64,000 nucleotides of DNA from Bacteroidales bacterium. GTDB taxonomy: Bacteria; Bacteroidota; Bacteroidia; Bacteroidales; UBA10428. The stretch is from positions 52,076 to 116,075 of the forward strand of contig JAFGVA010000130.1 of NCBI GenBank assembly GCA_016938235.1, read 5' to 3'. Both the position numbers and the translations under genes were made by a program. The notes below the pieces were generated by a model that saw only the letters and a program-made list of their open reading frames with translations, had not been told where the DNA came from and ran no database searches. This document shows, piece by piece, positions 1 to 64,000 of the stretch (positions within the stretch are counted from its first letter, which is position 1; the number at the start of each line of letters is the position of its first letter).

Positions 1-560
1 TTGCTATGCATACTATAATTGATGACAATAACCCACTTTACAGCAAGCTGGTATTTTATGGAGATAGCAACAATTATGTGACCACAAGCGATATTTTCTC
101 ATTAAAACTCAATGCCCGAATGGCAGTTCTAAGTGCCTGCAGCACAGGCGAAGGAGAATATAAATCTGGTGAAGGTGTTCTTTCATTGGCCAGAAGCTTC
201 TTCTATTCGGGTTGCCCGAGCCTTACAATGACATTGTGGAATGTTGATGATAAGTCTGGCCTTCAGTTGATGAAACACTATTACAAATACCTAAAAAGAG
301 GATACTCCAAGCCTAAAGCTTTACTAAAATCGAAAATAGATTATATAAAAAGCGTTCCGGAAGAAAAGCAACACCCCTATTTCTGGGCCAATTATATAAG
401 TATTGGAAATGCCTCAGCAATATTTTACCCAAAATGGCAATTGTTATTAATTACAGGTTCCATTTTAATTATAACCGTAATTCTGATCTCAAAGTACTCA
501 AAGAATAAAAACAAAATGAAACTTACTGAACCCAGTCCTGATAATCCGGATCATTCTTGA
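1..560 (+). CDS. CHAT-domain protein, 3' part only (N-terminus outside window)
   Basis: This is the C-terminal end of a caspase-like CHAT (caspase HetF associated with TPRs) protein. The reading frame is open back to the window edge, so the ATG at 6 is internal. The residues around it (AMHTIIDDNNPLYSKL) match the catalytic-His segment of CHAT domains, making His2 of the listed ORF the likely catalytic His. Cys45 in LSACSTGEG is the likely catalytic Cys. A hydrophobic segment near the end (LLLITGSILIITVILI) followed by a basic/polar tail suggests a C-terminal membrane anchor. Family members usually carry N-terminal TPR repeats, which would lie upstream. The last 38 bases overlap the end of the convergent sigma factor gene. 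Bacteroidota often place CHAT/TPR proteins beside ECF sigma factors, so a functional link is plausible but inferred. Confidence 0.85.
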   Translation, partial: AMHTIIDDNNPLYSKLVFYGDSNNYVTTSDIFSLKLNARMAVLSACSTGEGEYKSGEGVLSLARSFFYSGCPSLTMTLWNVDDKSGLQLMKHYYKYLKRGYSKPKALLKSKIDYIKSVPEEKQHPYFWANYISIGNASAIFYPKWQLLLITGSILIITVILISKYSKNKNKMKLTEPSPDNPDHS

Positions 561-1092
561 TTAATTTAATAAGTGCTCTCTTACATTTCACCTTTTTTAC
601 ACCAACAAAATTTACACTTTTATAATTCATTTTTTCAGCGATTTCAGAATTGGTTAATCCTTCAGCAGTCATCATTAATACTTTCTGGCATTCTTCACCC
701 AACTTAACAATATGTTTTCTTAAAAAAGCATATTCAACCTCCTGGTCAATTTCTTTGTCCGAGGGATGTTCTTCAAAAGTTTCCGACTCTAGTTGATTGA
801 TGTGGTTGTCATGTGTGTTCTGCTGTCGAAGTATTCTTAGCCATAAACGTTTTGAAATACCTATCAGGTAAGCGCCAAAATCGCCCTTTATGTCAAGTTT
901 TTCCTCGTCAGAATATTTAAAAATAACAAGAATGGTTTCCTGAAAAACATCTTTAGCTTCGGCTTCACCTCCACCATGACGAATAATATACCCAAGCACC
1001 ACAGGATAGTAATGCCGGTAGATTTCGGATAAGACTTTTTGGTCTCGCTTCCGAATCCCGGATAATATTTGCCCAAGTTGTAATTTGCTCAA
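523..1092 (-). CDS. ECF-type RNA polymerase sigma factor
   Basis: A 189-aa sigma-70 family factor of the extracytoplasmic function class. Region 2 is visible around residues 25-60 (GGGEAEAKDVFQETILVIF, core binding and -10 recognition). Region 4 lies around 130-185, with a helix-turn-helix (EGLTNSEIAEKMNYKS) and a basic tail, for -35-type recognition. Length is normal for the class. No anti-sigma factor is adjacent, and the neighbour on the other side is a convergent CHAT gene, so control may be unlike FecI/FecR systems. A TATATTTG box lies about 60 bp upstream. The 3' end overlaps the CHAT gene by 38 bp on the opposite strand. The regulon is not deducible from the window. Confidence 0.93.
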   Translation of the reverse strand: MSKLQLGQILSGIRKRDQKVLSEIYRHYYPVVLGYIIRHGGGEAEAKDVFQETILVIFKYSDEEKLDIKGDFGAYLIGISKRLWLRILRQQNTHDNHINQLESETFEEHPSDKEIDQEVEYAFLRKHIVKLGEECQKVLMMTAEGLTNSEIAEKMNYKSVNFVGVKKVKCKRALIKLIKNDPDYQDWVQ

Positions 1093-1150
1093 AGCACTCA
1101 GTATATCTGCAAAAGCAATTAATTATACCTTAAAATACGATCAATTGTTT

Positions 1151-1158
1151 CAAATATA
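1151..1158 (-). promoter_or_regulatory. Candidate -7 box upstream of the ECF sigma gene
   Basis: Reads TATATTTG on the minus strand, a full match to the Bacteroidota -7 consensus TAnnTTTG, about 60 bp before the start codon. No convincing TTG -33 box was found at the expected spacing. Confidence 0.4.
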
Positions 1159-1272
1159 ACGATTTTGCCAAGGACTCATCGATTGGTAAACAATATTTTA
1201 CCTGTCTTCTTTTAAAGAATAACTTAAAGATTTTTTTTTGCGTTGTACATATACTTGAGTAAGAAACATTTA

Positions 1273-1434
1273 TTACGACTGACACACATTTTTAAGACTG
1301 CACCCTGAACATCCGTAATGAGATGTACATGCTTTAGATACTTTTTTTCGAATAAAAAGCGGCTTTATTAAACGATACAATACTACTAAAACTGCCAGAA
1401 GTATGGATATATATGTTAAAATATTCTGAATCAT
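1273..1434 (-). CDS. Small Cys-rich membrane protein associated with FeoB (53 aa)
   Basis: This gene is too short for the ORF track. Translation gives MIQNILTYISILLAVLVVLY..., one membrane helix (about residues 4-20), then a short basic stretch and a Cys-rich tail with four cysteines (ACTSHYGCSGCSLKNVCQS). This matches the FeoB-associated Cys-rich membrane protein family by size, topology and position. Its ATG overlaps the FeoAB stop codon as ATGA, indicating translational coupling. By family knowledge it may help FeoB move or hand over Fe(II), with cysteines that could bind metal; that role is not proven. It is the last gene of the feo unit. Confidence 0.85.
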   Translation of the reverse strand: MIQNILTYISILLAVLVVLYRLIKPLFIRKKVSKACTSHYGCSGCSLKNVCQS

Positions 1435-3941
1435 AAAAACAATTTACCAAGGTTATAAACCAAAAATGATAATATCCAGGCAAGGCCTGTAGTATACACC
1501 ATTACAAATACAGCCCATTTCACACTTCCTGTTTCCCGTTTCACCGCCGCAATTACGGCAACACATGGAAAGTAAATCAGTGTAAATATAATAAACGATA
1601 AACCAACTACAGAGTTCATTACAGGCTTGCCTTTATTCTTACCAGTCAAATGCACATCGTTTTTAATCCTGTGTGGCAGAGAACTATCCAAATCACTATC
1701 ATCAGCCTGATACAAAACGCCCAATGTACTTACTACTACTTCTTTTGCAGCAATTCCTGTTAATAAACTAATCCCTAATTTCCAATCAAACCCCAAGGGT
1801 CTGATAACCGGTTCAATGGCTTTGCCTAATCTGCCAATGTATGACTTCTCCAGTCTTTCTGCCTCAATATTCCTGTTAACTTCAATGAGTTCGGAATTTA
1901 GGTTTTGCAATTGCACAGAATCAACAGATGTCCTTTCAGCCTTTGCTGTTAAAATTTCATGCTCAATACTTTGTTGTTGATTTATTAATTCCGGAGAATT
2001 CTGAATATTGCGAGGAAAGTACCCTAGTGCCCATAATATTACGGAAGCGATTAAAATTACACCTCCCATTTTCTTCAGGTATTGCGAACCTTTGGTCCAC
2101 ATATGTTTTGTTGTTGATCGTAAAGTTGGCATGCGATAAGGCGGCAATTCCATTACAAAGGGTGTATCTTCACCTTTTAATAATGTTTTCTTAAAAAAGA
2201 GTGCCATAATAATTGCAAGAAAGATACCTGTGAGATATACTCCAAACAGCACTGTGCCCCGTTTATCGGGAAATACTGCCCCAATTATCAGTAAATATAC
2301 AGGTAAGCGGGCGCTACAACTCATAAAAGGATTTATAAGTATTGTTAAAAGCCTGTTATTTCGGTCTTCAATTGTTCTTGTTGACATAATTGCGGGTACA
2401 TTACAACCAAAACCCATTATCAGGGAGATAAATGATTTTCCATGCAGTCCTATTCTGTGCATTACCCGGTCCATAATGAAAACAGCCCTGGCCATGTACC
2501 CCGAATCCTCCAGAAAGGATATAAACAGGAAGAGCAATAAAATATTGGGAAGAAAGACAATTACACCTCCTACACCACCTATTATGCCATCAATTAACAA
2601 ATCTTTAAAAGAACCTTCGGCTAAATTTGCTGTAAGAAAATCGGAAAGTAAACTAATTCCACTATCAATCCAGTCCATCGGATAACTTCCCAACTCAAAT
2701 GTAGAGGTGAACATAAGCCAGAGGAATGCAAAAAACACCGGAAATCCAAATAATTTATGAGTCAGAAAGGCATCGAGTATTTCGGTTACTTCCCGTTTTG
2801 CATGTGTGCCGGGAATATATGTTTCTTTCAGGGCGCCACCTATAAACCCATATTTTGCATCTGTTATAAGCGTAACCGTATCTTCGGAATATAAAGCCTT
2901 AAGTCTTTCAGATTCAGCTTTAGCTATTTCTTTAATTTTATTAAAATTTTCGGCAGGCAACACATATTCCTCAATGTGCCTGTCGCGCTCTAATAGCTTT
3001 AATGCCACAAAACGAGAAGACACCTTATCTGTTATCTCGTAATTTGAAGGCTGTTTTATCTCTGTTTGAATTACATGAATTGACTTCTCAATTTCCTCGC
3101 CATAATTAATATGGATATGCCGGTGTATGGGTTCTTTATCGTTATAAAGATTAACAACTTTCTGAAACAGTTCATTTATACCCCTGCCCTTAGCGCCAAC
3201 AGTTGGCACAATGGGAATTCCCAGCAGCTTACCAAGTCCCACAAAATCAAGCTGACATTTATTCCGCTGAAGCTCATCATACATATTTAAGGCTAAAACC
3301 ACCTTAAGATCCATATCGATAAGCTGACTGGTCAGAAATAAATTTCTCTCCAGGTTCGAAGCATCAACAACATTGATTACAATATCAGGAACATTTTTAA
3401 CAATAAAATCTCTTACATAAAGTTCTTCAGGAGAAAAAGCAGAAATAGAGTAGGTACCAGGCAGATCGGTAATGTTTAAAATATAGCCATCGTGTTCAAT
3501 CCGGGCTGTTTTAGAATCAACAGTAACACCTGAATAATTACCGGTATGTTCGCTTCCGCCTGAAGCAAAATTAAAAATGGATGTTTTACCTGCATTTGGA
3601 TTACCAACAAATGCAATATTTATAACTCTGCCTTTTTCTTTATATTTATTTATAATTGTATTATTAATCTCAGAATTATTGAGTGTATCAAATTCTACCG
3701 GACCAACAACAAGAGGTTCACTACTTACAATTACACTGGAAGCCTCACTCCGGCGCAACGAAATTTTGTATCCGAGTATTAAATATTCAATGGGATCAAG
3801 CAAGGGCGCATTTTTAACTACTTTAATTTCTTTACCTCGTACAAATCCCATCTCACCCAGTCGGCGCCTAAAAGCGCCCCTACCTTCAATCTTCGATATG
3901 TAAGCCTTCTCTCCGGTAGCTAATTCTGATAATCTGCGCAT
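1431..3941 (-). CDS. feoB: Ferrous iron transporter, FeoA-FeoB fusion
   Basis: An 836-aa fusion with an N-terminal FeoA domain (SH3-like, residues 1-75) joined to FeoB. The G-protein domain begins with GNPNAGKTSIFN at about 113-124, followed by DLPGTYS (G3) and NMYD (G4). The C-terminal half is the polytopic Fe(II) channel with two Gate segments, for example FMSCSARLPVYLLIIGAVFP. An insert rich in charged residues (about 680-715) lies between membrane segments. The protein imports Fe2+ across the inner membrane, gated by GTP. FeoAB fusions are common in Bacteroidota. A Cys-rich 53-aa partner is translationally coupled downstream. A 7-4-7 inverted repeat 50 bp upstream is a candidate metal-regulator site. 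Confidence 0.97.
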   Translation of the reverse strand: MRRLSELATGEKAYISKIEGRGAFRRRLGEMGFVRGKEIKVVKNAPLLDPIEYLILGYKISLRRSEASSVIVSSEPLVVGPVEFDTLNNSEINNTIINKYKEKGRVINIAFVGNPNAGKTSIFNFASGGSEHTGNYSGVTVDSKTARIEHDGYILNITDLPGTYSISAFSPEELYVRDFIVKNVPDIVINVVDASNLERNLFLTSQLIDMDLKVVLALNMYDELQRNKCQLDFVGLGKLLGIPIVPTVGAKGRGINELFQKVVNLYNDKEPIHRHIHINYGEEIEKSIHVIQTEIKQPSNYEITDKVSSRFVALKLLERDRHIEEYVLPAENFNKIKEIAKAESERLKALYSEDTVTLITDAKYGFIGGALKETYIPGTHAKREVTEILDAFLTHKLFGFPVFFAFLWLMFTSTFELGSYPMDWIDSGISLLSDFLTANLAEGSFKDLLIDGIIGGVGGVIVFLPNILLLFLFISFLEDSGYMARAVFIMDRVMHRIGLHGKSFISLIMGFGCNVPAIMSTRTIEDRNNRLLTILINPFMSCSARLPVYLLIIGAVFPDKRGTVLFGVYLTGIFLAIIMALFFKKTLLKGEDTPFVMELPPYRMPTLRSTTKHMWTKGSQYLKKMGGVILIASVILWALGYFPRNIQNSPELINQQQSIEHEILTAKAERTSVDSVQLQNLNSELIEVNRNIEAERLEKSYIGRLGKAIEPVIRPLGFDWKLGISLLTGIAAKEVVVSTLGVLYQADDSDLDSSLPHRIKNDVHLTGKNKGKPVMNSVVGLSFIIFTLIYFPCVAVIAAVKRETGSVKWAVFVMVYTTGLAWILSFLVYNLGKLFL

Positions 3942-3990
3942 AGCTTTTATTAATTGAATGCAATTTTACTAAGGTATTTGAGAATTATCA

Positions 3991-4008
3991 ATACCAAATA
4001 ATTGGTAT
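3991..4008 (-). promoter_or_regulatory. Inverted repeat upstream of feoAB, candidate operator
   Basis: ATACCAA-4 nt-TTGGTAT is a perfect 7-bp inverted repeat lying 50 bp before the FeoAB start. Related half-site sequence (GGTATTTG) lies just downstream at about 3973. It could be bound by a Fur- or DtxR-type iron regulator, but it does not match a Fur or DtxR box I know well. Confidence 0.4.
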
Positions 4009-4181
4009 TTAAATTTTTTGCCTGAAACACCTACCCAAATCAAAATACAAATTAAGCGGTTTAAAAATAAATCATAAATAAGGTTAAAATATAAATTTAT
4101 AAAATCGCATCTTGTTGATTTACTGTGCTATACAATTACAAATAAAATCAAGTTCTAAACACATAAAATGTGGACAATATC

Positions 4182-4212
4182 TTGGTATCGAATAAAGTTT
4201 TTTATATATTTA
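4182..4212 (+). promoter_or_regulatory. Candidate promoter for the 242-aa hypothetical gene
   Basis: TTG at 4182-4184, 20-nt spacer, then TATATTTA at 4205-4212 (7 of 8 matches to TAnnTTTG). It lies about 40 bp before the GTG start. Confidence 0.4.
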
Positions 4213-4254
4213 GTTAAATGTAATTATCAGAATATAAAATAAATAATATTCATT

Positions 4255-4983
4255 GTGAACGCAGAAAAGAATATATATGACAAGCTGATTGAATATTTTG
4301 GACTGGAGGAAGATAGTATAAATATTCTGGAGGAAACTATTAATACTGATACTCAAATTGAATATTTTGAGTTTTCTAAAAATTATAATTCAAAAAAATC
4401 TGAAGATGAAATATTAAGAAATAAGGACATTATATTCGATATATCTCAGCCGCTTCCGGATAAAAAGGCCAGCCTTGTTGAACTGGCCGCATTAAATAAT
4501 ATTGACGCATACAGAACTATTGAAAAATATCTTGCTCAGCCAAATATTAAATTATACGAATGGGCATGTCTTGCTTTGCAGGAATGTAAAATGCACCTTG
4601 AATCAAACCTGCTTGACGAAAGCAAAGTTTTAATAACCACCGGATTGGGTGGAAAAGGCAATAAACTAAGATACTTTATTGTATTGTTTACACCAGACGG
4701 CAGGCCTCTAAGCAAGATTCAGCAAGAAATAATTACAAAGGAATTGAGCTATTTTCTGCCAAAAGCCGATTCAGAATTTGAAGATATTCTGTTTGATGGA
4801 GCCTATGCCTCAGTATTGGCGATAGTTCCGATAAAAATCAACCTTAAAGAATTGTTTAACAAGGTTATTAGTGAATGCAACCAACTTGGTAATTTTTTAT
4901 ACAACGATTTCATTATTACCAACATGAAAGCTCTTTGCCACAACGAGATAACTAATTTACTCAGGAAAAACAATATTTTTTAG
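4255..4983 (+). CDS. Conserved-looking hypothetical protein, 242 aa
   Basis: I do not recognise the family. The frame starts with GTG; no in-frame ATG fits near the 5' end. It has no signal peptide or membrane segment, so it should be cytoplasmic. The first half is acidic and helical, with a stretch around 80-115 (SLVELAALNNIDAYRTIEKY) resembling a single HEAT-like helix pair. The second half has the glycine-rich motif ITTGLGGKGNKLRYF, then alternating beta/alpha elements. It lies 28 bp upstream of the thiamine-binding-like gene in the same direction and is probably co-transcribed, although a second promoter-like box sits between them. Confidence 0.7.
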   Translation: MNAEKNIYDKLIEYFGLEEDSINILEETINTDTQIEYFEFSKNYNSKKSEDEILRNKDIIFDISQPLPDKKASLVELAALNNIDAYRTIEKYLAQPNIKLYEWACLALQECKMHLESNLLDESKVLITTGLGGKGNKLRYFIVLFTPDGRPLSKIQQEIITKELSYFLPKADSEFEDILFDGAYASVLAIVPIKINLKELFNKVISECNQLGNFLYNDFIITNMKALCHNEITNLLRKNNIF

Positions 4984-4988
4984 TTTTG
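4981..4988 (+). promoter_or_regulatory. Candidate -7 box for the MTH1187-family gene
   Basis: TAGTTTTG matches TAnnTTTG fully. It overlaps the stop codon of the preceding gene and lies 23 bp before the ATG at 5012. No TTG -33 element is evident. Confidence 0.35.
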
Positions 4989-5011
4989 CAGAAACTAAAA
5001 AATATTAAACA

Positions 5012-5305
5012 ATGAATTATTTAGTAAACATTTCTCTTCAGGTTTTACCTTCGTCAGAATCAAAACATCCATACGATATAGTTGACAAGGCAATTGAAGT
5101 AATTGCTGCTTCAGGTATTAAATATAAAGTTTGTCCTTTTGAGACAGTTATGGAAGGAAATTATGACGATATAATGCAAGTCATAAAAAAGGTTTTTATT
5201 GAATGTATGGAATATGGAGCCGAGAGTATCTTCTCTAATATCAAGGTTCAGATAAATTCTAAGAAAGATGTGTTTATTGAAGATAAAACCGGGAAATATG
5301 AATAA
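5012..5305 (+). CDS. MTH1187/YkoF-like thiamine-binding family protein
   Basis: A 97-aa protein with the ferredoxin-like fold pattern of the MTH1187 family (DUF77): NISLQVLPSSESKHPYDIVD near the N-terminus, then SGIKYKVCPFETVMEGNYDDI and a final helix-strand ending in KVQI. Length is typical for the family. Some members bind thiamine or its pyrimidine part, but others have unknown ligands, so thiamine binding is an inference. It is cytoplasmic with no signal peptide. It is followed immediately by a bidirectional terminator shared with the convergent PUR-family gene. Confidence 0.85.
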   Translation: MNYLVNISLQVLPSSESKHPYDIVDKAIEVIAASGIKYKVCPFETVMEGNYDDIMQVIKKVFIECMEYGAESIFSNIKVQINSKKDVFIEDKTGKYE

Positions 5306-5307
5306 TA

Positions 5308-5337
5308 AAAAAGGGAGCTTAAAACTCCCTTTTTTTA
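5308..5337. terminator. Bidirectional rho-independent terminator
   Basis: Stem AGGGAG/CTCCCT with a 7-nt loop, flanked by A-run on the left and T-run on the right, between two convergent genes that end at 5305 and 5338. Confidence 0.9.
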
Positions 5338-5745
5338 TTACTTTTCGTTTGATTCTTCGCTTGCTACTACGCCAACCTCTAAATCTTCAAAATCAATATC
5401 GGTATAGGCATTTGCTTCCTCCTTATGCGTATCCTCAACTGGCTGTTCAGTTGGCATTTCTTCCAAAGGTTGATTAGCCTTAATAAACTCGATTGATTCT
5501 TCTAATCCTTCCAGAAACTTCTCAAAGTCTTCTTTATACAGGAACACTTTGTGTTTTTCATAAAAGAACCGACCATCTTTATTAAACCTCTTTTTACTTT
5601 CAGTAACTGTAAGGTAATAATCATTCCTCCTTGTGGCTTTAACGTCAAAGAAATAGGTCCGTTTACCGGCTCTAACAGCTTTTGAGAATATTTCTTCTCT
5701 TTCTACGTTTTCAGCGTCTTCAATAATTTCTTTATCATCCACCAT
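5338..5745 (-). CDS. DUF3276 / PUR-family nucleic-acid-binding protein
   Basis: A Bacteroidota PUR-domain protein (DUF3276), related to Pur-alpha-type single-strand DNA/RNA binders. The PUR repeat covers about residues 20-85 of the chosen product: FSKAVRAGKRTYFFDVKATR, then YYLTVTESKKRF and KHKVFLYKEDFEKFLEGLEE. The C-terminus is a long acidic, proline-containing tail. The ORF track starts at a TTG (5778), but that TTG is the last part of a perfect -7 box (TATTTTTG). I therefore choose the in-frame ATG at 5745, giving 135 aa and a leader of about 25 nt. The protein is cytoplasmic and its exact role is unknown. Confidence 0.88.
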   Translation of the reverse strand: MVDDKEIIEDAENVEREEIFSKAVRAGKRTYFFDVKATRRNDYYLTVTESKKRFNKDGRFFYEKHKVFLYKEDFEKFLEGLEESIEFIKANQPLEEMPTEQPVEDTHKEEANAYTDIDFEDLEVGVVASEESNEK

Positions 5746-5775
5746 TTCTCTATAGTTTTTCCGGTTGTCAATACC

Positions 5776-5783
5776 CAAAAATA
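5776..5783 (-). promoter_or_regulatory. Candidate -7 box of the PUR-family gene
   Basis: TATTTTTG on the minus strand matches TAnnTTTG in full. Its last three bases are the TTG called as start in the ORF track, which argues for the ATG at 5745 as the real start. Confidence 0.5.
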
Positions 5784-6002
5784 AAAAAATTTTTTAATAG
5801 CCCTAATTTATGTAGAGATAATCGCATTTTTTTTTAAATTAATATAAATCAGACCAAAAACATTCAATGCCAGAACCCATTATTCATAGGTCTTCCAGAA
5901 AAATAAATCAATCAATCAGCATAAAACGAGTTTTTCACCTCTATAATTACAAAAAATCAATTTACTTTGCAGTCTGAAATTTAAAACACGTTCTTTTATA
6001 GC

Positions 6003-6956
6003 ATGATTAGCCGCAGGATATTGAGAATAAAGGTAATGCAAGCAATTTATGCATACCACACACAAGATGGAAAGGCATCAATTAATGCCGTGGAAAAGGA
6101 ATTATTCTTCAGCATAAACAAAACTTATGATCTTTACCACTACCTGCTCGTATTAATTATTGATATTGCCAATTATGCTCAAAAACGAATTGAGCTAGCG
6201 CAAAACAAAAAACTACCTTCCGAACAGGATTTAAATCCCAATACCCGTTTTATCGACAACCAGGCGATTAACCTGATACGCACAAACAACCAGCTGTTAA
6301 GATACCTGGAACAAAACAAACTTAATTGGGCAATCTACCCGGAAATTGTAAAAGGTTTGTATAACTCGATGGTTGAGACGGAGGAATACAACTCTTACAT
6401 AAGCCTTGAGGGTGAATCTTTTCAGGAAGACAAATCTTTTATTATTAAGGTTTACAAAAACATTATTGCCAACTTCGAACAGTTATACACAGTACTCGAA
6501 GAACAGAGTATTTACTGGAATGACGAAGTAGAGTTTGTTATTGGTATCATTATAAAAACAATTAAAAAGCTTAAACCCGAAGATGATGAGAATTTCTCTC
6601 TTCTGCCCTTATATAAAAGCGAAGATGATGTTGAGTTTACCAAGAAACTTTTCAGATCAGTAATTTTAAAAAGAAGTGAATACAATAAACTTATTGAACA
6701 ATTTTCGAAAAACTGGGATTTCGACCGAATAGCTTTTATGGATATTTTGCTTTTAGAAATGGCTATTACAGAAGCTATTGAATTTCCGGGAATACCTTTA
6801 AAAGTAACTTTCAATGAATACATTGAGCTTTCTAAATTCTATAGTACAAAACGAAGCAACGTGTTTATAAATGGAATTTTAGATAAAATATTCCAGCACC
6901 TTAAAGAAACCAAAAAAATTGTTAAACAAGGAAGAGGTCTAATTGGTGATATCTAG
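6003..6956 (+). CDS. nusB: Transcription antitermination factor NusB (long Bacteroidota form)
   Basis: 317 aa, about twice the length of E. coli NusB, as usual in Bacteroidota. The N-terminus begins with SRRILRIKVMQAIYAYHTQDG, the typical NusB opening helix. The canonical all-helical domain is completed at the C-terminus by FDRIAFMDILLLEMAITEAI and SKFYSTKRSNVFINGILDKI. The extra central part is helical. NusB binds boxA in rRNA leaders with NusE (S10) and prevents premature termination. It is followed 76 bp later by yajC in the same direction. A TACTTTG box upstream (around 5962) resembles other promoters in this window. Confidence 0.95.
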   Translation: MISRRILRIKVMQAIYAYHTQDGKASINAVEKELFFSINKTYDLYHYLLVLIIDIANYAQKRIELAQNKKLPSEQDLNPNTRFIDNQAINLIRTNNQLLRYLEQNKLNWAIYPEIVKGLYNSMVETEEYNSYISLEGESFQEDKSFIIKVYKNIIANFEQLYTVLEEQSIYWNDEVEFVIGIIIKTIKKLKPEDDENFSLLPLYKSEDDVEFTKKLFRSVILKRSEYNKLIEQFSKNWDFDRIAFMDILLLEMAITEAIEFPGIPLKVTFNEYIELSKFYSTKRSNVFINGILDKIFQHLKETKKIVKQGRGLIGDI

Positions 6957-7032
6957 ACAATGAATTTGGTAATCAATTTATTTTGTAATTACTTTACACC
7001 CCTCATACGAAATAATACAAATTAATTATACA

Positions 7033-7377
7033 ATGATGAATTTATTAAACATTTTAATGTTAATGCCCCCTGCTTCAGAGGGTGGAAAGCAACAGAATCC
7101 GATGCAGATGTTTATCATGTTGGCGCTTATCATAGTAGTATTTTACTTCTTCATGATAAGACCTCAGGTAAAACGTCAGAAAGAGTTAAAAAACTTTCGT
7201 GACAGCTTGGAAAAAGGTGATAAAATTATTACAACCGGTGGTATATACGGAAAAATTTCAGGCATTTCAGACAATATTGTTTCTGTTGATGTTGGAAACG
7301 GAGTTATCCTTAAAATTGATAAAAGCGCAATTGTAAAAGACGTTGCAGACTTACAAAACGAGCAGCAAAAAAAGTAA
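7033..7377 (+). CDS. yajC: Preprotein translocase accessory subunit YajC
   Basis: 114 aa with a single N-terminal membrane helix (FIMLALIIVVFYFFMIRPQ) followed by the conserved KRQKELKNFRDSLEKGDKIITTGGIYGKI segment and a small beta domain. YajC associates with SecDF at the inner membrane and modulates protein export. Length is normal. It sits between nusB and a YbbR-domain gene, a common Bacteroidota order. A start one codon later (second Met) is equally possible. Confidence 0.95.
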   Translation: MMNLLNILMLMPPASEGGKQQNPMQMFIMLALIIVVFYFFMIRPQVKRQKELKNFRDSLEKGDKIITTGGIYGKISGISDNIVSVDVGNGVILKIDKSAIVKDVADLQNEQQKK

Positions 7378-7459
7378 TTCCTTCTAAAAAGAAAACTAAT
7401 TAAATAGTTCTTGTAAGTTCCTATCAACAAGGAAAATCAAAATATCTCATAAAATATCT

Positions 7460-7494
7460 GCAGTTTAGGATATATTTGTAGTATTCTAAACTGC
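7460..7494 (+). promoter_or_regulatory. Hairpin with an embedded -7 box upstream of the YbbR-domain gene
   Basis: GCAGTTTAG (7460-7468) and CTAAACTGC (7486-7494) form a perfect 9-bp stem with a 17-nt loop, followed by TTTTATTTT. The loop contains TATATTTG (7471-7478), a perfect -7 box. The element could terminate yajC transcription, start the next transcript, or both. Confidence 0.5.
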
Positions 7495-7501
7495 TTTTAT
7501 T

Positions 7502-8581
7502 TTGAAAGACAAAGCTGAAAACCGATTTAGACTATTGTTGCTTCTTATCAGAGCAAAAAACTACATCAGCTCTAATTACATTGCTCTTAGGAAACGCGTT
7601 GTTGTATTTTTCATTTTTATAGTACTATCTTCTTCATTTTGGCTCTACACGGCTCTTGACGATACTTATGTAGCCGAAAACAAATACCCTGTAGAATTTA
7701 GCAACCTCCCAAAAAACAAAATACTTGCCGGGGAACCTCCAAAAAAGATTACGCTCAGGGTTCGTGGCAACGGATATACTATTCTGAACAATAAAATAAA
7801 TCCCCCGCTTCTTGAGATAAACGTAGACGATTTTTCGCTGGGAAGCCAAACAATAGATTCATTAAGCCTTTTTTTAATTTCGAGACATGCGAAAGAAATT
7901 TTTGCTGCCGAACTAAGCAAGAAAAACAATTACCCACTGGAAATACTCAGCACTTCGCCAGATACAATATTGTTTAATTTTACAAAAACAAAAACAAAAA
8001 AAGTTCCTGTACGGGTTAAATTTTCACATAAAGAAAACCTGTTTGCTCGGCAATATATTCAAAATGGTGAAATAACTTCTGTACCAGACAGCATTTTGGT
8101 TATTGGTCCATCAACAATTATTGATACTATTAGTTGGGTAAATACTGAAGATTTTAACATAACTGAACTTAAGGATACCATGTCAAAGAAAACAAAGCTA
8201 AAACTTATTCCTGAGGTTCATTTTTCTGTTGACAAAGCAAAAATCACGATTCCGGTTGACAAATTCACAGAATCTTTTTTTGAGATTCCGCTTCTGACAA
8301 AACATACTCCTGACAGTATAAGTCTGAAGCCTTTTCCACGCAGTGTTAAAGTTAATTACAAAGTCTCACTTAGTAATTACAACGATGTTTCTGAAACTGA
8401 CTTCCGACCTTATATTGATTATATCGATGCATCGCAGGTAGACACCTCAAACAGTAAAATAAAAGTTTATATCGACTCCGTTCCCGGAATAATATATTCT
8501 TATAGTATTTACCCACCCCAAGTAGATTTCCTAATTGAACTAAACAATGCTAAAGATAGGTTTAACAGGCGGGATAGGTAG
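7502..8581 (+). CDS. YbbR-like (CdaR-type) domain protein
   Basis: 359 aa, TTG start (no ATG is available before the membrane helix). There is one membrane helix at about residues 33-51 (VVVFFIFIVLSSSFWLYTAL), then an extracytoplasmic region of repeated YbbR-type beta modules, for example YPVEFSNLPKNKILAGEPP and KVPVRVKFSHKENLF. In Firmicutes, YbbR/CdaR proteins bind and regulate the diadenylate cyclase CdaA. No CdaA gene is in the window, but a 7TM-HD protein of the c-di-AMP phosphodiesterase type is at 38.7-40.9 kb. The 3' end overlaps coaE by 35 bp. Confidence 0.85.
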   Translation: MKDKAENRFRLLLLLIRAKNYISSNYIALRKRVVVFFIFIVLSSSFWLYTALDDTYVAENKYPVEFSNLPKNKILAGEPPKKITLRVRGNGYTILNNKINPPLLEINVDDFSLGSQTIDSLSLFLISRHAKEIFAAELSKKNNYPLEILSTSPDTILFNFTKTKTKKVPVRVKFSHKENLFARQYIQNGEITSVPDSILVIGPSTIIDTISWVNTEDFNITELKDTMSKKTKLKLIPEVHFSVDKAKITIPVDKFTESFFEIPLLTKHTPDSISLKPFPRSVKVNYKVSLSNYNDVSETDFRPYIDYIDASQVDTSNSKIKVYIDSVPGIIYSYSIYPPQVDFLIELNNAKDRFNRRDR

Positions 8582-9155
8582 CGGAAAAACACTTGTCAGC
8601 AAAGTTTTTCAAAATCTGGGAATCCCCGTATATTGTGCTGATGACAAGGCCAAACAACTTATTAATGAATCGATAAACCTTAAACAGGAAATCATCTCGG
8701 TTTTTGGAGATGAAGCTTACATTAACGGAAATTACAATAAAAAATTTATTGCCGGCATTGTTTTCAATGATGCAATTAAACTGAAAGTGCTGAATGAAAT
8801 AATCCATCCTGCAGTCGAAAAAGATTTTATAAACTGGGTGAAGGAAATCTCTCTTAAAACACCTTTTATTTTAAAAGAAGCAGCGATATTATTTGAAAGC
8901 GGAACCTATAAACAACTCGATAAAATTATTTATGTAACAGCAGAAACAGAAACCCGAATTCAACGTGTAATAGACAGAGACAGCACAAATCGCGAACAGG
9001 TTATAAACAGGATAAAAAATCAGTGGCCGACCGATAAAGGGAAGCAGTTGGCCGATTTCGTTTTAGATAATACTGGTAAAAAACTAATTTTACCCCAAAT
9101 CTTAGATATTTATAATCAACTGAATAAAGAATGGCAAAATTTGGTAAATGGGTAG
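8547..9155 (+). CDS. coaE: Dephospho-CoA kinase
   Basis: 202 aa. The P-loop [11 protein letters not shown] is at residues 5-15, followed by the conserved [10 protein letters not shown], the LNEIIHPAV segment, the [12 protein letters not shown]-type lid region and the [18 protein letters not shown]-like Arg motif. It phosphorylates dephospho-CoA in the last step of coenzyme A synthesis, in the cytoplasm. The start overlaps the YbbR gene by 35 bp and the end overlaps the TerB/DnaJ gene by 25 bp, so the three are one transcription unit. Confidence 0.95.
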
Positions 9156-9859
9156 GTGCCGGCTTAGGTTTTGTTTTAGGCGGAGGACCTATTGGAGCTA
9201 TAATAGGAATGAGTTTGGGATGGATGTTCGATAGTGCATCGGAAAGCGATGTTGAAAGAGGTTATACAAAAAGAACAACAACCGGCGATTTTGCAATCAG
9301 TCTGCTTATTCTAATTGCTGCTGTAATGAAGGCTGACGGTAAAATTCTTCGCTCAGAACTCGATTATGTTAAAGCTTTCCTTGTTCATAAATTTGGGCAG
9401 GACTCAGCCGGAGAGGCTCTTAAAATGCTCAGGGATCTCCTGAAACAAGATATTCCGGTACACGATGTTTGTCTTCAAATTAAAAAGAACCTCGATTATT
9501 CTTCGAGATTAGAACTACTCCATTTACTTTATGGCGTTGCCAACGCCGATAAAGTTGTTAACATTCACGAACTTAAAATTATTGAACAGATAGCCTATTA
9601 TCTAGGTATTTCAAAAGCAGATCAGAATTCAATAAAAAATATGTTCATTGCCGGTGCAGAAAGTCATTACAAAATACTGGGTATTGAAAAATCGGCTACT
9701 GATGATGAAGTGAAAAAAGCTTACAGAAAGCTTGCTACCAAGTATCACCCCGACAAGGTAAGTTACCTTGGTGATGAGTTCAAAAAATCGGCTGAAGAAA
9801 AATTTAAGAAGATTAATGAGGCTTATGAAGCCTTAAAAAAAGAGCGTGGTATTAAATAG
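9131..9859 (+). CDS. TerB-like plus J-domain co-chaperone (DjlA-type)
   Basis: 242 aa. The N-terminus is a glycine-rich hydrophobic segment ([20 protein letters not shown]), probably membrane-embedded. Residues about 50-165 form a TerB-like helical domain ([19 protein letters not shown] and [20 protein letters not shown]). A C-terminal J domain has the HPD motif at about 206-208 (KYHPDKV), which stimulates DnaK ATPase activity. The domain order matches DjlA. Its gene start overlaps coaE, implying co-expression. The client is unknown. Confidence 0.9.
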
Positions 9860-9872
9860 ACAAAAAAAAGGG

Positions 9873-9901
9873 TTGAATATCAAATCAGATTTTTATTTTT
9901 G
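9873..9901 (+). promoter_or_regulatory. Promoter of the DUF5606 gene
   Basis: TTG at 9873-9875, 18-nt spacer, TATTTTTG at 9894-9901. This matches both Bacteroidota core elements and lies 26 bp before the ATG. Confidence 0.6.
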
Positions 9902-9927
9902 CAACAGAATTATTTTAACTCGTATAT

Positions 9928-10452
9928 ATGAAATTTAAAGACATTTTAGCTATTTCCGGAAAACCAGGACTTTTTATTTTTGTTTCACAAGGCCGAAGTG
10001 GTATTATTGTAGAGGGTGTTGCTGATAAAAAACGTATGGCAGTTCATTCAACTACTAAAGTTAGCGCATTAGAAGATATTGCTATTTACACAGAAACTGA
10101 AGAAGTTCCTTTGAAGGAAGTATTTGTTAAGATTTACGAAAAAGAAGACGGAAAACAAACTATTAGTCACAAGTCGTCTAATGATGAGTTAAAGTCGTTT
10201 TTTGAAGAAATTTTACCAGATTATGATAAAGACAGGGTTTATGTTTCTGACATTAAAAAACTAGCCAATTGGTATAATCTTTTAATTGAAAACAAGATTT
10301 TTAGCCCTGAAATGCTGAAAGAAGAAGAGGAAGAGAAAAAGCAGGCTGAAGAAAAAGCTGAAAGCAAAGAAGAAAAAACAGAAGAAACAAAAATGACAGC
10401 TGAAAAAAAACCTGCAACAAAAAAACCGGCGGCTAAAAAGACCAATAAATAA
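9928..10452 (+). CDS. DUF5606-family protein
   Basis: 174 aa. The N-terminal half (FKDILAISGKPGLFIFVSQG through VYVSDIKKLANWYNLL) matches the Bacteroidota DUF5606 family, of unknown function. The C-terminal 50 residues are low-complexity: first Glu-rich, then Lys/Ala/Pro-rich, ending in a KPAAKK-type basic tail that could bind nucleic acid or rRNA. No signal peptide. It has its own good promoter and is followed by a rho-independent terminator, so it is a single-gene unit. Confidence 0.85.
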   Translation: MKFKDILAISGKPGLFIFVSQGRSGIIVEGVADKKRMAVHSTTKVSALEDIAIYTETEEVPLKEVFVKIYEKEDGKQTISHKSSNDELKSFFEEILPDYDKDRVYVSDIKKLANWYNLLIENKIFSPEMLKEEEEEKKQAEEKAESKEEKTEETKMTAEKKPATKKPAAKKTNK

Positions 10453-10477
10453 AACTTAACAATCAGTTAATAATATT

Positions 10478-10507
10478 GGGAGGCTTGTTTAGTCTCCCTT
10501 TTTTTAT
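10478..10507 (+). terminator. Rho-independent terminator after the DUF5606 gene
   Basis: Stem GGGAG (10478-10482) / CTCCC (10494-10498) followed by an eight-T run. Confidence 0.85.
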
Positions 10508-10551
10508 TTTATTACCCGACCCGGTTTGGAAATAGTTCATCAAAATCTCCT

Positions 10552-10581
10552 AAAAAAGTGATGCCGGGACGATGCCCGGCA
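10552..10581 (-). terminator. Terminator of the candidate sRNA
   Basis: Perfect 7-bp GC-rich stem TGCCGGG/CCCGGCA with a 6-nt loop, followed on the minus strand by TCACTTTTTT. Confidence 0.8.
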
Positions 10582-10656
10582 ATCAACCAAAACCCTAGAA
10601 ACCATGAAGTGAAGCATACTCCCGGCAAAACCGGTAGTATTGCATCTTCAATATTA
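10552..10656 (-). ncRNA. Candidate small non-coding RNA, about 105 nt
   Basis: A self-contained transcription unit on the minus strand. It has a promoter at 10662-10694 (TTTTG, 21 nt, TACTTTG), then a long stable hairpin at 10611-10649. That hairpin's arms GAAG/CTTC, GCA/TGC, TACT/AGTA and CCGG/CCGG close a UUUUG loop. A roughly 29-nt single-stranded linker (TTTCTAGGGTTTTGGTTGAT) follows, and the unit ends with terminator hairpin TGCCGGG/CCCGGCA and a T-run. A 25-codon ORF can be read through it, but it crosses the terminator and is unlikely to be real. I cannot assign it to a known RNA family from memory. tmRNA, SRP RNA and RNase P signatures are absent. Confidence 0.6.
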
Positions 10657-10661
10657 ACGTA

Positions 10662-10694
10662 CAAAGTACGAATTTATACTTTAATAATGCAAAA
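10662..10694 (-). promoter_or_regulatory. Promoter of the candidate sRNA
   Basis: Minus strand TTTTG (10694-10690), spacer of 21 nt, TACTTTG (10668-10662). The same arrangement with a 21-nt spacer is found before phoH. Confidence 0.5.
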
Positions 10695-10853
10695 GTTAAT
10701 CAAATAAATTTCGAAATATCTTAAATAGCGGCTCAATTATAACTTTCGAACAGGTTTTGATGACCTCTGAAATGCTACTTAAGGGTTAAACCTCATACTT
10801 TTAAGAATTCGCTTCGGGAAAACAGTTTTCAGACCAAAGCCTGTACAAATTTT

Positions 10854-11228
10854 CTATTTCACTGTTCCTTTTATATACAAATGATTCAGTGGTTCTTCGG
10901 TATTCGTAGTCACAGTAACAGTTTTACTAAAATAACCTGAGTCTTTTGCATCAAAAGTAACAGTAATTTTTCCGGTACCACCAGACGGTATGGGTTCTTT
11001 TGAATATTCTGGAACAGTACAGCCACAAGAAGATTTAACATCGAGAACAATAAGTGGCACCATTCCCGGATTTTTAAATTCAAAATCAATAATTACCGGC
11101 ACATTTTGCTTAATTGAACCAAAATCATGCTCAGTAAAAGACCACTCAATAGCTGCTTTTGGCGATGCAAAAGCAAAAATTACAATCAGCGTTAAAATTG
11201 ATAGCGAAAATTTTATACTCCGTTTCAT
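10854..11228 (-). CDS. DUF1573-family secreted protein
   Basis: 124 aa with an N-terminal signal peptide (FSLSILTLIVIFAFASPKAA), then one DUF1573 immunoglobulin-like domain. The hallmark CGCT motif is present in VKSSCGCTVPEYSKEPI, after FGSIKQNVPVIIDFEFKNPG. The family is abundant in Bacteroidota and periplasmic or surface-exposed; its function is unknown, although the ASH/MSP-like fold suggests protein binding. It appears monocistronic, with 112 bp to the gene upstream. Confidence 0.9.
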   Translation of the reverse strand: MKRSIKFSLSILTLIVIFAFASPKAAIEWSFTEHDFGSIKQNVPVIIDFEFKNPGMVPLIVLDVKSSCGCTVPEYSKEPIPSGGTGKITVTFDAKDSGYFSKTVTVTTNTEEPLNHLYIKGTVK

Positions 11229-11340
11229 ATTTTAATATTCTTCTTTAAATCCGGTTCTGTAAAAACCGGGCAAAAACCACACCATTTTTTTTTGAAACGA
11301 AAAATAGCATAAAAGGTTCGAACTCAAAATTAAAAAAATG

Positions 11341-11868
11341 TTAAATTGAAAAAAACAGTTGAATACGTGCAAGTGGACTGGAATACCATTGTGTGTTCAA
11401 AGGAGTCTCCAGTGGTGGATTCTCAAAGCGATATTCTCTGAACCGAATTATAATTCCCAGGTCAAAATTTGCACCAAGGTGATTAGAAAATGCAATCTCT
11501 CTGCCTAAACCCAGGTTAAAATAACTGTATCTCCGGGTTGCATTTGTACCAATCTGATTTACGAGTAAGGTAAACCCTTGTCTGCTATACCATATCGAAC
11601 GATTTGTGGTGTAAGAGTTCTTACCAAAATGAATCATATGATCGAGACAGTAGGTATTAATTTTCTCTTCAGCCTTAAGTTCGAGATCACCCCCAATAAA
11701 AAAACCCAACTGGGTAAAATCAGAATATTGATACCTTGCTCCTAAATGCAAATACTCTCTGGCACTTATACCTCCGGCAAAATCAAGTTTTGATTTAATT
11801 ATCTGCCCCTTTAAATTCAGTGCAAAGATTAATAGTGGTAGAAATAATAAATTTTTATTCGGTTTCAT
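11341..11868 (-). CDS. Putative small outer-membrane beta-barrel-like protein
   Basis: 175 aa with the chosen ATG at 11868 (ORF-track start 11913). I prefer it because MKPNKNLLFLPLLIFALNLKGQ is a clean signal peptide, and because the longer start would sit well inside mazG. The mature part is rich in alternating aromatic/polar stretches (GARYQYSDFTQLGFFIGGDL, FNLGLGREIAFSNHLGANFD) and ends in RIQLFFSI, a C-terminal aromatic strand like those used for outer-membrane insertion. No specific family is recognised. The gene follows mazG directly, with 10 bp between, and is probably co-transcribed with it. Confidence 0.65.
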   Translation of the reverse strand: MKPNKNLLFLPLLIFALNLKGQIIKSKLDFAGGISAREYLHLGARYQYSDFTQLGFFIGGDLELKAEEKINTYCLDHMIHFGKNSYTTNRSIWYSRQGFTLLVNQIGTNATRRYSYFNLGLGREIAFSNHLGANFDLGIIIRFREYRFENPPLETPLNTQWYSSPLARIQLFFSI

Positions 11869-11878
11869 TTTGGTGGGT

Positions 11879-12649
11879 TTAATCATATTTTTTTGCCTCT
11901 TCCCAAATCTCATTCATTTCATCGAGATTCATTTGCCTCAGAGATTTTCCTTTCTTTATGGTATTCTTTTCGAGGTATTCAAACCTCTTTATAAATTTCA
12001 GGTTAGTTCGCTCAAGTGCAGTCTCGGGATCAACGCCATAAAGTCTGGCTGCATTAACAACAGAAAAAAGCAAATCGCCAAATTCCTTCTCCGTTTTCTC
12101 CTGATCGTTAGCATCAATTTCAACCTTAAGTTCATTAAGTTCTTCGTTTACTTTATCCCAGATTTGCTCTTTAAAATCCCAATCGAAACCAACAGCCCTC
12201 ACTTTCTCTTGCACCCTGTTTGCTTTAACAAGTGCCGGCAAACCAGAAGGAACCCCGCTTAAAACAGACTTGTTGCCTTCTTTTTGTTTAAGCTCTTCCC
12301 AGTTTTCCTTTACTGTTTCTGAGCTACCATTAACATCAACATTTCCAAAAACATGCGGATGACGAAAAATGAGCTTATCGCATAAACCATCTATAACATC
12401 CTTTATATCAAAATCGTTTGTCTCAGAGCCTATTTTAGCATAAAAAACTATATGAAGAAGCAGGTCTCCAAGTTCTTTTCTAATCTCGGTTTTGTTCTCT
12501 TTAATTATGGCATCAGCCAGCTCATAGGTTTCTTCGATAGTTAAATTTCTGATGCTTTCAAAAGTCTGTTCCCGATCCCAGGGACACTTTTCCCTGAGTT
12601 CGTCCATAATGTTGAGCAATTTTTCAAACGATTTGAGTTTTTCTTCCAT
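11879..12649 (-). CDS. mazG: Nucleoside triphosphate pyrophosphohydrolase MazG
   Basis: 256 aa, normal length for a two-domain MazG. The N-terminal repeat has CPWDREQTFESI, EETYELADAI and ELGDLLLHIVFYA. The second has GFDWDFKEQIWDKVNEELNEL and EKEFGDLLFSVVNAARL. The acidic EExxE/ExxD sets bind Mg2+. The enzyme hydrolyses NTPs to NMPs plus pyrophosphate, clearing damaged nucleotides and, in E. coli, limiting ppGpp signalling. It lies 6 bp downstream of the SAM-hydrolase-family gene, in one operon. Confidence 0.95.
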   Translation of the reverse strand: MEEKLKSFEKLLNIMDELREKCPWDREQTFESIRNLTIEETYELADAIIKENKTEIRKELGDLLLHIVFYAKIGSETNDFDIKDVIDGLCDKLIFRHPHVFGNVDVNGSSETVKENWEELKQKEGNKSVLSGVPSGLPALVKANRVQEKVRAVGFDWDFKEQIWDKVNEELNELKVEIDANDQEKTEKEFGDLLFSVVNAARLYGVDPETALERTNLKFIKRFEYLEKNTIKKGKSLRQMNLDEMNEIWEEAKKYD

Positions 12650-12655
12650 AACTTA

Positions 12656-13471
12656 TTAATCTCCGCTTAACAAAAGCTGGTTTTTATCTTTTTTGTCACT
12701 AAACTTCACCCTGATTGTTGAATTTACCTTAATATCAAGCAATTGCGCTACAGGACCATAACACATTGCTATTTCCAGCAAATCTGCAGAATTAAATATG
12801 GCTACAAGCTCTCCTGTAGGCACATCGGAATAAGATTTACTTACCTTATCAATAACGTAATGATTACTTTGCACCAGAATCTCAAAGTTTGTTCCCTTTC
12901 CAATACGGTCAAAGGTTTCTTTATTAATATTGGTTATTATATTAGCATAAGAGTCGATATAAACCACACTTCCATTAATTACATTCGTATCAATAGTGGG
13001 CAACAAAGGTTTTTGAACCAGATATTCATCGGTAAGCACTGAGATATCTTCCAGCTTCTTATTATTTAAAATCTGAAATGCAGCATCGACAAAAACATTC
13101 AGACTTGCAAACGTGCTTTCAGGACTATGATCCAGCGCATATTTGTAAACGTTTTTTTCTTCTTCAGGAAAAATTAAATCCGGAAATCCGGAGTCAGAAC
13201 AAAGAAAATAATGCCCGTTTTTTTCAATTATCAGTAATGAACGTTTTGGAGACAATGCCGTATTAACACCAATAAGATGAATTGTTCCGACAGGAAATTC
13301 CTTATAACAATTTCTGAGTACAAACGATGCCTGCATGGCATTATGAGGGGCTACATTGTGGTTAATATCTATAACCTGAACATTCGAATCCGCTGAAAGA
13401 ATTTTACCCTTAACAGCACCAATATAATAATCGCTATTGCGCCAATCGGTTATTAAAGTTATTATAGCCAT
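12656..13471 (-). CDS. SAM hydroxide adenosyltransferase / SAM hydrolase family (DUF62)
   Basis: 271 aa with the ATG at 13471 (the track's 13486 start adds MHWCF before the conserved opening). The N-terminus AIITLITDWRNSDYYIGAVKG matches the family's TDFG...D.YVG.MKG signature, followed by the DINHNVAPHNAMQASFVLRN segment. The C-terminal beta-barrel has GSVVYIDSYANIITNI. The family converts S-adenosylmethionine to adenosine plus methionine using water; halogenase relatives are distinguished by an extra loop not evident here. It is the first gene of the unit with mazG, divergent from phoH. Confidence 0.88.
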   Translation of the reverse strand: MAIITLITDWRNSDYYIGAVKGKILSADSNVQVIDINHNVAPHNAMQASFVLRNCYKEFPVGTIHLIGVNTALSPKRSLLIIEKNGHYFLCSDSGFPDLIFPEEEKNVYKYALDHSPESTFASLNVFVDAAFQILNNKKLEDISVLTDEYLVQKPLLPTIDTNVINGSVVYIDSYANIITNINKETFDRIGKGTNFEILVQSNHYVIDKVSKSYSDVPTGELVAIFNSADLLEIAMCYGPVAQLLDIKVNSTIRVKFSDKKDKNQLLLSGD

Positions 13472-13499
13472 GAAACACCAATGCAACTAGGTTATAAAA

Positions 13500-13530
13500 T
13501 TGAATATCTTAAAAAAATAGATTTACTTTG
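13500..13530 (+). promoter_or_regulatory. Promoter of phoH
   Basis: TTG at 13500-13502, 21-nt spacer, TACTTTG at 13524-13530, 36 bp before the phoH ATG. It has the same geometry as the sRNA promoter. Confidence 0.55.
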
Positions 13531-13566
13531 TAGTGCCCAAAAATAAACATTCTTGTTTAATAATCT

Positions 13567-14514
13567 ATGATAGAAAAGTCGATATATTTAGAGGGAATAG
13601 ACCCTCTTTACCTTTATGGTGCAAATAACATATTAATTGACAAAGTCCGTTCCTATTTTCCAAAGCTAAAAATCATTGCCAGGGGCCACGAAATGATTAC
13701 AATAGGCGATGAAGAAGAAATTAAAAATTTTGAAGTAAAAATTGAATTACTCATCAATTTCTTTCATAGGTATAACAAAATAAACTTGTCTGATATTGAA
13801 GAACTTTTTGAATCGGTTGAAAATGCAGGTATTTCTGAAAACGAACATGAACCGGATTTTTTACTGTACGGGAATCACGGCAAGGTGATAAAAGCAAAAT
13901 CGATTAACCAGCAAAGGCTTGTTAACGAGTTTTCAGATAATGATTTATTATTTGCGTTAGGGCCTGCCGGAACAGGTAAAACATACACTGCAATAGGTCT
14001 GGCAGTGAGGGCATTGCGTAACAAGGAAGTGAAAAGAATTATTTTAACCAGACCTGCGGTTGAGGCTGGTGAAAACCTTGGGTTTCTGCCCGGTGATTTA
14101 AAAGAAAAGCTGGACCCCTATCTGCAGCCGCTTTACGATGCTCTCCGCGATATGATACCCGCAAAAAAACTTATGACCTATATCGAAGATGGCACTATTG
14201 AAATTGCCCCTCTGGCATTTATGAGAGGAAGAACCCTTGATCATGCCTTCGTTATACTCGATGAGGGTCAGAATACAACTATCAATCAGCTTAAGATGTT
14301 TTTGACAAGAATGGGAAAAAACGCTAAGTTTATAGTTACAGGCGATATCACTCAAATTGATTTGCCTAAGAAAACTGCAAGCGGTTTGGTAAAAGCAATT
14401 GAACTTTTAAAAAACATTTCTGGTATTTCTATTGTTGAGTTTGATGTCAGAGATGTTGTTCGACATAAATTAGTAAAGAAAATTATTGAAGCATACGATA
14501 ACGAGAGAGAATAA
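13567..14514 (+). CDS. phoH: PhoH family ATPase
   Basis: 315 aa, typical for the PhoH family. Walker A is GPAGTGKT (about residues 133-140), Walker B is FVILDEGQN (about 227-235), and the conserved [21 protein letters not shown] follows Walker A. The helicase-like ATPase domain makes up the C-terminal two-thirds; the N-terminal part is a KH-like/RNA-associated region. PhoH proteins often pair with the endoribonuclease YbeY and act in RNA metabolism, but no ybeY is in the window. It is 17 bp upstream of purC and likely co-transcribed. Confidence 0.94.
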
Positions 14515-14531
14515 TATTAAACAATATAAAA

Positions 14532-15476
14532 ATGGAAGCTTTAACAAAAACAAACTTCAGTTTTCCCGGACAGGTTGGTGTATATAACGGTAAAGTACGT
14601 GATGTATACAATATTAACAACCAGTATATGGTTATGGTTGTTTCAGATAGAATTTCGGCATTCGATGTTGTTCTTCCAAAAGGTATACCTTACAAAGGAC
14701 AGGTTCTAAACCAGATAGCATCATCATTTCTGGATGCAACAAGCGATATTGTTCCTAACTGGAAAATTGCAACACCTGATCCTATGGTAACCATCGGTCA
14801 CTTTGCTGAACCGTTTAAAGTTGAAATGGTTATCCGTGGCTATTTAACCGGACATGCATGGCGTGAATATAAAGCCGGAAAAAGAACCTTATGTGGAGTG
14901 TCCCTTCCCGAAGGAATGCGCGAACATCAGAAATTTGAAAAGCCAATAGTTACCCCTACAACAAAAGCTGCCGAAGGTCATGATGAAGATATCTCAAAAG
15001 AAGAAATAATAAAGCAGGGTATTGTTTCGGAGGCAGATTATATTCTCTTGGAAGATTATACCATAAAATTGTTTGAACGTGGTACTGAAATGGCAGGGCA
15101 ACAAGGTTTAATTCTTGTTGACACCAAATATGAATTTGGAAAAAAAGAAGGTAAAATATACCTTATTGACGAGATACACACTCCCGATTCATCAAGATAT
15201 TTTTATAAAGAGGGTTATGAATCCAGGTTTACTGCCGGAGAACCTCAAAAACAGCTTTCAAAAGAATTTGTTCGTGAGTGGTTAATCAACAATAATTTTC
15301 AGGGAAAAGACGGACAGACTATACCGGAAATGACTCCTGATTTTATTGATCAGGTAAGCGAAAGATACATTGAACTGTTTGAAAATATAACCGGCGAAGA
15401 ATTCCAAAAAGCCGATAATACCGATATTATTAAAAGAATAGAAAAAAATGTTCTGGAATTCTTAAAATCGGTATAA
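14532..15476 (+). CDS. purC: Phosphoribosylaminoimidazole-succinocarboxamide synthase
   Basis: 314 aa SAICAR synthase of the longer, eukaryote-like type. Visible motifs: GKVRDVYNI near the N-terminus (nucleotide-binding), [56 protein letters not shown] and [28 protein letters not shown]. It joins CAIR and aspartate with ATP hydrolysis in purine synthesis, in the cytoplasm. No other pur gene is adjacent. Confidence 0.97.
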
Positions 15477-15541
15477 ATTATTTTTCATTATCTTGAACAC
15501 CTGTTTTTTGAATTACTAAAAATAAAATCAGATAAATTCCA

Positions 15542-17527
15542 ATGCATTGCTTTTTCAAGAAGTTAATTTCACTTTTTCTGCTTTTAGGACTGGTATGCTT
15601 TAGCCTTGAGGCTCAATTTGAACCTGCTCCGGTTAAAAAATCGAAACAAAAAGTTTTGTACCAGGGAAAGGTTTATTTTGTTCACACCGTAAAGCAAAAT
15701 CAGACATTATACTCTATAAGCAGGGCATATGGAGTTACTGAACAAGATATAGCAAATGCAAATCCAAAAGTAATACTGGAGGTAATTAAACCCGGACAGG
15801 TTCTTAGAATTCCTGAAATTTCCGGACTTCAAAATATGGCTCCTTCTTATTATGGACTCGATTCTGACGATTTTATATATCATGTTATAAAGTCTCACGA
15901 AACGGTCTATTTCCTTTCAAAGAAGTATAATGTACCTGTTGAGGAAATCTATAAATACAATCCTGAAAGTAAAGATGTTCTGACCATTGGCCAAACAATA
16001 AAAATACCCAGATCTGATAAAATACCGGAACTAAAAGAAGAATCGGCAACAGAACCTCAACAGGACACGTCGGATATTTATGTAGTTAAGGAGGGTGACA
16101 CCTTATATAGCATAGCTCAAAAATACGGTGTTAGTGTGGCTGACTTCATCAGAACAAACCCTGATTTAAGATGGGGATTAAAAAGTGGAATGACACTGAT
16201 AATTCCCGGACATTCGCCCTTCGACAACCTTATTGTTGAACCGGAAATTACAAGCATTAACTCATTTATAAAGCTTTATTCTCAAAAACAGAGTGATTCT
16301 ATCAAACAGGTCAACCAGGAGCAGGCTTTAAAGTTGGTAGTATTATTACCTTATCACACTAAAGAAATATTTGCGCTTGACTCCATAACAAATGATTCTG
16401 TAAAGAAGGTTCATCCTTACAACAGGTATAAATCAAAAAGTGCCGGCTATATTGAATTTTATGAGGGCATTTTACTTGCAGTTGATTCATTAAAACGAAA
16501 AGGATATAACATAACCCTGTATAATTACGACACCAAAAGCGATACAAATCGTGTAAAAGAAATCATTAATGAATTAAATATAATCAGACCTGATCTGATC
16601 GTTGGTCCTATGGGTATTGAAAACGTTAACCTAATATCTGATTTTTCACTTAAACATAACACGCCTGTTATTCACCCATTTACAAATGCTGCGGAAGAGA
16701 AACACAAAGAAAATCCCTTCTCTGTATACATGATACCCGATTTTGAAACTGAGGTTGAAATATCTTCTGGTTATATCTCACAATTTCATAATAAGAACAC
16801 TATTATTATTTACGAACCAGATTCTATAAGCATTGAGAAAGCTATAAAACTCAAAAATTCTTTGTTTGCTCACTATGCATCTAAAGATGTTTATGAGAGC
16901 ACTCTTTATAAAGAATTTAAAATTACCGATAGTCTTTCGAGAAACATTGAGCAATCGCTTCGTGATGATGTTGACAACCTGGTGGTTCTATTGTCAGAGA
17001 ATGAGGCAAATGTTGGTAATATTATAAGTATTCTTGACTTTGCAGCTGATAAAAAAAACATTCAGTTGTTTGGAATGCCAAAGTGGCAAAGATTTAACAA
17101 TATAAGAATTGAACAAATCCATAAACTAAATACTCAAATTTATTCACCCTACTTTATTGATTACTCAAAACAATCAACAAAGCGATTTATTAACCTTTGC
17201 AGAGTTAAGTTAAACTCAGAACCATACAGCACTACCACTAATGGAAGTGGATTTAACCTTACGTATCTCGGGTATGAAATTGGTTTATTTTTTGGTGGTT
17301 CTTACCTCAGCTATGGAGCCGAATTTATAAACTGTCTGAATTATATTAAGCAAGATTTACCGCAAGCAGAATATAGTTTCAGGTATCGGAATAATTACGG
17401 GTTCACTTATAATACACTCAATTTTATTAAATATACCGATACCTTTACAATTGAAAGGATACCTTATACCCCGGATGTAAATTTCACACATACGGTAGAT
17501 GAAATTATCGTACCAGTTGTTGAATAA
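15542..17527 (+). CDS. LysM repeats fused to a periplasmic-binding-like domain
   Basis: 661 aa with a signal peptide (about 1-24). Three LysM domains follow at about residues 45-91 (FVHTVKQNQTLYSISRAYGV), 113-157 (YHVIKSHETVYFLSKKYNVP) and 180-224 (VVKEGDTLYSIAQKYGV). The remainder, from about residue 265, resembles a type 1 periplasmic-binding fold of the branched-chain amino-acid receptor type (LVVLLPYHTKEIF, IRPDLIVGPMGIEN). The LysM part should anchor the protein to peptidoglycan. No ABC transporter genes are next to it, so the receptor half may act as a sensor or structural lobe rather than in transport; this is inferred. Confidence 0.88.
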   Translation: MHCFFKKLISLFLLLGLVCFSLEAQFEPAPVKKSKQKVLYQGKVYFVHTVKQNQTLYSISRAYGVTEQDIANANPKVILEVIKPGQVLRIPEISGLQNMAPSYYGLDSDDFIYHVIKSHETVYFLSKKYNVPVEEIYKYNPESKDVLTIGQTIKIPRSDKIPELKEESATEPQQDTSDIYVVKEGDTLYSIAQKYGVSVADFIRTNPDLRWGLKSGMTLIIPGHSPFDNLIVEPEITSINSFIKLYSQKQSDSIKQVNQEQALKLVVLLPYHTKEIFALDSITNDSVKKVHPYNRYKSKSAGYIEFYEGILLAVDSLKRKGYNITLYNYDTKSDTNRVKEIINELNIIRPDLIVGPMGIENVNLISDFSLKHNTPVIHPFTNAAEEKHKENPFSVYMIPDFETEVEISSGYISQFHNKNTIIIYEPDSISIEKAIKLKNSLFAHYASKDVYESTLYKEFKITDSLSRNIEQSLRDDVDNLVVLLSENEANVGNIISILDFAADKKNIQLFGMPKWQRFNNIRIEQIHKLNTQIYSPYFIDYSKQSTKRFINLCRVKLNSEPYSTTTNGSGFNLTYLGYEIGLFFGGSYLSYGAEFINCLNYIKQDLPQAEYSFRYRNNYGFTYNTLNFIKYTDTFTIERIPYTPDVNFTHTVDEIIVPVVE

Positions 17528-17554
17528 AAGTTACCACAACCCTAAAAAATCTTG

Positions 17555-18052
17555 CTAAACCTGATGCCTATAGGCAATTGAAAGAACAATAGAAACTGCG
17601 CTAACAAAGAAAATCATAAACAACAAAAAAAACCATTGCCGGTTGGCTTTTTGTTTTTGTCTTAACACTCTCCTGACATGTTCAACCTGCTTAACCATTC
17701 TTGCAAGACCTTCTTTGCTTTTGAGTATATAATCGGTAGCACCAGCCTTAATTGCATCCACGGCAATCTCTACTCTTGTGCTTGATGACATGAATATGAA
17801 CTTTGTTTCCGGACTCAGTCTTTTGTATTCGCTTAAAAATTCTAGGCCATTCCAGTTTTTTGCTCCCAGATTAAACTCTGTAATAATAATATCTGCCGGT
17901 GAACCAACCAATGAATAACAACTTTCGCCGTCTTCAAAAACTCTTATTTTCTTGTAATTAAGAGCCTTCAAACAACTCTCAACAACCTTGCTGTAGTTTT
18001 CATTTTTATCTACAATATAAATCATTGGTTGAGGCATAAGCAGCTTTTTCAT
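17555..18052 (-). CDS. Membrane-anchored pseudo-receiver (response-regulator-like) protein
   Basis: 165 aa. A receiver-type fold is clear (MIYIVDKNENYSKVVESCLK, then DIIITEFNLG, FIFMSSSTR and ATDYILKSKEGLARMVKQVE). The phospho-acceptor position that is normally Asp carries Glu59 (TEFNLG), a residue often used as a phospho-mimic. The acidic pair is reduced to Asp15 followed by Lys16. Ser89/90 and Lys111 are kept. Instead of a DNA-binding output domain there is a hydrophobic helix at about 139-161 (WFFLLFMIFFVSAVSIVLSI). It probably acts as a permanently on or phosphorylation-independent membrane-tethered signalling module. It lies 59 bp downstream of an SLC12-like transporter, same strand. Confidence 0.85.
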   Translation of the reverse strand: MKKLLMPQPMIYIVDKNENYSKVVESCLKALNYKKIRVFEDGESCYSLVGSPADIIITEFNLGAKNWNGLEFLSEYKRLSPETKFIFMSSSTRVEIAVDAIKAGATDYILKSKEGLARMVKQVEHVRRVLRQKQKANRQWFFLLFMIFFVSAVSIVLSIAYRHQV

Positions 18053-18111
18053 ACAGGTATCTATAAGTTGCAGGTTTTTAGGTTGTAAATTGTAATTCTC
18101 AAAAAATATAA

Positions 18112-20340
18112 TTACTCGAGAGTGTATTGTTTATGCGAATTGATAAACAACATATCACCCATATCTTCATAGCCCGAAAAAAGTTCGATAGGATTATGTC
18201 TTGCATGCTCTTCGCGAAAACCAACCAGTGTAAGACCTGCATCAGCTGAACGCTCACAAATTATTTTCTTCAGGCTAACTTCCGGATTTGCCTCAATTAT
18301 TTGAATGTTGCCCGGAGAAATTGGCAATCGCCCTGTTTGAATAGTCTCTAAAAGCTTTTTCCTGTATTCTTCTTCTTTTCCGGTTGGAGCAACTTCAAAT
18401 ATCTGAATTTTACCCTTTCGCCATTCAGGATGTCCGAGAATAATATAGCTTAAAAGAATCATCAGCGTACTGTTTTCGTAATCGGTTGTTTTTATCCAAA
18501 CATGAATACCATGTTTAAATACTATTTTCCGATTTGTTGATGCCAATACTCCTATATCGAGACTCGCAGCCCTGACAAGCGATATATTTTCAATTATTTG
18601 TTGTAAGCCTTCTTTTTTCTCTTTATCAAACTCAAACAGAATCATATTATTGGGCATGCCGGAAATGCCAGGTAATTGAATGGTTTGCGCTATTGCTGAT
18701 GTATAAGAAGGAGAAATAAGTGTATCAATATAAACATTGCTGCTTTCACCCGAAATTTCGAGTAAACGCTCAAGTATCTCTTCTGCCTGTTGATTCGAGG
18801 ATTTAGAAAAATAGTTTTCAATCAGATGAATATAGGTTCCGAATCCATATCTGTCAGAAATCCATTCGAGTAGTTGCATTGATTTATCACGTTCGAACGA
18901 TGTTTTGGAAACACAGATAACCGAAGGTCTCCATTTCTCAACCTGTCCTTCTTTTTCTTTTTTTTGTATAAAAACCTGAATTCTTCGGCTTAACTGGAAC
19001 ATTGCACCTTTGAAAATGGCTTGCATTCCTCCCCTGTCTTTGTGTAAATAGCTAATAATCATGTAAAGAATAACCATTGCTATAATTGCTCCTATTGCAT
19101 AGCCCGAATCCATTTTAAACATCAGCCATACACAGAATACAAAACCAACAAGCGAAATATACCATCTTGATCTGAAGATGGGCCTGTAAGAAGGGTCAGC
19201 TCCAAAGTGATATAAAAATGATATTAAACAAATAGAACCATAGGTTACCATAAAGAACATTGAAATGATACGGGCAACAAAATCGACTTCGCCCTTTAAC
19301 ACAAAAACCAAAGCAATTATGCTTGTAATTAAAGTTGCAGTATAAGGTTCCTTTCTTTCTCCAACGCCTCTGGCAACAACTTTGTTTAAAGGTTTAAAAG
19401 GAAGTGAATTATCAATACCAAGTGCCTGAAGTGTTCGTGGAGCAACCATAATTGAGCCTAAAGCAGATGAAAGTGTTGATGCCGCCAATCCTAAAGGAAA
19501 AACTATGGGCCCTGCAACCATAATCTTTCTCATGATATAATAATCACCGGTTAAATCATCAGAACTTGCAGAATTAGCAAGTTTCCATGCAATAAACATA
19601 TAAATTATCATGCCACTTACTGTTGCCAGAGTGGTTCCCAGGGGTATTGATTTTCCCGGCTTTTTCAAATCACCCGACAAACCTACGCCGGCTGTCATTC
19701 CGGTAAATGCAGGGAATACAATTGCAAACACAACAAAAAAACCCGCATTGACATTACCGGTCTGAAAAGAAAAAACTCCTGCCCCGCTTTCAGGGGTGTA
19801 TCCTGTATCTCCAAGAAAAAACATCACAATAGAAACTGCAAGAATCGCAACAACAAAGTACAAAGCTTTTACACCAAGATCTGCTCCTTTTTTCAGTATA
19901 AGTATGGCAAGACCGATCATAACAGGAACACTAATTACCTGTTTTGGTAAATTTATATTCCAGTTTTCTGAAACCCAAACAAACAAGGGGTTAAAAGCTT
20001 CGGTAAAAGCAATAACATAGAATGCAACACTTACAGCCTGAGACAGATACAGGGCTATGCCTATTGTTGCACCAATATTTAGACCAAATGAACGAGAAAT
20101 TATAAAGTATTCACCCCCTCCTTCTACTCTCTGGTTGGTTGCTAATTCAGAAATAGCTAAAGCTGTAGGTAAGGTTACAAAATGCCCAACAAGAATAATA
20201 AGTATTGTACCTAAAAAGCTGACAGAACCAACCGCATACCCAAATCTTAAAAACAATATAGCTCCTAGAATTGTTGAAATTGCAGTAAAAAAAACAGGAG
20301 CCGTTCCAAAGCCAGATTTTGTATCCTTCTTATTTGGCAT
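18112..20340 (-). CDS. SLC12-like cation-chloride/amino-acid permease (APC superfamily)
   Basis: 742 aa. About 12 membrane helices span residues 10-430, starting with FGTAPVFFTAISTILGAILF and including the APC-type GGGEYFIISRSFG. The layout resembles Na-K-Cl cotransporters rather than standard amino-acid permeases: a large soluble C-terminal domain (about 450-742) follows the membrane part, as in SLC12. Substrate cannot be set from sequence alone; bacterial homologues are usually labelled Na-K-Cl cotransporter-like or amino acid permease. It sits upstream of the pseudo-receiver gene and may be co-transcribed with it. A terminator separates it from the gene before. Confidence 0.85.
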   Translation of the reverse strand: MPNKKDTKSGFGTAPVFFTAISTILGAILFLRFGYAVGSVSFLGTILIILVGHFVTLPTALAISELATNQRVEGGGEYFIISRSFGLNIGATIGIALYLSQAVSVAFYVIAFTEAFNPLFVWVSENWNINLPKQVISVPVMIGLAILILKKGADLGVKALYFVVAILAVSIVMFFLGDTGYTPESGAGVFSFQTGNVNAGFFVVFAIVFPAFTGMTAGVGLSGDLKKPGKSIPLGTTLATVSGMIIYMFIAWKLANSASSDDLTGDYYIMRKIMVAGPIVFPLGLAASTLSSALGSIMVAPRTLQALGIDNSLPFKPLNKVVARGVGERKEPYTATLITSIIALVFVLKGEVDFVARIISMFFMVTYGSICLISFLYHFGADPSYRPIFRSRWYISLVGFVFCVWLMFKMDSGYAIGAIIAMVILYMIISYLHKDRGGMQAIFKGAMFQLSRRIQVFIQKKEKEGQVEKWRPSVICVSKTSFERDKSMQLLEWISDRYGFGTYIHLIENYFSKSSNQQAEEILERLLEISGESSNVYIDTLISPSYTSAIAQTIQLPGISGMPNNMILFEFDKEKKEGLQQIIENISLVRAASLDIGVLASTNRKIVFKHGIHVWIKTTDYENSTLMILLSYIILGHPEWRKGKIQIFEVAPTGKEEEYRKKLLETIQTGRLPISPGNIQIIEANPEVSLKKIICERSADAGLTLVGFREEHARHNPIELFSGYEDMGDMLFINSHKQYTLE

Positions 20341-20402
20341 AGCAGTAAATATTTCTTAATGCCAATATATAACAAAGCAATTAATTTTCCGTAACATGCG
20401 GA

Positions 20403-20430
20403 AATAAAAAACCCGGTTAAACCGGGTTTT
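20403..20430 (-). terminator. Rho-independent terminator
   Basis: 9-bp stem AAAACCCGG/CCGGGTTTT with a 5-nt loop, followed on the minus strand by a T-run. It ends the 20445-20843 gene. Confidence 0.85.
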
Positions 20431-20444
20431 AATATCGTTTTTTC

Positions 20445-20843
20445 TTATTGAACCATAAGGATATCAATCTGACAGTGCCCGACCTGCTCGTCTCTGAATG
20501 TCAGCAAAACATCGTAAAAACCTGTCTTATTACACTGAAAAACAATGTTTTCAAAATACTTATCCCCCAGCATATTTGTTAATACCCTGGTGTCGGCATC
20601 AAGAATCTCAAGTAGTGCTAAGCCTGGTTTATCGTTTATCTTATTAACAATTTTAAAAATATATTTTGAGCCTTTGTTAAATTTCATAGTAACAAAATAC
20701 TCATTTTCATAATCTATATCACTAATAACAGAAAGCTCAAAGTTTATCTGTTTTATGAAAACTTCTTTTTGTTGCGCTTTAATTTCAGGAAGAACAAAAA
20801 CAATGAAACTGATAAATACAAACGCTCTAAATACTTTCATCAC
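20445..20843 (-). CDS. Small secreted hypothetical protein
   Basis: 132 aa with a signal peptide (VFRAFVFISFIVFVLPEIKA, cleavage near AQQ). The mature part is predicted mainly beta, with conserved-looking IDYENEYFVTMKFNKGSKY and CNKTGFYDVLLTFRDEQVGHCQIDI; the two Cys in the latter could form a disulfide. No family is recognised. It is the end of a unit with the upstream secreted protein (68 bp apart) and is followed by a strong terminator. Confidence 0.75.
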   Translation of the reverse strand: MMKVFRAFVFISFIVFVLPEIKAQQKEVFIKQINFELSVISDIDYENEYFVTMKFNKGSKYIFKIVNKINDKPGLALLEILDADTRVLTNMLGDKYFENIVFQCNKTGFYDVLLTFRDEQVGHCQIDILMVQ

Positions 20844-20911
20844 ACTTTCTTTATTGATTCAAGACAAATTTACATAGTTTATATAATGCTTTTCAAATCT
20901 ACTTTTTAACA

Positions 20912-21691
20912 TTATTCTCCAACTTTCATTGCTAACCATTCAAGTTTTGTATCCAGCAAAATAAGCTTGGCGTGCTCAGCTATGCGCTGCAAATCACTGC
21001 CACTTAGTCTGCCAATATCCTTAATAATTTCATCGTAATAAAAATCTCTGCTCAATCCATCACATTTCGTAACTCCATTTCTAAGATAGAACAAGGCTTT
21101 AACCTGCCTTTTCTCATCGAAACTTCTTAGTGCATCTAATAAGGCTTGCAACCTGCTAAAGTTTTCTTTTTCTACTTTCCACCATTGCTTTGCTTTTTCA
21201 GTAGCTAATTCCTGAATAATACTTCTAAGTTCTTCCTGAGAAGCACCTTCAATTTTCTTACGATTGCCGGAATTATTAAAATAATCAGGATATGTAATTT
21301 TTATAAAATTAACTGCATCATTAGACATCAGGTGAATTCCGGTAAATCCAAAGTTTGTAAAAGCAATTTCTTCAATCAGCCAACCGGCTCTTATTGCCAG
21401 ATAATCTATATCATAGTCAAGAATTTGTCCGTGTCCAAAGAACCTTTCAGCTCCGGGATAAATGAGACTTCCAGTATTTGTAAGTTTCTCTTTATTTTCA
21501 TTGTCCAAAATTTCTATTAATTCTGGGATGGCTGCCCCTTGCAGGTTCTCCAATCCAACTTTAGCTGCTTTAACAACTTGCCAGTCGTTTGATATAAACT
21601 CATCCAACAGCGTTTTCTTATCCTGCGCATTTGCAACAATGAGAATCACGGAAGCAAACGCCAATGCTGCAGACAATCTTCTTTTGCTCAT
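20912..21691 (-). CDS. Secreted hypothetical protein, helical
   Basis: 259 aa with a signal peptide (SAALAFASVILIVANAQ). The mature region begins with a HEAT-like segment (NDWQVVKAAKVGLENLQGAAIPELIEILDN) that is not obviously repeated. It then has long amphipathic helices and a Trp-rich region (EKAKQWWKVEKENFSRLQAL). I do not recognise a family. It is probably periplasmic. The gene lies between a ttcA-like gene (53 bp) and the small secreted gene, all on the minus strand. Confidence 0.72.
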   Translation of the reverse strand: MSKRRLSAALAFASVILIVANAQDKKTLLDEFISNDWQVVKAAKVGLENLQGAAIPELIEILDNENKEKLTNTGSLIYPGAERFFGHGQILDYDIDYLAIRAGWLIEEIAFTNFGFTGIHLMSNDAVNFIKITYPDYFNNSGNRKKIEGASQEELRSIIQELATEKAKQWWKVEKENFSRLQALLDALRSFDEKRQVKALFYLRNGVTKCDGLSRDFYYDEIIKDIGRLSGSDLQRIAEHAKLILLDTKLEWLAMKVGE

Positions 21692-21744
21692 AATGATATT
21701 TTTATTATTTGATTGATTATAAAATTAATAAAAAAACACAAAAA

Positions 21745-22479
21745 TCAAAGTTCATTTTTCCAACGCGGAAGGTATTCGGGGTAAATATTATCCAGAGATC
21801 TGAAAATGTTCTTCGAAGCAACCCGATATTTTGAGTTCATTAAGTCCAATATGTCATTCATTTCCTTTCTCTTTGTGTCTTCAAAACTGCAACTCTTTAT
21901 ATTGGGCTTATAATCCTGTATTTCAGAATATTTAACCAAAGCACTTTCTTGAATTTCCAACAAGGGCCTGATTACTTCTAACCTACCCCCGAACATAGTA
22001 AATTTAAACGGAAGAGAACTGATGGAACCTCTGTAAATCATGTTCATAAATAATGTTTGCAGGGCATCATCCATATGGTGTCCGAAAGCAAGTTTATTAT
22101 AGCCCAAATTTTTGGTTAAAGCAAAAAGTGATTTTCTGCGGTTCCATGAACAAACAAAACATATTGGTTTTTTTGTTTCCTTCGAAAGACTAATTTGAAA
22201 TTTTTCAAGATAAAACTTTACTCCGTGTGATTCGGAAAATGTTCTCAAATAATCAGTATCTGTTTTATATCCTATGTTTTCAATAAAGACGTGAGCCGAA
22301 GCTAAATCAAACTTAAAAGGAACAACTTTTTGAGTATGCGCCAAAGCTTCCAGCAAAATCATAGAATCTTTACCACCAGAAAGTGCAATAAGAATCTTAT
22401 CTTCAGGGCTGATTAATCCTTGCTGAACAATAGTTTTACCTATTTTTTTCTTCAGATTATGGATATATTTGGTATTCAT
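21745..22479 (-). CDS. ttcA: TtcA-like tRNA 2-thiocytidine synthetase
   Basis: 244 aa. The PP-loop SGGKDS is at residues 34-39. A CxxC motif (Cys107, Cys110 in ICFVC) plus a third Cys at 197 (IKSCSF) match the pattern that holds the [4Fe-4S] cluster in TtcA. FGHHMDDALQTLFMNM is the second conserved ATP-side motif. TtcA thiolates cytidine 32 of certain tRNAs in the cytoplasm. The protein is shorter than E. coli TtcA (about 311 aa), so assignment to the broader TtcA/TtuA family is safer than exact orthology. Confidence 0.82.
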   Translation of the reverse strand: MNTKYIHNLKKKIGKTIVQQGLISPEDKILIALSGGKDSMILLEALAHTQKVVPFKFDLASAHVFIENIGYKTDTDYLRTFSESHGVKFYLEKFQISLSKETKKPICFVCSWNRRKSLFALTKNLGYNKLAFGHHMDDALQTLFMNMIYRGSISSLPFKFTMFGGRLEVIRPLLEIQESALVKYSEIQDYKPNIKSCSFEDTKRKEMNDILDLMNSKYRVASKNIFRSLDNIYPEYLPRWKNEL

Positions 22480-22525
22480 TTAAACTAGTTGTTATTTTAC
22501 TCAACGCTCAATATACTTCAGATAT

Positions 22526-22660
22526 ATGAAACGATTTATTCTATTTATTATTCTTTTTGCTCTTGCATCATCGTGCGCTGCAACAAAATATCAGCGAGAG
22601 CTACGAAAAATGGATAAAAAATGCGATTGTAAGAAACAAAACAAACAAAAACACTATTAA
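22526..22660 (+). CDS. Small putative lipoprotein, 44 aa
   Basis: Not in the ORF track. Translation begins MKRFILFIILFALASSC, a signal peptide with lipobox LASSC, and continues with a short, strongly basic mature part (AATKYQRELRKMDKKCDCKK...). Two further Cys form a CDC motif. It starts 47 bp from the divergent ttcA-like gene. Tiny basic lipoproteins are common and poorly annotated in Bacteroidota. The function is unknown, and the lack of comparison data limits confidence. Confidence 0.65.
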   Translation: MKRFILFIILFALASSCAATKYQRELRKMDKKCDCKKQNKQKHY

Positions 22661-22684
22661 TTATACTGTTATTTACGTTTTTTG

Positions 22685-22738
22685 TTTACCGGAATATAAT
22701 GTAAATTCACCGCATTAAAACACTCTTTTACCGGTAAA
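22685..22738 (+). promoter_or_regulatory. Palindrome and half-site upstream of the V-ATPase operon
   Basis: TTTACCGGTAAA (22727-22738) is a perfect 12-bp palindrome. The half-site TTTACCGG recurs at 22685-22692, exactly 42 bp upstream (about four helical turns). A paired operator is plausible for a dimeric regulator. The V-ATPase start is about 150 bp downstream. Confidence 0.4.
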
Positions 22739-22890
22739 TGTTGATGATTGACACAATTTTAATAGATTTTAAATTATCTGATTTTGCCACAAAATATGCG
22801 TAAAATATAAAACATTCACTATCTTGCGACTCTTTGTTATCAAAATAACAATAAAGCTTGTAAATTACTGATAATATAATACATACACAC

Positions 22891-23496
22891 ATGACAAGTA
22901 AACTTCAGGAATTAACACAGAAAATATACCAGGAAGGCTTGGAAAAAGGAAATTCTGAAGCACAGGAAATTATTGATAAAGCAAAAAAAGAAGCTCAGAC
23001 AGTTCTGGAAACAGCAAAAAAAGAAGCTGAAATAATAATTTCTGAAGCACGGAAAAATGCCGAAGAAACAAAAATAAACACCAAAGCTGAAATAAAGCTT
23101 TCTTCAAAACAGGCTCTAAACGCATTAAAACAGCAAATAACAGATATTATCAATTCAGAAGTTGTTGGCCAGACAATATCAAAAACTTTTGATGCCAACT
23201 TTACAAAAAATATTGTTGACACAACGCTCAAAAACTGGGCTGGTGCACAAACTGCTGATATCGCTATTTTGCTTCCTGAAAAAGATGAAAAAGAACTTTA
23301 CGATTATTTTAAAAAATCTATTAAAGATTTGCTGGACAAAGGACTTGAAATTAAATTTGATGCAGCTCTGAATGCAGGTTTTCAGGTAACTCCTAAAGAC
23401 GGAAGCTACAAACTAAGTTTCACCGACGAAGATTTTGCCAACTTCTTCAAACATTACCTTCGCCCGAAATTAGTAGAAATCTTGTTCCAGGACTAA
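22891..23496 (+). CDS. V-type ATPase subunit E (peripheral stalk)
   Basis: 201 aa with the subunit-E pattern: an N-terminal long coiled-coil rich in Lys/Glu/Ala (GLEKGNSEAQEIIDKAKKEA and similar heptads to about residue 75), then a globular C-terminal domain. It is the first gene of the operon and forms the peripheral stalk holding the A/B head against the membrane sector. The G/H partner usually paired with E is not seen in the window. Soluble, cytoplasmic face of the inner membrane. Confidence 0.92.
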   Translation: MTSKLQELTQKIYQEGLEKGNSEAQEIIDKAKKEAQTVLETAKKEAEIIISEARKNAEETKINTKAEIKLSSKQALNALKQQITDIINSEVVGQTISKTFDANFTKNIVDTTLKNWAGAQTADIAILLPEKDEKELYDYFKKSIKDLLDKGLEIKFDAALNAGFQVTPKDGSYKLSFTDEDFANFFKHYLRPKLVEILFQD

Positions 23497-23509
23497 ATAT
23501 TAAATTATT

Positions 23510-24364
23510 ATGAGCCGACAATACTATTATTTAGTTGCCGGATTACCCGATATTATCTTCGATGATAAAAAAATCCCTTTAAGTACACTTGAATACCGTG
23601 CTTATCTTGAGGAACATCTCGAAGCATCAGAAATGAGTCTGCTAAAAACCTTCTTTTGGAGATTTGATAACAAGAATGTGTTGAAAATATTAAAAAACAC
23701 CGAAGTTGAACAAATTGGTTTTGGCAATTTATCACTGGAACAACTTGATGAATTATTTCGCTGCGTTAAAGATGGTTCAAACGAAGATGCAATGGCTATT
23801 GCTCCCGGTTACCTGGTGAGATTTATTACCGCGTATAAAGCTGAAACCCCAATAATTGAAGGCAAAAGCTGGGAGCTACAACTCAGTGATCTTTACTATG
23901 ATTATATATGCCAGACCAGTAATACTTTTATTAACAACTGGTACACTTTTGAAAAGAACATCAGTAATGTTCTTACTGCCCTTCAATGCAGAAAATATGA
24001 AATTGACAGAAACGGAAAACTGGCCGGGAAAGGCGAAGTGATCGAAAAGCTTGAAAAAAGCAGTTCCCGCGACTTCGGCCTGTCTGACGAAATAGAACTT
24101 ATCGATCAAATAATAAAAATATCGGAAGAAACAGACCTGCTGCTGCAGGAACAAAAAACCGATCTTCTAAAATGGGGATATCTGGATGAAAATTCATTTT
24201 TCCACTATTTCAGTATCGAAAAGCTTTTTGTCTTTTTAATCAAACTCTCAATTGCAGAGCGTTGGATTAGTCTTGACAAGGAAACAGGAAGGAAACTTTT
24301 CGAAGAATTATTAAAAGACTTGGAAACATCTTATGAGTTTCCTGAAGAATTTAGTTTAAAATAA
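23510..24364 (+). CDS. DUF2764 protein of the V-ATPase operon
   Basis: 284 aa, opening with SRQYYYLVAGLPDIIFDDKK, typical for the DUF2764 family. This family sits between subunits E and A in spirochaete and Bacteroidota V-ATPase operons (Borrelia has the same order). The product is mostly helical with no membrane segment. As no subunit C gene is found, it may replace subunit C in linking rotor and stalk; this is inferred from position and helical content, not from clear homology I can show here. Confidence 0.88.
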   Translation: MSRQYYYLVAGLPDIIFDDKKIPLSTLEYRAYLEEHLEASEMSLLKTFFWRFDNKNVLKILKNTEVEQIGFGNLSLEQLDELFRCVKDGSNEDAMAIAPGYLVRFITAYKAETPIIEGKSWELQLSDLYYDYICQTSNTFINNWYTFEKNISNVLTALQCRKYEIDRNGKLAGKGEVIEKLEKSSSRDFGLSDEIELIDQIIKISEETDLLLQEQKTDLLKWGYLDENSFFHYFSIEKLFVFLIKLSIAERWISLDKETGRKLFEELLKDLETSYEFPEEFSLK

Positions 24365-24374
24365 GACTTAAAAT

Positions 24375-26132
24375 ATGTCAACAAAAGGTAAAGTAAAAGG
24401 TATTATATCAAACCTTGTAATTGTTGAGGCAGATGGCCCGGTATCGCAAAACGAAATATGTTTTATTGTTTCCGGTGGCACAAGGCTCATGGCCGAGGTA
24501 ATTAAAATAAACGGACAAAACGCTTTTGTACAGGTTTTTGAGAGTACAACCGGGGTTAAAATTAACGAAGAGGTTGAATTTGCCGGTCATATGCTTGAGG
24601 TTACCCTGGGACCCGGAATTCTTTCCAAAAACTACGATGGCCTTCAAAACGACCTCGATAAAATGGATGGTGTATTCCTCAAAAGAGGTGACTATACCTA
24701 TCCTCTTGACCACGATAAAAAATGGCATTTTAAACCTTTGGCCAAAGCAGGCGACATAGTTGAAGCTGCTTCATGGCTTGGCGAGGTTGACGAAAATGGT
24801 ATGCCTCACAAAATAATGGTTCCGTTTGTATTTAAAGGTAAATACACTGTAAAATCTGTATCCGACGAAGGAGATTATACGGTAGAAAACACTATTGCAA
24901 CTCTGGTTGATAGCAATGGAAAAGATATTAAGGTCAACATGATTCAAAAATGGCCTGTAAAAGTTGCCATTACAGCTTATAAAGAAAAACCCCGACCATT
25001 TAAACTTCTTGAAACCGGTGTTCGCACAATAGATACTCTTAACCCGATTGTTGAAGGTGGAACAGGATTCATTCCGGGGCCTTTTGGAGCCGGAAAAACA
25101 GTTCTTCAACATGCCATTTCTAAACAGGCTGAGGCCGATATTGTTATCGTTGCAGCCTGTGGTGAACGTGCAAACGAGGTTGTGGAAATCTTTACTGAGT
25201 TCCCTGAACTGGAAGACGCCAGAACTGGCAAAAAACTTATCGAACGTACAACCATTATTGCTAATACATCGAATATGCCCGTAGCAGCACGTGAAGCTTC
25301 GGTTTATACAGCCATGACACTTGCAGAATATTACCGTTCTATGGGTTTACGAGCATTACTGATGGCTGATTCTACTTCACGTTGGGCGCAAGCCTTGCGT
25401 GAGATGTCGAACAGGCTTGAAGAATTACCCGGACCTGACGCATTCCCGATGGACTTGCCCGCAGTTATTTCAAGCTTCTATGCAAGAGCAGGTTATGTTT
25501 ATCTTAACAATGGTGAAACCGGTTCGATAACATTTATTGGTACTGTATCTCCTGCTGGTGGTAACTTAAAGGAACCCGTAACAGAATCTACAAAAAAAGT
25601 CGCACGTTGTTTTTATGCACTCGCTCAGGGACGTGCAGATAGCAAACGCTATCCTGCCATTGACCCAATCGACAGTTATTCAAAGTATCTTGAATACCCG
25701 GAATTTTCAGAATATGTTGGCAAAATTATTTCTGAAACCTGGCTGGATCTGGTCAATGAAGCAAAAACAATTCTTCTGCGTGGCAAAGAAACTTATGAGC
25801 AAATTAACATTCTTGGTGATGACGGAGTTCCAATAGATTATCATGTAACTTACTGGAAATCGGAAGTTATTGATTTTATTGTTCTTCAGCAGGATGCTTT
25901 CGATAGCATTGACCAGTCTACTCCTATTGAGAGACAACAATACATGCTTACCAGCGTGTTGGACATTTGCAGAACCAGCTTTGATTTCGATTCGTTTAAT
26001 GACGTTACCAACTACTTTAAAAAGGCTATAAACCTTTACAAGCAAATGAACTATTCTGAATTTAAATCGGAAAAATTCAACAAGTTCGAACAAGAACTGA
26101 ATGATTTGATTGCAGAAAGACGCATTGCTTAA
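24375..26132 (+). CDS. V-type ATPase catalytic subunit A
   Basis: 585 aa, normal for subunit A. The Walker A motif GPFGAGKTVLQH lies at about residues 235-246. The catalytic GERANEVVEIFTEFPEL and SRWAQALREMSNRLEELPG segments are intact. The non-homologous insert specific to subunit A, not found in F-type beta, is at about residues 110-200 (KWHFKPLAKAGDIVEAASWL region). It binds and hydrolyses ATP in the A3B3 head on the cytoplasmic side. It starts 10 bp after DUF2764, in the same operon. Confidence 0.96.
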   Translation: MSTKGKVKGIISNLVIVEADGPVSQNEICFIVSGGTRLMAEVIKINGQNAFVQVFESTTGVKINEEVEFAGHMLEVTLGPGILSKNYDGLQNDLDKMDGVFLKRGDYTYPLDHDKKWHFKPLAKAGDIVEAASWLGEVDENGMPHKIMVPFVFKGKYTVKSVSDEGDYTVENTIATLVDSNGKDIKVNMIQKWPVKVAITAYKEKPRPFKLLETGVRTIDTLNPIVEGGTGFIPGPFGAGKTVLQHAISKQAEADIVIVAACGERANEVVEIFTEFPELEDARTGKKLIERTTIIANTSNMPVAAREASVYTAMTLAEYYRSMGLRALLMADSTSRWAQALREMSNRLEELPGPDAFPMDLPAVISSFYARAGYVYLNNGETGSITFIGTVSPAGGNLKEPVTESTKKVARCFYALAQGRADSKRYPAIDPIDSYSKYLEYPEFSEYVGKIISETWLDLVNEAKTILLRGKETYEQINILGDDGVPIDYHVTYWKSEVIDFIVLQQDAFDSIDQSTPIERQQYMLTSVLDICRTSFDFDSFNDVTNYFKKAINLYKQMNYSEFKSEKFNKFEQELNDLIAERRIA

Positions 26133-26150
26133 CTTTTAAAACTAATACAA

Positions 26151-27473
26151 ATGGAAAAGACAGCTTTTCAAAAGATATATACAAAAATAAGTCAGATTAC
26201 AAAAGCAACCTGCTCGCTTGAAGCCACAGATGTAGGTTATGGTGAACTTGCCATTGTGAATGGAAAACTGGCTCAGGTTGTAAAAATTATTGGGGGCCTT
26301 GTTACACTGCAGGTATTTGGCGGAACCGAGGGTATTCCTACTAATGCTGAAGTAACTTTTCTTGGGAAAGCTCCCAGCATTAAAGTAAGCGAAGACCTTG
26401 CCGGTCGATTCTTTAATGCCTATGGCGATCCAATTGATGGTGGCCCTGCGGTTGAAGGTGAGGAAAGAATAATTGGTGGTCCTTCGGTGAATCCGGTACG
26501 TCGCAAGCAGCCTTCGGAACTTATAGCAACTGGTATTGCGGGCATCGACCTGAACAACACCCTGGTATCGGGACAGAAAATTCCGTTTTTTGCCGACCCC
26601 GATCAACCTTTTAACCAGGTTATGGCCATGGTGGCACTTCGTGCTAAAACCGACAAGATTATTCTTGGTGGTATGGGTCTTACAAACGACGATTACCTTT
26701 TCTATAAAAATGTATTTGATAATGCCGGTGCTCTTGACCGTATTATCAGTTTTGTGAATACAACCGACAATCCTCCGGTTGAAAGACTTCTGGTACCTGA
26801 TATGGCATTAACTGCGGCAGAGTATTTTGCTGTGGAAAAAAATGAAACGGTTCTTGTACTTCTAACCGATATGACACTTTATGCCGATGCTTTAAGTATT
26901 GTATCGAACCGTATGGACCAGATACCATCGAAAGACAGTATGCCCGGTTCGCTCTATAGCGACCTTGCAAAAATATATGAGAAAGCGGTACAGTTCCCCG
27001 AAGGAGGTTCTATAACAATTATTGCAGTAACAACGCTTTCTGGTGGCGATATTACGCACGCTATTCCAGATAACACGGGCTATATTACCGAAGGTCAGTT
27101 ATTCCTTCGTCGCGACTCCGATGTAGGAAAAGTAATTGTTGACCCTTTCAGAAGTTTATCTCGTCTGAAGCAGCTTGTAATCGGTAAGAAAACCCGGGAA
27201 GATCATCCGCAGGTAATGAACTCAGCGGTTCGTCTGTTTGCCGATGCTGCAAATGCTAAAACAAAACTCGAAAACGGTTTTGACCTGACAGATTATGACC
27301 AACGATGCTTGAGTTTTGCTAAAGACTATTCAGAAAAATTACTGGCAATTGATGTTAACATTGATATTGACCAGATGCTAAATACCGGGTGGAATCTTTT
27401 TAACACGCACTTTAAACCAGAAGAAGTTGGGATTAAACAGGAATTAGTAGACAAGTATTGGCCGAAAAATTAG
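26151..27473 (+). CDS. V-type ATPase subunit B
   Basis: 440 aa. As expected for the non-catalytic subunit it has no functional Walker A P-loop; the equivalent place reads SGQKIPFFADPDQPFNQ. Conserved family segments are GRFFNAYGDPIDGGP, NRMDQIPSKDSMPGSLYSDL and LSRLKQLVIGKKTREDHPQ. It alternates with A in the A3B3 ring. The gap to subunit D is 181 bp and contains a palindromic element, whereas other gaps in this operon are 22 bp or less. Confidence 0.96.
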   Translation: MEKTAFQKIYTKISQITKATCSLEATDVGYGELAIVNGKLAQVVKIIGGLVTLQVFGGTEGIPTNAEVTFLGKAPSIKVSEDLAGRFFNAYGDPIDGGPAVEGEERIIGGPSVNPVRRKQPSELIATGIAGIDLNNTLVSGQKIPFFADPDQPFNQVMAMVALRAKTDKIILGGMGLTNDDYLFYKNVFDNAGALDRIISFVNTTDNPPVERLLVPDMALTAAEYFAVEKNETVLVLLTDMTLYADALSIVSNRMDQIPSKDSMPGSLYSDLAKIYEKAVQFPEGGSITIIAVTTLSGGDITHAIPDNTGYITEGQLFLRRDSDVGKVIVDPFRSLSRLKQLVIGKKTREDHPQVMNSAVRLFADAANAKTKLENGFDLTDYDQRCLSFAKDYSEKLLAIDVNIDIDQMLNTGWNLFNTHFKPEEVGIKQELVDKYWPKN

Positions 27474-27494
27474 TTTAAAGGATGGATTTAGATT

Positions 27495-27628
27495 CTAGTT
27501 TAAAATATAATGTAGGTTGCTCTATGCTAAAGATTGCTTCTTCCCGAAGTTTCGGGACTCGCAATGACTTCATTGCGAGGAAGCATGACGAAGCAATCTT
27601 AAGAAAACCTAAAAAAGCTTTAAACTAG
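27495..27628. repeat. Nested palindromic (MITE/REP-like) element inside the V-ATPase operon
   Basis: It lies between subunits B and D. Outer 10-bp inverted repeats CTAGTTTAAA (27495-27504) and TTTAAACTAG (27619-27628) enclose a second pair, AAGATTGCTTC (27530-27540) and GAAGCAATCTT (27590-27600). Inside those are two hairpins: TCCCGAA/TTCGGGA (27542-27557) and CTCGCAATG/CATTGCGAG (27558-27579). The inner part can fold as a three-way junction. The CATTGCGAGG...GAAGCAATCT text resembles a dispersed intergenic repeat found in many bacteria. No ORF lies within it. Confidence 0.8.
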
Positions 27629-27654
27629 TAACTTAGAACTAGAAACTTATAAGC

Positions 27655-28254
27655 ATGGCAATAAAATTTCAATATAATAAAACTTCACTACAGAATCTTG
27701 AGAAGCAATTAAAGGTTCGGGTAAGAGCTTTGCCTACAATTAAAAACAAAGAATCTGCTCTACGTATCGAAGTTAAAAGAGCTAAAGATGAGAGTAAGCG
27801 GTTGGACAGCGATTTACAAAAGGCTATGGATTCTTACGATGGCATGGTTGCTCTTTGGGGTGAATTTGACACTTCACTTATTTCGGTAAACGATGTTGAA
27901 CTTGGCATAAAAAAAATTGCCGGTGTAAAAACACCGGTTTTACTGGCTATTGACTTCAATGTTGCAGTTTTCAGTGTATTTAATTCACCGAAATGGTATC
28001 TTGATGGAATAGAAATTGTTAAAAAGATGGTTTCGATTGCTATTGAACGTGAAGTATTTCATCGCAAAATGGAACTATTGGAATATGCCCGAAAGAAAAC
28101 TACTCAGAAGGTGAACCTTTTTGAAAAAGTTCAGATTCCGGGTTACGAAGATGCAATCAGAAAGATTAAACGTTTTATGGAAGACGAAGACAATCTTTCG
28201 AAATCGGCGCAAAAAATTGTTAAAACCAGACAACAAGAGGAGGCGGCACAATGA
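27655..28254 (+). CDS. V-type ATPase subunit D (central rotor shaft)
   Basis: 199 aa, predicted as two long helices with KTSLQNLEKQLKVRVRALPTIKNKESALRIEVKRAKDES at the start and a matching C-terminal helix, separated by a small mixed region. This is the usual subunit-D shape, forming the central shaft that turns within A3B3. Its stop overlaps the start of subunit I by 4 bp (ATGA). The partner subunit F is not visible in the operon. Confidence 0.93.
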   Translation: MAIKFQYNKTSLQNLEKQLKVRVRALPTIKNKESALRIEVKRAKDESKRLDSDLQKAMDSYDGMVALWGEFDTSLISVNDVELGIKKIAGVKTPVLLAIDFNVAVFSVFNSPKWYLDGIEIVKKMVSIAIEREVFHRKMELLEYARKKTTQKVNLFEKVQIPGYEDAIRKIKRFMEDEDNLSKSAQKIVKTRQQEEAAQ

Positions 28255-30077
28255 TAGTTCCGATGAAAAAATATTCATTCCTGGTTTATCACAAGGAGTA
28301 TTTCAGGTTTCTTGAAGATATTCAGGGCCTTGGAGTAGTCCATATTATTGAGAAGGAATCGGGTGAGATTGAAAACGAAGAACTAAGGGAAAAATACCTG
28401 AAAATTCAGCAGATTGAACAAACTGTAAAATATCTTGAAAAAAGACAGATCGAATTTCAGGAGGCCGAGAGTAAGAAAGATGGACTGAATGTTCTGGCTG
28501 AAGTTAAAGATATGCAGCAAGACAAAGAGCATTACCTTCAGAAATTAGGTGCTCTGCAAAAAGAGCTTAAAACACTTGAACCTTGGGGTAATTTTAGCTG
28601 GAGCAACATCGATAAGCTTAAAGAAGCCGGAATTTCAGTTAAATTCTTTACCTGCCCTACACGAAAGTTTATCGAAGAATACAAGGAGAGCCTTCCTGTT
28701 GAAGAAATTAATGAAATAAACGGACACATCTATTTTGTTCTTTTTGAGAAAGTAGGTGCTGCATCCGATTTAGATGCTGAAGAACTTCATTTACCCGATA
28801 AGACATATAACAAGCTTAATGAACAGGTTACCGAAATAAACGAAATAATCGAAAAAATTGATAGCGTTCTTGATAAGTTTGCAGCTCAATATATTCCGGC
28901 ACTTGTGAAAACCAAAACAGAATTAAGCAATCAACTTTCGTTTGATAAAGTTATTCTGAGCACAACGAAGGAGGCTGAAGAAAAATTAATGATTCTGGAA
29001 GGTTGGGTACCTGATGATAAAGAAGAAGATTTAGAGTCATTCTTAAAAAAGACCGGTGTATATTTTGAAAGTGAAAAACCGACAATAGAAGATAAAATTC
29101 CAATAAAGCTTAAGAACAACAAATTTGCACGCCTATTCGAAGTAATAGGTGATTTATACAGCAGGCCCTCTTACAAAGAGTTAGATTTAACACCTTATTT
29201 TGCTCCGTTCTATTTGTTGTTTTTTGGCTTTTGTCTGGGAGATGCCGGCTATGGATTAATAATTACTCTGGCAGGACTGATAATGCTTTTTAAAGCAAAA
29301 AAAGATTCGAAAGACTTATTCAGGTTAGTCTCTCTTCTGGGTGTTTCAACAATAATATTTGGTATTATTGGAGGAACATTTTTTGGTATAAACCTTTATG
29401 AAATCAGATTTGGACTATATGCTCATTTTGCAGATAAATTTGACGCTCAAAAGAAATCAATAAACGATCATTTATTTACATTGTCTTTGGTATTTGGAGC
29501 TATCCAGATAATTTTTGGAATGTTTGTTAAAATATTAAATGAAATAAAAATGTTTAATTGGAAATGGGCAATAGGTACAATTGGTTGGCTTATTATTATT
29601 CTTGGAATTATAAGTTTAATGATTTTATCGAAGACAGGGGTCTCTCCGGAGTTACTTGCCATCGTTAAATGGTCTGTTATTGTTCTTGGATTTTCAGGAG
29701 CCTTTTTGTTTAATAATCCGGAAAGAAACATTTTTGCGAATATTGGTGGAGGAATTTGGGATGCTTACAATATGGCCACCGGTATTATGGGAGATCTATT
29801 ATCGTATATAAGATTGTTTGCCTTGGGCATTTCAAGCGCAATTCTGGGTTATGTTTTTAACAGCCTGGCTGTTGAGTTTGCCCCCGAAAACATTATTGGT
29901 AAAATTTTGGTAATGACAATAATTCTCCTATTTGGACATGGACTCAACTTGTTTATGGCAGCTTTAGGCTCATTTGTTCATCCTGTGCGTTTAACTTTTG
30001 TTGAGTTTTACAAAAACGCTGGCTTTATAGGTGGTGGTGTAAAATATTCTCCTTTCAATAAAAAAAATAGTAAATAA
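28251..30077 (+). CDS. V-type ATPase subunit I (membrane stator, a-subunit)
   Basis: 608 aa. The N-terminal half (about 1-310) is soluble and rich in coiled-coil (EKRQIEFQEAESKK, IIEKIDSVLDKFAAQ). The C-terminal half has about seven membrane helices, beginning near YFAPFYLLFFGFCLGDAGYG and including the segment DLLSYIRLFALGISSAILGY, where the stator Arg that faces the rotor ring is found. Together with subunit K it forms the ion path. Translation is coupled to subunit D by an ATGA overlap. Confidence 0.95.
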   Translation: MIVPMKKYSFLVYHKEYFRFLEDIQGLGVVHIIEKESGEIENEELREKYLKIQQIEQTVKYLEKRQIEFQEAESKKDGLNVLAEVKDMQQDKEHYLQKLGALQKELKTLEPWGNFSWSNIDKLKEAGISVKFFTCPTRKFIEEYKESLPVEEINEINGHIYFVLFEKVGAASDLDAEELHLPDKTYNKLNEQVTEINEIIEKIDSVLDKFAAQYIPALVKTKTELSNQLSFDKVILSTTKEAEEKLMILEGWVPDDKEEDLESFLKKTGVYFESEKPTIEDKIPIKLKNNKFARLFEVIGDLYSRPSYKELDLTPYFAPFYLLFFGFCLGDAGYGLIITLAGLIMLFKAKKDSKDLFRLVSLLGVSTIIFGIIGGTFFGINLYEIRFGLYAHFADKFDAQKKSINDHLFTLSLVFGAIQIIFGMFVKILNEIKMFNWKWAIGTIGWLIIILGIISLMILSKTGVSPELLAIVKWSVIVLGFSGAFLFNNPERNIFANIGGGIWDAYNMATGIMGDLLSYIRLFALGISSAILGYVFNSLAVEFAPENIIGKILVMTIILLFGHGLNLFMAALGSFVHPVRLTFVEFYKNAGFIGGGVKYSPFNKKNSK

Positions 30078-30093
30078 CTTAAATAAAAAGTAA

Positions 30094-30558
<465 letters not shown>

Positions 30559-30580
30559 AAATATAATTTATACAAAAAAC

Positions 30581-30617
30581 ATCCCCTGTCATTCGCTCGG
30601 CAGGGGATTTTTATTTT
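30581..30617 (+). terminator. Terminator of the V-ATPase operon
   Basis: 8-bp stem ATCCCCTG (30581-30588) / CAGGGGAT (30601-30608), then TTTTATTTT. Confidence 0.9.
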
Positions 30618-30637
30618 CAGCACATAACACATTTTAG

Positions 30638-30722
30638 CGTCATTCCCTTGAAAAAAGGATTCTCAAAAAATCAAGGCAGGTGTTTCCCAACCGATAATTA
30701 TCGGTACAAGTTGCGAATGACG
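30638..30722. repeat. Palindromic intergenic element after the V-ATPase operon
   Basis: Outer arms CGTCATTC (30638-30645) and GAATGACG (30715-30722) enclose two hairpins: CCTTGA/TCAAGG (30646-30676) and the perfect palindrome ACCGATAATTATCGGT (30690-30705). The three-stem layout is like the element at 27.5 kb, but the sequence differs. No ORF is inside. Confidence 0.65.
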
Positions 30723-30832
30723 TTCTGATCTTGTTGGTTTTTTTGTTCTTACTGAGAATAAAAAAAACATCTTCTGTGCAATACTATAAGATTTCGTAAC
30801 TTTAATACTGAAGCTTACTAAAATTATTAAGA

Positions 30833-31924
30833 ATGATTTCGATTGAAAAAATTATCAATCGTTTTAATATCTTTTTCAAAGACATCTTTTACCACCTGTT
30901 TTTCTGGTATTGCAGCTTCCTGGTTTTTCATTTGCTGGCAGGTAATGAGAATCTGATAAATAGCAACAAAAGCTTTTTCCAGATAAACACAGTGTACTTT
31001 ACAATTTTAATATACAGTACCAGCCTTTCTGTACTTTTTTCTTTTTTTGACTTTATTTTCACCGACCGGATACTTAGGTTTTCTCCTTCAAGATTTATAA
31101 TTGTATTCCGGATTATAGCCTATCTCACTATTGCCATTATAATAATACTGTATACAGAATTCTCAACAGAAAATAAATTTTTCGAAGGAATAAAAACAAA
31201 TGGCTTTAAGGAACTTAGTTCAAAAATTGATCTGTCGGCTTTAAGATTTTTAGCCTTTTTCTTACTATGTAGCTTCTTCAATAATTTTATAAGTTCTGTG
31301 ATTAAACGAATAGGTCGAAGTAATTTCTGGCTTTGGTCTATCGGACTATTAAACAAACCCAGGGAGGTTGAACGTATTTTTATGTTCATCGATATGAAAT
31401 CGTCTACTACAATTGCCGAAAAGATACATCATAAAAAGTTCAGCCACCTGGTACAGGATGTTTTTATGGATATGGCCATAGTTGACAATTACCTGGGCGA
31501 AATATACCAATACCTGGGTGATGGAGCAATTATTTCGTGGAGTCTGAAGAATGGAACAAAAAATCAAAATTGTATACAATTCTTCTATTCTTTTACCCGG
31601 ATTATTGAGAAAAGATCACGCTATTACCAGAGAAAATATGGACTAACGCCGGGATTTAAAGCAGGAATACATGTAGGAAAGGTAATGGTACTGCAAGTTG
31701 GCAAAATAAGACGCGATATTTCATACAATGGTGATGCCTTAAACACAACAGCCAGGATAGAATCGAAATGCGGGGAATTAAAAAAAGATTTACTGATTTC
31801 CGGAGCTCTGTACCACATGCTCGACGAAAATCCAAAATTCAAATTCAAACATATCGACACAACAAAACTTAAAGGTAAAACCAAAGCCACCGATATTTAC
31901 GAAGTGAATAAAGTCGTTAACTAA
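30833..31924 (+). CDS. Membrane class III adenylate/guanylate cyclase
   Basis: 363 aa. Four membrane helices at about 21-37, 53-75, 88-108 and 136-155 precede the cyclase domain. The metal-binding Asp residues are Asp187 (FIDMKSST) and Asp230 (YLGDGAIISW). The transition-state pair Asn304 and Arg308 lies in GDALNTTARIES. All catalytic residues appear intact, so it should make cAMP or a related cyclic nucleotide at the inner membrane. The position that separates ATP from GTP users is Ser here, so the substrate is open. No effector is nearby. Confidence 0.9.
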   Translation: MISIEKIINRFNIFFKDIFYHLFFWYCSFLVFHLLAGNENLINSNKSFFQINTVYFTILIYSTSLSVLFSFFDFIFTDRILRFSPSRFIIVFRIIAYLTIAIIIILYTEFSTENKFFEGIKTNGFKELSSKIDLSALRFLAFFLLCSFFNNFISSVIKRIGRSNFWLWSIGLLNKPREVERIFMFIDMKSSTTIAEKIHHKKFSHLVQDVFMDMAIVDNYLGEIYQYLGDGAIISWSLKNGTKNQNCIQFFYSFTRIIEKRSRYYQRKYGLTPGFKAGIHVGKVMVLQVGKIRRDISYNGDALNTTARIESKCGELKKDLLISGALYHMLDENPKFKFKHIDTTKLKGKTKATDIYEVNKVVN

Positions 31925-31968
31925 CTGGATTTATTATCTTTAAACTGTAATATTTCAAATTCTAAATT

Positions 31969-32484
31969 ATGGATTGGTTAATTCTCTTTTTAGGTATTGT
32001 TTTAATAGTATTAGGTCTGGTTGGTTGTATTGTTCCTGTTTTGCCAGGTCCACCCTTAAGTTTTATTGGAATGCTCATGGTGCATTTCACCAGATTTGCC
32101 GATTTTACAAACAACATGCTAATTACAATGGGATTCCTGGCTCTTGTTGTTCAAATACTTGATTATATAGTTCCGGTGTGGGGAACCAAGAAGTTTGGAG
32201 GGTCTAAATACGGTACCTGGGGCAGTATTATTGGCCTTATTGCTGGTATTTTTGTTTTACCCAGTATTGTGGTAATTGGCCCGTTTGGTATCATTGGTAT
32301 TATTGCTGGCCCGTTTTTTGGAGCATTAATTGGCGAGATAATAGCTGGTCAAACATCAGAAAAAGCTTTTAAAGCTGCTTTTGGTTCATTTATTGGCTTT
32401 TTAACAGGCACATTAATGAAACTTGCTACCTCGATAATAATCACTTTCATTTTTGCGAAAGAGATAATCTCAAATATCTTTTAG
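31969..32484 (+). CDS. DUF456-family membrane protein
   Basis: 171 aa, almost entirely hydrophobic, about four helices. The start ILFLGIVLIVLGLVGCIVPV and the glycine-rich end (IIGIIAGPFFGALIGEIIAG) fit the DUF456 family (glycine-zipper membrane proteins). The central DYIVPVWGTKKFGGSKYGTW motif is characteristic. Function unknown; inner membrane. The next gene (CAP protein) starts 17 bp downstream and is probably co-transcribed. Confidence 0.88.
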   Translation: MDWLILFLGIVLIVLGLVGCIVPVLPGPPLSFIGMLMVHFTRFADFTNNMLITMGFLALVVQILDYIVPVWGTKKFGGSKYGTWGSIIGLIAGIFVLPSIVVIGPFGIIGIIAGPFFGALIGEIIAGQTSEKAFKAAFGSFIGFLTGTLMKLATSIIITFIFAKEIISNIF

Positions 32485-32501
32485 GTTAAAAAAAACTTTT
32501 T

Positions 32502-33185
32502 ATGAGCAAGCATTTAATATTTGCAGTTTCAATTTTGCTTCTGATAAATCACAAAGAAATGATGGGTCAGGAAAATATTGAGTCTCTCAACCTGGACAAT
32601 TTCAGAAAATACGAAGCCTTTAACAAAGTAATAAATAAAGATAGTTTAGACAGGTCTTTGCTCGAGTTAGCTGTTTTCTTTGCAACTAACGAGCAGCGGG
32701 TAAAACACAAACTTCCTGAGGTAAGTTACAATGACTTATTAGCCAAAGCAGCCAGGAATCATTCAGAAGATATGGCAAGGCTTGACTTCTTTAATCATGA
32801 GAACAAATTCAACAAAAAACGCAAAGAACCAACCAACAGGTGTGCCGAAGTCGGAATAGCAAATCCAATAATTGCAGAAAATATTGCAGAGGGTTTTATA
32901 ATTGAATATGAAGCTAATGTAAAGGTTCTTGTGCCCGAAAAAGGAGTCTTTGTAGACCAGAAAACAGATAAAATACTCCCTAACAGAACGTATTTACAAT
33001 TAGCCGATAACCTGGTTGACAGGTGGATGAATTCACCCGGCCACCGGACAAATATTCTATCAACAGATGCAAAGGAATTAGGATGTGGAATTGCACTCTT
33101 TTACATGACCGACTTTAATGAGATGCCAGCTGTAAAAGCCACGCAAAATTTTCAGTTGTTTCAGAAAGTAACCGAACTAAAATAA
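32502..33185 (+). CDS. CAP (SCP/PR1) domain secreted protein
   Basis: 227 aa with a signal peptide (about 1-22). The CAP domain spans about 45-220: NEQRVKHKLPEVSYNDLLAKAARNHSEDMAR, then FFNHENKF, and the hallmark WMNSPGHRTNIL near residue 174, with a GCGIALFY strand. The histidines of FNHEN and GHRTN correspond to the family's conserved pocket His residues. It is an extracytoplasmic protein of unknown biochemical role. It ends in a bidirectional terminator shared with the RRM gene. Confidence 0.9.
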   Translation: MSKHLIFAVSILLLINHKEMMGQENIESLNLDNFRKYEAFNKVINKDSLDRSLLELAVFFATNEQRVKHKLPEVSYNDLLAKAARNHSEDMARLDFFNHENKFNKKRKEPTNRCAEVGIANPIIAENIAEGFIIEYEANVKVLVPEKGVFVDQKTDKILPNRTYLQLADNLVDRWMNSPGHRTNILSTDAKELGCGIALFYMTDFNEMPAVKATQNFQLFQKVTELK

Positions 33186-33186
33186 A

Positions 33187-33213
33187 AAGAGAAGCTCCAT
33201 TGGAGTTTCTCTT
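33187..33213. terminator. Bidirectional terminator
   Basis: Stem AGAGAA-CTCCA / TGGAG-TTCTCT with one mismatch, T-run strongest on the minus strand. It lies between the convergent CAP and RRM genes. Confidence 0.8.
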
Positions 33214-33235
33214 TAGTCTCGTGAGGAAGAAACAA

Positions 33236-33502
33236 TCAAACAGCAATAGAAACCCTAACCTTATTGGTATGAGCTCTGAGAACCCTGAGATTGCGGCCGC
33301 CGACAGTTTTTCCGTCCAGGGTTTTGATGGCTTCCATCGCCTCTTTTTTGCTTGGCATGTCTAAGAAACCAAAACCTTTGGATTTTCCGGTTTTCTTGTC
33401 GCGAATGATTTTGATAGCATCAACTTTTCCAAGAACTTCGAAAATACGTCTTACATCTTCTTCGGTCATTGAATAGTTAACGTTGCCCACATAAATAGTC
33501 AT
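33236..33502 (-). CDS. RNA-recognition-motif (RRM) protein
   Basis: 88 aa, a single RRM domain. RNP2 is IYVGNV (3-8) and RNP1 is KGFGFLDM (42-49), with aromatic residues placed to stack on RNA bases. The sequence between (TEEDVRRIFEVLGKVDAIKI) is the usual helix-strand. The tail is short. Such proteins are frequent in Bacteroidota and cyanobacteria and bind RNA, possibly in cold or stress adaptation, but targets are unknown. It is a single-gene unit bounded by terminators on both sides. Confidence 0.93.
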   Translation of the reverse strand: MTIYVGNVNYSMTEEDVRRIFEVLGKVDAIKIIRDKKTGKSKGFGFLDMPSKKEAMEAIKTLDGKTVGGRNLRVLRAHTNKVRVSIAV

Positions 33503-33540
33503 ATCATATAGGATTGAAATGAATACTAACTATACAAGTT

Positions 33541-33577
33541 AAAAAAAATATCCGGTGAAATGAAATTTTACCGGATA
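33541..33577 (-). terminator. Terminator of argF
   Basis: Perfect 8-bp stem TATCCGGT (33549-33556) / ACCGGATA (33570-33577), followed on the minus strand by a T8 run. Confidence 0.88.
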
Positions 33578-33607
33578 AAAATGACTATTTATAAGGCATT
33601 TAGAAGT

Positions 33608-34606
33608 CTATGCAAGCGTAGCAACCATTACAGCCTTTATGGTATGCATACGGTTTTCTGCTTCATCGAAAACAATAGATGCATCCGATTCAAAAACCTC
33701 ATCGGTAACTTCCATTGCCTCCAAACCATACTTCTGGTAAATCTCTTCGCCTATCTTAGTGTCTCTGTTGTGGTAAGCCGGAAGACAATGTAAAAACTTA
33801 ACATCGGGATTAGCGGTAAGTTTCATAACCTCAGAATTAATCTGGTAGGGTTTCAGCAGTTTAATCCGCTCTTCCCAAACTGAATCGGGTTCACCCATTG
33901 AAACCCACACATCGGTATACAGAAAATCGGCATTTTTCACAGCCTCTGCTACATTATCGGTAATCAGAACAGAACCTCCGGTTTTTGCAGCAATTTCTTT
34001 GCAGGTATTTACCAGCTCTTCCCGGGGTTGACACGAAACCGGTGCAGCAGCGCGAAAATCCATTCCCATTTTTGCTGCACCAACCATCAGCGAATTCCCC
34101 ATATTATTTCTGGCATCACCCAGGTAACAGAATTTAATCTCATTTAATGGTTTTGCCGAATGCTCTTTAATTGTAAGAAAGTCTGCTAATATCTGGGTGG
34201 GATGAAAATCGTCGGTTAAACCATTCCATACCGGTACTCCGGCATATTTGGCAAGTTCTTCAACAATTTTTTGTCCAAAACCCCGGTACTCAATACCGTC
34301 AAACATTCTGCCCAGAACTCGTGCAGTATCTTTCATCGACTCTTTTCCACCAATCTGGGTACCACTAGGCCCCAGGTATGTAACATGTGCCCCCTGATCA
34401 TATGCAGCTACTTCAAATGCACACCTTGTCCTTGTCGAAGTCTTTTCGAATATCAAAGCAATATTCTTTCCCTTCAATAGTTGCTGCTCAGTACCAGTAT
34501 ACTTTGCAGACTTCAAGTCTCCGGCAAGTTTCAACAAAAACTCAATTTCTGAAGGAGTAAAATCCAATAATTTCAGAAAATGACGATTCTTTAAATTAAC
34601 AGGCAT
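33608..34606 (-). CDS. argF: Ornithine carbamoyltransferase
   Basis: 332 aa, normal length. The carbamoyl-phosphate site STRTR is at 57-61 ([20 protein letters not shown]). The ornithine-side HPTQILAD and the HCLP motif ([11 protein letters not shown]) are intact. This is the classic enzyme form. The acetyl/succinyl-ornithine transcarbamylases of some Bacteroidota differ at these motifs, so it should use ornithine directly. It makes citrulline for arginine synthesis, in the cytoplasm. No other arg gene is nearby; a single-gene unit ended by its own terminator. Confidence 0.96.
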
Positions 34607-34831
34607 ACAATCTATTTTTAGTTAAACATGAAGCAAATTTAGCTTATTTAGTCTATCTGAATCATGATCAAAATCACATTTATGTATCTTTATTTATTTG
34701 TTGTGTATATTTATACTATTCGGAATAACAATAAAAATACTTACCTTAATAACAAAAAAAGCTTTGTCGGTCAAAATACAAGCCGGCCGATGTATCACCT
34801 ACTTAATAAATAGGTACTTTTAGCGGAAGTT

Positions 34832-35515
34832 ATGAGTATGAGAAGCCTTATTTTAGTATTTGCTATTTCTCTTGTTTTCATTTCATGCAAAAAAGAAATG
34901 CATGAAGGTTTTTATGACCATGGAGAGATTGTATATAAAATCACTTATCTGAACGAAGATAACGGTAATTTTGATCCTTCCCTTTTACCGAAAAAAATGA
35001 CCATGACATTTGATAAGGATTATTGTTCAATCATTATAGATGGTTTTATGGGCTTCTTCAAACTTGAAAACACTACCTCATTCAAGAAAAAGAAAAGCAC
35101 AACACAGCTAAAAGTACTTGACAAAAGATACTTGTTTTATGGTGGCCGCAATGAACTTATGTGTTGTTTTGACAGCTTTGAAGATATGATAATTAAAAAT
35201 GATACAACAACAAAGACAATTGCAGGGCTGAAATCACAACGTGGTATAGCTGCTATACCTGCTCTCAAAGAGTCTTTTGATATTTATTATACCAACGATA
35301 TTTCTATTAACGATCCAAATATTACCAATCCATACAGAGGCATTAATGGCATCCTTACAGAGTTTGTTCTAAATATGGGCCCCTATAAAATGCGCTTCGA
35401 AGCGCAGGAATTTAATCCAGATAAATTTCCGGACGAAAAATTAAAAATATCTGATAAAACCGTTGAAGTTTCGCGCGAAGAAATGGTTTATGCTCTTGAA
35501 AGGCTCATGAAGTAA
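34832..35515 (+). CDS. Putative lipoprotein, DUF4412-like
   Basis: 227 aa. The signal sequence LILVFAISLVFISC ends in a lipobox, so Cys21 would be lipidated. The mature region (VYKITYLNEDNG, PKKMTMTFDKDYCSIIIDGF, then FEDMIIKNDTTTKTIAGL) is beta-rich and resembles DUF4412, which is related to LolA-like beta folds. Lys residues after the Cys do not match a clear surface-export signal. Function unknown. It lies 127 bp before ftsK. Confidence 0.7.
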   Translation: MSMRSLILVFAISLVFISCKKEMHEGFYDHGEIVYKITYLNEDNGNFDPSLLPKKMTMTFDKDYCSIIIDGFMGFFKLENTTSFKKKKSTTQLKVLDKRYLFYGGRNELMCCFDSFEDMIIKNDTTTKTIAGLKSQRGIAAIPALKESFDIYYTNDISINDPNITNPYRGINGILTEFVLNMGPYKMRFEAQEFNPDKFPDEKLKISDKTVEVSREEMVYALERLMK

Positions 35516-35611
35516 ATCTGAGCTCTGACCTGTTAAATTCTTATTTTTCTGCATTTATTAAATTGTTGAATAATAATTGGCTTTTTAACCTGTTATAAAC
35601 TTGTGTCATAT

Positions 35612-35619
35612 TAAATTTG
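35612..35619 (+). promoter_or_regulatory. Candidate -7 box upstream of ftsK
   Basis: TAAATTTG matches TAnnTTTG in full and lies 23 bp before the preferred ATG at 35643. It falls inside the longer TTG-started frame, arguing against that start. No clear -33 element. Confidence 0.35.
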
Positions 35620-35642
35620 GTTTTTATAAGCAGGGTTGGCAC

Positions 35643-38048
35643 ATGGCAAAAAAAACAAAAGACAAGAAGAGTAAAACAAACAGTAAAAAAAGCAGGAAAG
35701 CTACATTCAGAGACGAACGGATAAGAATAATTGCCGGTCTGCTGTTTTTGGCGGCTTCTCTTACCGTATTCATATCAATACTTTCTTATATTTTCACATG
35801 GAAATCTGACCAAAGTTTTGAGTGGACTTCGGATATGAATAACCCGGCTGTTGAAGCAGGTAACTGGGCGGGAAAGCTTGGTGCTTCTGTTGCGCACTTA
35901 TTGGTTAATCAATGGTTCGGATTAGCATCGCTTAGTATTTCATTCATACTGGTTCTTATTGGCTTTCGATTCTTAAGAATTCGCCTTTTGCCTTTCTGGA
36001 GAAGTGTATTAATTTCAATCATGGCCACCATTGTTGTTTCCGCATGGTTAGGATTGTTTACACTTAATACTCCAATACTCGGAAGCGGACTCGGTGGCAA
36101 TCATGGTTACTTTATCAGCCAGTACCTTAAAAGCTTAATCGGAACAGTTGGTACGATACTTTTGTTAAGTATAACAAGTTTAGGCGTTTTATTGTATATA
36201 TGGCCAGAATTACTTAAAAGCCTTTCTAAAATATTCAGTTTTAATTTTGAACGAAAAACAGTAAAAAATCCCGAATCGGATATCAATACCGAAGATGATA
36301 ATAGTGATTTTGAAAAGAATTCAAGCAGTGAAGACGATTCTGATTTAGTCTTTGAAACGGAATTTCCACAACAGGAAAAGCAAGGCGAGTATGAAAAATT
36401 TGAAACAAAAATAAACGAAGAACCTGCTGAGGAAAAAGCAACAGAGCCTGCTGAGGATAACAATGAAGAAGACCTTCGGTTTATAGTTGATGAGGGTAAA
36501 AAAGACGATCCTGAAGGAGAAGCAAAGAGAAATCTGCCACTGGAAGATTATGATCCTACCCTGGAGCTATCTGATTTTAAATTGCCCCCCATTGACCTTT
36601 TGGAAAAACATGATTTGCAAAACTCCAGTGTAACACAAGAAGAACTTATCAGCAATAAAAATAAAATTGTTGAAACCCTGGGTCATTATAAGATTAAAAT
36701 TGATAAGATTAAGGCTACAATCGGACCAACTGTTACCCTGTATGAAATTGTGCCTGCACCGGGCGTCAGGATATCCAGAATTAAGAGTCTTGAAGATGAT
36801 ATAGCATTAAATTTATCGGCACTGGGCATTCGAATAATTGCACCTATACCGGGAAAAGGAACAATTGGTATTGAAGTGCCAAACCAAAAACCCGAAATAG
36901 TTTCGATGCGTTCATTGCTAAGTTCAAGAAAGTTCCAGGATTCGAAATATGATTTAGCCATTGCATTGGGCAAAACAATTTCGAATGAAACCTATGTTTT
37001 TGATTTGGCAAAAATGCCACACCTTTTGGTAGCCGGTGCAACCGGACAGGGTAAATCGGTGGGGCTGAATGTTATTCTTACCTCACTGCTCTACAGAAAG
37101 CACCCCAGCCAGTTAAAGTTCGTTCTTGTTGATCCAAAGAAAGTTGAATTAACGCTTTACCAGAAAATTGAAAAACATTACCTGGCAAAAATTCCTGATT
37201 CTGAAGAAACAATTATTACCGATACTCAAAAGGTTATAAATACGCTCAATTCTTTATGCATTGAGATGGATAACAGGTATAACCTGCTCAAAGCTGCCCA
37301 GGTAAGAAATATTAAAGAATACAATCAAAAGTTTATTAAAAGACAGCTAAATCCCGAAAAAGGGCATCAATACTTACCCTATATAGTTGTAGTAGTTGAC
37401 GAGTTTGCTGATTTAATAATGACTGCCGGCAGAGAGGTTGAAACACCTTTGGCAAGGCTTGCTCAGCTTGCACGAGCAATTGGTATTCATCTGGTACTTG
37501 CTACCCAGCGACCGACAACCAATATAATTACAGGTGTTATTAAAGCTAACTTCCCCGCCAGAATTGCTTTCAGGGTTACATCAATGATAGATTCAAGAAC
37601 AATTTTAGACAGCCCCGGAGCTAATCAGCTTATTGGCCGTGGAGACTTACTTTTTGCACCCGGTAGTGACCTGGTAAGGTTGCAATGCGCATTTATTGAT
37701 ATACCAGAATTAGAAGAAATAACGAACTTTATTGGAAATCAACGGTCATACCCTACTCCATTCTTTTTACCCGAATTTAACGATGATAGTTCCGACAGTA
37801 TTCTAGATGTTGATTTATCGAAAAAAGATGCTCTTTTTAACGATGCAGCCCGTTTAATAGTTGCACACCAGCAAGGTTCTACTTCGCTCATCCAAAGAAA
37901 ATTTTCTATTGGATACAACAGGGCCGGCAGAATTGTTGACCAACTCGAAGCCGCCGGCATAGTAGGCCCGTTTGAAGGCAGCAAGGCCAGACAGGTACTT
38001 ATTCCTGATGAATATACTTTGGAACAATATTTGAGTAGTTTAGAATAA
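35643..38048 (+). CDS. ftsK: DNA translocase FtsK/SpoIIIE
   Basis: 801 aa from the preferred ATG (MAKKTKDKKSKT...); the track start at 35601 is a TTG that adds 14 unlikely residues. Four membrane helices lie in about the first 190 residues, followed by an acidic linker (about 205-300). The motor has Walker A GATGQGKSVG (about 466-475) and Walker B VVVVDEFADL. A C-terminal winged-helix gamma domain (LIQRKFSIGYNRAGRIVDQL) reads KOPS-like DNA signals. It pumps chromosomes at the division septum. The LolA-like gene follows 11 bp later, a standard Bacteroidota pair. Confidence 0.96.
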   Translation: MAKKTKDKKSKTNSKKSRKATFRDERIRIIAGLLFLAASLTVFISILSYIFTWKSDQSFEWTSDMNNPAVEAGNWAGKLGASVAHLLVNQWFGLASLSISFILVLIGFRFLRIRLLPFWRSVLISIMATIVVSAWLGLFTLNTPILGSGLGGNHGYFISQYLKSLIGTVGTILLLSITSLGVLLYIWPELLKSLSKIFSFNFERKTVKNPESDINTEDDNSDFEKNSSSEDDSDLVFETEFPQQEKQGEYEKFETKINEEPAEEKATEPAEDNNEEDLRFIVDEGKKDDPEGEAKRNLPLEDYDPTLELSDFKLPPIDLLEKHDLQNSSVTQEELISNKNKIVETLGHYKIKIDKIKATIGPTVTLYEIVPAPGVRISRIKSLEDDIALNLSALGIRIIAPIPGKGTIGIEVPNQKPEIVSMRSLLSSRKFQDSKYDLAIALGKTISNETYVFDLAKMPHLLVAGATGQGKSVGLNVILTSLLYRKHPSQLKFVLVDPKKVELTLYQKIEKHYLAKIPDSEETIITDTQKVINTLNSLCIEMDNRYNLLKAAQVRNIKEYNQKFIKRQLNPEKGHQYLPYIVVVVDEFADLIMTAGREVETPLARLAQLARAIGIHLVLATQRPTTNIITGVIKANFPARIAFRVTSMIDSRTILDSPGANQLIGRGDLLFAPGSDLVRLQCAFIDIPELEEITNFIGNQRSYPTPFFLPEFNDDSSDSILDVDLSKKDALFNDAARLIVAHQQGSTSLIQRKFSIGYNRAGRIVDQLEAAGIVGPFEGSKARQVLIPDEYTLEQYLSSLE

Positions 38049-38059
38049 AACCGTCAATT

Positions 38060-38722
38060 ATGAAACAACTTTTCGTTTTAGTTATAGCTATCAATTTTTT
38101 TTCGCTTGTAACAGCACAGGATGAGATTATACAAGATACCGCAGCACAAAGAATTCTTGATAATGTGAGTTTAAACATAAACTCCTATGAAACAATTATT
38201 GCCGATTTTGAGCTGAATATCGACAACCGCATGGAAGACCTTCATTCAAAAAGTTCCGGTACAATCTTTATCAAAGGCAATAAATATTATATGGAATCGC
38301 TGGGGACACAGGTATATTATAATGGCAAAACCATGTGGAGCTATATGCCCGACATAAAGGAAGTGACAATTACAGAGCCTGATGAATCTGAAGGTGATTT
38401 TGTTGACAATCCTGCACTTATATTCTCATTTTATAAGCGCGATTTTAAATACAGGCTGGTGGGTGAAGTAAAGGTTGAAAACAACTGGATGTATGAAATA
38501 GAATTATACCCAAAAGACCTGAATCAACCTTATTCGAGATTTAAGTTGTATGTTGAAAAGGGAAGCAACGATCTTTATATGGTAAAAGCAATCAGTAAAG
38601 ATGCTATTGATTATACAATTTATATCCTAAACACAAAATTCAATAAAGAAGTGAAAGACGATAAATTCAGTTTTAAAGAAGAAAACTTCCCTGGTATTGA
38701 AATTATTGATATGAGATTTTAG
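38060..38722 (+). CDS. LolA-like outer-membrane lipoprotein carrier
   Basis: 220 aa with a signal peptide (LFVLVIAINFFSLVTA). The mature protein has the LolA open half-barrel pattern, with SSGTIFIKGNKYYMESLGTQVYYNGKTMWSYMP and YELYPKDLNQPYSRFKLYVE-like strands. It should shuttle lipoproteins through the periplasm. It is co-transcribed with ftsK and converges on the 7TM-HD gene with only 2 bp between stop codons and no terminator hairpin. Confidence 0.9.
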   Translation: MKQLFVLVIAINFFSLVTAQDEIIQDTAAQRILDNVSLNINSYETIIADFELNIDNRMEDLHSKSSGTIFIKGNKYYMESLGTQVYYNGKTMWSYMPDIKEVTITEPDESEGDFVDNPALIFSFYKRDFKYRLVGEVKVENNWMYEIELYPKDLNQPYSRFKLYVEKGSNDLYMVKAISKDAIDYTIYILNTKFNKEVKDDKFSFKEENFPGIEIIDMRF

Positions 38723-38724
38723 TG

Positions 38725-40875
38725 TTATTTTGGGTAAGCAATTCTGGCATGATATATTGTATTTAACCTGGCCTTGAAAATCTCTTTAACTCTTTTTATA
38801 TCTCTGAATGTGATATCAGCCTCTTCAAACTGACCTTCATCAATCTGAGAATTGATAATGCGCTCAACAAGCTCACTAATAGTTTCGAGAGAATATTTTT
38901 CAAGACTTCGTGAAGCAGCTTCCACAGAATCAGCCATCATTAAAACAGCATTCTCTTTAGTCATTGGCTTAGGACCGGGATACTGAAAATCTTGAGCATT
39001 TATTATTTTTCCCGGATTCTCGTTTTGGTATGTTCTGTAAAAATATTTCGCCGTAGATGTTCCATGATGGGTTACAATAAAGTTGGCAATAGGTTCCGGC
39101 AGGTTATATTTTTTAGCCAGTTCCATTCCTTTAATTACATGATCAATTATTATTCTGGCACTTTCTTTTAAGTCTTTGTTGGCATGCGGATTAGGACCAC
39201 CTGCCTGATTCTCGGTAAAATACGATGCATCAACCATTTTCCCTATGTCATGATAAAGAGCACCTGTTCTTACAAGCATGGGATTTCCGCCAATATGCCT
39301 TATTGCTTCTTCAGCCAGGTTTGCCACCTGCAATGAGTGTTGAAATGTGGCTGGTGCATTTTCGGCAAGTTTACGAAGTAAAGGCTGATTTGTATCCGAC
39401 AACTCCATAAGAGTTGTATCCGATAAAAATCCAAAAATCTTTTCAAAAAGGTATATCAGTAAGAAGGATATCAGAATCAAGACTCCATTGAGTGCAAAGT
39501 CTCTGAAGTTTAACCACGAAATAAAAGTGAAGCTGCCATCCTGAATTATGGACAGACCAAAATATGTAAATGAATAGGCCATAACAACAAACAAGGCAGC
39601 CAGAAAGAACCTTGATCTGTGATACAGATTAGTAAGACTAAATATAGCCACCATACCTGCGAAAATATTAATAAACACAAATTCGAATCTTGAATCAGCA
39701 AAAAAACCTGCCAGCAGAATAGTTATTACATGAATAAACAAAGCCACACGTTCGTCATAAAAAGTACGAATTATGATAGGTAAGATGGCAAAGGGCACAA
39801 TATAATAGCTAATATTTTCGATGTTATATGCAGTGCGTGCAAGCAGAAGCATTGCAACCATCATAAATAAAATAAATGAAGTCTTGACAATGCTGTTTAA
39901 TATTTCTCTTCGGAAATTAAACATAAAAAGGTAAATTACGCTAAGGGCAATAAGAACCAAAATAATACGACCAGCCCATGCCAGAAAGGAGTTTACCTGT
40001 CCGAATTGTTCCGAATAATCTCTTTTGTATGACTCCAGTATTTGAAATGTTTCGTGGGTAACAATAACCCCTTTTGCAATAATTAATTCTCCTTCCTGAA
40101 TTTTCCCCTTGGTAAGCGATATTTTTTTCTCGCTTTCAATACGCTCAAGATCTGTTTTTTCAGCATTGTAAATCACATTCTCAACTAAATATTTATCAAT
40201 ATCCAGTTCTGAGAAAAAGGCAGAATACCGCTGAATATTTCTGCTGTTATCTTCTTCGATTTTATCAAGTATTAAACCACCAATTGTTAAATATGCCGAT
40301 TTAGCTGTAGGAATAGAGTTAAATGAGGTTTCTTCGGCTTCAGCAATATTATTCCTGAGAATTTTTACTTTCTTAATCTTTTGAATGCCCGTCTCAGAAG
40401 CAGTTGGTTCGCGAACAATACCGGTAACATAGGCTTGTTCAAGAGTTGATGAAATAAAATCACGATATTTGTTTTGCAGGTTTATTAATGAAACGTACCT
40501 GCCACTTTCATAATAGGTTTTTTCGTCATCTATTTTAAATTCGCGTAGTGAATAAACTACCCATTGTTTATCGAAATTTTCTTTAAAAGATTTTAAGTTC
40601 TTTTCAAAAATATCTCCGTTAAAATAAAAATAAAGAGGAAGGTTGTTTATAAGTGAATCTCTTTCAGCCTGTAATTCTGCCTCGGGTTTATAAACAGAAA
40701 AATTAAAATTTGCCACAAGATTTTCATATTTCCAGGGGCTTCCTATACTGTATTCTAAATCGAACTTTCTTTCCCGGGGCAACAGGTATACAATTACCAC
40801 TAATGATGCAACAAACAAAATAATTGTTAATACATGTTTTAAGTAATTCCCAACCTTTGTAAATACCTTATTCAT
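38725..40875 (-). CDS. 7TM-HD domain phosphohydrolase (PgpH-type)
   Basis: 716 aa. One N-terminal membrane helix, then a large extracytoplasmic domain (about 45-290), about seven membrane helices (about 300-480) and a C-terminal HD domain with HDIGK near 540 (GALYHDIGKMVDAS) and later IIDHVIKGMELAKK and THHGTSTAKYFY. This order matches 7TMR-HDED/PgpH proteins, which hydrolyse cyclic-di-AMP in Listeria. Together with the YbbR-domain gene at 7.5 kb it points to c-di-AMP signalling, although the cyclase is not in the window. Single-gene unit. Confidence 0.93.
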   Translation of the reverse strand: MNKVFTKVGNYLKHVLTIILFVASLVVIVYLLPRERKFDLEYSIGSPWKYENLVANFNFSVYKPEAELQAERDSLINNLPLYFYFNGDIFEKNLKSFKENFDKQWVVYSLREFKIDDEKTYYESGRYVSLINLQNKYRDFISSTLEQAYVTGIVREPTASETGIQKIKKVKILRNNIAEAEETSFNSIPTAKSAYLTIGGLILDKIEEDNSRNIQRYSAFFSELDIDKYLVENVIYNAEKTDLERIESEKKISLTKGKIQEGELIIAKGVIVTHETFQILESYKRDYSEQFGQVNSFLAWAGRIILVLIALSVIYLFMFNFRREILNSIVKTSFILFMMVAMLLLARTAYNIENISYYIVPFAILPIIIRTFYDERVALFIHVITILLAGFFADSRFEFVFINIFAGMVAIFSLTNLYHRSRFFLAALFVVMAYSFTYFGLSIIQDGSFTFISWLNFRDFALNGVLILISFLLIYLFEKIFGFLSDTTLMELSDTNQPLLRKLAENAPATFQHSLQVANLAEEAIRHIGGNPMLVRTGALYHDIGKMVDASYFTENQAGGPNPHANKDLKESARIIIDHVIKGMELAKKYNLPEPIANFIVTHHGTSTAKYFYRTYQNENPGKIINAQDFQYPGPKPMTKENAVLMMADSVEAASRSLEKYSLETISELVERIINSQIDEGQFEEADITFRDIKRVKEIFKARLNTIYHARIAYPK

Positions 40876-41000
40876 ATCGTTTAGACTTATCTTTCGAAAA
40901 TACCAAAAAAAACTACTTGATTTATAATTTTCTGAATAAATGCTTTGATAACCCTCATGTAAACCAAATATTGCTTTGTATTTTTATCTAAAATATAGTT

Positions 41001-41726
41001 ATGAAGATTATTCAGTGTTTTCTCACCTACGTTCCTGTGCGGCATGAACCAAGCCATAAATCAGAACAAATAAGCCAGTTAATCTATGGCGAAACAGCAG
41101 AAATAATTGAAGAAAATAAGGAATGGTTCAGAATAAAAACCACTTTTGATAATTACGAAGGGTGGCTGGAAAAAAAAACAGTTCATTTTCAGACCAATAA
41201 AACAAATGCAATAATTCTTAAAACATTTGCCCGATTGATTGAAAAAAACAATGATTCGCGCTGGCTGTCTGTTGGCAGTGAGATTGACCTTGATAGGACT
41301 GAAGCTGCCGGAGCCTCGGTTTTTATGCCTGAAACCGGATTGGATGACAATAAAATTTCGGATATCGCAATTCAGTTTTTGGGCTCTCCCTATTTGTGGG
41401 GCGGACGTACATTTATGGGCATCGATTGTTCAGGTTTTGTTCAGGTTGTATACAAAAGTCGGGGAATTTCGCTACCCAGAGATGCATCGCAACAGGTAAA
41501 TACCGGCATTGAAGTACCCTTTATTGAAATGGCCAAAGAAGGCGATTTAGCTTTCTTCGAGAATGAAGAAGGAAATATTTCGCATGTAGGAATACTATTG
41601 CCAGAAAACAAAATAATTCATGCATCTGGTCAGGTAAGAATAGATAAGATTGATCATCAGGGTATTGTAAATGCAGATACCGGAAATTATACGCACAAAC
41701 TCAGAATTATTAAGACAATAATTTAA
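41001..41726 (+). CDS. NlpC/P60 (C40) peptidase with SH3-like N-terminus
   Basis: 241 aa. The N-terminal part (SHKSEQISQLIYGETAEIIE, WFRIKTTFDNYEGWLEKK) is one bacterial SH3 module, followed by a bridging region. The C-terminal NlpC/P60 domain has the catalytic Cys143 (GIDCSGFV), His195 (ISHVGILL) and His207 (IIHASG). It cleaves bonds in cell-wall peptides, typically D-Glu to a diamino acid. No clear signal peptide is visible, so it may act on recycled muropeptides in the cytoplasm; location is open. Confidence 0.9.
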   Translation: MKIIQCFLTYVPVRHEPSHKSEQISQLIYGETAEIIEENKEWFRIKTTFDNYEGWLEKKTVHFQTNKTNAIILKTFARLIEKNNDSRWLSVGSEIDLDRTEAAGASVFMPETGLDDNKISDIAIQFLGSPYLWGGRTFMGIDCSGFVQVVYKSRGISLPRDASQQVNTGIEVPFIEMAKEGDLAFFENEEGNISHVGILLPENKIIHASGQVRIDKIDHQGIVNADTGNYTHKLRIIKTII

Positions 41727-41728
41727 TA

Positions 41729-41760
41729 TAAAAAAAACCGATGCAAATCTTACACCGGTT
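41729..41760. terminator. Probable terminator between convergent genes
   Basis: Stem AACCG (41736-41740) / CGGTT (41756-41760), extended by TG/CA after one mismatch. An eight-T run on the minus strand makes it suited to ending cysN. Confidence 0.6.
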
Positions 41761-41788
41761 CAATATATCGTTTGATTCTCAATCGTTT

Positions 41789-43072
41789 TTAAACAATCAT
41801 ACCGGCACAAATTGTATTATTTGTAGCATCGTCAACCAGAATAACACATCCTGTTATTTTATTTTTCTCGTAAGAATCAAAAATAAGAGGCTGAGTGGTA
41901 CGAATTGTCATTTTTCCTATTTCATTTAATCTTACTGACTTATCCCCGGTAATTTTTTCCAAAGTATTGATATCGATTTTATAGTCAACAGATTTAATTA
42001 CACATTTCACTTCCTTAGTAGTATGCCTAAGGGTATATTTTGCATTAGGCATCAACTCTTTTTCGCTCAGCCAGCAAAATTTAAAAGTAATATCCTGGCC
42101 AACACTTGGCAGATCATCAATAGCTACTATCATATCTCCCCTGCTGATATCAATATCATCTTCGAGCGTAATAGTAACCGATTGCGGAGGGAATGCAGAA
42201 GCCATATTTTCGGCACCCATCATATCAATGGTTTTAACTTTAGAACTCAAGCCAGCCGGAAGAATAGTAACATCGTCACCCGGTTTAAAAACACCTCCTG
42301 CAACACGACCCGCATATCCACGGTAATCGTGCCATTCGGCCTTTTGTGGTCTGACCACATACTGAACCGGAAATCTTTTGTCATTAAAATTTCTGTCGTT
42401 CTTTATATGCAGGTGTTCTAATAAATAAAGTAAGGTTGTACCGTCATACCAGGGCATTCTTTCTGAACGATCAACCACATTATCGCCCTTTAAAGCGCTA
42501 ATTGGAACAAAACGAACATCTTTTACATTCAGCTTATCTGAAACGGCATTGTAATCTTTACGAATCTTCTCATAAACTTCTTCCTTGTAATCAACAAGAT
42601 CCATTTTATTAATACATATAATAACATGAGGTATTTGAAGTAAAGAAGCTATAAACGAATGGCGTATAGTTTGTTCAACTACGCCATTTCTTGCATCTAC
42701 AAGAATAATAGCCGCGTTAGCTGTTGAAGCACCGGTAACCATATTTCGTGTATACTGAACGTGACCGGGAGTATCGGCAATAATAAATTTACGTTTAGGT
42801 GTTGCAAAATACCTGTAGGCAACATCTATAGTAATACCTTGCTCGCGCTCTGCTCTAAGACCATCAGTTAAAAGGGCAAGGTTAACGTGTTCTTCTCCCT
42901 TGTTAATACTGGCTCGCTCAATAGCTTCCATTTGATCTTCGAAGATTGCTTTACTATCGTATAACAACCGACCAATAAGTGTACTTTTCCCGTCGTCAAC
43001 ACTACCTGCGGTGGTGAAGCGAAGGAGTTCCATATTTAAGTATCCGTCTTGTTTATCCTGAAATTCAGACAT
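41789..43072 (-). CDS. cysN: Sulfate adenylyltransferase subunit 1 (GTPase CysN)
   Basis: 427 aa from the ATG at 43072 (MSEFQDKQDGYLNMELLRFT). The track start at 43246 adds 58 residues that run back over the end of cysD and lack homology. The G1 motif GSVDDGKSTLIGRLLYDSK, G3 DTPGHVQYTRNMVTG and G4 NKMD are intact, followed by two beta-barrel domains. With CysD it makes adenosine 5'-phosphosulfate from ATP and sulfate, driven by GTP. No fused CysC kinase domain is present at the C-terminus. Confidence 0.95.
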   Translation of the reverse strand: MSEFQDKQDGYLNMELLRFTTAGSVDDGKSTLIGRLLYDSKAIFEDQMEAIERASINKGEEHVNLALLTDGLRAEREQGITIDVAYRYFATPKRKFIIADTPGHVQYTRNMVTGASTANAAIILVDARNGVVEQTIRHSFIASLLQIPHVIICINKMDLVDYKEEVYEKIRKDYNAVSDKLNVKDVRFVPISALKGDNVVDRSERMPWYDGTTLLYLLEHLHIKNDRNFNDKRFPVQYVVRPQKAEWHDYRGYAGRVAGGVFKPGDDVTILPAGLSSKVKTIDMMGAENMASAFPPQSVTITLEDDIDISRGDMIVAIDDLPSVGQDITFKFCWLSEKELMPNAKYTLRHTTKEVKCVIKSVDYKIDINTLEKITGDKSVRLNEIGKMTIRTTQPLIFDSYEKNKITGCVILVDDATNNTICAGMIV

Positions 43073-43130
43073 GATATAGTGTTTTTTAATATTTTCAAAA
43101 AATTGAAGTAACCCGAAATTGTGTATAAAA

Positions 43131-44036
43131 TTAGAAGTAGCCTTCTTTTTTCCTGTCTTCCATAGCGGCTTCAGAACGTTTATCGTCCGCACGGCCACCA
43201 CGTTCGGTAGTTCTGGTGGCTGCAACTTCCCTGATAATATCTTCAAGGCTGTTTGCCATAGAAAGTGTTAATCCGGTGCAGGTAATATCGCCGATGGTTC
43301 TGCAACGTACGTCTTTAATTTCAAGCTTTTCTGTATCCTTAAGTTGCATAAAATCAGCTTTCGCCAGCCAGACACCATCGCGGTTAAACACTTCTCTTTT
43401 ATGAGTAAAATATAGGTTTGGAATATCAATATCTTCCATATAAATATATTGCCAAACATCCATTTCGGTCCAGTTACTTAATGGAAATACCCTAAAATGT
43501 TCTCCCATTTTTTTCTTTCCGTTAAAAATGTTCCAAAGCTCTGGTCTTTGGTTTTTGGGATCCCACTGTCCAAATTCGTCTCTGTGTGAAAAGAAACGTT
43601 CCTTTGCCCGGGCTTTTTCTTCGTCGCGGCGTCCGCCACCAAGAGCAACATCAAGTTTAAGTTCTTCAATTGCATCAAGTAATGTAACGGTTTGCAGCAT
43701 ATTTCTGCTTGCATTTATACCCGTTTCTTCAGCAGCTTTTCCCTGATCGATTGAATCCTGCACAAATCTAACCAAACATTGCACACCATGTTCCTTAGCA
43801 AGGTCGTCGCGAAACTTTAAAGTTTCTTCAAAGTTATGTCCTGTATCGATATGTAAAAGTGGAAATGGAACTTTTGCCGGCCAAAATGCCTTCCTGGCAA
43901 GGTGAAACATAACAATTGAATCCTTACCTCCTGAAAACAGTAATGCAGGGCGTTCGAATTGAGCAGCAACCTCACGCATAATATAAATTGATTCTGCTTC
44001 CAGCTCCCTCAAATGGTTGATGTTGTGTTTTTCCAT
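43131..44036 (-). CDS. cysD: Sulfate adenylyltransferase subunit 2
   Basis: 301 aa with the PP-loop SGGKDSIVMFHLARKAF near residue 35, then LHIDTGHNFEETLKFRD, the LGGGRRDEEKARAKERFFSHRD segment and the PLSNWTEMDVWQYIYMEDI motif, as in CysD. It carries the ATP sulfurylase activity of the CysDN pair. A perfect TATATTTG box lies 36 bp upstream. cysN follows after a 58-bp gap. No cysC, cysH or sulfate transporter gene is in view. Confidence 0.96.
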   Translation of the reverse strand: MEKHNINHLRELEAESIYIMREVAAQFERPALLFSGGKDSIVMFHLARKAFWPAKVPFPLLHIDTGHNFEETLKFRDDLAKEHGVQCLVRFVQDSIDQGKAAEETGINASRNMLQTVTLLDAIEELKLDVALGGGRRDEEKARAKERFFSHRDEFGQWDPKNQRPELWNIFNGKKKMGEHFRVFPLSNWTEMDVWQYIYMEDIDIPNLYFTHKREVFNRDGVWLAKADFMQLKDTEKLEIKDVRCRTIGDITCTGLTLSMANSLEDIIREVAATRTTERGGRADDKRSEAAMEDRKKEGYF

Positions 44037-44071
44037 ATGTTGAATAATCTTATTTTTTCAAGAATGAAGGG

Positions 44072-44079
44072 CAAATATA
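44072..44079 (-). promoter_or_regulatory. Candidate -7 box of cysDN
   Basis: TATATTTG on the minus strand, a full match to TAnnTTTG, 36 bp before the cysD ATG. No TTG box at the expected distance. Confidence 0.4.
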
Positions 44080-44133
44080 ATAAATATGACTTTAATGCCT
44101 AAAGGTTTGAGTATTTACTTAAAAGGCTATTTC

Positions 44134-47100
44134 TTAATGTACAACTATTAGTTTTAAGTTCTGAACCTGCTCACCCTGATTAAGCTGAATGATGTAGTTA
44201 CCATTAGCAATTTGTGAAGTATTTAAACTAATTGTTTCTTCGTTATTTAGAATAGATTTACTGTATTGTTCTATAATCTTCCCGGTTATTGAAATGATTT
44301 TTATTTCAAGAGAACCGTTGCTGAACTTGCCATCAATATTAACACTGGCATCAGCAGGGTTCGGATATAGTTTGGTATTCCATGTTTTATCAGGCAAAAT
44401 TTCAGGAATTGCCGAAAGGTTTAAATCAGCTGTCCAAATTCCCCTGCCATGTGTTGCAACAACAACATTTCCATCAAATATATCCATTTTCCAGATAGAT
44501 ACTGGAGGCAATCCATTATTTGCATAATTCCAGCTTTGGCCGTTATCTGCGGATTCAAATAATCCAATTTCGGTTCCTGCCCAGATTATATTTGTGTCGT
44601 AAGGCATTACAAGAAGATCGGAAACTACAACATCGGGAAAGCCATTAGAGCTGGTACTGTCTGTTCCAAACCCAGAAATATCTTCCCATGTTTTTCCAAA
44701 ATCCATGGTACGTAAAACCTTTGGTTTGTTTCTAAATGAAAACAAAACAAATGCCTCTGCAGGATTAGTGGGGTGAGTAGCAAGTCCGCTAATGAAACCT
44801 AGTTCAACATTTTTGTAAATTTCTGTTGAATCGAATGTTTCTCCGAAATCCTTTGAAACAAACAGGTGCAAATCAGGATTCTCGAACATCCCCCCCCCGG
44901 CCCAAATTACTGCCGGATCTGCTAGAGAAACTTTAACATGATGCATGCTGGTTACAGTTTCGTTCACTGACCAGCCTTCGCCCAGATCAATTAACTGCCA
45001 TTCGTAATGTCCATAGCCAAAGTTAATATGCTTATACAAACCCTTAGAACCTACAACAAAAACAAGATTTGGATTTTTTATTGAATTTGAAAGTTTGGTA
45101 ATAAAAGGACCATCACCATTTAATCCGTCAATCGACCATTCCCAGGATTCTCCAAAGTCGTTTGAAACCTCTATGTAGTTATTATAAACACTACCCAAAA
45201 TACGATTAGGGTACAAAGGATGCCACAAAACTTCAAAACCGTCTCCCTCAATTTTTTTGGTGTATTCTGAATTTGCATCTGCAACACTATTCAGAGGCGA
45301 CTGCCAGGTACCATTATCCTGCATTCCGCCTATATATTCATGCATTCCTGGTCGCTTGGCAACACCATAAAACTGGGTGGTTAAATACCCTTTATTTATC
45401 TGCTCCCAGGTTTTACCGCCATCGCCCGAAAATCCCAAGCCCCCATCGTTCGATTCAATAATATTAAACTTCTCCTGTTGGTGATCGGTAACAAAAAATT
45501 TAATATCATGATGATCAACATGTAAATTCTCATTAAGCCTGTCGTCGGCCAAAACAGTTGTATATGCATCCTGGTATGTAATCGTTCCAAACTTAATATT
45601 CATAGTTGCTTCAGGCAGTTCTGCAGGTTTCCACTCCTTATCTTCTTCTAAAGTTGGCCAAATAAAGTATAAAAGTTTGCTCTCGTAACCGTCTTGTAAA
45701 ATTTCAGCTTCAGGTGTTGACGAATTATATGGATATGCACTTATAAATATATATTCCCTTCCGCTTATATCATCTCCATAAACACGTTCTGAAAGGTTAA
45801 ATGTTCCATCCCTGTCCTGATCCCGGAAGGAAATCATTAGCTGTTGGTCATTATCTAAATCCCAAACCTGAAAGGGCACATCAACATAATCTTCGTAATG
45901 ATAATACTGTGGAGGAACTCCGGCACCCTCTCCCTCAGGAACTGAAAATCTGTGCGCTTTTTGTTTTAATCCATTTCCGAACCTTATTTCAACACTTACA
46001 AAATCATCTACCTCTACATCAGCGTCTTCAACTAAGCCTGTTGATATTGCTCCTCTAAAAAAAGAAGCTCCAAAATTCACAAAACTCATAAAACTTCCGG
46101 TTCCTACAGTATCAACCCGAACAACTGTTGGCTGACTGGTAAATTTTGTTTTTCTAAATTCGAGCAAACCAAAATACACACCACCGATATACACTTTGTT
46201 CTTATCGAATGGATGAGCTGCTACAACATTATTAAACCAACCTTGTGTTTGATGAAAGTTGACAAATAAATCATCGGTATTGTAATTCAGACACCAGCTT
46301 TTCCCACCATCTTCGGAACGGTAAATCTGAGTTTCTGCAGTGGGCGACTCAACTCCTGCATAGAGAATTGAGGTATCGACCGGGCTAATTGTAAGCGAAA
46401 CACGCCGGCACTCTGCAATACCTTCAAAGCTTTTCCCCCAGGTATCTCCAGCGTTATTTGAGCGAATAACTCCTAAAGCGTTCACTCCGGCAAATAAAAC
46501 CTGGGGATTCTTTGGATTCTGAATTAAATCCTGCACAGCATATCCTTTGTAATAGACATTTATCCATGATTCTCCGGCATCCAGTGATTTAAAAAGACCT
46601 TTATTTGTAGCAACCACCAGCACACTATCGTCGTCGGGACTTATCCAAATTTTATTTATAAACCTGAACCTTTTATCATCTTTTGTTGATGCAAGGTGTT
46701 CCCAGGTATTCCCTTTATTTCTTGAAACAAAAATACCGTTCCCGGTGACCATTCCTTCGCCCCCATATCCTTCGCCCGTTCCGGCATAAATTACACTGGT
46801 ATTTGAAGCAGCAATTGCCAAAACAGCAGTTGATAAATTTGGTAGATTTGAAGTAAGGTTTTCCCATGAATTACCACCATCAGTTGTTTTCCAGATTCCT
46901 CCACTTACTGAACCTGCAAACCATGTATTCCCTGTATTATCATCGGGATCTATAATAACAGTTCGAGTTCTTCCACCAACATTTCCCGGGCCACGCTGAA
47001 TCCATTCCAAATCTTCAGTTGATTTGAAATTCACGGTTTTGTTTTTAAGTGCTTTATTGTATTCAGCAAAAGTATAATTGGGTTTATATCCCGATTCTTT

Positions 47101-47265
47101 CTGACCTAAGGGTGTGGTAATTGATTTAAAATAATCGTAGAAACCCTCTGGTTTATCGTAGCCAATTCTCGGATCATTTTCGATCAGAAAACCTTGTTTA
47201 ACTGCAATTACAGATAACAAAAGCAACAATCCAGCAAAAAGGTATATAATATTTCTAACTTTCAT
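44134..47265 (-). CDS. Large Asp-box (BNR) beta-propeller protein with T9SS tail, copy 1
   Basis: 1043 aa. N-terminal hydrophobic export signal, then EWIQRGPGNVGGRTR and about ten Asp-box repeats of the S.D.G..W type (WKTTDGGNSW, FKSLDAGESW, YRSEDGGKSW, FESADNGQSWN), as in VPS10/sortilin-like propellers. An inserted domain at about 375-590 splits the propeller and holds a DQDRDGTFNL segment that looks like a Ca2+ loop, plus an HVDHHD motif. The C-terminal 80 residues (LYPNPADASVNI...GNYIIQL...LKLIVVH) are a type IX secretion sorting domain. It is the last gene of the five-gene susC1 unit, 6 bp after the lipoprotein gene, so likely surface-displayed with it. No catalytic residues recognised. 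Confidence 0.85.
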   Translation of the reverse strand: MKVRNIIYLFAGLLLLLSVIAVKQGFLIENDPRIGYDKPEGFYDYFKSITTPLGQKESGYKPNYTFAEYNKALKNKTVNFKSTEDLEWIQRGPGNVGGRTRTVIIDPDDNTGNTWFAGSVSGGIWKTTDGGNSWENLTSNLPNLSTAVLAIAASNTSVIYAGTGEGYGGEGMVTGNGIFVSRNKGNTWEHLASTKDDKRFRFINKIWISPDDDSVLVVATNKGLFKSLDAGESWINVYYKGYAVQDLIQNPKNPQVLFAGVNALGVIRSNNAGDTWGKSFEGIAECRRVSLTISPVDTSILYAGVESPTAETQIYRSEDGGKSWCLNYNTDDLFVNFHQTQGWFNNVVAAHPFDKNKVYIGGVYFGLLEFRKTKFTSQPTVVRVDTVGTGSFMSFVNFGASFFRGAISTGLVEDADVEVDDFVSVEIRFGNGLKQKAHRFSVPEGEGAGVPPQYYHYEDYVDVPFQVWDLDNDQQLMISFRDQDRDGTFNLSERVYGDDISGREYIFISAYPYNSSTPEAEILQDGYESKLLYFIWPTLEEDKEWKPAELPEATMNIKFGTITYQDAYTTVLADDRLNENLHVDHHDIKFFVTDHQQEKFNIIESNDGGLGFSGDGGKTWEQINKGYLTTQFYGVAKRPGMHEYIGGMQDNGTWQSPLNSVADANSEYTKKIEGDGFEVLWHPLYPNRILGSVYNNYIEVSNDFGESWEWSIDGLNGDGPFITKLSNSIKNPNLVFVVGSKGLYKHINFGYGHYEWQLIDLGEGWSVNETVTSMHHVKVSLADPAVIWAGGGMFENPDLHLFVSKDFGETFDSTEIYKNVELGFISGLATHPTNPAEAFVLFSFRNKPKVLRTMDFGKTWEDISGFGTDSTSSNGFPDVVVSDLLVMPYDTNIIWAGTEIGLFESADNGQSWNYANNGLPPVSIWKMDIFDGNVVVATHGRGIWTADLNLSAIPEILPDKTWNTKLYPNPADASVNIDGKFSNGSLEIKIISITGKIIEQYSKSILNNEETISLNTSQIANGNYIIQLNQGEQVQNLKLIVVH

Positions 47266-47271
47266 CTACCC

Positions 47272-47841
47272 CTACTTTTTATAATCAACATCTTCAAAAC
47301 CGGTTTTCCTGTATCCAAAGACTAAAACTGTATCTACAAGTGCATCATATGCATCGTAGTAACCTGCACGGAAAAATAATATTTCATCAATATCATCAGC
47401 AGTAAAGGCTATATTTTTAAATGAGTATTCTGCCAGGCTATATATAAAATCAGTAAGAATGAAATTTTCCTGAATATAACCCTCGATACTGATCTTATGA
47501 ATGTCGTACCTACCCATATTTATAACTTCGAGTTGGTCGGTTTTATAGGCAAAAAATCCGGTATCGTTAAGAATCGGAACTTTTATTCTTGTGTCTGAAT
47601 TATACAGATTATTGATAACCAACATATTATCATCGTTTGGTGCCAATGCTGTTGACATATCGTATGGATCTGAAAGATGTCCATCAAGGTCTCCTCCCTG
47701 AAATTCAAATACCACCCAATTCCCGGCCATAGCATAAGGATACCCATCAGCATAATTTACATCAATTCCTTCCGAACAGGATTTAAGTATAAATGCCAGA
47801 ATAAGAATGTAAAAACTAATATTTTTAAAAGACTTAATCAT
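47272..47841 (-). CDS. Surface lipoprotein of the susC1 locus (possible lipid-binding-like family)
   Basis: 189 aa. The signal peptide ends in ILKSC, giving a lipidated Cys22 followed by SEGID, with acidic residues resembling Bacteroidota surface-export signals. The mature part opens with YPYAMAGNWVVFEFQGGD and is beta-rich. It resembles the lipid-binding putative hydrolase family of SusCD loci, but this is from general likeness only. It lies between the DUF5011-like lipoprotein (7 bp) and the Asp-box gene (6 bp) in one operon. Confidence 0.7.
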   Translation of the reverse strand: MIKSFKNISFYILILAFILKSCSEGIDVNYADGYPYAMAGNWVVFEFQGGDLDGHLSDPYDMSTALAPNDDNMLVINNLYNSDTRIKVPILNDTGFFAYKTDQLEVINMGRYDIHKISIEGYIQENFILTDFIYSLAEYSFKNIAFTADDIDEILFFRAGYYDAYDALVDTVLVFGYRKTGFEDVDYKK

Positions 47842-47848
47842 TGCTCAA

Positions 47849-48544
47849 TTATTCAAATATTTTGCTCCAGGAAACATTAATATTATTTCCAGTATAGGGT
47901 TCGTCAATCAACCTTACGGTCCATACTAGAGACGACAGTGTATATTCACCGCTAGATGCACTATAATTGCCAAAATCTCCTTCTCCAGGTAACAGTACCA
48001 ATTCATGATTACCTATGTCAACAAACATACCCTTCATTTCACTTCCGGGATAGCCGAAAACTTCAGAGCATTTATACAATCCCTTCTCATTAATTTTGGT
48101 TACTGTCATTTCTGCTAATGGAGACCAAAGGGTTCCTTCATACTTTCCTGATAAATCGTTTTCTGAGATTTCGGCATGAGTTACTGACACAATTCTTTTT
48201 CCTAAAGCATAAAGTCCATCACTATTTTCTGAATAATAATAAATTAGATAAACACCAACTACGGTTAAATCGACCTCTCCGAAAGTAATAACCGACAATT
48301 CTTTATCTCCATCAAAGGCCACAGCACCGGGATCGACATATTCACCACTATCCTGAACTATATATGATACAAATTCACCGCCATATAATTCAAATTTTGG
48401 TAATTGCGAAACATGCGAAACTCCTTCGGTATGATTCCATTCTTCGCAGGCAGAAAACAACAATATAATCGCGAATATAATTAAGCCTGATATAATTCTT
48501 TCAGGATAACTAAACTGACAATATGCTATAATTCCTCTTTTCAT
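47849..48544 (-). CDS. DUF5011/BT_2262-like lipoprotein
   Basis: 231 aa. Lipobox LFSAC followed by EEWNHTEG, an acidic start typical of surface lipoproteins. Residues about 50-115 form an Ig-like DUF5011 module (YVDPGAVAFDGDKELSVITF, DLTVVGVYLIYYYSENSDG). The C-terminal half (LSGKYEGTLWSPLAEMTVTK...) resembles the BT_2262-type domain. Such proteins sit after SusD in many loci and may help hold ligand at the surface. It is 2 bp from susD1, clearly co-transcribed. Confidence 0.78.
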   Translation of the reverse strand: MKRGIIAYCQFSYPERIISGLIIFAIILLFSACEEWNHTEGVSHVSQLPKFELYGGEFVSYIVQDSGEYVDPGAVAFDGDKELSVITFGEVDLTVVGVYLIYYYSENSDGLYALGKRIVSVTHAEISENDLSGKYEGTLWSPLAEMTVTKINEKGLYKCSEVFGYPGSEMKGMFVDIGNHELVLLPGEGDFGNYSASSGEYTLSSLVWTVRLIDEPYTGNNINVSWSKIFE

Positions 48545-48546
48545 TT

Positions 48547-50091
48547 TTAGTCAATGTCCCACCAAATATTTACCCAAACCTCTTTCAAATCAGGTGTATT
48601 TCTATTACTTGCATATTCCGATTCAGGATAAATCAGTCTCCTCGGAAATTTACCACTGGTTACATTATTTACGGAAACCGAAAGTTCTCCGGGCACATAA
48701 GCATTGTCATCTGCAGGCACAGGACTCTCCTGTGGATACCCAGTTCTGTTCTGTTCAAAAAATGTTTCAAGGTTCTGTGTGCCTGAAAGAGCGATCCATT
48801 TTTGTTCAATTATGCTCTTAATAAAAGTTTCCTGTTCGCTTCCTTCCGAAGGAAATGAATAGTTGCCAGACAGAGCAGACTCAGCAATAATGTCAGTAGA
48901 AACAGTTGTTCCGTATTTATGAATGGAGACCCTGTTCAGTACTCTGTTAAAACTTGCTTTAACAGCTTTGTTATATAAATCTCTAGCTTCGGAAAAATCG
49001 TCAGTTTGATACCTGATAATTGCTTCAGCCTGCAAAAAGCAGGATTCTTCATAACTTATCAGAAAAACAGGATCGTCTGCATATAAATAGGGCTTCGAAT
49101 AACTGTTGCTGTTTATTCCGGCATCTTCGTCAGGAGCATAATAATTCCCCTGAACTAGTGCTTTATGACTACCGCCTACTGCCGGTTTATCAAAAAGATT
49201 ATCAAGTCTCTCTAAGTCGCCATTTTCGAGCAAATAACTATAAACAGTATTGCTCATTATAAGATTTGGATTGCCACCGAAGGTGCTCACATCTGTGTCG
49301 TAGACCGGATTTCTTCGGCCAGACTCATCGGTAAAAACCTTTAGCTGTGCATGTGTACTTAAAAAATCTGCATTTGCGGCATACATTGCCCTGATACCAT
49401 TCTCAGAAACCTCGGGTCTAACATAAATTTGCCTCAGAAATATTTTTAGCTTTAAGGTATTTGCAAATTCTATCCAACGTTCAATATCCCCGTTAAATAA
49501 CAGGTCCTTATTGCCTGCATCTTTAAGATCCTCTGAATCGAATTCATGTGACAATGCAAAATCCAGGCGATTGATCAAACTATCATAAACTGATATGCCA
49601 GACTCGTATTCAGGCTCAGTAATACCCTGTTCTCCTTTAAGAGCCTGTGAAAACGGTATATCGCCGTAAAGATCAACTAATATCTGGAAGGCATATGCCT
49701 GCATGCATGTTGCAATAAGGTAAAAATTCCATTCTTTATCATCCAGAGCTCCAAGGCGAACTTCTTCTAAGTTTTTCAGAGCGCCTGAATATAATTCGCC
49801 AAATTGGTTGTTATCAAAAGTACTAGAATTAATATCGTATGAATCCAAACCGCTATATTGCGAAGCTCCCGGCGATTGTGTCCAGTGTTGTGACCATAAT
49901 GCTCCCAGCACCTGGTAACGACCTCCAGCCACATAAGCTACGGAACTGATACCTGAAGCTAAAAGTTCTTCATATTCAAGTTCGGAAGGAGCATTCGGGT
50001 TTTGATTGATATCGAGCCAATCGTTGCAGGAGGTAGCAACAAATGATATTGCCAGGTATAAGAGAAATAGTATTTTAGTTCTTGTTCTCAA
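48547..50091 (-). CDS. SusD/RagB-family outer-membrane lipoprotein (locus 1)
   Basis: 514 aa. Lipobox FVATSC, then NDWLDINQNPNAPSELEYEELL, the opening of SusD-like_2-type proteins. TPR-like helical regions (YAFQILVDLYGDIPFSQALKGE; DPVFLISYEESCFLQAEAII) are typical. It forms the lid over the partner SusC barrel and selects the ligand at the cell surface. It is 40 bp downstream of susC1. SusD-like_2 members are found both in glycan and in non-glycan loci, so the substrate is open. Confidence 0.93.
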   Translation of the reverse strand: MRTRTKILFLLYLAISFVATSCNDWLDINQNPNAPSELEYEELLASGISSVAYVAGGRYQVLGALWSQHWTQSPGASQYSGLDSYDINSSTFDNNQFGELYSGALKNLEEVRLGALDDKEWNFYLIATCMQAYAFQILVDLYGDIPFSQALKGEQGITEPEYESGISVYDSLINRLDFALSHEFDSEDLKDAGNKDLLFNGDIERWIEFANTLKLKIFLRQIYVRPEVSENGIRAMYAANADFLSTHAQLKVFTDESGRRNPVYDTDVSTFGGNPNLIMSNTVYSYLLENGDLERLDNLFDKPAVGGSHKALVQGNYYAPDEDAGINSNSYSKPYLYADDPVFLISYEESCFLQAEAIIRYQTDDFSEARDLYNKAVKASFNRVLNRVSIHKYGTTVSTDIIAESALSGNYSFPSEGSEQETFIKSIIEQKWIALSGTQNLETFFEQNRTGYPQESPVPADDNAYVPGELSVSVNNVTSGKFPRRLIYPESEYASNRNTPDLKEVWVNIWWDID

Positions 50092-50131
50092 TTTTGTTTT
50101 TATAATGCTTGAATGAATGAATTAATTGTTA

Positions 50132-53100
50132 CTAAAAATCTACTTTAACATTAAAACTTAAACTTCTAACCGAAGGCTGAGCTCCGTATTCACCAAAATC
50201 GGCAAGTAAATCATTACCAAATGTTGAAAGTTCGGGATCGATATAATACTGATCTTTGGGTGTCCATAAAAACAGGTTTTTACCTGAAATTCCAATATAT
50301 ACTTTTGAAACAGAAATTGATTCAAGGTACTTTTCCGGTAAATTATATCCCAAGCTGACTTCTCTAAGTTTAACAAAAGATTTATCAATGAGGGATGCAC
50401 CATCTAACTCAACACCTCCATTTCCCCAGTATTCAACTAATTTTATCCGATCGATTGGAATCGTATTCTCAGAATAAACAGGATTTCCATTTTCATCTCT
50501 GCCTGTTTCGTACACCGCATCTGGAACTACAAATGGTTCCCGGTCGTTATAAAGTGTCTCGGGCACTGTACCCGCCCACAATGTAATATCTTTTGTGCGC
50601 GAGTACATGATACCTCCAATTCTATAATCAATACTTGCGTTAACTGAAAAGCCGCCCAGGATGAATGTATTGGTTACTCCGCCATAAAATTTATACTGTG
50701 AATTGCCATATATTTTTAAATCTGAATCAGCTATTGGCAGCCCCTGATTATCTACAAGCATCTTCCCGTCTTCGGTATACATTGGAGCTCTTGCCTCAAA
50801 GACTCCAACGGGCATGCCCGGAATTGCCAACCATGATATTTGCTGGCCTGCATCAACCCGCAGGGAGTTAAGTTCAGCCTTCTCCATTTGAGAATTTAAT
50901 GCTACAAGTTCATTAAAGTTTCTTGTAAAATTCGTCGTTATCCTCCATTCAAAGCTGTTTCTCTTTAATGGTGTAATACCCAGTAAAATTTCTGCACCGT
51001 AATTTATCATTTCGCCCAGGTTCTGCATTTGTGTACTATAACCTGAAGTAGTTGCCATTGGAGATGCCCAAATTAAATCTTTTGTCGATTTGTAATAACA
51101 GGCGCCATCAACGAATAATCTGTTCCGAAAAAGCCTTAAATCAAGGCCAACTTCGAATTCTGTTGTCATTTCAGGCCTCAGATCCGGATTCCCGATGTAA
51201 TTTCCAACTTCATATGAATTCACTGCAGTTGATGTTGGAAATGAAAAGTATCCGTAACCATCGGAATGACCAGCCTGTTGGTAAATAGGATTTACATAAT
51301 ACGGAGGTGCATCATTTCCGACCATTGCCCAACTGGCTCTTAACTTTCCAAAGGAGATGAAATTCATTTTATCCTGTAATATTTCGGAGAATACAAAACT
51401 TGCATTTATACCTGGAAATAGATATGAATTATTTTTTACCGGTAGTGTTGAACTCCATTCATTTCGAATTGTACCGGCCAGGTACAGAATACTCTTATAG
51501 GATAAATCCATCCCTCCATAAATACCCAAATTCCTAACCATAGCAGAAGCTTCACTTGATGAAGGACTTTCGAGGCTGTTTGATAAAGTTGGAAATCCTT
51601 CAAGAGACAAGTAGCTCACAGATGTTGCAAATCCTGTAGATTTTCGTTCATTAACCGACTGGCCGGCCATGATATTTATACCAAAATCCTGAAATTGTTT
51701 TTCCCATGTCAGAATAAAATCGCTGTTTAGTTGCTGCAGTTCAGAAAAACTTCTGCTGCGCATACCGGGATCAAAAACCGATGACTGCTCGTTATTCCCT
51801 GATGGACGAATTGCTTCTCTCCACTCCTCTCTGTTTTCCGACGAAACATCTGCACCAAGTCGCCAAATTGCATTTATTTGAAAGGGAAGAATAGCATTTA
51901 CTTCCAGATTGCCATATATGCGGTTCTCTGTATTTTTATTTCCATCATTATACAAAATATACCAGGGATTAACCGTATACAATGAGTAATGATTATCAAT
52001 AGTATTCCATATTAAATTGATGTCTTCCTGTTCAAGAAGGCTTATATCTCTTGGAGTTTGCATAACCTGGTTATAAACCGAAGCATCACCCTGTCCTGTT
52101 GGAACATAACTATTATTTTTATGCAGGTAGTTTAAAGATCCCGAAAGTTGAATGCCTTTTGAAATCTTTTGGGAGCCCCTTACAGAGAAGTTGTGACGTT
52201 TATAACTATCTGATTTGGTTGGAAATATGCCATCCCAGCATACGTTTGAATAGGAAATATAATAAGTTGTCTGATCGTTACCGCCGGAAACAGATAAGGC
52301 ATGATTTGTGCTGAATCCCAGGTCAAAAAACTCTTCAACATTATTGTCAAGGGCCCGATAAGCCTTTACACGAATGGAGTCATCAACCATATTACCCCAG
52401 GGGCGGTATTGATTATCAAAAGCCGGTCCCCAGCTCATATTCTCATACAAAACATGGTTACCAAAAATCCCCTGTCCGTATTCATTCTGGTATTTCACTA
52501 ACCGTAAAGGTTTTTCAAATCCCATTCCACCTGTATAAGATATTCTGGCTTTTGTCTGACTAGCACCTTTTTTTGTATTGATAATTATAACGCCATTTGC
52601 TGCCCGTGAACCATACAGAGCTGTTCCTGATGCACCTTTCAAAAAGGAAACCGATTCGATATCGTCCATATTGATATCGTTAATTTTGTTTCCAAAGTCA
52701 GTTCCTCCATTTATTGATACACTTCCCGACTGAGAATTATTTGCAGGAACCCCATCTATTACAAAAAGTGGTTGATTGCTCCCACTTAAAGATGAAACTC
52801 CGCGAACCATTATTCGGGTTGATGCCCCGGGAGCACCAGAAGATGAGGTTATATTTACACCAGCCATTTTACCCTGAAGTGCAGTGAGCATGTTTTTATC
52901 CCCGGCTTCTGTCAGATCTTCGTTATTTACTGCGGTAACAGAATATCCCAAAGCTTTTGTTTCTTTCGATATTCCTAATGCAGTAACAACAACTTCGTTA
53001 AAAGTATAGACTTCAGCTTGTAGAATAATATTTATTTGCGATTGGCTATTTACCGGAACTATTTGCGACTGCATCCCTACCGATCGAAATTCAAGTGTGG

Positions 53101-53311
53101 CATCGGTGGAAGAAACTTTAATTAAATATTGGCCTTCGAGATTAGTTATAACACCATTTGTTGTTCCCTGCTCAATAACAGTAACTCCCGGAACAGGCTC
53201 TCCTCCGGCATCATTTACAATACCTGTAACAGAAAATTCCTGGGCAAAAGCCAGAATACTATAAAAAACAAGAAAGAAAAGTGAGAATAAAAGTTTCAAG
53301 CGTTTAAACAT
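50132..53311 (-). CDS. SusC/RagA-family TonB-dependent outer-membrane transporter (locus 1)
   Basis: 1059 aa with a signal peptide (LLFSLFFLVFYSILAFAQ). A carboxypeptidase-regulatory-like domain (about 26-97: VTGIVNDAGGEPVPGVTVIE) precedes the plug (VVVTALGISKETKALGYSVT; GVSSLSGSNQPLFVIDGVP) and a 22-strand barrel ending in the aromatic strand RSLSFNVKVDF. It imports ligand across the outer membrane with TonB energy. It starts the five-gene unit. A perfect TATCTTTG box lies 38 bp upstream. Confidence 0.95.
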   Translation of the reverse strand: MFKRLKLLFSLFFLVFYSILAFAQEFSVTGIVNDAGGEPVPGVTVIEQGTTNGVITNLEGQYLIKVSSTDATLEFRSVGMQSQIVPVNSQSQINIILQAEVYTFNEVVVTALGISKETKALGYSVTAVNNEDLTEAGDKNMLTALQGKMAGVNITSSSGAPGASTRIMVRGVSSLSGSNQPLFVIDGVPANNSQSGSVSINGGTDFGNKINDINMDDIESVSFLKGASGTALYGSRAANGVIIINTKKGASQTKARISYTGGMGFEKPLRLVKYQNEYGQGIFGNHVLYENMSWGPAFDNQYRPWGNMVDDSIRVKAYRALDNNVEEFFDLGFSTNHALSVSGGNDQTTYYISYSNVCWDGIFPTKSDSYKRHNFSVRGSQKISKGIQLSGSLNYLHKNNSYVPTGQGDASVYNQVMQTPRDISLLEQEDINLIWNTIDNHYSLYTVNPWYILYNDGNKNTENRIYGNLEVNAILPFQINAIWRLGADVSSENREEWREAIRPSGNNEQSSVFDPGMRSRSFSELQQLNSDFILTWEKQFQDFGINIMAGQSVNERKSTGFATSVSYLSLEGFPTLSNSLESPSSSEASAMVRNLGIYGGMDLSYKSILYLAGTIRNEWSSTLPVKNNSYLFPGINASFVFSEILQDKMNFISFGKLRASWAMVGNDAPPYYVNPIYQQAGHSDGYGYFSFPTSTAVNSYEVGNYIGNPDLRPEMTTEFEVGLDLRLFRNRLFVDGACYYKSTKDLIWASPMATTSGYSTQMQNLGEMINYGAEILLGITPLKRNSFEWRITTNFTRNFNELVALNSQMEKAELNSLRVDAGQQISWLAIPGMPVGVFEARAPMYTEDGKMLVDNQGLPIADSDLKIYGNSQYKFYGGVTNTFILGGFSVNASIDYRIGGIMYSRTKDITLWAGTVPETLYNDREPFVVPDAVYETGRDENGNPVYSENTIPIDRIKLVEYWGNGGVELDGASLIDKSFVKLREVSLGYNLPEKYLESISVSKVYIGISGKNLFLWTPKDQYYIDPELSTFGNDLLADFGEYGAQPSVRSLSFNVKVDF

Positions 53312-53348
53312 TGTTTACCTGATACTACTACAACAATAAATAACAGCA

Positions 53349-53356
53349 CAAAGATA
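53349..53356 (-). promoter_or_regulatory. Candidate -7 box of the susC1 unit
   Basis: TATCTTTG on the minus strand, full match to TAnnTTTG, 38 bp before the start codon and downstream of a terminator, consistent with an independent promoter. Confidence 0.45.
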
Positions 53357-53414
53357 AAAGTATTGCGCAATTGGGGGTAATTTTTGTTCAAAAAGGAAAC
53401 TTATACAGGCTTTG

Positions 53415-53450
53415 AAAAAAAACTGAGACCTACAAAACAGCAGGCCTCAG
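53415..53450 (-). terminator. Terminator of Asp-box copy 2
   Basis: Arms CTGAG (53423-53427) / CTCAG (53446-53450), extended by CCT/AGG, followed on the minus strand by a T8 run. It separates copy 2 from susC1. Confidence 0.85.
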
Positions 53451-53467
53451 TATATGTTTTATTAAAT

Positions 53468-56400
53468 TTATTGTATTATTATTCTCGATGATATTGTTTT
53501 CTGTTTATCCTGAACAGAAATAAAATAGTTCCCCGGAATCAAATCTGATAAATCTATTTCTACTTTACCGTTATTGCTCATACTAAATGATTTTACTACC
53601 TGACCAAACGAATTGTAAACTTTAATAGTCAGGTGAGAATCCGTGAACAAATCAGACAGTTCAATATTAACATATCCTTTCGATGGATTCGGATAAATTA
53701 ACAAACTGCTATAATCAATATCCTGCTGTATTTCTTTTTGCAGCGATGGAACAGGTGGATCAACCTCGGGTCCGTATTGATAGGTCCAAATACCTTTTCC
53801 ATAAGTCGCCACCACTATCTGGTTGTCCTGCATAAACATCTGCCATACAGGAATTGTTGGCAGACTGCTTTCTAAAAGATTCCAGGTTGCACCATTATCT
53901 AACGACTCTACAATGCCAAGCTCAGTGCCAGCCCAAATTCTTTGAGGATTATCCGGAAATACCAATAAAGACAAGCAACCTACATCAGGAAAGCCATTGA
54001 TACTCGTGTCAGAATCAACAAATCCGGTAATATCTTCCCATGACTGCCCCAAATCTTCTGTTCTAAGTATTTTGGAACGGCCATATAAACTATACAACAA
54101 ATAGGCTGTATTCGGCTCTGTTGGATGCGTTGCAATATTTGAGAAATAGGCATTCATGGCAGGTTCAGGGAAATTAACTGCTGTAAAATTTCTGGCTAAA
54201 TCGGTAGAAACAAATAAATCCCAATTATACTCCTCGGTTAAAGCAGCACCTGCCCATAAAATAGAATCGTTAGCAATAGAATATTTGATATTGTGATAAC
54301 TTGTAACAGCAGCATTGTTAGGATTCCACCCTGAAAACATACGCCTCAGTCTCCATCCGGATTCGCCAAAGGTAGTTGTGTAATAAAAGCCCTCTGTTCC
54401 TACGGCAAATACCCTGTCGGGGTTTGAAGGTATCATGGTAAGTTTTGTTATAAAAGGGCCATCTCCGTTTATGTCTTCAAAAACACCTGCCCATGAAGCC
54501 CCATGATTTTTCGACAGATATATGTAATTCTCATACGAACTTGCAAGAATTTTGTTGGTGTCTTTTAAATTCCAAACTGTCTCAAATCCGTCACCACCTA
54601 AACGAAAAACGAAATCTTCGTCAAGCGATGCTTCTTTAAATGAAGGTGATTGCCAGGTACCATTATCCTGTGTTCCTCCAATATATTCATTCCTGTATGG
54701 TTTCTTGGCAACACCATAAAACTGGGTAGTCACATATCCATTTACAATCTGGGTAAAGTTATTGCCATTATCTTTCGAAATTCCTAATCCACCATCATTG
54801 CCATTCACAATCCAGAATGTTTTATTTTCAGAATTAATCGGCACAATAGTTAAGGCATGATGATCGGGATGAAACCCGGGAACAGATGTTTTGTTATATC
54901 CACCGTTCTGGTTGTAAATATTCTTACCTGAAATATTATTATATGCATCAGAAACATTTATGATACTTCCTTTCCGGTATTCAGGATAACCATATTTAAT
55001 AGAAATATATGATTCCGGTAAATTTTCCGGTTCCCATGTCCCATCTGCAGCTAAATCTGGCCACAAGAAATAAATAAGTTTATAGGAGCGACCTCCCTGA
55101 ACAGCAATATCTGTATCCGGACTATCGGCATTGTATTCCACAGCATTGATAAAAATATACTCCCTTCCTAATTGTCCATAGTCATCACCAATACGCTCAT
55201 ACAAGTTAAATTGGCCATCAGCTTCCTGATCCCTGAAGGAACACATTAGTTGTCGGTTGTTTGTAACATCCCATACCTCAAACGGAACATTAACATAATC
55301 TTTATAGGTATAATCTGCAGCAAGAACACCTGATGTAGCACTATCAGGCACAGTAAACCTATGCGCTTTTTGAGATTTTCCTGAACCAAAGCGTATTTCA
55401 ACATCCACAAAATCGGTAGAATCCAAATCTGTTGCTTCTTCCTGATCACCCGTACTCACACCCTGTATAATACTACTAAAATTAACGAATGTTAGAAAAC
55501 TCTGTGTATTGCTTGTATCAAAGCCTGTTATTGTTCCATCCCCTGTCATTGTTTCAGTATTTACACCAATCTTCCATAAATTAACACCCCCAACAAATAC
55601 TGTATCTGATGAATACGGGTGAACCGAAATGGTATTGTCGTAGCCAGCCTGACCGCCCAGATAATCAATAGCTTCTTCTTCTTTGTTTTTAATGTGATTC
55701 CAGGTTAATCCCCTGTCTGAAGATAAATACAAATCGGAACCTCTCTCGTTATTTTCAACACTGACATAAACCCATGAAGGATTGGTGGGGCTTATAGCCA
55801 GTTCAAAACGGCCATTTGTGCCAATTATACCATTTCTGGAGTATTCCCATGTCTCACCAGCATCGGTTGAGCGTACAACCCCCCTGTAATTAACTCCTGC
55901 ATATAAATAATTAAAATCAGAAGTATCGGCTTTCAGGTCTTCAACACTATAAACAGAAGAAAACACCTCTTTCCATATTTCACCATCTGTGGTTTTATAT
56001 ATACCCGATGTTGTAGCAGCTAAAACAATATTTGAAGAATCGGGATGAATAGCCAGTCTGTTTACATACCTGAAATCTTCATTCCCGGCAGTAAAAGCGA
56101 TTTGTTCCCAGGTATTTCCTTTGTCAACAGACTTGAAAACACCACCACCCGTAGTCAGCATACTTCCGGGAAAGCTTTCTCCTGTTCCTGCGTATAAAAT
56201 ATTTGGTTCTGATGGAGATTGTATGATTGTTGATATGGCAAGATAGGGTATGCCATTAGAAATAAAATCCCAGGAAATTCCGCCGTTTACGGTTTTCCAG
56301 ATTCCGCCGGTTGCTGAACCGGCAAACCATGTATTGTGGGTGGGATCTGTAATATCAACCACTACGGATCTGGTTCTGCCTCCGACATTGCCCGGTCCAC

Positions 56401-56719
56401 GCTGAACCCATTCAATTGTATCTGTATCTTTAAACCCTTTATTTCTACTTTTCAGTTTTTTTAGTTCATGCATTAAATAGTTTGCAGGGTATCCAGATGT
56501 ACTTTTTCCAAATTCGGTGCGTATTCCTTTAAAATACTCTTCAAGCTTACCAATTTTTAGTTCCTTATTTTTAGGTATATGGTTTTCGTTATTGTATTGT
56601 TTTTTGGCATATTCTTGTGCCCACTGATTATTTAACTGTTCTTTTTTTTGATTGCCAATTATTAAGAGACTAATAAGCAGCCCCAGTGAAATAATAAAGA
56701 GTAATTGTTTTTTTTTCAT
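53468..56719 (-). CDS. Large Asp-box (BNR) beta-propeller protein with T9SS tail, copy 2
   Basis: 1083 aa, a paralogue of the 44134-47265 product along its whole length: EWVQRGPGNVGGRTRS, NTWFAGSATGGIWKT, about ten Asp-box repeats (FKSVDKGNTWEQI, RSTDAGETWEYS, VESLDNGATWNLL), and the same inserted domain (FVDVEIRFGSGKSQKAHRF, FRDQEADGQFNLYERIGDD, HPDHHALTI). The C-terminus (LLIYPNPSKGYVNIELSDL...SRIIIQ) is a T9SS sorting domain. The N-terminus is a short hydrophobic signal (LLFIISLGLLISLLIIG). It stands alone between two terminators, with SusC2/D2 genes upstream and SusC1/D1 downstream. Possible function: surface binding or processing for the adjacent importers; no catalytic motif identified. 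Confidence 0.85.
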   Translation of the reverse strand: MKKKQLLFIISLGLLISLLIIGNQKKEQLNNQWAQEYAKKQYNNENHIPKNKELKIGKLEEYFKGIRTEFGKSTSGYPANYLMHELKKLKSRNKGFKDTDTIEWVQRGPGNVGGRTRSVVVDITDPTHNTWFAGSATGGIWKTVNGGISWDFISNGIPYLAISTIIQSPSEPNILYAGTGESFPGSMLTTGGGVFKSVDKGNTWEQIAFTAGNEDFRYVNRLAIHPDSSNIVLAATTSGIYKTTDGEIWKEVFSSVYSVEDLKADTSDFNYLYAGVNYRGVVRSTDAGETWEYSRNGIIGTNGRFELAISPTNPSWVYVSVENNERGSDLYLSSDRGLTWNHIKNKEEEAIDYLGGQAGYDNTISVHPYSSDTVFVGGVNLWKIGVNTETMTGDGTITGFDTSNTQSFLTFVNFSSIIQGVSTGDQEEATDLDSTDFVDVEIRFGSGKSQKAHRFTVPDSATSGVLAADYTYKDYVNVPFEVWDVTNNRQLMCSFRDQEADGQFNLYERIGDDYGQLGREYIFINAVEYNADSPDTDIAVQGGRSYKLIYFLWPDLAADGTWEPENLPESYISIKYGYPEYRKGSIINVSDAYNNISGKNIYNQNGGYNKTSVPGFHPDHHALTIVPINSENKTFWIVNGNDGGLGISKDNGNNFTQIVNGYVTTQFYGVAKKPYRNEYIGGTQDNGTWQSPSFKEASLDEDFVFRLGGDGFETVWNLKDTNKILASSYENYIYLSKNHGASWAGVFEDINGDGPFITKLTMIPSNPDRVFAVGTEGFYYTTTFGESGWRLRRMFSGWNPNNAAVTSYHNIKYSIANDSILWAGAALTEEYNWDLFVSTDLARNFTAVNFPEPAMNAYFSNIATHPTEPNTAYLLYSLYGRSKILRTEDLGQSWEDITGFVDSDTSINGFPDVGCLSLLVFPDNPQRIWAGTELGIVESLDNGATWNLLESSLPTIPVWQMFMQDNQIVVATYGKGIWTYQYGPEVDPPVPSLQKEIQQDIDYSSLLIYPNPSKGYVNIELSDLFTDSHLTIKVYNSFGQVVKSFSMSNNGKVEIDLSDLIPGNYFISVQDKQKTISSRIIIQ

Positions 56720-57046
56720 GGTTATCTGGTTCTTATTCTGATTCGTTGGATTTATTTCTAATGAATTAATTAATGAAAAACAGTAATCTTTTTTAAGTTC
56801 TTTGAATTTATTGTTGACTTATTTGAAGTTGGAATGCCGTGAAGTTTTCTATGGTTTATGGTATTATTATCAATCCATCTGATAAAAACATAAATGGATT
56901 ACCAGCCTTCAAAAGAACATATTCTGAAACTGTTTAAAATTAATAAAATAAAAAATACCATACCCCTTATCTCCAAAATAAGTTCTGTCTTCAATATATA
57001 TTTTAAACTTCAAAAAAAAGAATTTAAATTTCTTGACACATAAAAA
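56720..57046. other. Non-coding stretch upstream of Asp-box copy 2
   Basis: About 330 bp, AT-rich, between the locus 2 terminator and Asp-box copy 2. It should hold that gene's promoter, but no clear TTG/TAnnTTTG pair is seen and no hairpin or small ORF stands out. Confidence 0.4.
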
Positions 57047-57072
57047 AACCGGCAATTTTAAAATTGCCGGTT
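57040..57072 (-). terminator. Strong terminator of the susC2 unit
   Basis: A perfect 26-bp palindrome with arms AACCGGCAATTTT / AAAATTGCCGGTT (57047-57072), followed on the minus strand by a T7 run. Confidence 0.9.
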
Positions 57073-57095
57073 AAGTTTTCTATTGTGAACACAAT

Positions 57096-57944
57096 TTATT
57101 CCAGCGCATGGGTGACAGTAAAGGTACCACCCCTATTAACGACCTCCAGAAAACGATATACGGGCCATTCATAATCATAAACATAGTCGTAAGTATATGT
57201 ACCAGTGCTATTCAGGTCAAAATATCCTGAGAAAAATCCAACAGACTGATCCGGATATCCAATACTTACTACATAATTAAAACCTGAACCTTCGACATGA
57301 TAAGGATCTAAGCCTACCAGATATGTTCCGTCAGGATCATCAGGCCAAATAGAAGTCAGAATTTCAGGATTATCGCTTGATGCAGCATAACCCCAACCCC
57401 AAAGAGTATCGTTGTAAACATAGCCAGCAACAATATCTATATCATTGTCTTCACCATCCCATTCAAACGCGATAGTTAACACACTGGGATCGTTGTAGTT
57501 GTTTACTGTAAGATCCAACACCGGATTTGTTGTACTTGGGTTTACCAGGTATTTTTCGGCAAGACGCTCAAGACCTATTTCAATTTGCATGGTCTCAGCT
57601 ACCTCAGGATAATCATCAGCAGCAAAAACAATCATAAGTTCGGTTTCTGTAGTATAAGGAGCAATTGCTGCTTCATTATATATAATATCATGATCATCAC
57701 CAGTTCCATCAAGAATTATTGGTGCAAATCTAAGTTGTCTGTCGAGCATCTTATCTATACTTATAGAATAAATAATAGTGTCACCTTCGGTAACAGATGT
57801 TCCACTAAAATCGGTAGTGAATGTCACCACAGGATAACCGTCCGGACTAATAGGGTCAGCAACTTCCTGTGGCTTTTCACAGCTGGAAAGTGCAAACACT
57901 ACAAGTGCTATACTTAATAATACGGGAATTTTATATTGTTTCAT
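57096..57944 (-). CDS. Lipoprotein of the susC2 locus, Calx-beta-like
   Basis: 282 aa. Lipobox FALSSC, then EKPQEVADP, an acidic-containing opening. Residues about 45-150 resemble a Calx-beta-type module (SVTEGDTIIYSISIDKMLDR; FAADDYPEVAETMQIEIGL). The C-terminal part begins TIAFEWDGEDNDIDIVAGYV and is acidic and aromatic-rich, which would suit metal or ligand binding. Family only partly recognised. It is the last gene of a four-gene operon, 35 bp after the previous lipoprotein gene. Confidence 0.72.
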   Translation of the reverse strand: MKQYKIPVLLSIALVVFALSSCEKPQEVADPISPDGYPVVTFTTDFSGTSVTEGDTIIYSISIDKMLDRQLRFAPIILDGTGDDHDIIYNEAAIAPYTTETELMIVFAADDYPEVAETMQIEIGLERLAEKYLVNPSTTNPVLDLTVNNYNDPSVLTIAFEWDGEDNDIDIVAGYVYNDTLWGWGYAASSDNPEILTSIWPDDPDGTYLVGLDPYHVEGSGFNYVVSIGYPDQSVGFFSGYFDLNSTGTYTYDYVYDYEWPVYRFLEVVNRGGTFTVTHALE

Positions 57945-57979
57945 TATCGTAAAATTTTATTTATTAAAACGATGTTTGA

Positions 57980-58813
57980 TTATTGAGGTGTATAAGTACT
58001 TTGGTAATATCTGCAAGAACCACTTGCACATATTGAATACTCCATGTACAACACACCTGTATCCGGATCAACAGTTCCGACATCAGTACCTTCTACCCAG
58101 TTTGAATAAAGGTCTACAAGGTTTTGACCGCCGATTGACAAATCACCACAAATATCGGTAAAGGTAAAACCAGGAGTACCACCTAAAGCTGCAATAGACC
58201 AGTGTCCTACTCGTTCGGTACGGTAAGTACCAACACCTATTTTTGTAATAGTTTCTGTCCATCCCAGTGTAGACACAGTACCATCAACAGCAGTATAGAT
58301 AGTTTCCACATCATAGGTTCCTGCTAATTCAGAAGGACAAGCAAAATTTAAGGTAATATTAACCGGTTTACCAGACGCAATAACATTATCGTTACCAGAT
58401 GCTGCAGTAACAGTTAATGCAAGAACAGGAGAACTTGCCAAAGGAGTTTCTATCCCCTCGGTTAACATAGTGAAGGAAAATATGGCTAAATGATTATTAT
58501 TAGCTGCCAGAGTAACTGATGTTTCATCGAATCTATAGTGAGTGCCTTCAACCGCTGTTGAAGATGCACCAGCACCTAAAGTAACAACTATATCATCGGT
58601 AATATCACCGGTAGATGGTCCGACAAGTTTCAGTTTTACCTCGATAGTATATTCAGAACCATCGGCAACCTGTGTAACAGTCATTGAAGTGTTTTCAAAG
58701 GCTGCAAGGTTATCCCCGTCTGCAATCTTGGATACTTCGTTATCAATTTCTTTACAAGAAAAAGAAACAATCATACCAAGAAGGAATAATATTATAACTT
58801 TTATATTTTTCAT
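57980..58813 (-). CDS. Lipoprotein of the susC2 locus
   Basis: 277 aa. Lipobox IVSFSC followed by KEIDNEVSK. The middle (EYTIEVKLKLVGPSTGDITD; GTHYRFDETSVTLAANNNH) is a Calx-beta/DUF4843-like Ig repeat. The C-terminal half (CPSELAGTYDVETIYTAVDG ... GFTFTDICGDLSIGGQNLVD) has four Cys, at least one pair likely disulfide-bonded (SICASGSCRYY). Surface-exposed by its acidic post-Cys residues. Located 14 bp after susD2. Confidence 0.72.
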   Translation of the reverse strand: MKNIKVIILFLLGMIVSFSCKEIDNEVSKIADGDNLAAFENTSMTVTQVADGSEYTIEVKLKLVGPSTGDITDDIVVTLGAGASSTAVEGTHYRFDETSVTLAANNNHLAIFSFTMLTEGIETPLASSPVLALTVTAASGNDNVIASGKPVNITLNFACPSELAGTYDVETIYTAVDGTVSTLGWTETITKIGVGTYRTERVGHWSIAALGGTPGFTFTDICGDLSIGGQNLVDLYSNWVEGTDVGTVDPDTGVLYMEYSICASGSCRYYQSTYTPQ

Positions 58814-58827
58814 AATTGTAATTGTTT

Positions 58828-60291
58828 TTAGTTAGCCCAGAAGATTTTGGATGTAAAAGCATTAGGCTGTGCAGGTACATTATTTCCATTTGTAGTTATT
58901 TCACTAGCAGGATAGAATAAACGTACCGGCCTGTCGCTTGTAGAAGCCTGAGTTGAAACTGGTAAACCTACAGGGTAGCCAGTTCTTACGTAATCGAACC
59001 ATGCTTGTTCTGCTGTAATTCCAATACCGGCAAGCCATTTCTGAGTCATAATTGCCTCTAATGGATTAGCAGAATTAGCAAAATTCACATTTTGGGTAGA
59101 TTGAGCAAGATATGCTTCAGTTTCAGCAGCATCAACACCAAGATAATTACAAGAAGCAATTATACCGGCATTAAATAAAGATTCAGGATCACCGCCGAAA
59201 CCTTTTTGTGCAAGTTCTGCCTGGTTAAAATTACTCTCAGCCAAACTAAAAATAATAGAACCCATTGTTGCAGATTTAAGTATTCCAGGGCCAATATTTG
59301 ATACATAATCAGGAGCCAATGCAGGATCATTATTATCTGCACCCTGGTCAACACCAAGATGCCCTGTTGCAGGTTCTTCAAATAATAAACTTATCCTTGG
59401 ATCATTAATGTCAGCCAGGTAATCAAGAATAAACTGTGTAGCACATGTTGCTTTGTATGAAAGTGTTTGAGTACCACCTACATCTGTACCAAGTTCATTC
59501 CAGAATGGATTTTGTTTGTTTTCTTCAACTAAATAACCGGGTTGAATTATTACATCATTGGTTATAAATCCAGAACCTTCAGCTGTAATAGCAGCCATTT
59601 CTGAAGTAACTGTAGCAGCATCAACATCTGATAATCTGGCTAAAATTCTAACTTTAATTGTATTGGCAAATTTAATCCAGTCTGTCATTTCACCACCAAA
59701 GATAAAATCGTCTTCTTCTGGTAATACACTCCCTGCATACTCATCGGCAGCTTTAATCATATCGATAGCTGCGGTAAGCTTCACTAAAAGGTCAGCATAA
59801 ACTGCCTGTGCACCATCGTATGCAGGTTGAGCATTTCCACCGCGAAGCAGAGCCTCTGAATAAGGAATATCGCCATAAAGGTCAACTAAAATCTGGAAGT
59901 GATAAGCTTTCATGATTTCGCCCATAGCTCTGTAATATCCGTATTCTTCTTCTTCAAGTTCTGCTAACACCTGGTATTGTTTTAAACCTCTTGTGTATGC
60001 ATCATCGAACATTTGATCATAAAAAGTAGTAGTTACCAGGTACTTAAATTCTTCGTCGTACCATGAATAGCCTTGAGATTCACCCCAGGAGAACATCATC
60101 ATATTTCCAAGGTGATTAAGCCCTCTGTCTTGCTGTATGTAATCTGCAGTATACCACAGACCAACAGGTAGCACTAAATCAGGTGTAACTGCCTCCGGAT
60201 TGTTTGGATCTGTATTAACATCCAAATAATCTTCACATGACACTGACAGTAGTGCTAATAATATTGTTATTATAAATATATTTCTTTTCAT
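58828..60291 (-). CDS. SusD/RagB-family outer-membrane lipoprotein (locus 2)
   Basis: 487 aa. Lipobox LLSVSC, then EDYLDVNTDPNNPEAVTPDL as in SusD-like_2 proteins. Helical repeat motifs include AYHFQILVDLYGDIPYSEALL, near-identical to locus 1. It is 11 bp after susC2 and serves as its ligand-capturing lid. Its likeness to locus 1 SusD is greatest around this DLYGDIP motif, which is family-wide. Confidence 0.93.
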   Translation of the reverse strand: MKRNIFIITILLALLSVSCEDYLDVNTDPNNPEAVTPDLVLPVGLWYTADYIQQDRGLNHLGNMMMFSWGESQGYSWYDEEFKYLVTTTFYDQMFDDAYTRGLKQYQVLAELEEEEYGYYRAMGEIMKAYHFQILVDLYGDIPYSEALLRGGNAQPAYDGAQAVYADLLVKLTAAIDMIKAADEYAGSVLPEEDDFIFGGEMTDWIKFANTIKVRILARLSDVDAATVTSEMAAITAEGSGFITNDVIIQPGYLVEENKQNPFWNELGTDVGGTQTLSYKATCATQFILDYLADINDPRISLLFEEPATGHLGVDQGADNNDPALAPDYVSNIGPGILKSATMGSIIFSLAESNFNQAELAQKGFGGDPESLFNAGIIASCNYLGVDAAETEAYLAQSTQNVNFANSANPLEAIMTQKWLAGIGITAEQAWFDYVRTGYPVGLPVSTQASTSDRPVRLFYPASEITTNGNNVPAQPNAFTSKIFWAN

Positions 60292-60302
60292 TTTGATAAG
60301 TT

Positions 60303-63300
60303 TTAAAATTCGATGTTAATATTAAAACCATAAGAACGTGTCGGAGGTGGAGCTAAATAACCACCAATACCTATACCGTTAGGATCGTCAGTACTCCTGG
60401 TATTTCTAAATTCAGGATCAGAAAAGTGCCATTGACCGTCAGGTAAAATTGTCAATACGTTTCGTGCAACAAAACCAACCTTAATTTTACTAATTGCATT
60501 GGTCTTTTGTAAGATAGATGTTGGTAAAGTATAACTTATAGCAACTTCTCTCAATTTAAAAGCTGTGGCATCTTTAACATAATTTTCTTTAATTACGTTA
60601 TAATGGTTTTGCCAGAAGTCCATTACACCACCGGTAATCTGAATATTTGTATTATCGGTATAAATTGGATTTCCTGCGGCATCTTCACCTGTTTGATAAA
60701 CAGAGTTTGGCCAAACAAAGTCTTTCCTGTCACCCTGGATGCTTTCCATTGAACGACCGGTAAATTCCATAAAATCAGAACCCTGAGAATAATAAACATG
60801 TCCGGTTCTGTAGTCAGCTGTTGCAGAAATTTCGATTCCTTTAAAACTTACCTGGGTATTCAACCCTAAGATATAATCGGGTGTGGTTTTTCCTAAAGCC
60901 TTCATTTCTCCAATAATTGGATTACCGTCAGCCGGATCAATAACAACCTTACCGGTAACTGAATCACGCTCATAGGCAACTGCTTTTATCTGTGGAAAAG
61001 ATTCTCCAACAATTGCATAAGTACCATAACCTGCAGTGTATTCATCAAGAATAATTTCTTCGAGGCCATCTTTAATTTCATCAACAACCTGATCGTATTT
61101 TGTATAGTTAAGGTTGATATCCCATTTAATATCGCCAATTTGAAGAACGCGTGTACCTAATGAAAGTTCTATTCCGTTACCGCTTAATGCACCAATATTG
61201 GTTAAAATGCTGGTAGCATCAGAAGCAGTCGAAGGAGTAGTGGCTGTAATTAAATTAGTTGTTTTGGTCATGAAGTATGACGCATCAAAAGTTATTCTTC
61301 CCTGATAAAACGCCAAGTTCGCACCTATCTCTGTTGAAGAAAGTTTCTCTTTTTGAATTTTTTCATCAACAGCTGTTCCATCTAAAAAGAATCCGTTAAC
61401 CGAACCAAATGGGAAAGCACCCGATTGATAGTAACGCTCACTTATCTGAAATGGAGCTAAATCGCTATAAACAGTAGAATTATTAACTGTTAATTTTGCG
61501 AAAGAAAGAACCGGATTGTTGTTCAATGCAGAAATTGCTTCGCTTAAAACAACTGATAATCCAGCACCAGGGTAGAAATACGAATTGTTGTCAGGATTCA
61601 AAGTGGAAGTATAATCCTGGCGACCAGTTATATTCAAATAAGCCCACTTTTTGTAATTAAGAGTTACATCGCCGAAAAATCCAACTGTTCTGTATGTGCT
61701 TTCATTAACTGTACCTTCTAATTGACCGGTACCGTTCGATATATCATAAAAATCAGGTATACTTAAATTGTTAGCTCTGATAAGGCTATTACGACTTTCT
61801 GTAGATTTTACAGATGATCCAACAATAGCTTTTAATCCTATATCTTGAGTTAGATTAAATGTTCCTGTTAATAAGGCATCGCCTGTCATTGCCACTGTTT
61901 GAAATTCTGAATCTTCAACAAAAGAAGATACAGCACCAGCTGCGGGTTGCAAATCTTCGTTATAAGTCTGGGCAGCTCTCCAGTTTTTACCGGTTCCGGC
62001 AGTTGAGTTAACACCTAATTTTGAACTAAATGTTAAATTATCAAGAATGTTCCAGGCTGCACTAACATTTGCCAGTATCCTGTTGCTTTTATCCATATTT
62101 CGGTTAGTTCCGATTGCCCAATAGGGGTTTTGATAATATGCATTAAAGTAATTATCAGCGTAAGCATAACTTTCAGGATTATCCCAGTCTTTGTAAGATG
62201 ATAATGGAATATTTGCCGGAGTATTTAATAAAAACCAATAAAAAGCTCTGTCCTGATCACCAACTGTACTACCTACAACATCAGTTTCATCACTCATGTA
62301 GCTGGCATTAACTCCTAACTCTAATTTACCAAGAGTTTTCGAGGCATTAGCTCTGAAAGTGTATCTGCTATAAACATCATCAGGTACCAACCCTTTTACA
62401 TCCTGGTTACCAAGCGAAAGATAAAATTTACTAGTCTCGTCACCACCCTGGAAGTAAACAGTATTAGCAATTGATTGTCCTGTATTAAAGAAATCTTTTA
62501 AATTATCCTGAACAGGAGCATAAGGAACCATTTGCGTTTCTAATGGATAATCTTCGGGGAAAGTTGGTCCAATTTGTCTCAATTGGCCATCAAATCTTGG
62601 TCCCCAGTTTGTATTTTCAATATTATCGTATGCGCCATCCCATCCGGTACCATGTTCTGTTTGGAAATCAGGCATATAAGCAACTTTCTCGAAAGTTGTT
62701 GTATTGTTAATACCGACAGTGAAACGTTGGTTTTTAGTACCTTGTTTAGTAACAACGATAAGAGCACCATTTTTTGCATCGGAACCATAAAGTGCTGCAG
62801 CAGTAGCTCCTTTAAGAACGTTGATACTTTGAATATCATTCGGGTTAAGGTCGTCAAAAGCACCAGTTGTAGCAATTGCGCCGTCAATAACAATTAATGC
62901 TTCGTTATTATTAGTGATTGAACGCATACCCCTTAATAATATCTGGCTGTTTGGATTAACGCCGTTATCCTGAACGTTAATCTGCAGACCAGCTACTTTA
63001 CCAACAAGACCTTCGGCTGTGCGAGTTGCCTGACCGGCTACTAAATCGTTTGCGTCAACTTGTTGGGTCTGGTAAGCAACTGCTTTTTTCTCACGGGTAA
63101 TACCGAAAGCTGTCACAACAATTTCTTCCAGCCCGGTAGCCTCCATTTCCATTTTAATGTCCAGCATTGTTTGACCGGCTAATGCAATTTCCTGTGATTT
63201 CATGCCAATAAAGCTGAAAACAATTGTTGCATCTGCAGGCACTGCCAGAGAATAAGTACCATCAGCACTAGTAGTAGTTCCAATAGTAGTTCCCTTAACA

Positions 63301-63431
63301 ACTACCGACACACCAGGGAGTACCATACCATCATCGGCATTAGTAACCTTCCCTGTAAGTTGTATATCCTGAGCCATTAAGCTAAAACCAAATAGCATCA
63401 AGCATACAATTACGCTTGTAATTCTTTTCAT
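60303..63431 (-). CDS. SusC/RagA-family TonB-dependent outer-membrane transporter (locus 2)
   Basis: 1042 aa with a signal peptide (ITSVIVCLMLFGFSLMAQ). A carboxypeptidase-regulatory-like domain (LTGKVTNADDGMVLPGVSVV) precedes the plug (EEIVVTAFGITREKKAVAYQ; GMRSITNNNEALIVIDGAI) and the barrel, which ends in SYGFNINIEF. It heads the four-gene unit. A TAGATTTG box lies about 74 bp upstream of the start codon, at the beginning of a long AT-rich non-coding region. Confidence 0.95.
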   Translation of the reverse strand: MKRITSVIVCLMLFGFSLMAQDIQLTGKVTNADDGMVLPGVSVVVKGTTIGTTTSADGTYSLAVPADATIVFSFIGMKSQEIALAGQTMLDIKMEMEATGLEEIVVTAFGITREKKAVAYQTQQVDANDLVAGQATRTAEGLVGKVAGLQINVQDNGVNPNSQILLRGMRSITNNNEALIVIDGAIATTGAFDDLNPNDIQSINVLKGATAAALYGSDAKNGALIVVTKQGTKNQRFTVGINNTTTFEKVAYMPDFQTEHGTGWDGAYDNIENTNWGPRFDGQLRQIGPTFPEDYPLETQMVPYAPVQDNLKDFFNTGQSIANTVYFQGGDETSKFYLSLGNQDVKGLVPDDVYSRYTFRANASKTLGKLELGVNASYMSDETDVVGSTVGDQDRAFYWFLLNTPANIPLSSYKDWDNPESYAYADNYFNAYYQNPYWAIGTNRNMDKSNRILANVSAAWNILDNLTFSSKLGVNSTAGTGKNWRAAQTYNEDLQPAAGAVSSFVEDSEFQTVAMTGDALLTGTFNLTQDIGLKAIVGSSVKSTESRNSLIRANNLSIPDFYDISNGTGQLEGTVNESTYRTVGFFGDVTLNYKKWAYLNITGRQDYTSTLNPDNNSYFYPGAGLSVVLSEAISALNNNPVLSFAKLTVNNSTVYSDLAPFQISERYYQSGAFPFGSVNGFFLDGTAVDEKIQKEKLSSTEIGANLAFYQGRITFDASYFMTKTTNLITATTPSTASDATSILTNIGALSGNGIELSLGTRVLQIGDIKWDINLNYTKYDQVVDEIKDGLEEIILDEYTAGYGTYAIVGESFPQIKAVAYERDSVTGKVVIDPADGNPIIGEMKALGKTTPDYILGLNTQVSFKGIEISATADYRTGHVYYSQGSDFMEFTGRSMESIQGDRKDFVWPNSVYQTGEDAAGNPIYTDNTNIQITGGVMDFWQNHYNVIKENYVKDATAFKLREVAISYTLPTSILQKTNAISKIKVGFVARNVLTILPDGQWHFSDPEFRNTRSTDDPNGIGIGGYLAPPPTRSYGFNINIEF

Positions 63432-64000
63432 AGATTTTTGTTTTAGGTTTACAATAGGTTAATAAAAATATCTTAACATTAACTTGTAATGTTCATTGTC
63501 GTATCAAATCTAATAAAAAAAAATTAATATATGAATGTTTAAAATCCTGTATAATAAGCATAAACATTAGTTTTTGATAAAAATACAAAAGCATGGAAAT
63601 ATTTTTCATACTTAAGTTACTGATAAAAATGCAAAAACACATTACTACTATGCTAAAAAACAGCAATATTGTATAAATATACATTTTAATATTTTAAAAG
63701 AAAATGCATTCATTAATCGCGATTAATAGCAAAAAACAGATATTCACTTACGATTTATATAACAATAACCCGCTTATTAATGCATTTTTCATATAAAATA
63801 ATGCGAAAAACTTCATATCATCAAGAGAATATGTGGCTTTAAAAAAATCTAATTCTACAGATATCTATATTAATTATTACCTGCTAATATTCAATATTTT
63901 ACTATAACTGATACAATGTCGTTTAGTTAGTGAAAAATAGTTAATAACTATCAATAAACAAGTTCTTTGACAAGCTGTATTTTGGAAGATGTTTTATATA
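63432..64000. other. Long AT-rich non-coding region at the window end
   Basis: 569 bp. It contains the susC2 leader with a -7 box at 63505-63512 (TAGATTTG, minus strand) but no TTG at the expected distance. The 63-aa ORF at 63493-63684 is compositionally an AT-run shadow. The last 60 bases carry AGTTCTTTGACAAGC, reminiscent of sequence ahead of some Bacteroidota rRNA operons, but nothing downstream is visible. Confidence 0.5.
63505..63512 (-). promoter_or_regulatory. Candidate -7 box of the susC2 unit
   Basis: TAGATTTG on the minus strand, full match to TAnnTTTG, about 74 bp before the start codon. No clear -33 element. Confidence 0.4.

Follow-up and report, generated by a model that had tools for sequence, protein, structure and literature searches.

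What does the intergenic DNA between a DUF1573 gene and a convergent DUF5606 gene encode in a Bacteroidales bacterium of the genus UBA10428? To our knowledge, few trans-acting small RNAs (sRNAs) of Bacteroidota have been characterised. The original prediction, made within the 64,000-nucleotide stretch of DNA analysed here (the window), placed an unannotated small RNA gene with its own promoter and terminator at this locus. The letters that it described are all present on the minus strand, namely TTTTG (10694-10690), 21 nt, TACTTTG (10668-10662), a GC-containing hairpin at about 10650-10611, a linker, a GCCGGG/CCCGGC terminator hairpin (10580-10563) and a T-run. The unit lies about 190 nt downstream of the DUF1573 gene on the same strand and comprises a folded 5' domain, the linker and an intrinsic terminator that ends at 10552. 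An uncharacterised gene and MazG lie farther upstream of the DUF1573 gene. The features of the locus are as follows.

10854..11228, minus strand: DUF1573 (PF07610) protein gene, identified with Pfam; its orthologue adjoins the RNA in a related genome (G003), so that it serves as a syntenic anchor and lies outside the RNA unless the RNA is a 3'-UTR product.
10690..10694, minus strand: possible -33 element TTTTG, read from the sequence; weak and not conserved in G003.
10661..10668, minus strand: possible -7 element TACTTTGT, read from the sequence; weak, fitting TAnnTTGY and not TAnnTTTG.
10611..10650, minus strand: 5' structured domain from folding, with a GAAG/CUUC closing stem and an inner hairpin AUACUACCGG-UUUU-GCCGGGAGUAU; its interior sequence is not conserved.
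10583..10615, minus strand: conserved linker and proposed seed GCUUCACUUCAUGGUUUCUAGGGUUUUGGUUGA, identical at 33/33 positions in G003 and reverse-complementary to a leader plus AUG.
10562..10581, minus strand: intrinsic terminator hairpin UGCCGGG-CAUCGU-CCCGGCA, extended below by UGA/UCA, from sequence and fold; kept in G003.
10552..10557, minus strand: terminator T-run of six T and RNA 3' end, read from the sequence; also found in G003, whose contig ends inside the T-run.

The 105-nt RNA from 10656 to 10552 folds at -33.2 kcal/mol, compared with -24.4 +/- 3.2 kcal/mol for dinucleotide shuffles (z = -2.7; 3/200 shuffles reach it). Its terminator, with the letters TGCCGGG-CATCGT-CCCGGCA-TCACTTTTTT, is one of four terminator-like sites observed in 10440-10900, where 0.2 are expected. 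The other strong terminator of this region (10478-10498, plus strand) ends the convergent DUF5606/DUF6852 gene. The unit had been described as lying beside a terminated gene, and it is this convergent gene that is terminated; the same-strand upstream DUF1573 gene has no visible terminator in the window. A covariance-model search with Rfam 15 (4227 families, including 6S and RteR) at the gathering cut-off returned nothing in the window. A permissive Rfam search gave matches no better than chance, all elsewhere in the region and none for the unit.

Is the unit conserved? A blastn search against 60 relatives yielded one real match (91% identity, E 6e-18), in G003, a genome of the same genus (DNTK01000371.1, Bacteroidales bacterium UBA10428). 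The G003 copy is syntenic: it follows the DUF1573 orthologue on the same strand. It likewise has no Rfam match at a meaningful score. The linker GCTTCACTTCATGGTTTCTAGGGTTTTGGTTGA is identical between G003 and the window at 33/33 aligned positions and is followed in both by the terminator hairpin GCCGGG/CCCGGC and then TCACTTTTT, whereas the remaining spacer shows little similarity. Because the DUF1573 proteins of the two genomes are only 65% identical, unconstrained intergenic DNA should have lost its similarity, and the linker and terminator are thus under selection in these two species. The absence of conservation in relatives, which would have spoken against a gene, was not what we found.

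The 5' domain of the RNA has been replaced. It differs in length and letters, and its fold is a single long hairpin in the window but a pair of hairpins in G003; in both it is closed just before the linker by the same GAAG...CUUC stem (GAAGCUA/UAGCUUC). The G003 RNA also folds better than its shuffles (z -6.4). In the G003 terminator, a U-A pair is added at the loop side and the bottom of the stem is changed on both sides with pairing kept, which we read as mild compensatory evidence from two sequences only. The linker is G/U-rich and largely unpaired, and the mean unpaired probability of its 24-nt core is 0.57 in both RNAs, compared with 0.37 (window) and 0.31 (G003) elsewhere. Both species therefore display a short unit with an intrinsic terminator and T-run, as is typical of trans-acting base-pairing sRNAs, and an accessible seed that is better conserved than the rest, although the latter is judged from only two sequences. 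A fixed linker in a drifting remainder is what selection on the single-stranded seed of a trans-acting sRNA would leave. The unit is thus most likely a real small-RNA gene, new to Rfam and probably non-coding, and the syntenic G003 unit bears out the original prediction in this respect.

The RNA is a narrowly distributed, new sRNA family that belongs to a known kind. Only two genomes, the window genome (G000) and G003, were found to carry it, and two carriers offer little covariation. The linker is single-copy in its own genome at up to 3 mismatches. A 27-nt pattern with the same tolerance turned up nothing more in the family (23 genomes) or the order (392 genomes), and when one genome from each of about 85,000 species was scanned for an exact 22-nt match, only G003 and one Flavobacteriales contig were retrieved. 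A covariance model of the linker and terminator scored 95 bits for the two members among 197 relatives and at most 25 bits, near chance, for the next match. Syntenic DUF1573 loci in other species of the genus, plasmid DNA and viral contigs (the last by exact 22-nt search) contained no copy. At the syntenic place downstream of DUF1573 in G008, a weak model match (L047:2382-2429; 8.4 bits, E about 1) ends in TCACTTTTTT and is possibly a decayed copy.

What could a fixed single-stranded linker recognise? Bacteroidota start translation largely without Shine-Dalgarno sequences, and the linker, read as its reverse complement, gives a plausible Bacteroidota translation initiation region that includes the AUG (ACCAAAACCCUAGAAACC-AUG-AAG). 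Since it is complementary to an A/C-rich leader plus AUG, pairing with start regions is its most likely mode of action. We therefore favour, with good though incomplete confidence, a trans-acting base-pairing sRNA of about 105-110 nt whose linker seed masks mRNA start regions and blocks translation initiation. The folded 5' domain, seen in sequence and fold, would shield the 5' end, and the intrinsic terminator, visible in the same way, would make the 3' end. The conserved 33-nt linker between them would be presented as an extended seed that anneals, on one or several mRNAs, across the start codon and the adenine-rich stretch before it, so that translation initiation would be blocked by antisense masking similar to that of GibS. 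The suggestion that the linker is a base-pairing seed thus gains support from its being the most conserved part and from its complementarity to mRNA start regions.

Transcription may start at a promoter of the RNA's own or reach the unit by read-through from DUF1573. The window layout TTTG-N21-TACTTTGT fits a -33 TTTG plus TAnnTTGY, a -7 variant reported in Flavobacterium psychrophilum (PMC9723704). Across 128 kb of strand there are 6 instances of TTTG-N17-22-TAnnTTGY, one of them in this intergenic region. The intergenic strand of the unit lacks TAnnTTTG, the main Bacteroidota -7 box, and no equivalent promoter was found in G003. An autonomous promoter in the window is thus weakly supported. 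A perfect palindrome, CGTACTTTGTACG, at 10658-10670 overlaps the proposed -7 box and could be an operator or part of the 5' UTR.

These observations bear on the strongest competing explanation, in which the DUF1573 mRNA ends in this element as its 3' UTR and terminator, and any sRNA is cut from that mRNA without a promoter of its own. The unit lies on the same strand about 190 nt downstream of DUF1573, it has no TAnnTTTG box, and the window contains no terminator-like site between the two, so that release from the DUF1573 3' UTR is conceivable here. In G003, however, a strong hairpin and T-run (AACCGCC...GGCGGTTTTTT, L049:1875) separates DUF1573 from the unit, making independent transcription likely in that species. 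Moreover, the linker is far better conserved than the remaining spacer, a constraint that a plain terminator does not need. We consider a 3'-UTR origin unlikely, if still a serious competitor to an independent sRNA gene.

Does the linker address a few mRNAs or start regions in general? It might act as a broad silencer, being a generic antisense of the Shine-Dalgarno-less initiation region (adenine-rich upstream part, ACC, AUG, AA) that down-tunes many exported- or membrane-protein mRNAs together and has no small set of specific targets; we regard this as improbable. To test pairing with start regions, we compared duplex energies of the linker with such regions (-35 to +20) against shuffles that preserve UUCAUG, using sampled stretches of G000 (about 0.8 Mb). 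In the first sample, 45 genes reached -16 kcal/mol or lower, compared with 25.8 +/- 7.1 for shuffles (0/60 reach it), and only 0-1/60 shuffles attained the observed best-10 mean and strong-duplex counts at the sampled starts. Internal AUG sites in G000 gave no duplex excess over shuffles, and this contrast favours the preferred reading. The excess was weaker in a second G000 sample (29 versus 20.4 +/- 4.5; 7/100 shuffles), and G008, which does not carry the RNA, showed a similar one (24 versus 15.2 +/- 3.8; 2/100 shuffles), so that part of the complementarity signal reflects general leader composition. In every genome of the genus, RNA carrier or not, the 10-mer AAACCATGAA is more frequent than its reversed control. 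ACCATG occurs at 11/353 sampled G000 gene starts, and the linker is therefore not a copy of a universal motif.

We also considered whether the linker complement recurs as a leader motif across its own genome, and rejected this because at 22 nt and up to 3 mismatches only the RNA itself matches. The Flavobacteriales contig retrieved above (CAJQON010000010.1, position 7600) matches the linker complement exactly over 22 nt at the start codon of a real gene, which encodes a 245-aa, probably exported protein with the leader and start AACCAAAACCCTAGAAACC-ATG-AAA. It is not another sRNA, since the opposite strand is a leader and start codon, and the match is probably a coincidence helped by leader composition. 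Two near matches of the linker complement also lie at ORF starts, one belonging to a G003 lipoprotein (L045) and the other to an ORF of G006 (L043). These three matches at starts accord with the reading of the linker as the reverse complement of an initiation region.

Alternatively, the conserved 33 bp may act on the plus strand or as DNA, either as a two-codon ORF (AUG-AAG-UGA) with its leader or as a protein-binding site. Both species do carry an exact leader with an AUG and, after one codon, a UGA, but no gene or terminator follows on the plus strand, the terminator at 10478-10498 already ends the convergent DUF5606 gene upstream, and the polarity of hairpin and T-run is conserved on the minus strand in both species, which makes this explanation very improbable. 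A small peptide gene on the minus strand (AUGGUUUCUAGGGUUUUGGUUGA..., MVSRVLV...) can be practically dismissed: although an ATG opens within the linker in both species, the frame crosses the terminator stem with no stop in either, and what is conserved is the nucleotide sequence, without a synonymous pattern.

The preferred reading, a trans-acting sRNA that masks start regions, has precedents. GibS (BTnc201) of Bacteroides thetaiotaomicron is an intergenic trans-encoded sRNA that represses its targets by annealing across their start codons with a long, highly conserved single-stranded seed (PMC7366714). The present unit is likewise an intergenic Bacteroidota sRNA with a long conserved seed, for which we propose start-codon pairing. 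The GibS seed is the unstructured first 30-50 nt, whereas here a 5' hairpin domain precedes the seed and the terminator follows it. The two thus differ in architecture, and the Rfam search recognised no homology. Rfp18 of Flavobacterium psychrophilum, compared by description, is also a conserved, strongly structured sRNA with one fixed region, predicted to pair with several exported-protein mRNAs (PMC9723704). However, that region is in its third stem-loop, and deletion of Rfp18 lowers, not raises, two protease mRNAs. RteR of CTnDOT in Bacteroides is a trans-encoded sRNA of about 90 nt (PMC7366714); it is a mobile-element RNA, whereas our unit is chromosomal, has housekeeping genes as neighbours and matches nothing in Rfam. 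That a further RNA has a conserved seed complementary to a start region suggests recurrent use of extended start-codon pairing for riboregulation in the phylum, and the unit supplies a defined 33-nt seed that is directly testable.

Which mRNAs might be targeted? No predicted target was convincingly common to G000 and G003 in the sampled genes. The strongest G003 case is a head-GIN/DUF2807-like lipoprotein (AAAACCCAGGAAACC-AUG-AAA, -30.9 kcal/mol), whose G000 orthologue is not complementary (-9.0). For an EamA transporter that was a predicted target, no G003 orthologue was found. The strongest G000 case is a MacB-like ABC permease (G000:C144:32792-34084, L214), in which AAAACCCUGGGAACC-AUG-AU is complementary over about 20 nt at -32.7 kcal/mol, compared with a mean best duplex of -21.5 (sd 2.0) for shuffled linkers; its G003 orthologue has a different, non-complementary leader. 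The next gene, HlyD/MacA-like, carries AAACCAUGAA at its start in G000 and G003 (-17.1 and -15.3 kcal/mol) and not in G008 and G001, which makes it a weak lead as a shared target. Together, the MacB-like permease and the MacA/HlyD-like gene constitute the best candidate target operon.

Follow-up and report, generated by a model that had tools for sequence, protein, structure and literature searches.

Among the SusCD-type importers, the BT2264-2263-2262-2261 complex of B. thetaiotaomicron (PDB 5FQ6/5FQ7/5FQ8) has been described in structure with oligopeptide ligands (PMC7782687; also PMC11992087), and its natural ligand is unknown (PMC11992087). RagAB of P. gingivalis is likewise a peptide-importing SusCD-type pair, and an Asp-box protein, PG0188, is coded beside it (PMC11817032). 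In Sus-type polysaccharide utilization loci, the SusC/SusD pair is accompanied by surface lipoproteins, and the same arrangement was found here in the window, a stretch of 64,000 nucleotides from a Bacteroidales bacterium. As originally predicted, two sets, each comprising SusC, SusD, two lipoproteins and an Asp-box protein with a T9SS tail, lie on one strand; all ten ORFs were confirmed on the - strand at the coordinates given below, profile matches agreed with this arrangement, and the SusC and SusD assignments, made from such matches, can be regarded as firm. Unlike the Sus-type loci, however, neither a carbohydrate-active enzyme nor a local regulator could be recognised with the module in the part open to view, so that the predicted lack of glycoside hydrolases and regulators was borne out: no CAZyme was found among the ten proteins, in a view that ends with the contig, 569 bp upstream of SusC2.

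By its profile matches, set 1 is the equivalent of BT2264-2263-2262-2261, gene for gene. SusC1 (50132..53311, 1059 aa; TIGR04056 659 bits) is a BT_2264-type SusC whose best solved relative is BT_2264 at 794 bits, the next structure reaching 199, and SusD1 (48547..50091, 514 aa, TTG start; PF12771 E 2.7e-53) is a BT_2263-type lid, with BT_2263 as the best solved SusD at 146 bits vs 83 for the next. The BT_2262-type lipoprotein lip1a (47849..48544, 231 aa; PF16403) matches the BT_2262 profile at E 1.3e-11 in the N-terminal Ig-like half only, and differs from BT_2262 in the C-terminal part, where no match was found. The lipoprotein lip1b (47272..47841, 189 aa) was assigned to the BT_2261 type (Lipid_bd, PF12888) indirectly, through two PF12888 intermediates: hhalign gave 98.8% to one PF12888 member and 94.6% to a second intermediate, which itself matches BT_2261 at 1.5e-26. 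The fold model of lip1b reached a pLDDT of 40, too low for use, and the possibility that lip1b is a form of the ~135-aa lipoprotein coded beside other Asp-box genes was rejected (hhalign 3.6%). Thus, four families are common to set 1 and the B. thetaiotaomicron locus, in an order identical to the locus numbering, and the proposal of an undescribed uptake system does not hold for set 1. What sets it apart from BT2261-BT2264 is the gene for the T9SS-tailed double-propeller protein AspA (44134..47265, 1043 aa), added at the operon end and followed by cysDN. From SusC1 through SusD1, lip1a and lip1b to AspA, the gaps are 40, 2, 7 and 6 bp, in agreement with the predicted tight packing. RagA is a much more distant relative, with 137 bits to SusC1, far below the score of BT_2264, and PG0188 can be likened to AspA by description.

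Set 2 is a different and looser cassette. SusC2 (60303..63431, 1042 aa; TIGR04056 545 bits), a SusC/RagA TonB-linked outer-membrane protein, also has BT_2264 as its nearest solved structure (373 bits, next 162), but the other components do not fit the BT2261-2264 type: the lid lipoprotein SusD2 (58828..60291, 487 aa; PF12771 E 5.7e-71) has no clear nearest relative or preference among the solved SusD proteins, and neither lip2a (57980..58813, 277 aa; weak DUF4843 only, below the cut-off) nor lip2b (57096..57944, 282 aa; no Pfam match) matches the BT_2262-type or BT_2261-type lipoproteins. Orthologues of lip2a were found in G006 and G224 (46-52% identity), and those of lip2b in the same two genomes and in G013, G022 and G019. 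From SusC2 to AspB (53468..56719, 1083 aa), the gaps are 11, 14, 35 and 376 bp, and the last holds the terminator predicted originally before the Asp-box gene, a strong intrinsic terminator 3' of lip2b (57047..57072, - strand; 11-pair stem and T run). A second terminator is predicted 3' of AspB (53422..53451, - strand; 12-pair stem and T7), and the predicted terminators split the region into SusC2-lip2b, AspB and SusC1-AspA.

Both propeller proteins scored above the curated cut-off for Sortilin-Vps10 (AspA 7.7e-19 and AspB 1.6e-22 with PF15902), 24 of 26 family members matched at E <= 0.01, and the type A T9SS sorting domain (Por_Secre_tail, PF18962) was found in AspA (2.9e-12), AspB (3.8e-15) and 25 of 26 aligned homologues. 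Against the BNR cut-off of 27, one of the two proteins lies above (P0002, 30.8) and the other just under (P0001, 25.5), and 10 and 8 Asp-box motifs were counted in them. Two propeller halves, with an extra domain of ~200 aa between them, can be recognised from the sequences, and the fold model of AspA, made from a two-sequence alignment, has a pLDDT of 42, too poor for a comparison with the two seven-bladed propellers of GH74 enzymes. The best matches of the AspA/AspB profile in a structural database included GH74 xyloglucanases and Vps10/sortilin, which are also Asp-box repeat propellers, but AspA and AspB differ from them in their invariant residues, the T9SS tail and the inter-propeller domain. 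GH74 activity was rejected, the first catalytic Asp (xADxGGxYRW motif) being Ala/Val in an alignment to 2cn3 only; we take this residue to be D70 in Xgh74A, and 2cn3 is presumably the D70A entry. An HxDxH...DGG...QDN signature is common to all 75 homologues, and the residues of the longer pattern HxDxH...NDGG...QxY...GxQDN...GDG are invariant or nearly so; judging from this signature, the family may possibly hold an unrecognised active or metal site. When the contigs of the source genome were scanned with P0001, one Asp-box protein lacking the signature was found.

The pairing of the Asp-box and SusCD genes is real and mostly limited to one bacterial family. The block SusC1-SusD1-lip1a-lip1b-AspA is present in 12 of 14 AspA loci, the SusC1 and AspA trees have identical topology, and their distances have a correlation of r 0.94, or 0.93 when restricted to the family, compared with 0.78 for AspA and the neighbouring cysD; the AspA gene is co-inherited with the set 1 SusCD unit. 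The neighbour of AspB, in contrast, varies, being SusC2 in the window, G006 and G224, and, in sister genomes, SusCx (G008 and G009) and SusCy (G010). We consider it moderately probable that the locus codes for a peptide importer of the BT2264 type, served by a propeller accessory that is exported through T9SS, and that the SusCD slot which it occupies is open to exchange. The region would then hold a neighbouring pair of distinct importers, both TonB-dependent and of the SusCD kind. Set 1, a putative four-component complex of barrel, lid and two surface lipoproteins, would most likely import oligopeptides or glycopeptides, and in this family it would have joined with AspA into a stable operon of five genes. 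AspA, a double beta-propeller, probably binds, delivers or trims the ligand at the cell surface. Set 2 would be another SusCD cassette that came to adjoin the older propeller gene AspB. The clear margins of the BT_2264, BT_2263 and BT_2262 matches, the indirect link of lip1b to BT_2261, the B. thetaiotaomicron gene order, the oligopeptides described in the BT2261-64 structure, the five-gene order in 12 loci, the matching SusC1 and AspA trees, the varying AspB neighbours and the terminators support this explanation, as do permeases of the YfcC/DcuC type next to loci of the set 2 kind in G006, G009 and G013 (the annotation of YfcC is that of an antiporter for basic amino acids) and M14 carboxypeptidase genes adjoining three phylum-level Asp-box genes. 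Opposing it, the module itself codes for neither a peptidase nor a permease, a BT2264-type unit (L186) has no Asp-box gene with it, G001 and G004 have AspA with no SusCD beside it, and the natural ligand of BT2261-64 is not known. The pairing with AspA ties a SusCD complex type that was solved with peptides, and whose biology is unknown, to a constant partner exported through T9SS, and so offers a way of testing what BT2264-type importers take up.

The shared gene order and general classes of the two sets had suggested a duplicated module, and the Asp-box proteins are indeed 42% identical; however, SusC and SusD share 29% and 27% identity, and the lipoprotein pairs have nothing in common. SusC1 matches a SusC on another contig of the same genome (C72) at 408 bits, no worse than it matches SusC2 at 403 bits, which, together with the unrelated lipoproteins, makes "duplicated" only loosely true, and in the trees the AspA and AspB clades split before the genus. 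On these comparisons SusC1 and SusC2 are ordinary paralogues and the region is two different SusCD cassettes rather than one copied module; joint duplication of five genes, contradicted by both identities and trees, is highly improbable. A more serious competitor, although we find it rather doubtful, is that the propellers serve the phylum at large as surface proteins, with a function of their own and the small lipoprotein as partner, and adjoin SusCD genes only because cassettes accumulate in the slot. The Asp-box family was found in 48 of 396 genomes across the phylum, and no SusCD pair was nearby at any of the 46 class- and phylum-level loci examined, so that the predicted link holds for the 12-locus block and fails more widely. 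The conserved neighbour in 25 loci across the phylum is instead the ~135-aa lipoprotein gene, which has apparently been lost from set 2 here. Furthermore, AspA stands alone in the slot in G001 and G004, and in G013 and G022 the place upstream of cysCDN is taken by SusC2 cassettes that have no Asp-box gene with them. Such a reading is opposed by the packing of AspA into the SusC1 operon at a 6 bp gap with a shared tree, and by at least four SusCD types beside the family's AspB/AspA genes, above chance proximity. A further reading, suggested by the residue pattern but unlikely, is that the Asp-box proteins are surface enzymes or binders dependent on a metal that have escaped recognition, with the signature residues forming one second-propeller site and the small lipoprotein as partner phylum-wide, and that they were recruited in this bacterial family to feed peptide-type SusCD importers. 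The comparison also defines a family of secreted proteins that spans the phylum, has a lipoprotein as its recurring neighbour and carries a polar signature that does not vary. Our literature searches for SusD together with sortilin, VPS10 or BNR/T9SS found no paper.

Set 1 runs into cysD (43131..44036, - strand; 81-86% to several relatives) and cysN (41789..43246, - strand; true start probably inside the ORF), identified from sequence and synteny as the small and large subunits of ATP sulfurylase. The AspA-cysD gap of 97 bp without a predicted terminator would allow the SusCD-Asp unit to be co-transcribed with cysDN and the systems to serve a sulfur-linked or sulfated substrate, and in 4 of the 38 contexts from other families a SusCD pair precedes cysD at a distance of up to ~3 kb, vs roughly 0.5 expected, a crude estimate that assumes the SusC gene number of the source genome. 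That cysDN serves sulfur assimilation was rejected, as sulfite reductase (PF01077) has no match in the source genome; cysC is present elsewhere in it, which fits PAPS use for sulfation. We nevertheless regard a sulfur-related substrate as improbable, since the other 34 contexts have no close upstream SusCD pair, the module shows neither a sulfatase nor a sulfotransferase, and synteny with NlpC and PgpH genes marks the cysD slot as old chromosomal backbone. A literature search pairing SusD with cysD returned nothing relevant. As a separate observation, the cysDN link points away from the peptide importer explanation. The comparison of genomes shows that a single slot in the chromosome, next to cysCDN, exchanges its SusCD cassettes.

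Set 1 (SusC1-SusD1-lip1a-lip1b-AspA) combines an importer of the BT2261-64 type with a packed, co-inherited gene for a double Asp-box propeller protein, and set 2 (SusC2-SusD2-lip2a-lip2b-AspB) forms a cassette of its own at a slot where cassettes are exchanged. Ten ORFs were found on the minus strand at 44134-63431, an exact match to the original prediction, in the 5'->3' order SusC2, SusD2, lip2a, lip2b (lipoproteins), AspB, SusC1, SusD1, lip1a, lip1b (lipoproteins) and AspA, and the SusC, SusD, Asp-box/Vps10 propellers and T9SS tails were all confirmed with Pfam and NCBIfam. The gaps in set 1 are 40, 2, 7 and 6 bp; those in set 2 are 11, 14 and 35 bp and then, ahead of AspB, 376 bp in which a strong terminator was predicted. 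A second terminator was predicted downstream of AspB, and none in the 97-bp AspA-cysD interval. Since the window stops at the contig end, to which the sequence upstream of SusC2 is visible, a regulator may lie beyond it.

When SusC1 was compared with all PDB sequences, BT_2264, the SusC of a Bacteroides thetaiotaomicron importer, scored 794 bits and the next SusC 199, and the best PDB match of SusD1 was BT_2263. The lip1a profile matched BT_2262 (E 1.3e-11). No direct match was obtained for lip1b; its profile aligned with a PF12888 protein from a SusC1-like locus (98.8% probability) and with the same-position protein of another such locus (94.6%), and the latter intermediate matched BT_2261 (E 1.5e-26). 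The locus-number order of BT2261-64 also mirrors the order SusC, SusD, BT_2262-type, BT_2261-type in set 1. Judged by these similarities, set 1 belongs to an importer type already known, and is not the undescribed uptake system that had been proposed, as all four proteins were traced to BT2261-64. SusC2 is also closest to BT_2264, but far less strongly (373 vs 162 bits), and because of this much weaker match and the different lipoproteins, set 2 is not assigned to that type on similarity grounds. At L186:8117-17220, a BT2264-type SusCD unit (SusD gene split) has BT_2262- and BT_2261-type lipoproteins but no Asp-box gene; next to it come genes for a TPR histidine kinase and then a response regulator.

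Asp-box homologues were detected in 13/23 genomes of the window's family, 13/247 of the order, 7/395 of the class and 48/396 of the phylum sample, where the larger searches scored few candidates per genome and thus give lower bounds. Of the 14 AspA loci, 12 show the order SusC1-SusD1-lip1a-(lip1b)-AspA, 11 within the family and one in another family (G139), with lip1b not called in G016; G001 and G004 retain AspA without the importer. The SusC1 and AspA distance matrices correlate at 0.94 (0.93 leaving out G139), AspA and CysD at 0.78 (0.74), and the tree topologies of SusC1 and AspA are concordant. A SusCD pair was found near none of nine other order-level homologues (0/9) and none of the class- and phylum-level ones (0/46), a few of these contexts being short; one of them holds a weak SusC-like ORF. 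The outcome named beforehand as contrary to the proposed module, Asp-box homologues mostly away from SusCD, therefore applies phylum-wide, with no SusCD pair nearby at 46/46 class- and phylum-level loci, but not to the AspA subfamily.

The partner of AspB varies, being SusC2 in the window, in G006 and in G224 of another family, an unrelated SusCD with AspB on its other side in G008 and G009, and yet another SusCD in G010. Between the window (53468-63431) and sister genomes (L064, L066, L067), the SusCD cassette beside the same AspB gene differs, as if exchanged. No Asp-box gene accompanies the four-gene SusC2 cassette of G013 or of G022, and the G019 contig stops before one could be seen. The original prediction overlooked that both SusCD types share one slot across genera, directly upstream of cysC-cysD-cysN and NlpC and PgpH genes. 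SusCD cassettes recur just ahead of cysC/cysD/cysN and on the same strand (window 41789-44036; L180, L181, L189, L193, L194, L213). Of 38 further genomes of the order that gave a cysD context, 4 carry a co-directional SusC no more than ~3 kb upstream, by crude estimate a weak enrichment. In this genus cysC is gone from the slot and lies elsewhere in the window's own genome, where no sulfite/nitrite reductase (PF01077) match was found despite cysD, cysN and cysC, which suggests PAPS use for sulfation rather than assimilation.

A duplicated module, as originally claimed, is contradicted by the comparison of the two sets. AspA and AspB share 42% identity over nearly their full length, SusC1 and SusC2 29%, SusD1 and SusD2 27%, and the compared lipoproteins no similarity. 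SusC1 scores 403 bits to SusC2 and 408 to the SusC of contig C72 in the same genome, so the two are ordinary paralogues. In the maximum-likelihood tree, the family's AspA and AspB form separate clades, each with several genomes; their split therefore long predates this genus. Joint duplication of all five genes is rejected on these identities, the dissimilar lipoproteins and the propeller clades.

The propeller family consists of two halves of Asp-box repeats separated by ~200 residues (missing or replaced in 11 of 75 aligned homologues) and a C-terminal T9SS tail. All 75 homologues share H582, D584, H586, D607, Q649, D650, N651 and D675 (AspA numbering), and 74 of them N606; two double propellers of much greater divergence also keep HxDxH and QDN, and one of the two keeps NDGG. 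This polar invariance exceeds what Asp-box structure needs; the residues may form a catalytic or metal site, or may have a structural role. GH74 xyloglucanases are among the best PDB sequence matches, but the propeller family does not conserve their catalytic Asp. In the window's own genome, a distant T9SS protein with a double propeller adjoins secA (L080:463-4002); two other genomes have AspB-type genes near secA (L085, L088), and L166:5105-12042 holds a tandem pair of Asp-box double-propeller genes.

AspA would be exported via the T9SS and act at the surface. The ligand would be peptidic, given the BT2264 relationship, the YfcC/DcuC-type permeases near related loci and the M14 carboxypeptidases. 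An oligopeptide was described in the BT2261-64 structure (PMC7782687), a complex of unknown function that supports SusCD peptide import (PMC11992087). The permease gene lies beside set 2-type loci in G006, G009 and G013 (L066:11482-13059, L076:9463-11025, L180:2368-3957), and an M14 zinc carboxypeptidase gene adjoins three phylum-level propeller genes (L142, L148, L149). By gene description and position, P. gingivalis RagAB, a peptide importer flanked by the Asp-box protein gene PG0188 (PMC11817032), would be a precedent.

Another neighbour overlooked earlier is a ~135-aa lipoprotein, which has no convincing family match in Pfam or NCBIfam and is absent from the window, with no such ORF in the 376 bp upstream of AspB. 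Elsewhere in Asp-box contexts its profile gave one weak match only, itself beside an Asp-box gene. Beside Asp-box genes it was found at 25 loci, which range from the window's genus to other classes (L064, L067, L076, L084-L089, L093, L103, L104, L141, L144-L146, L151-L153, L170-L172, L174, L175, L179).
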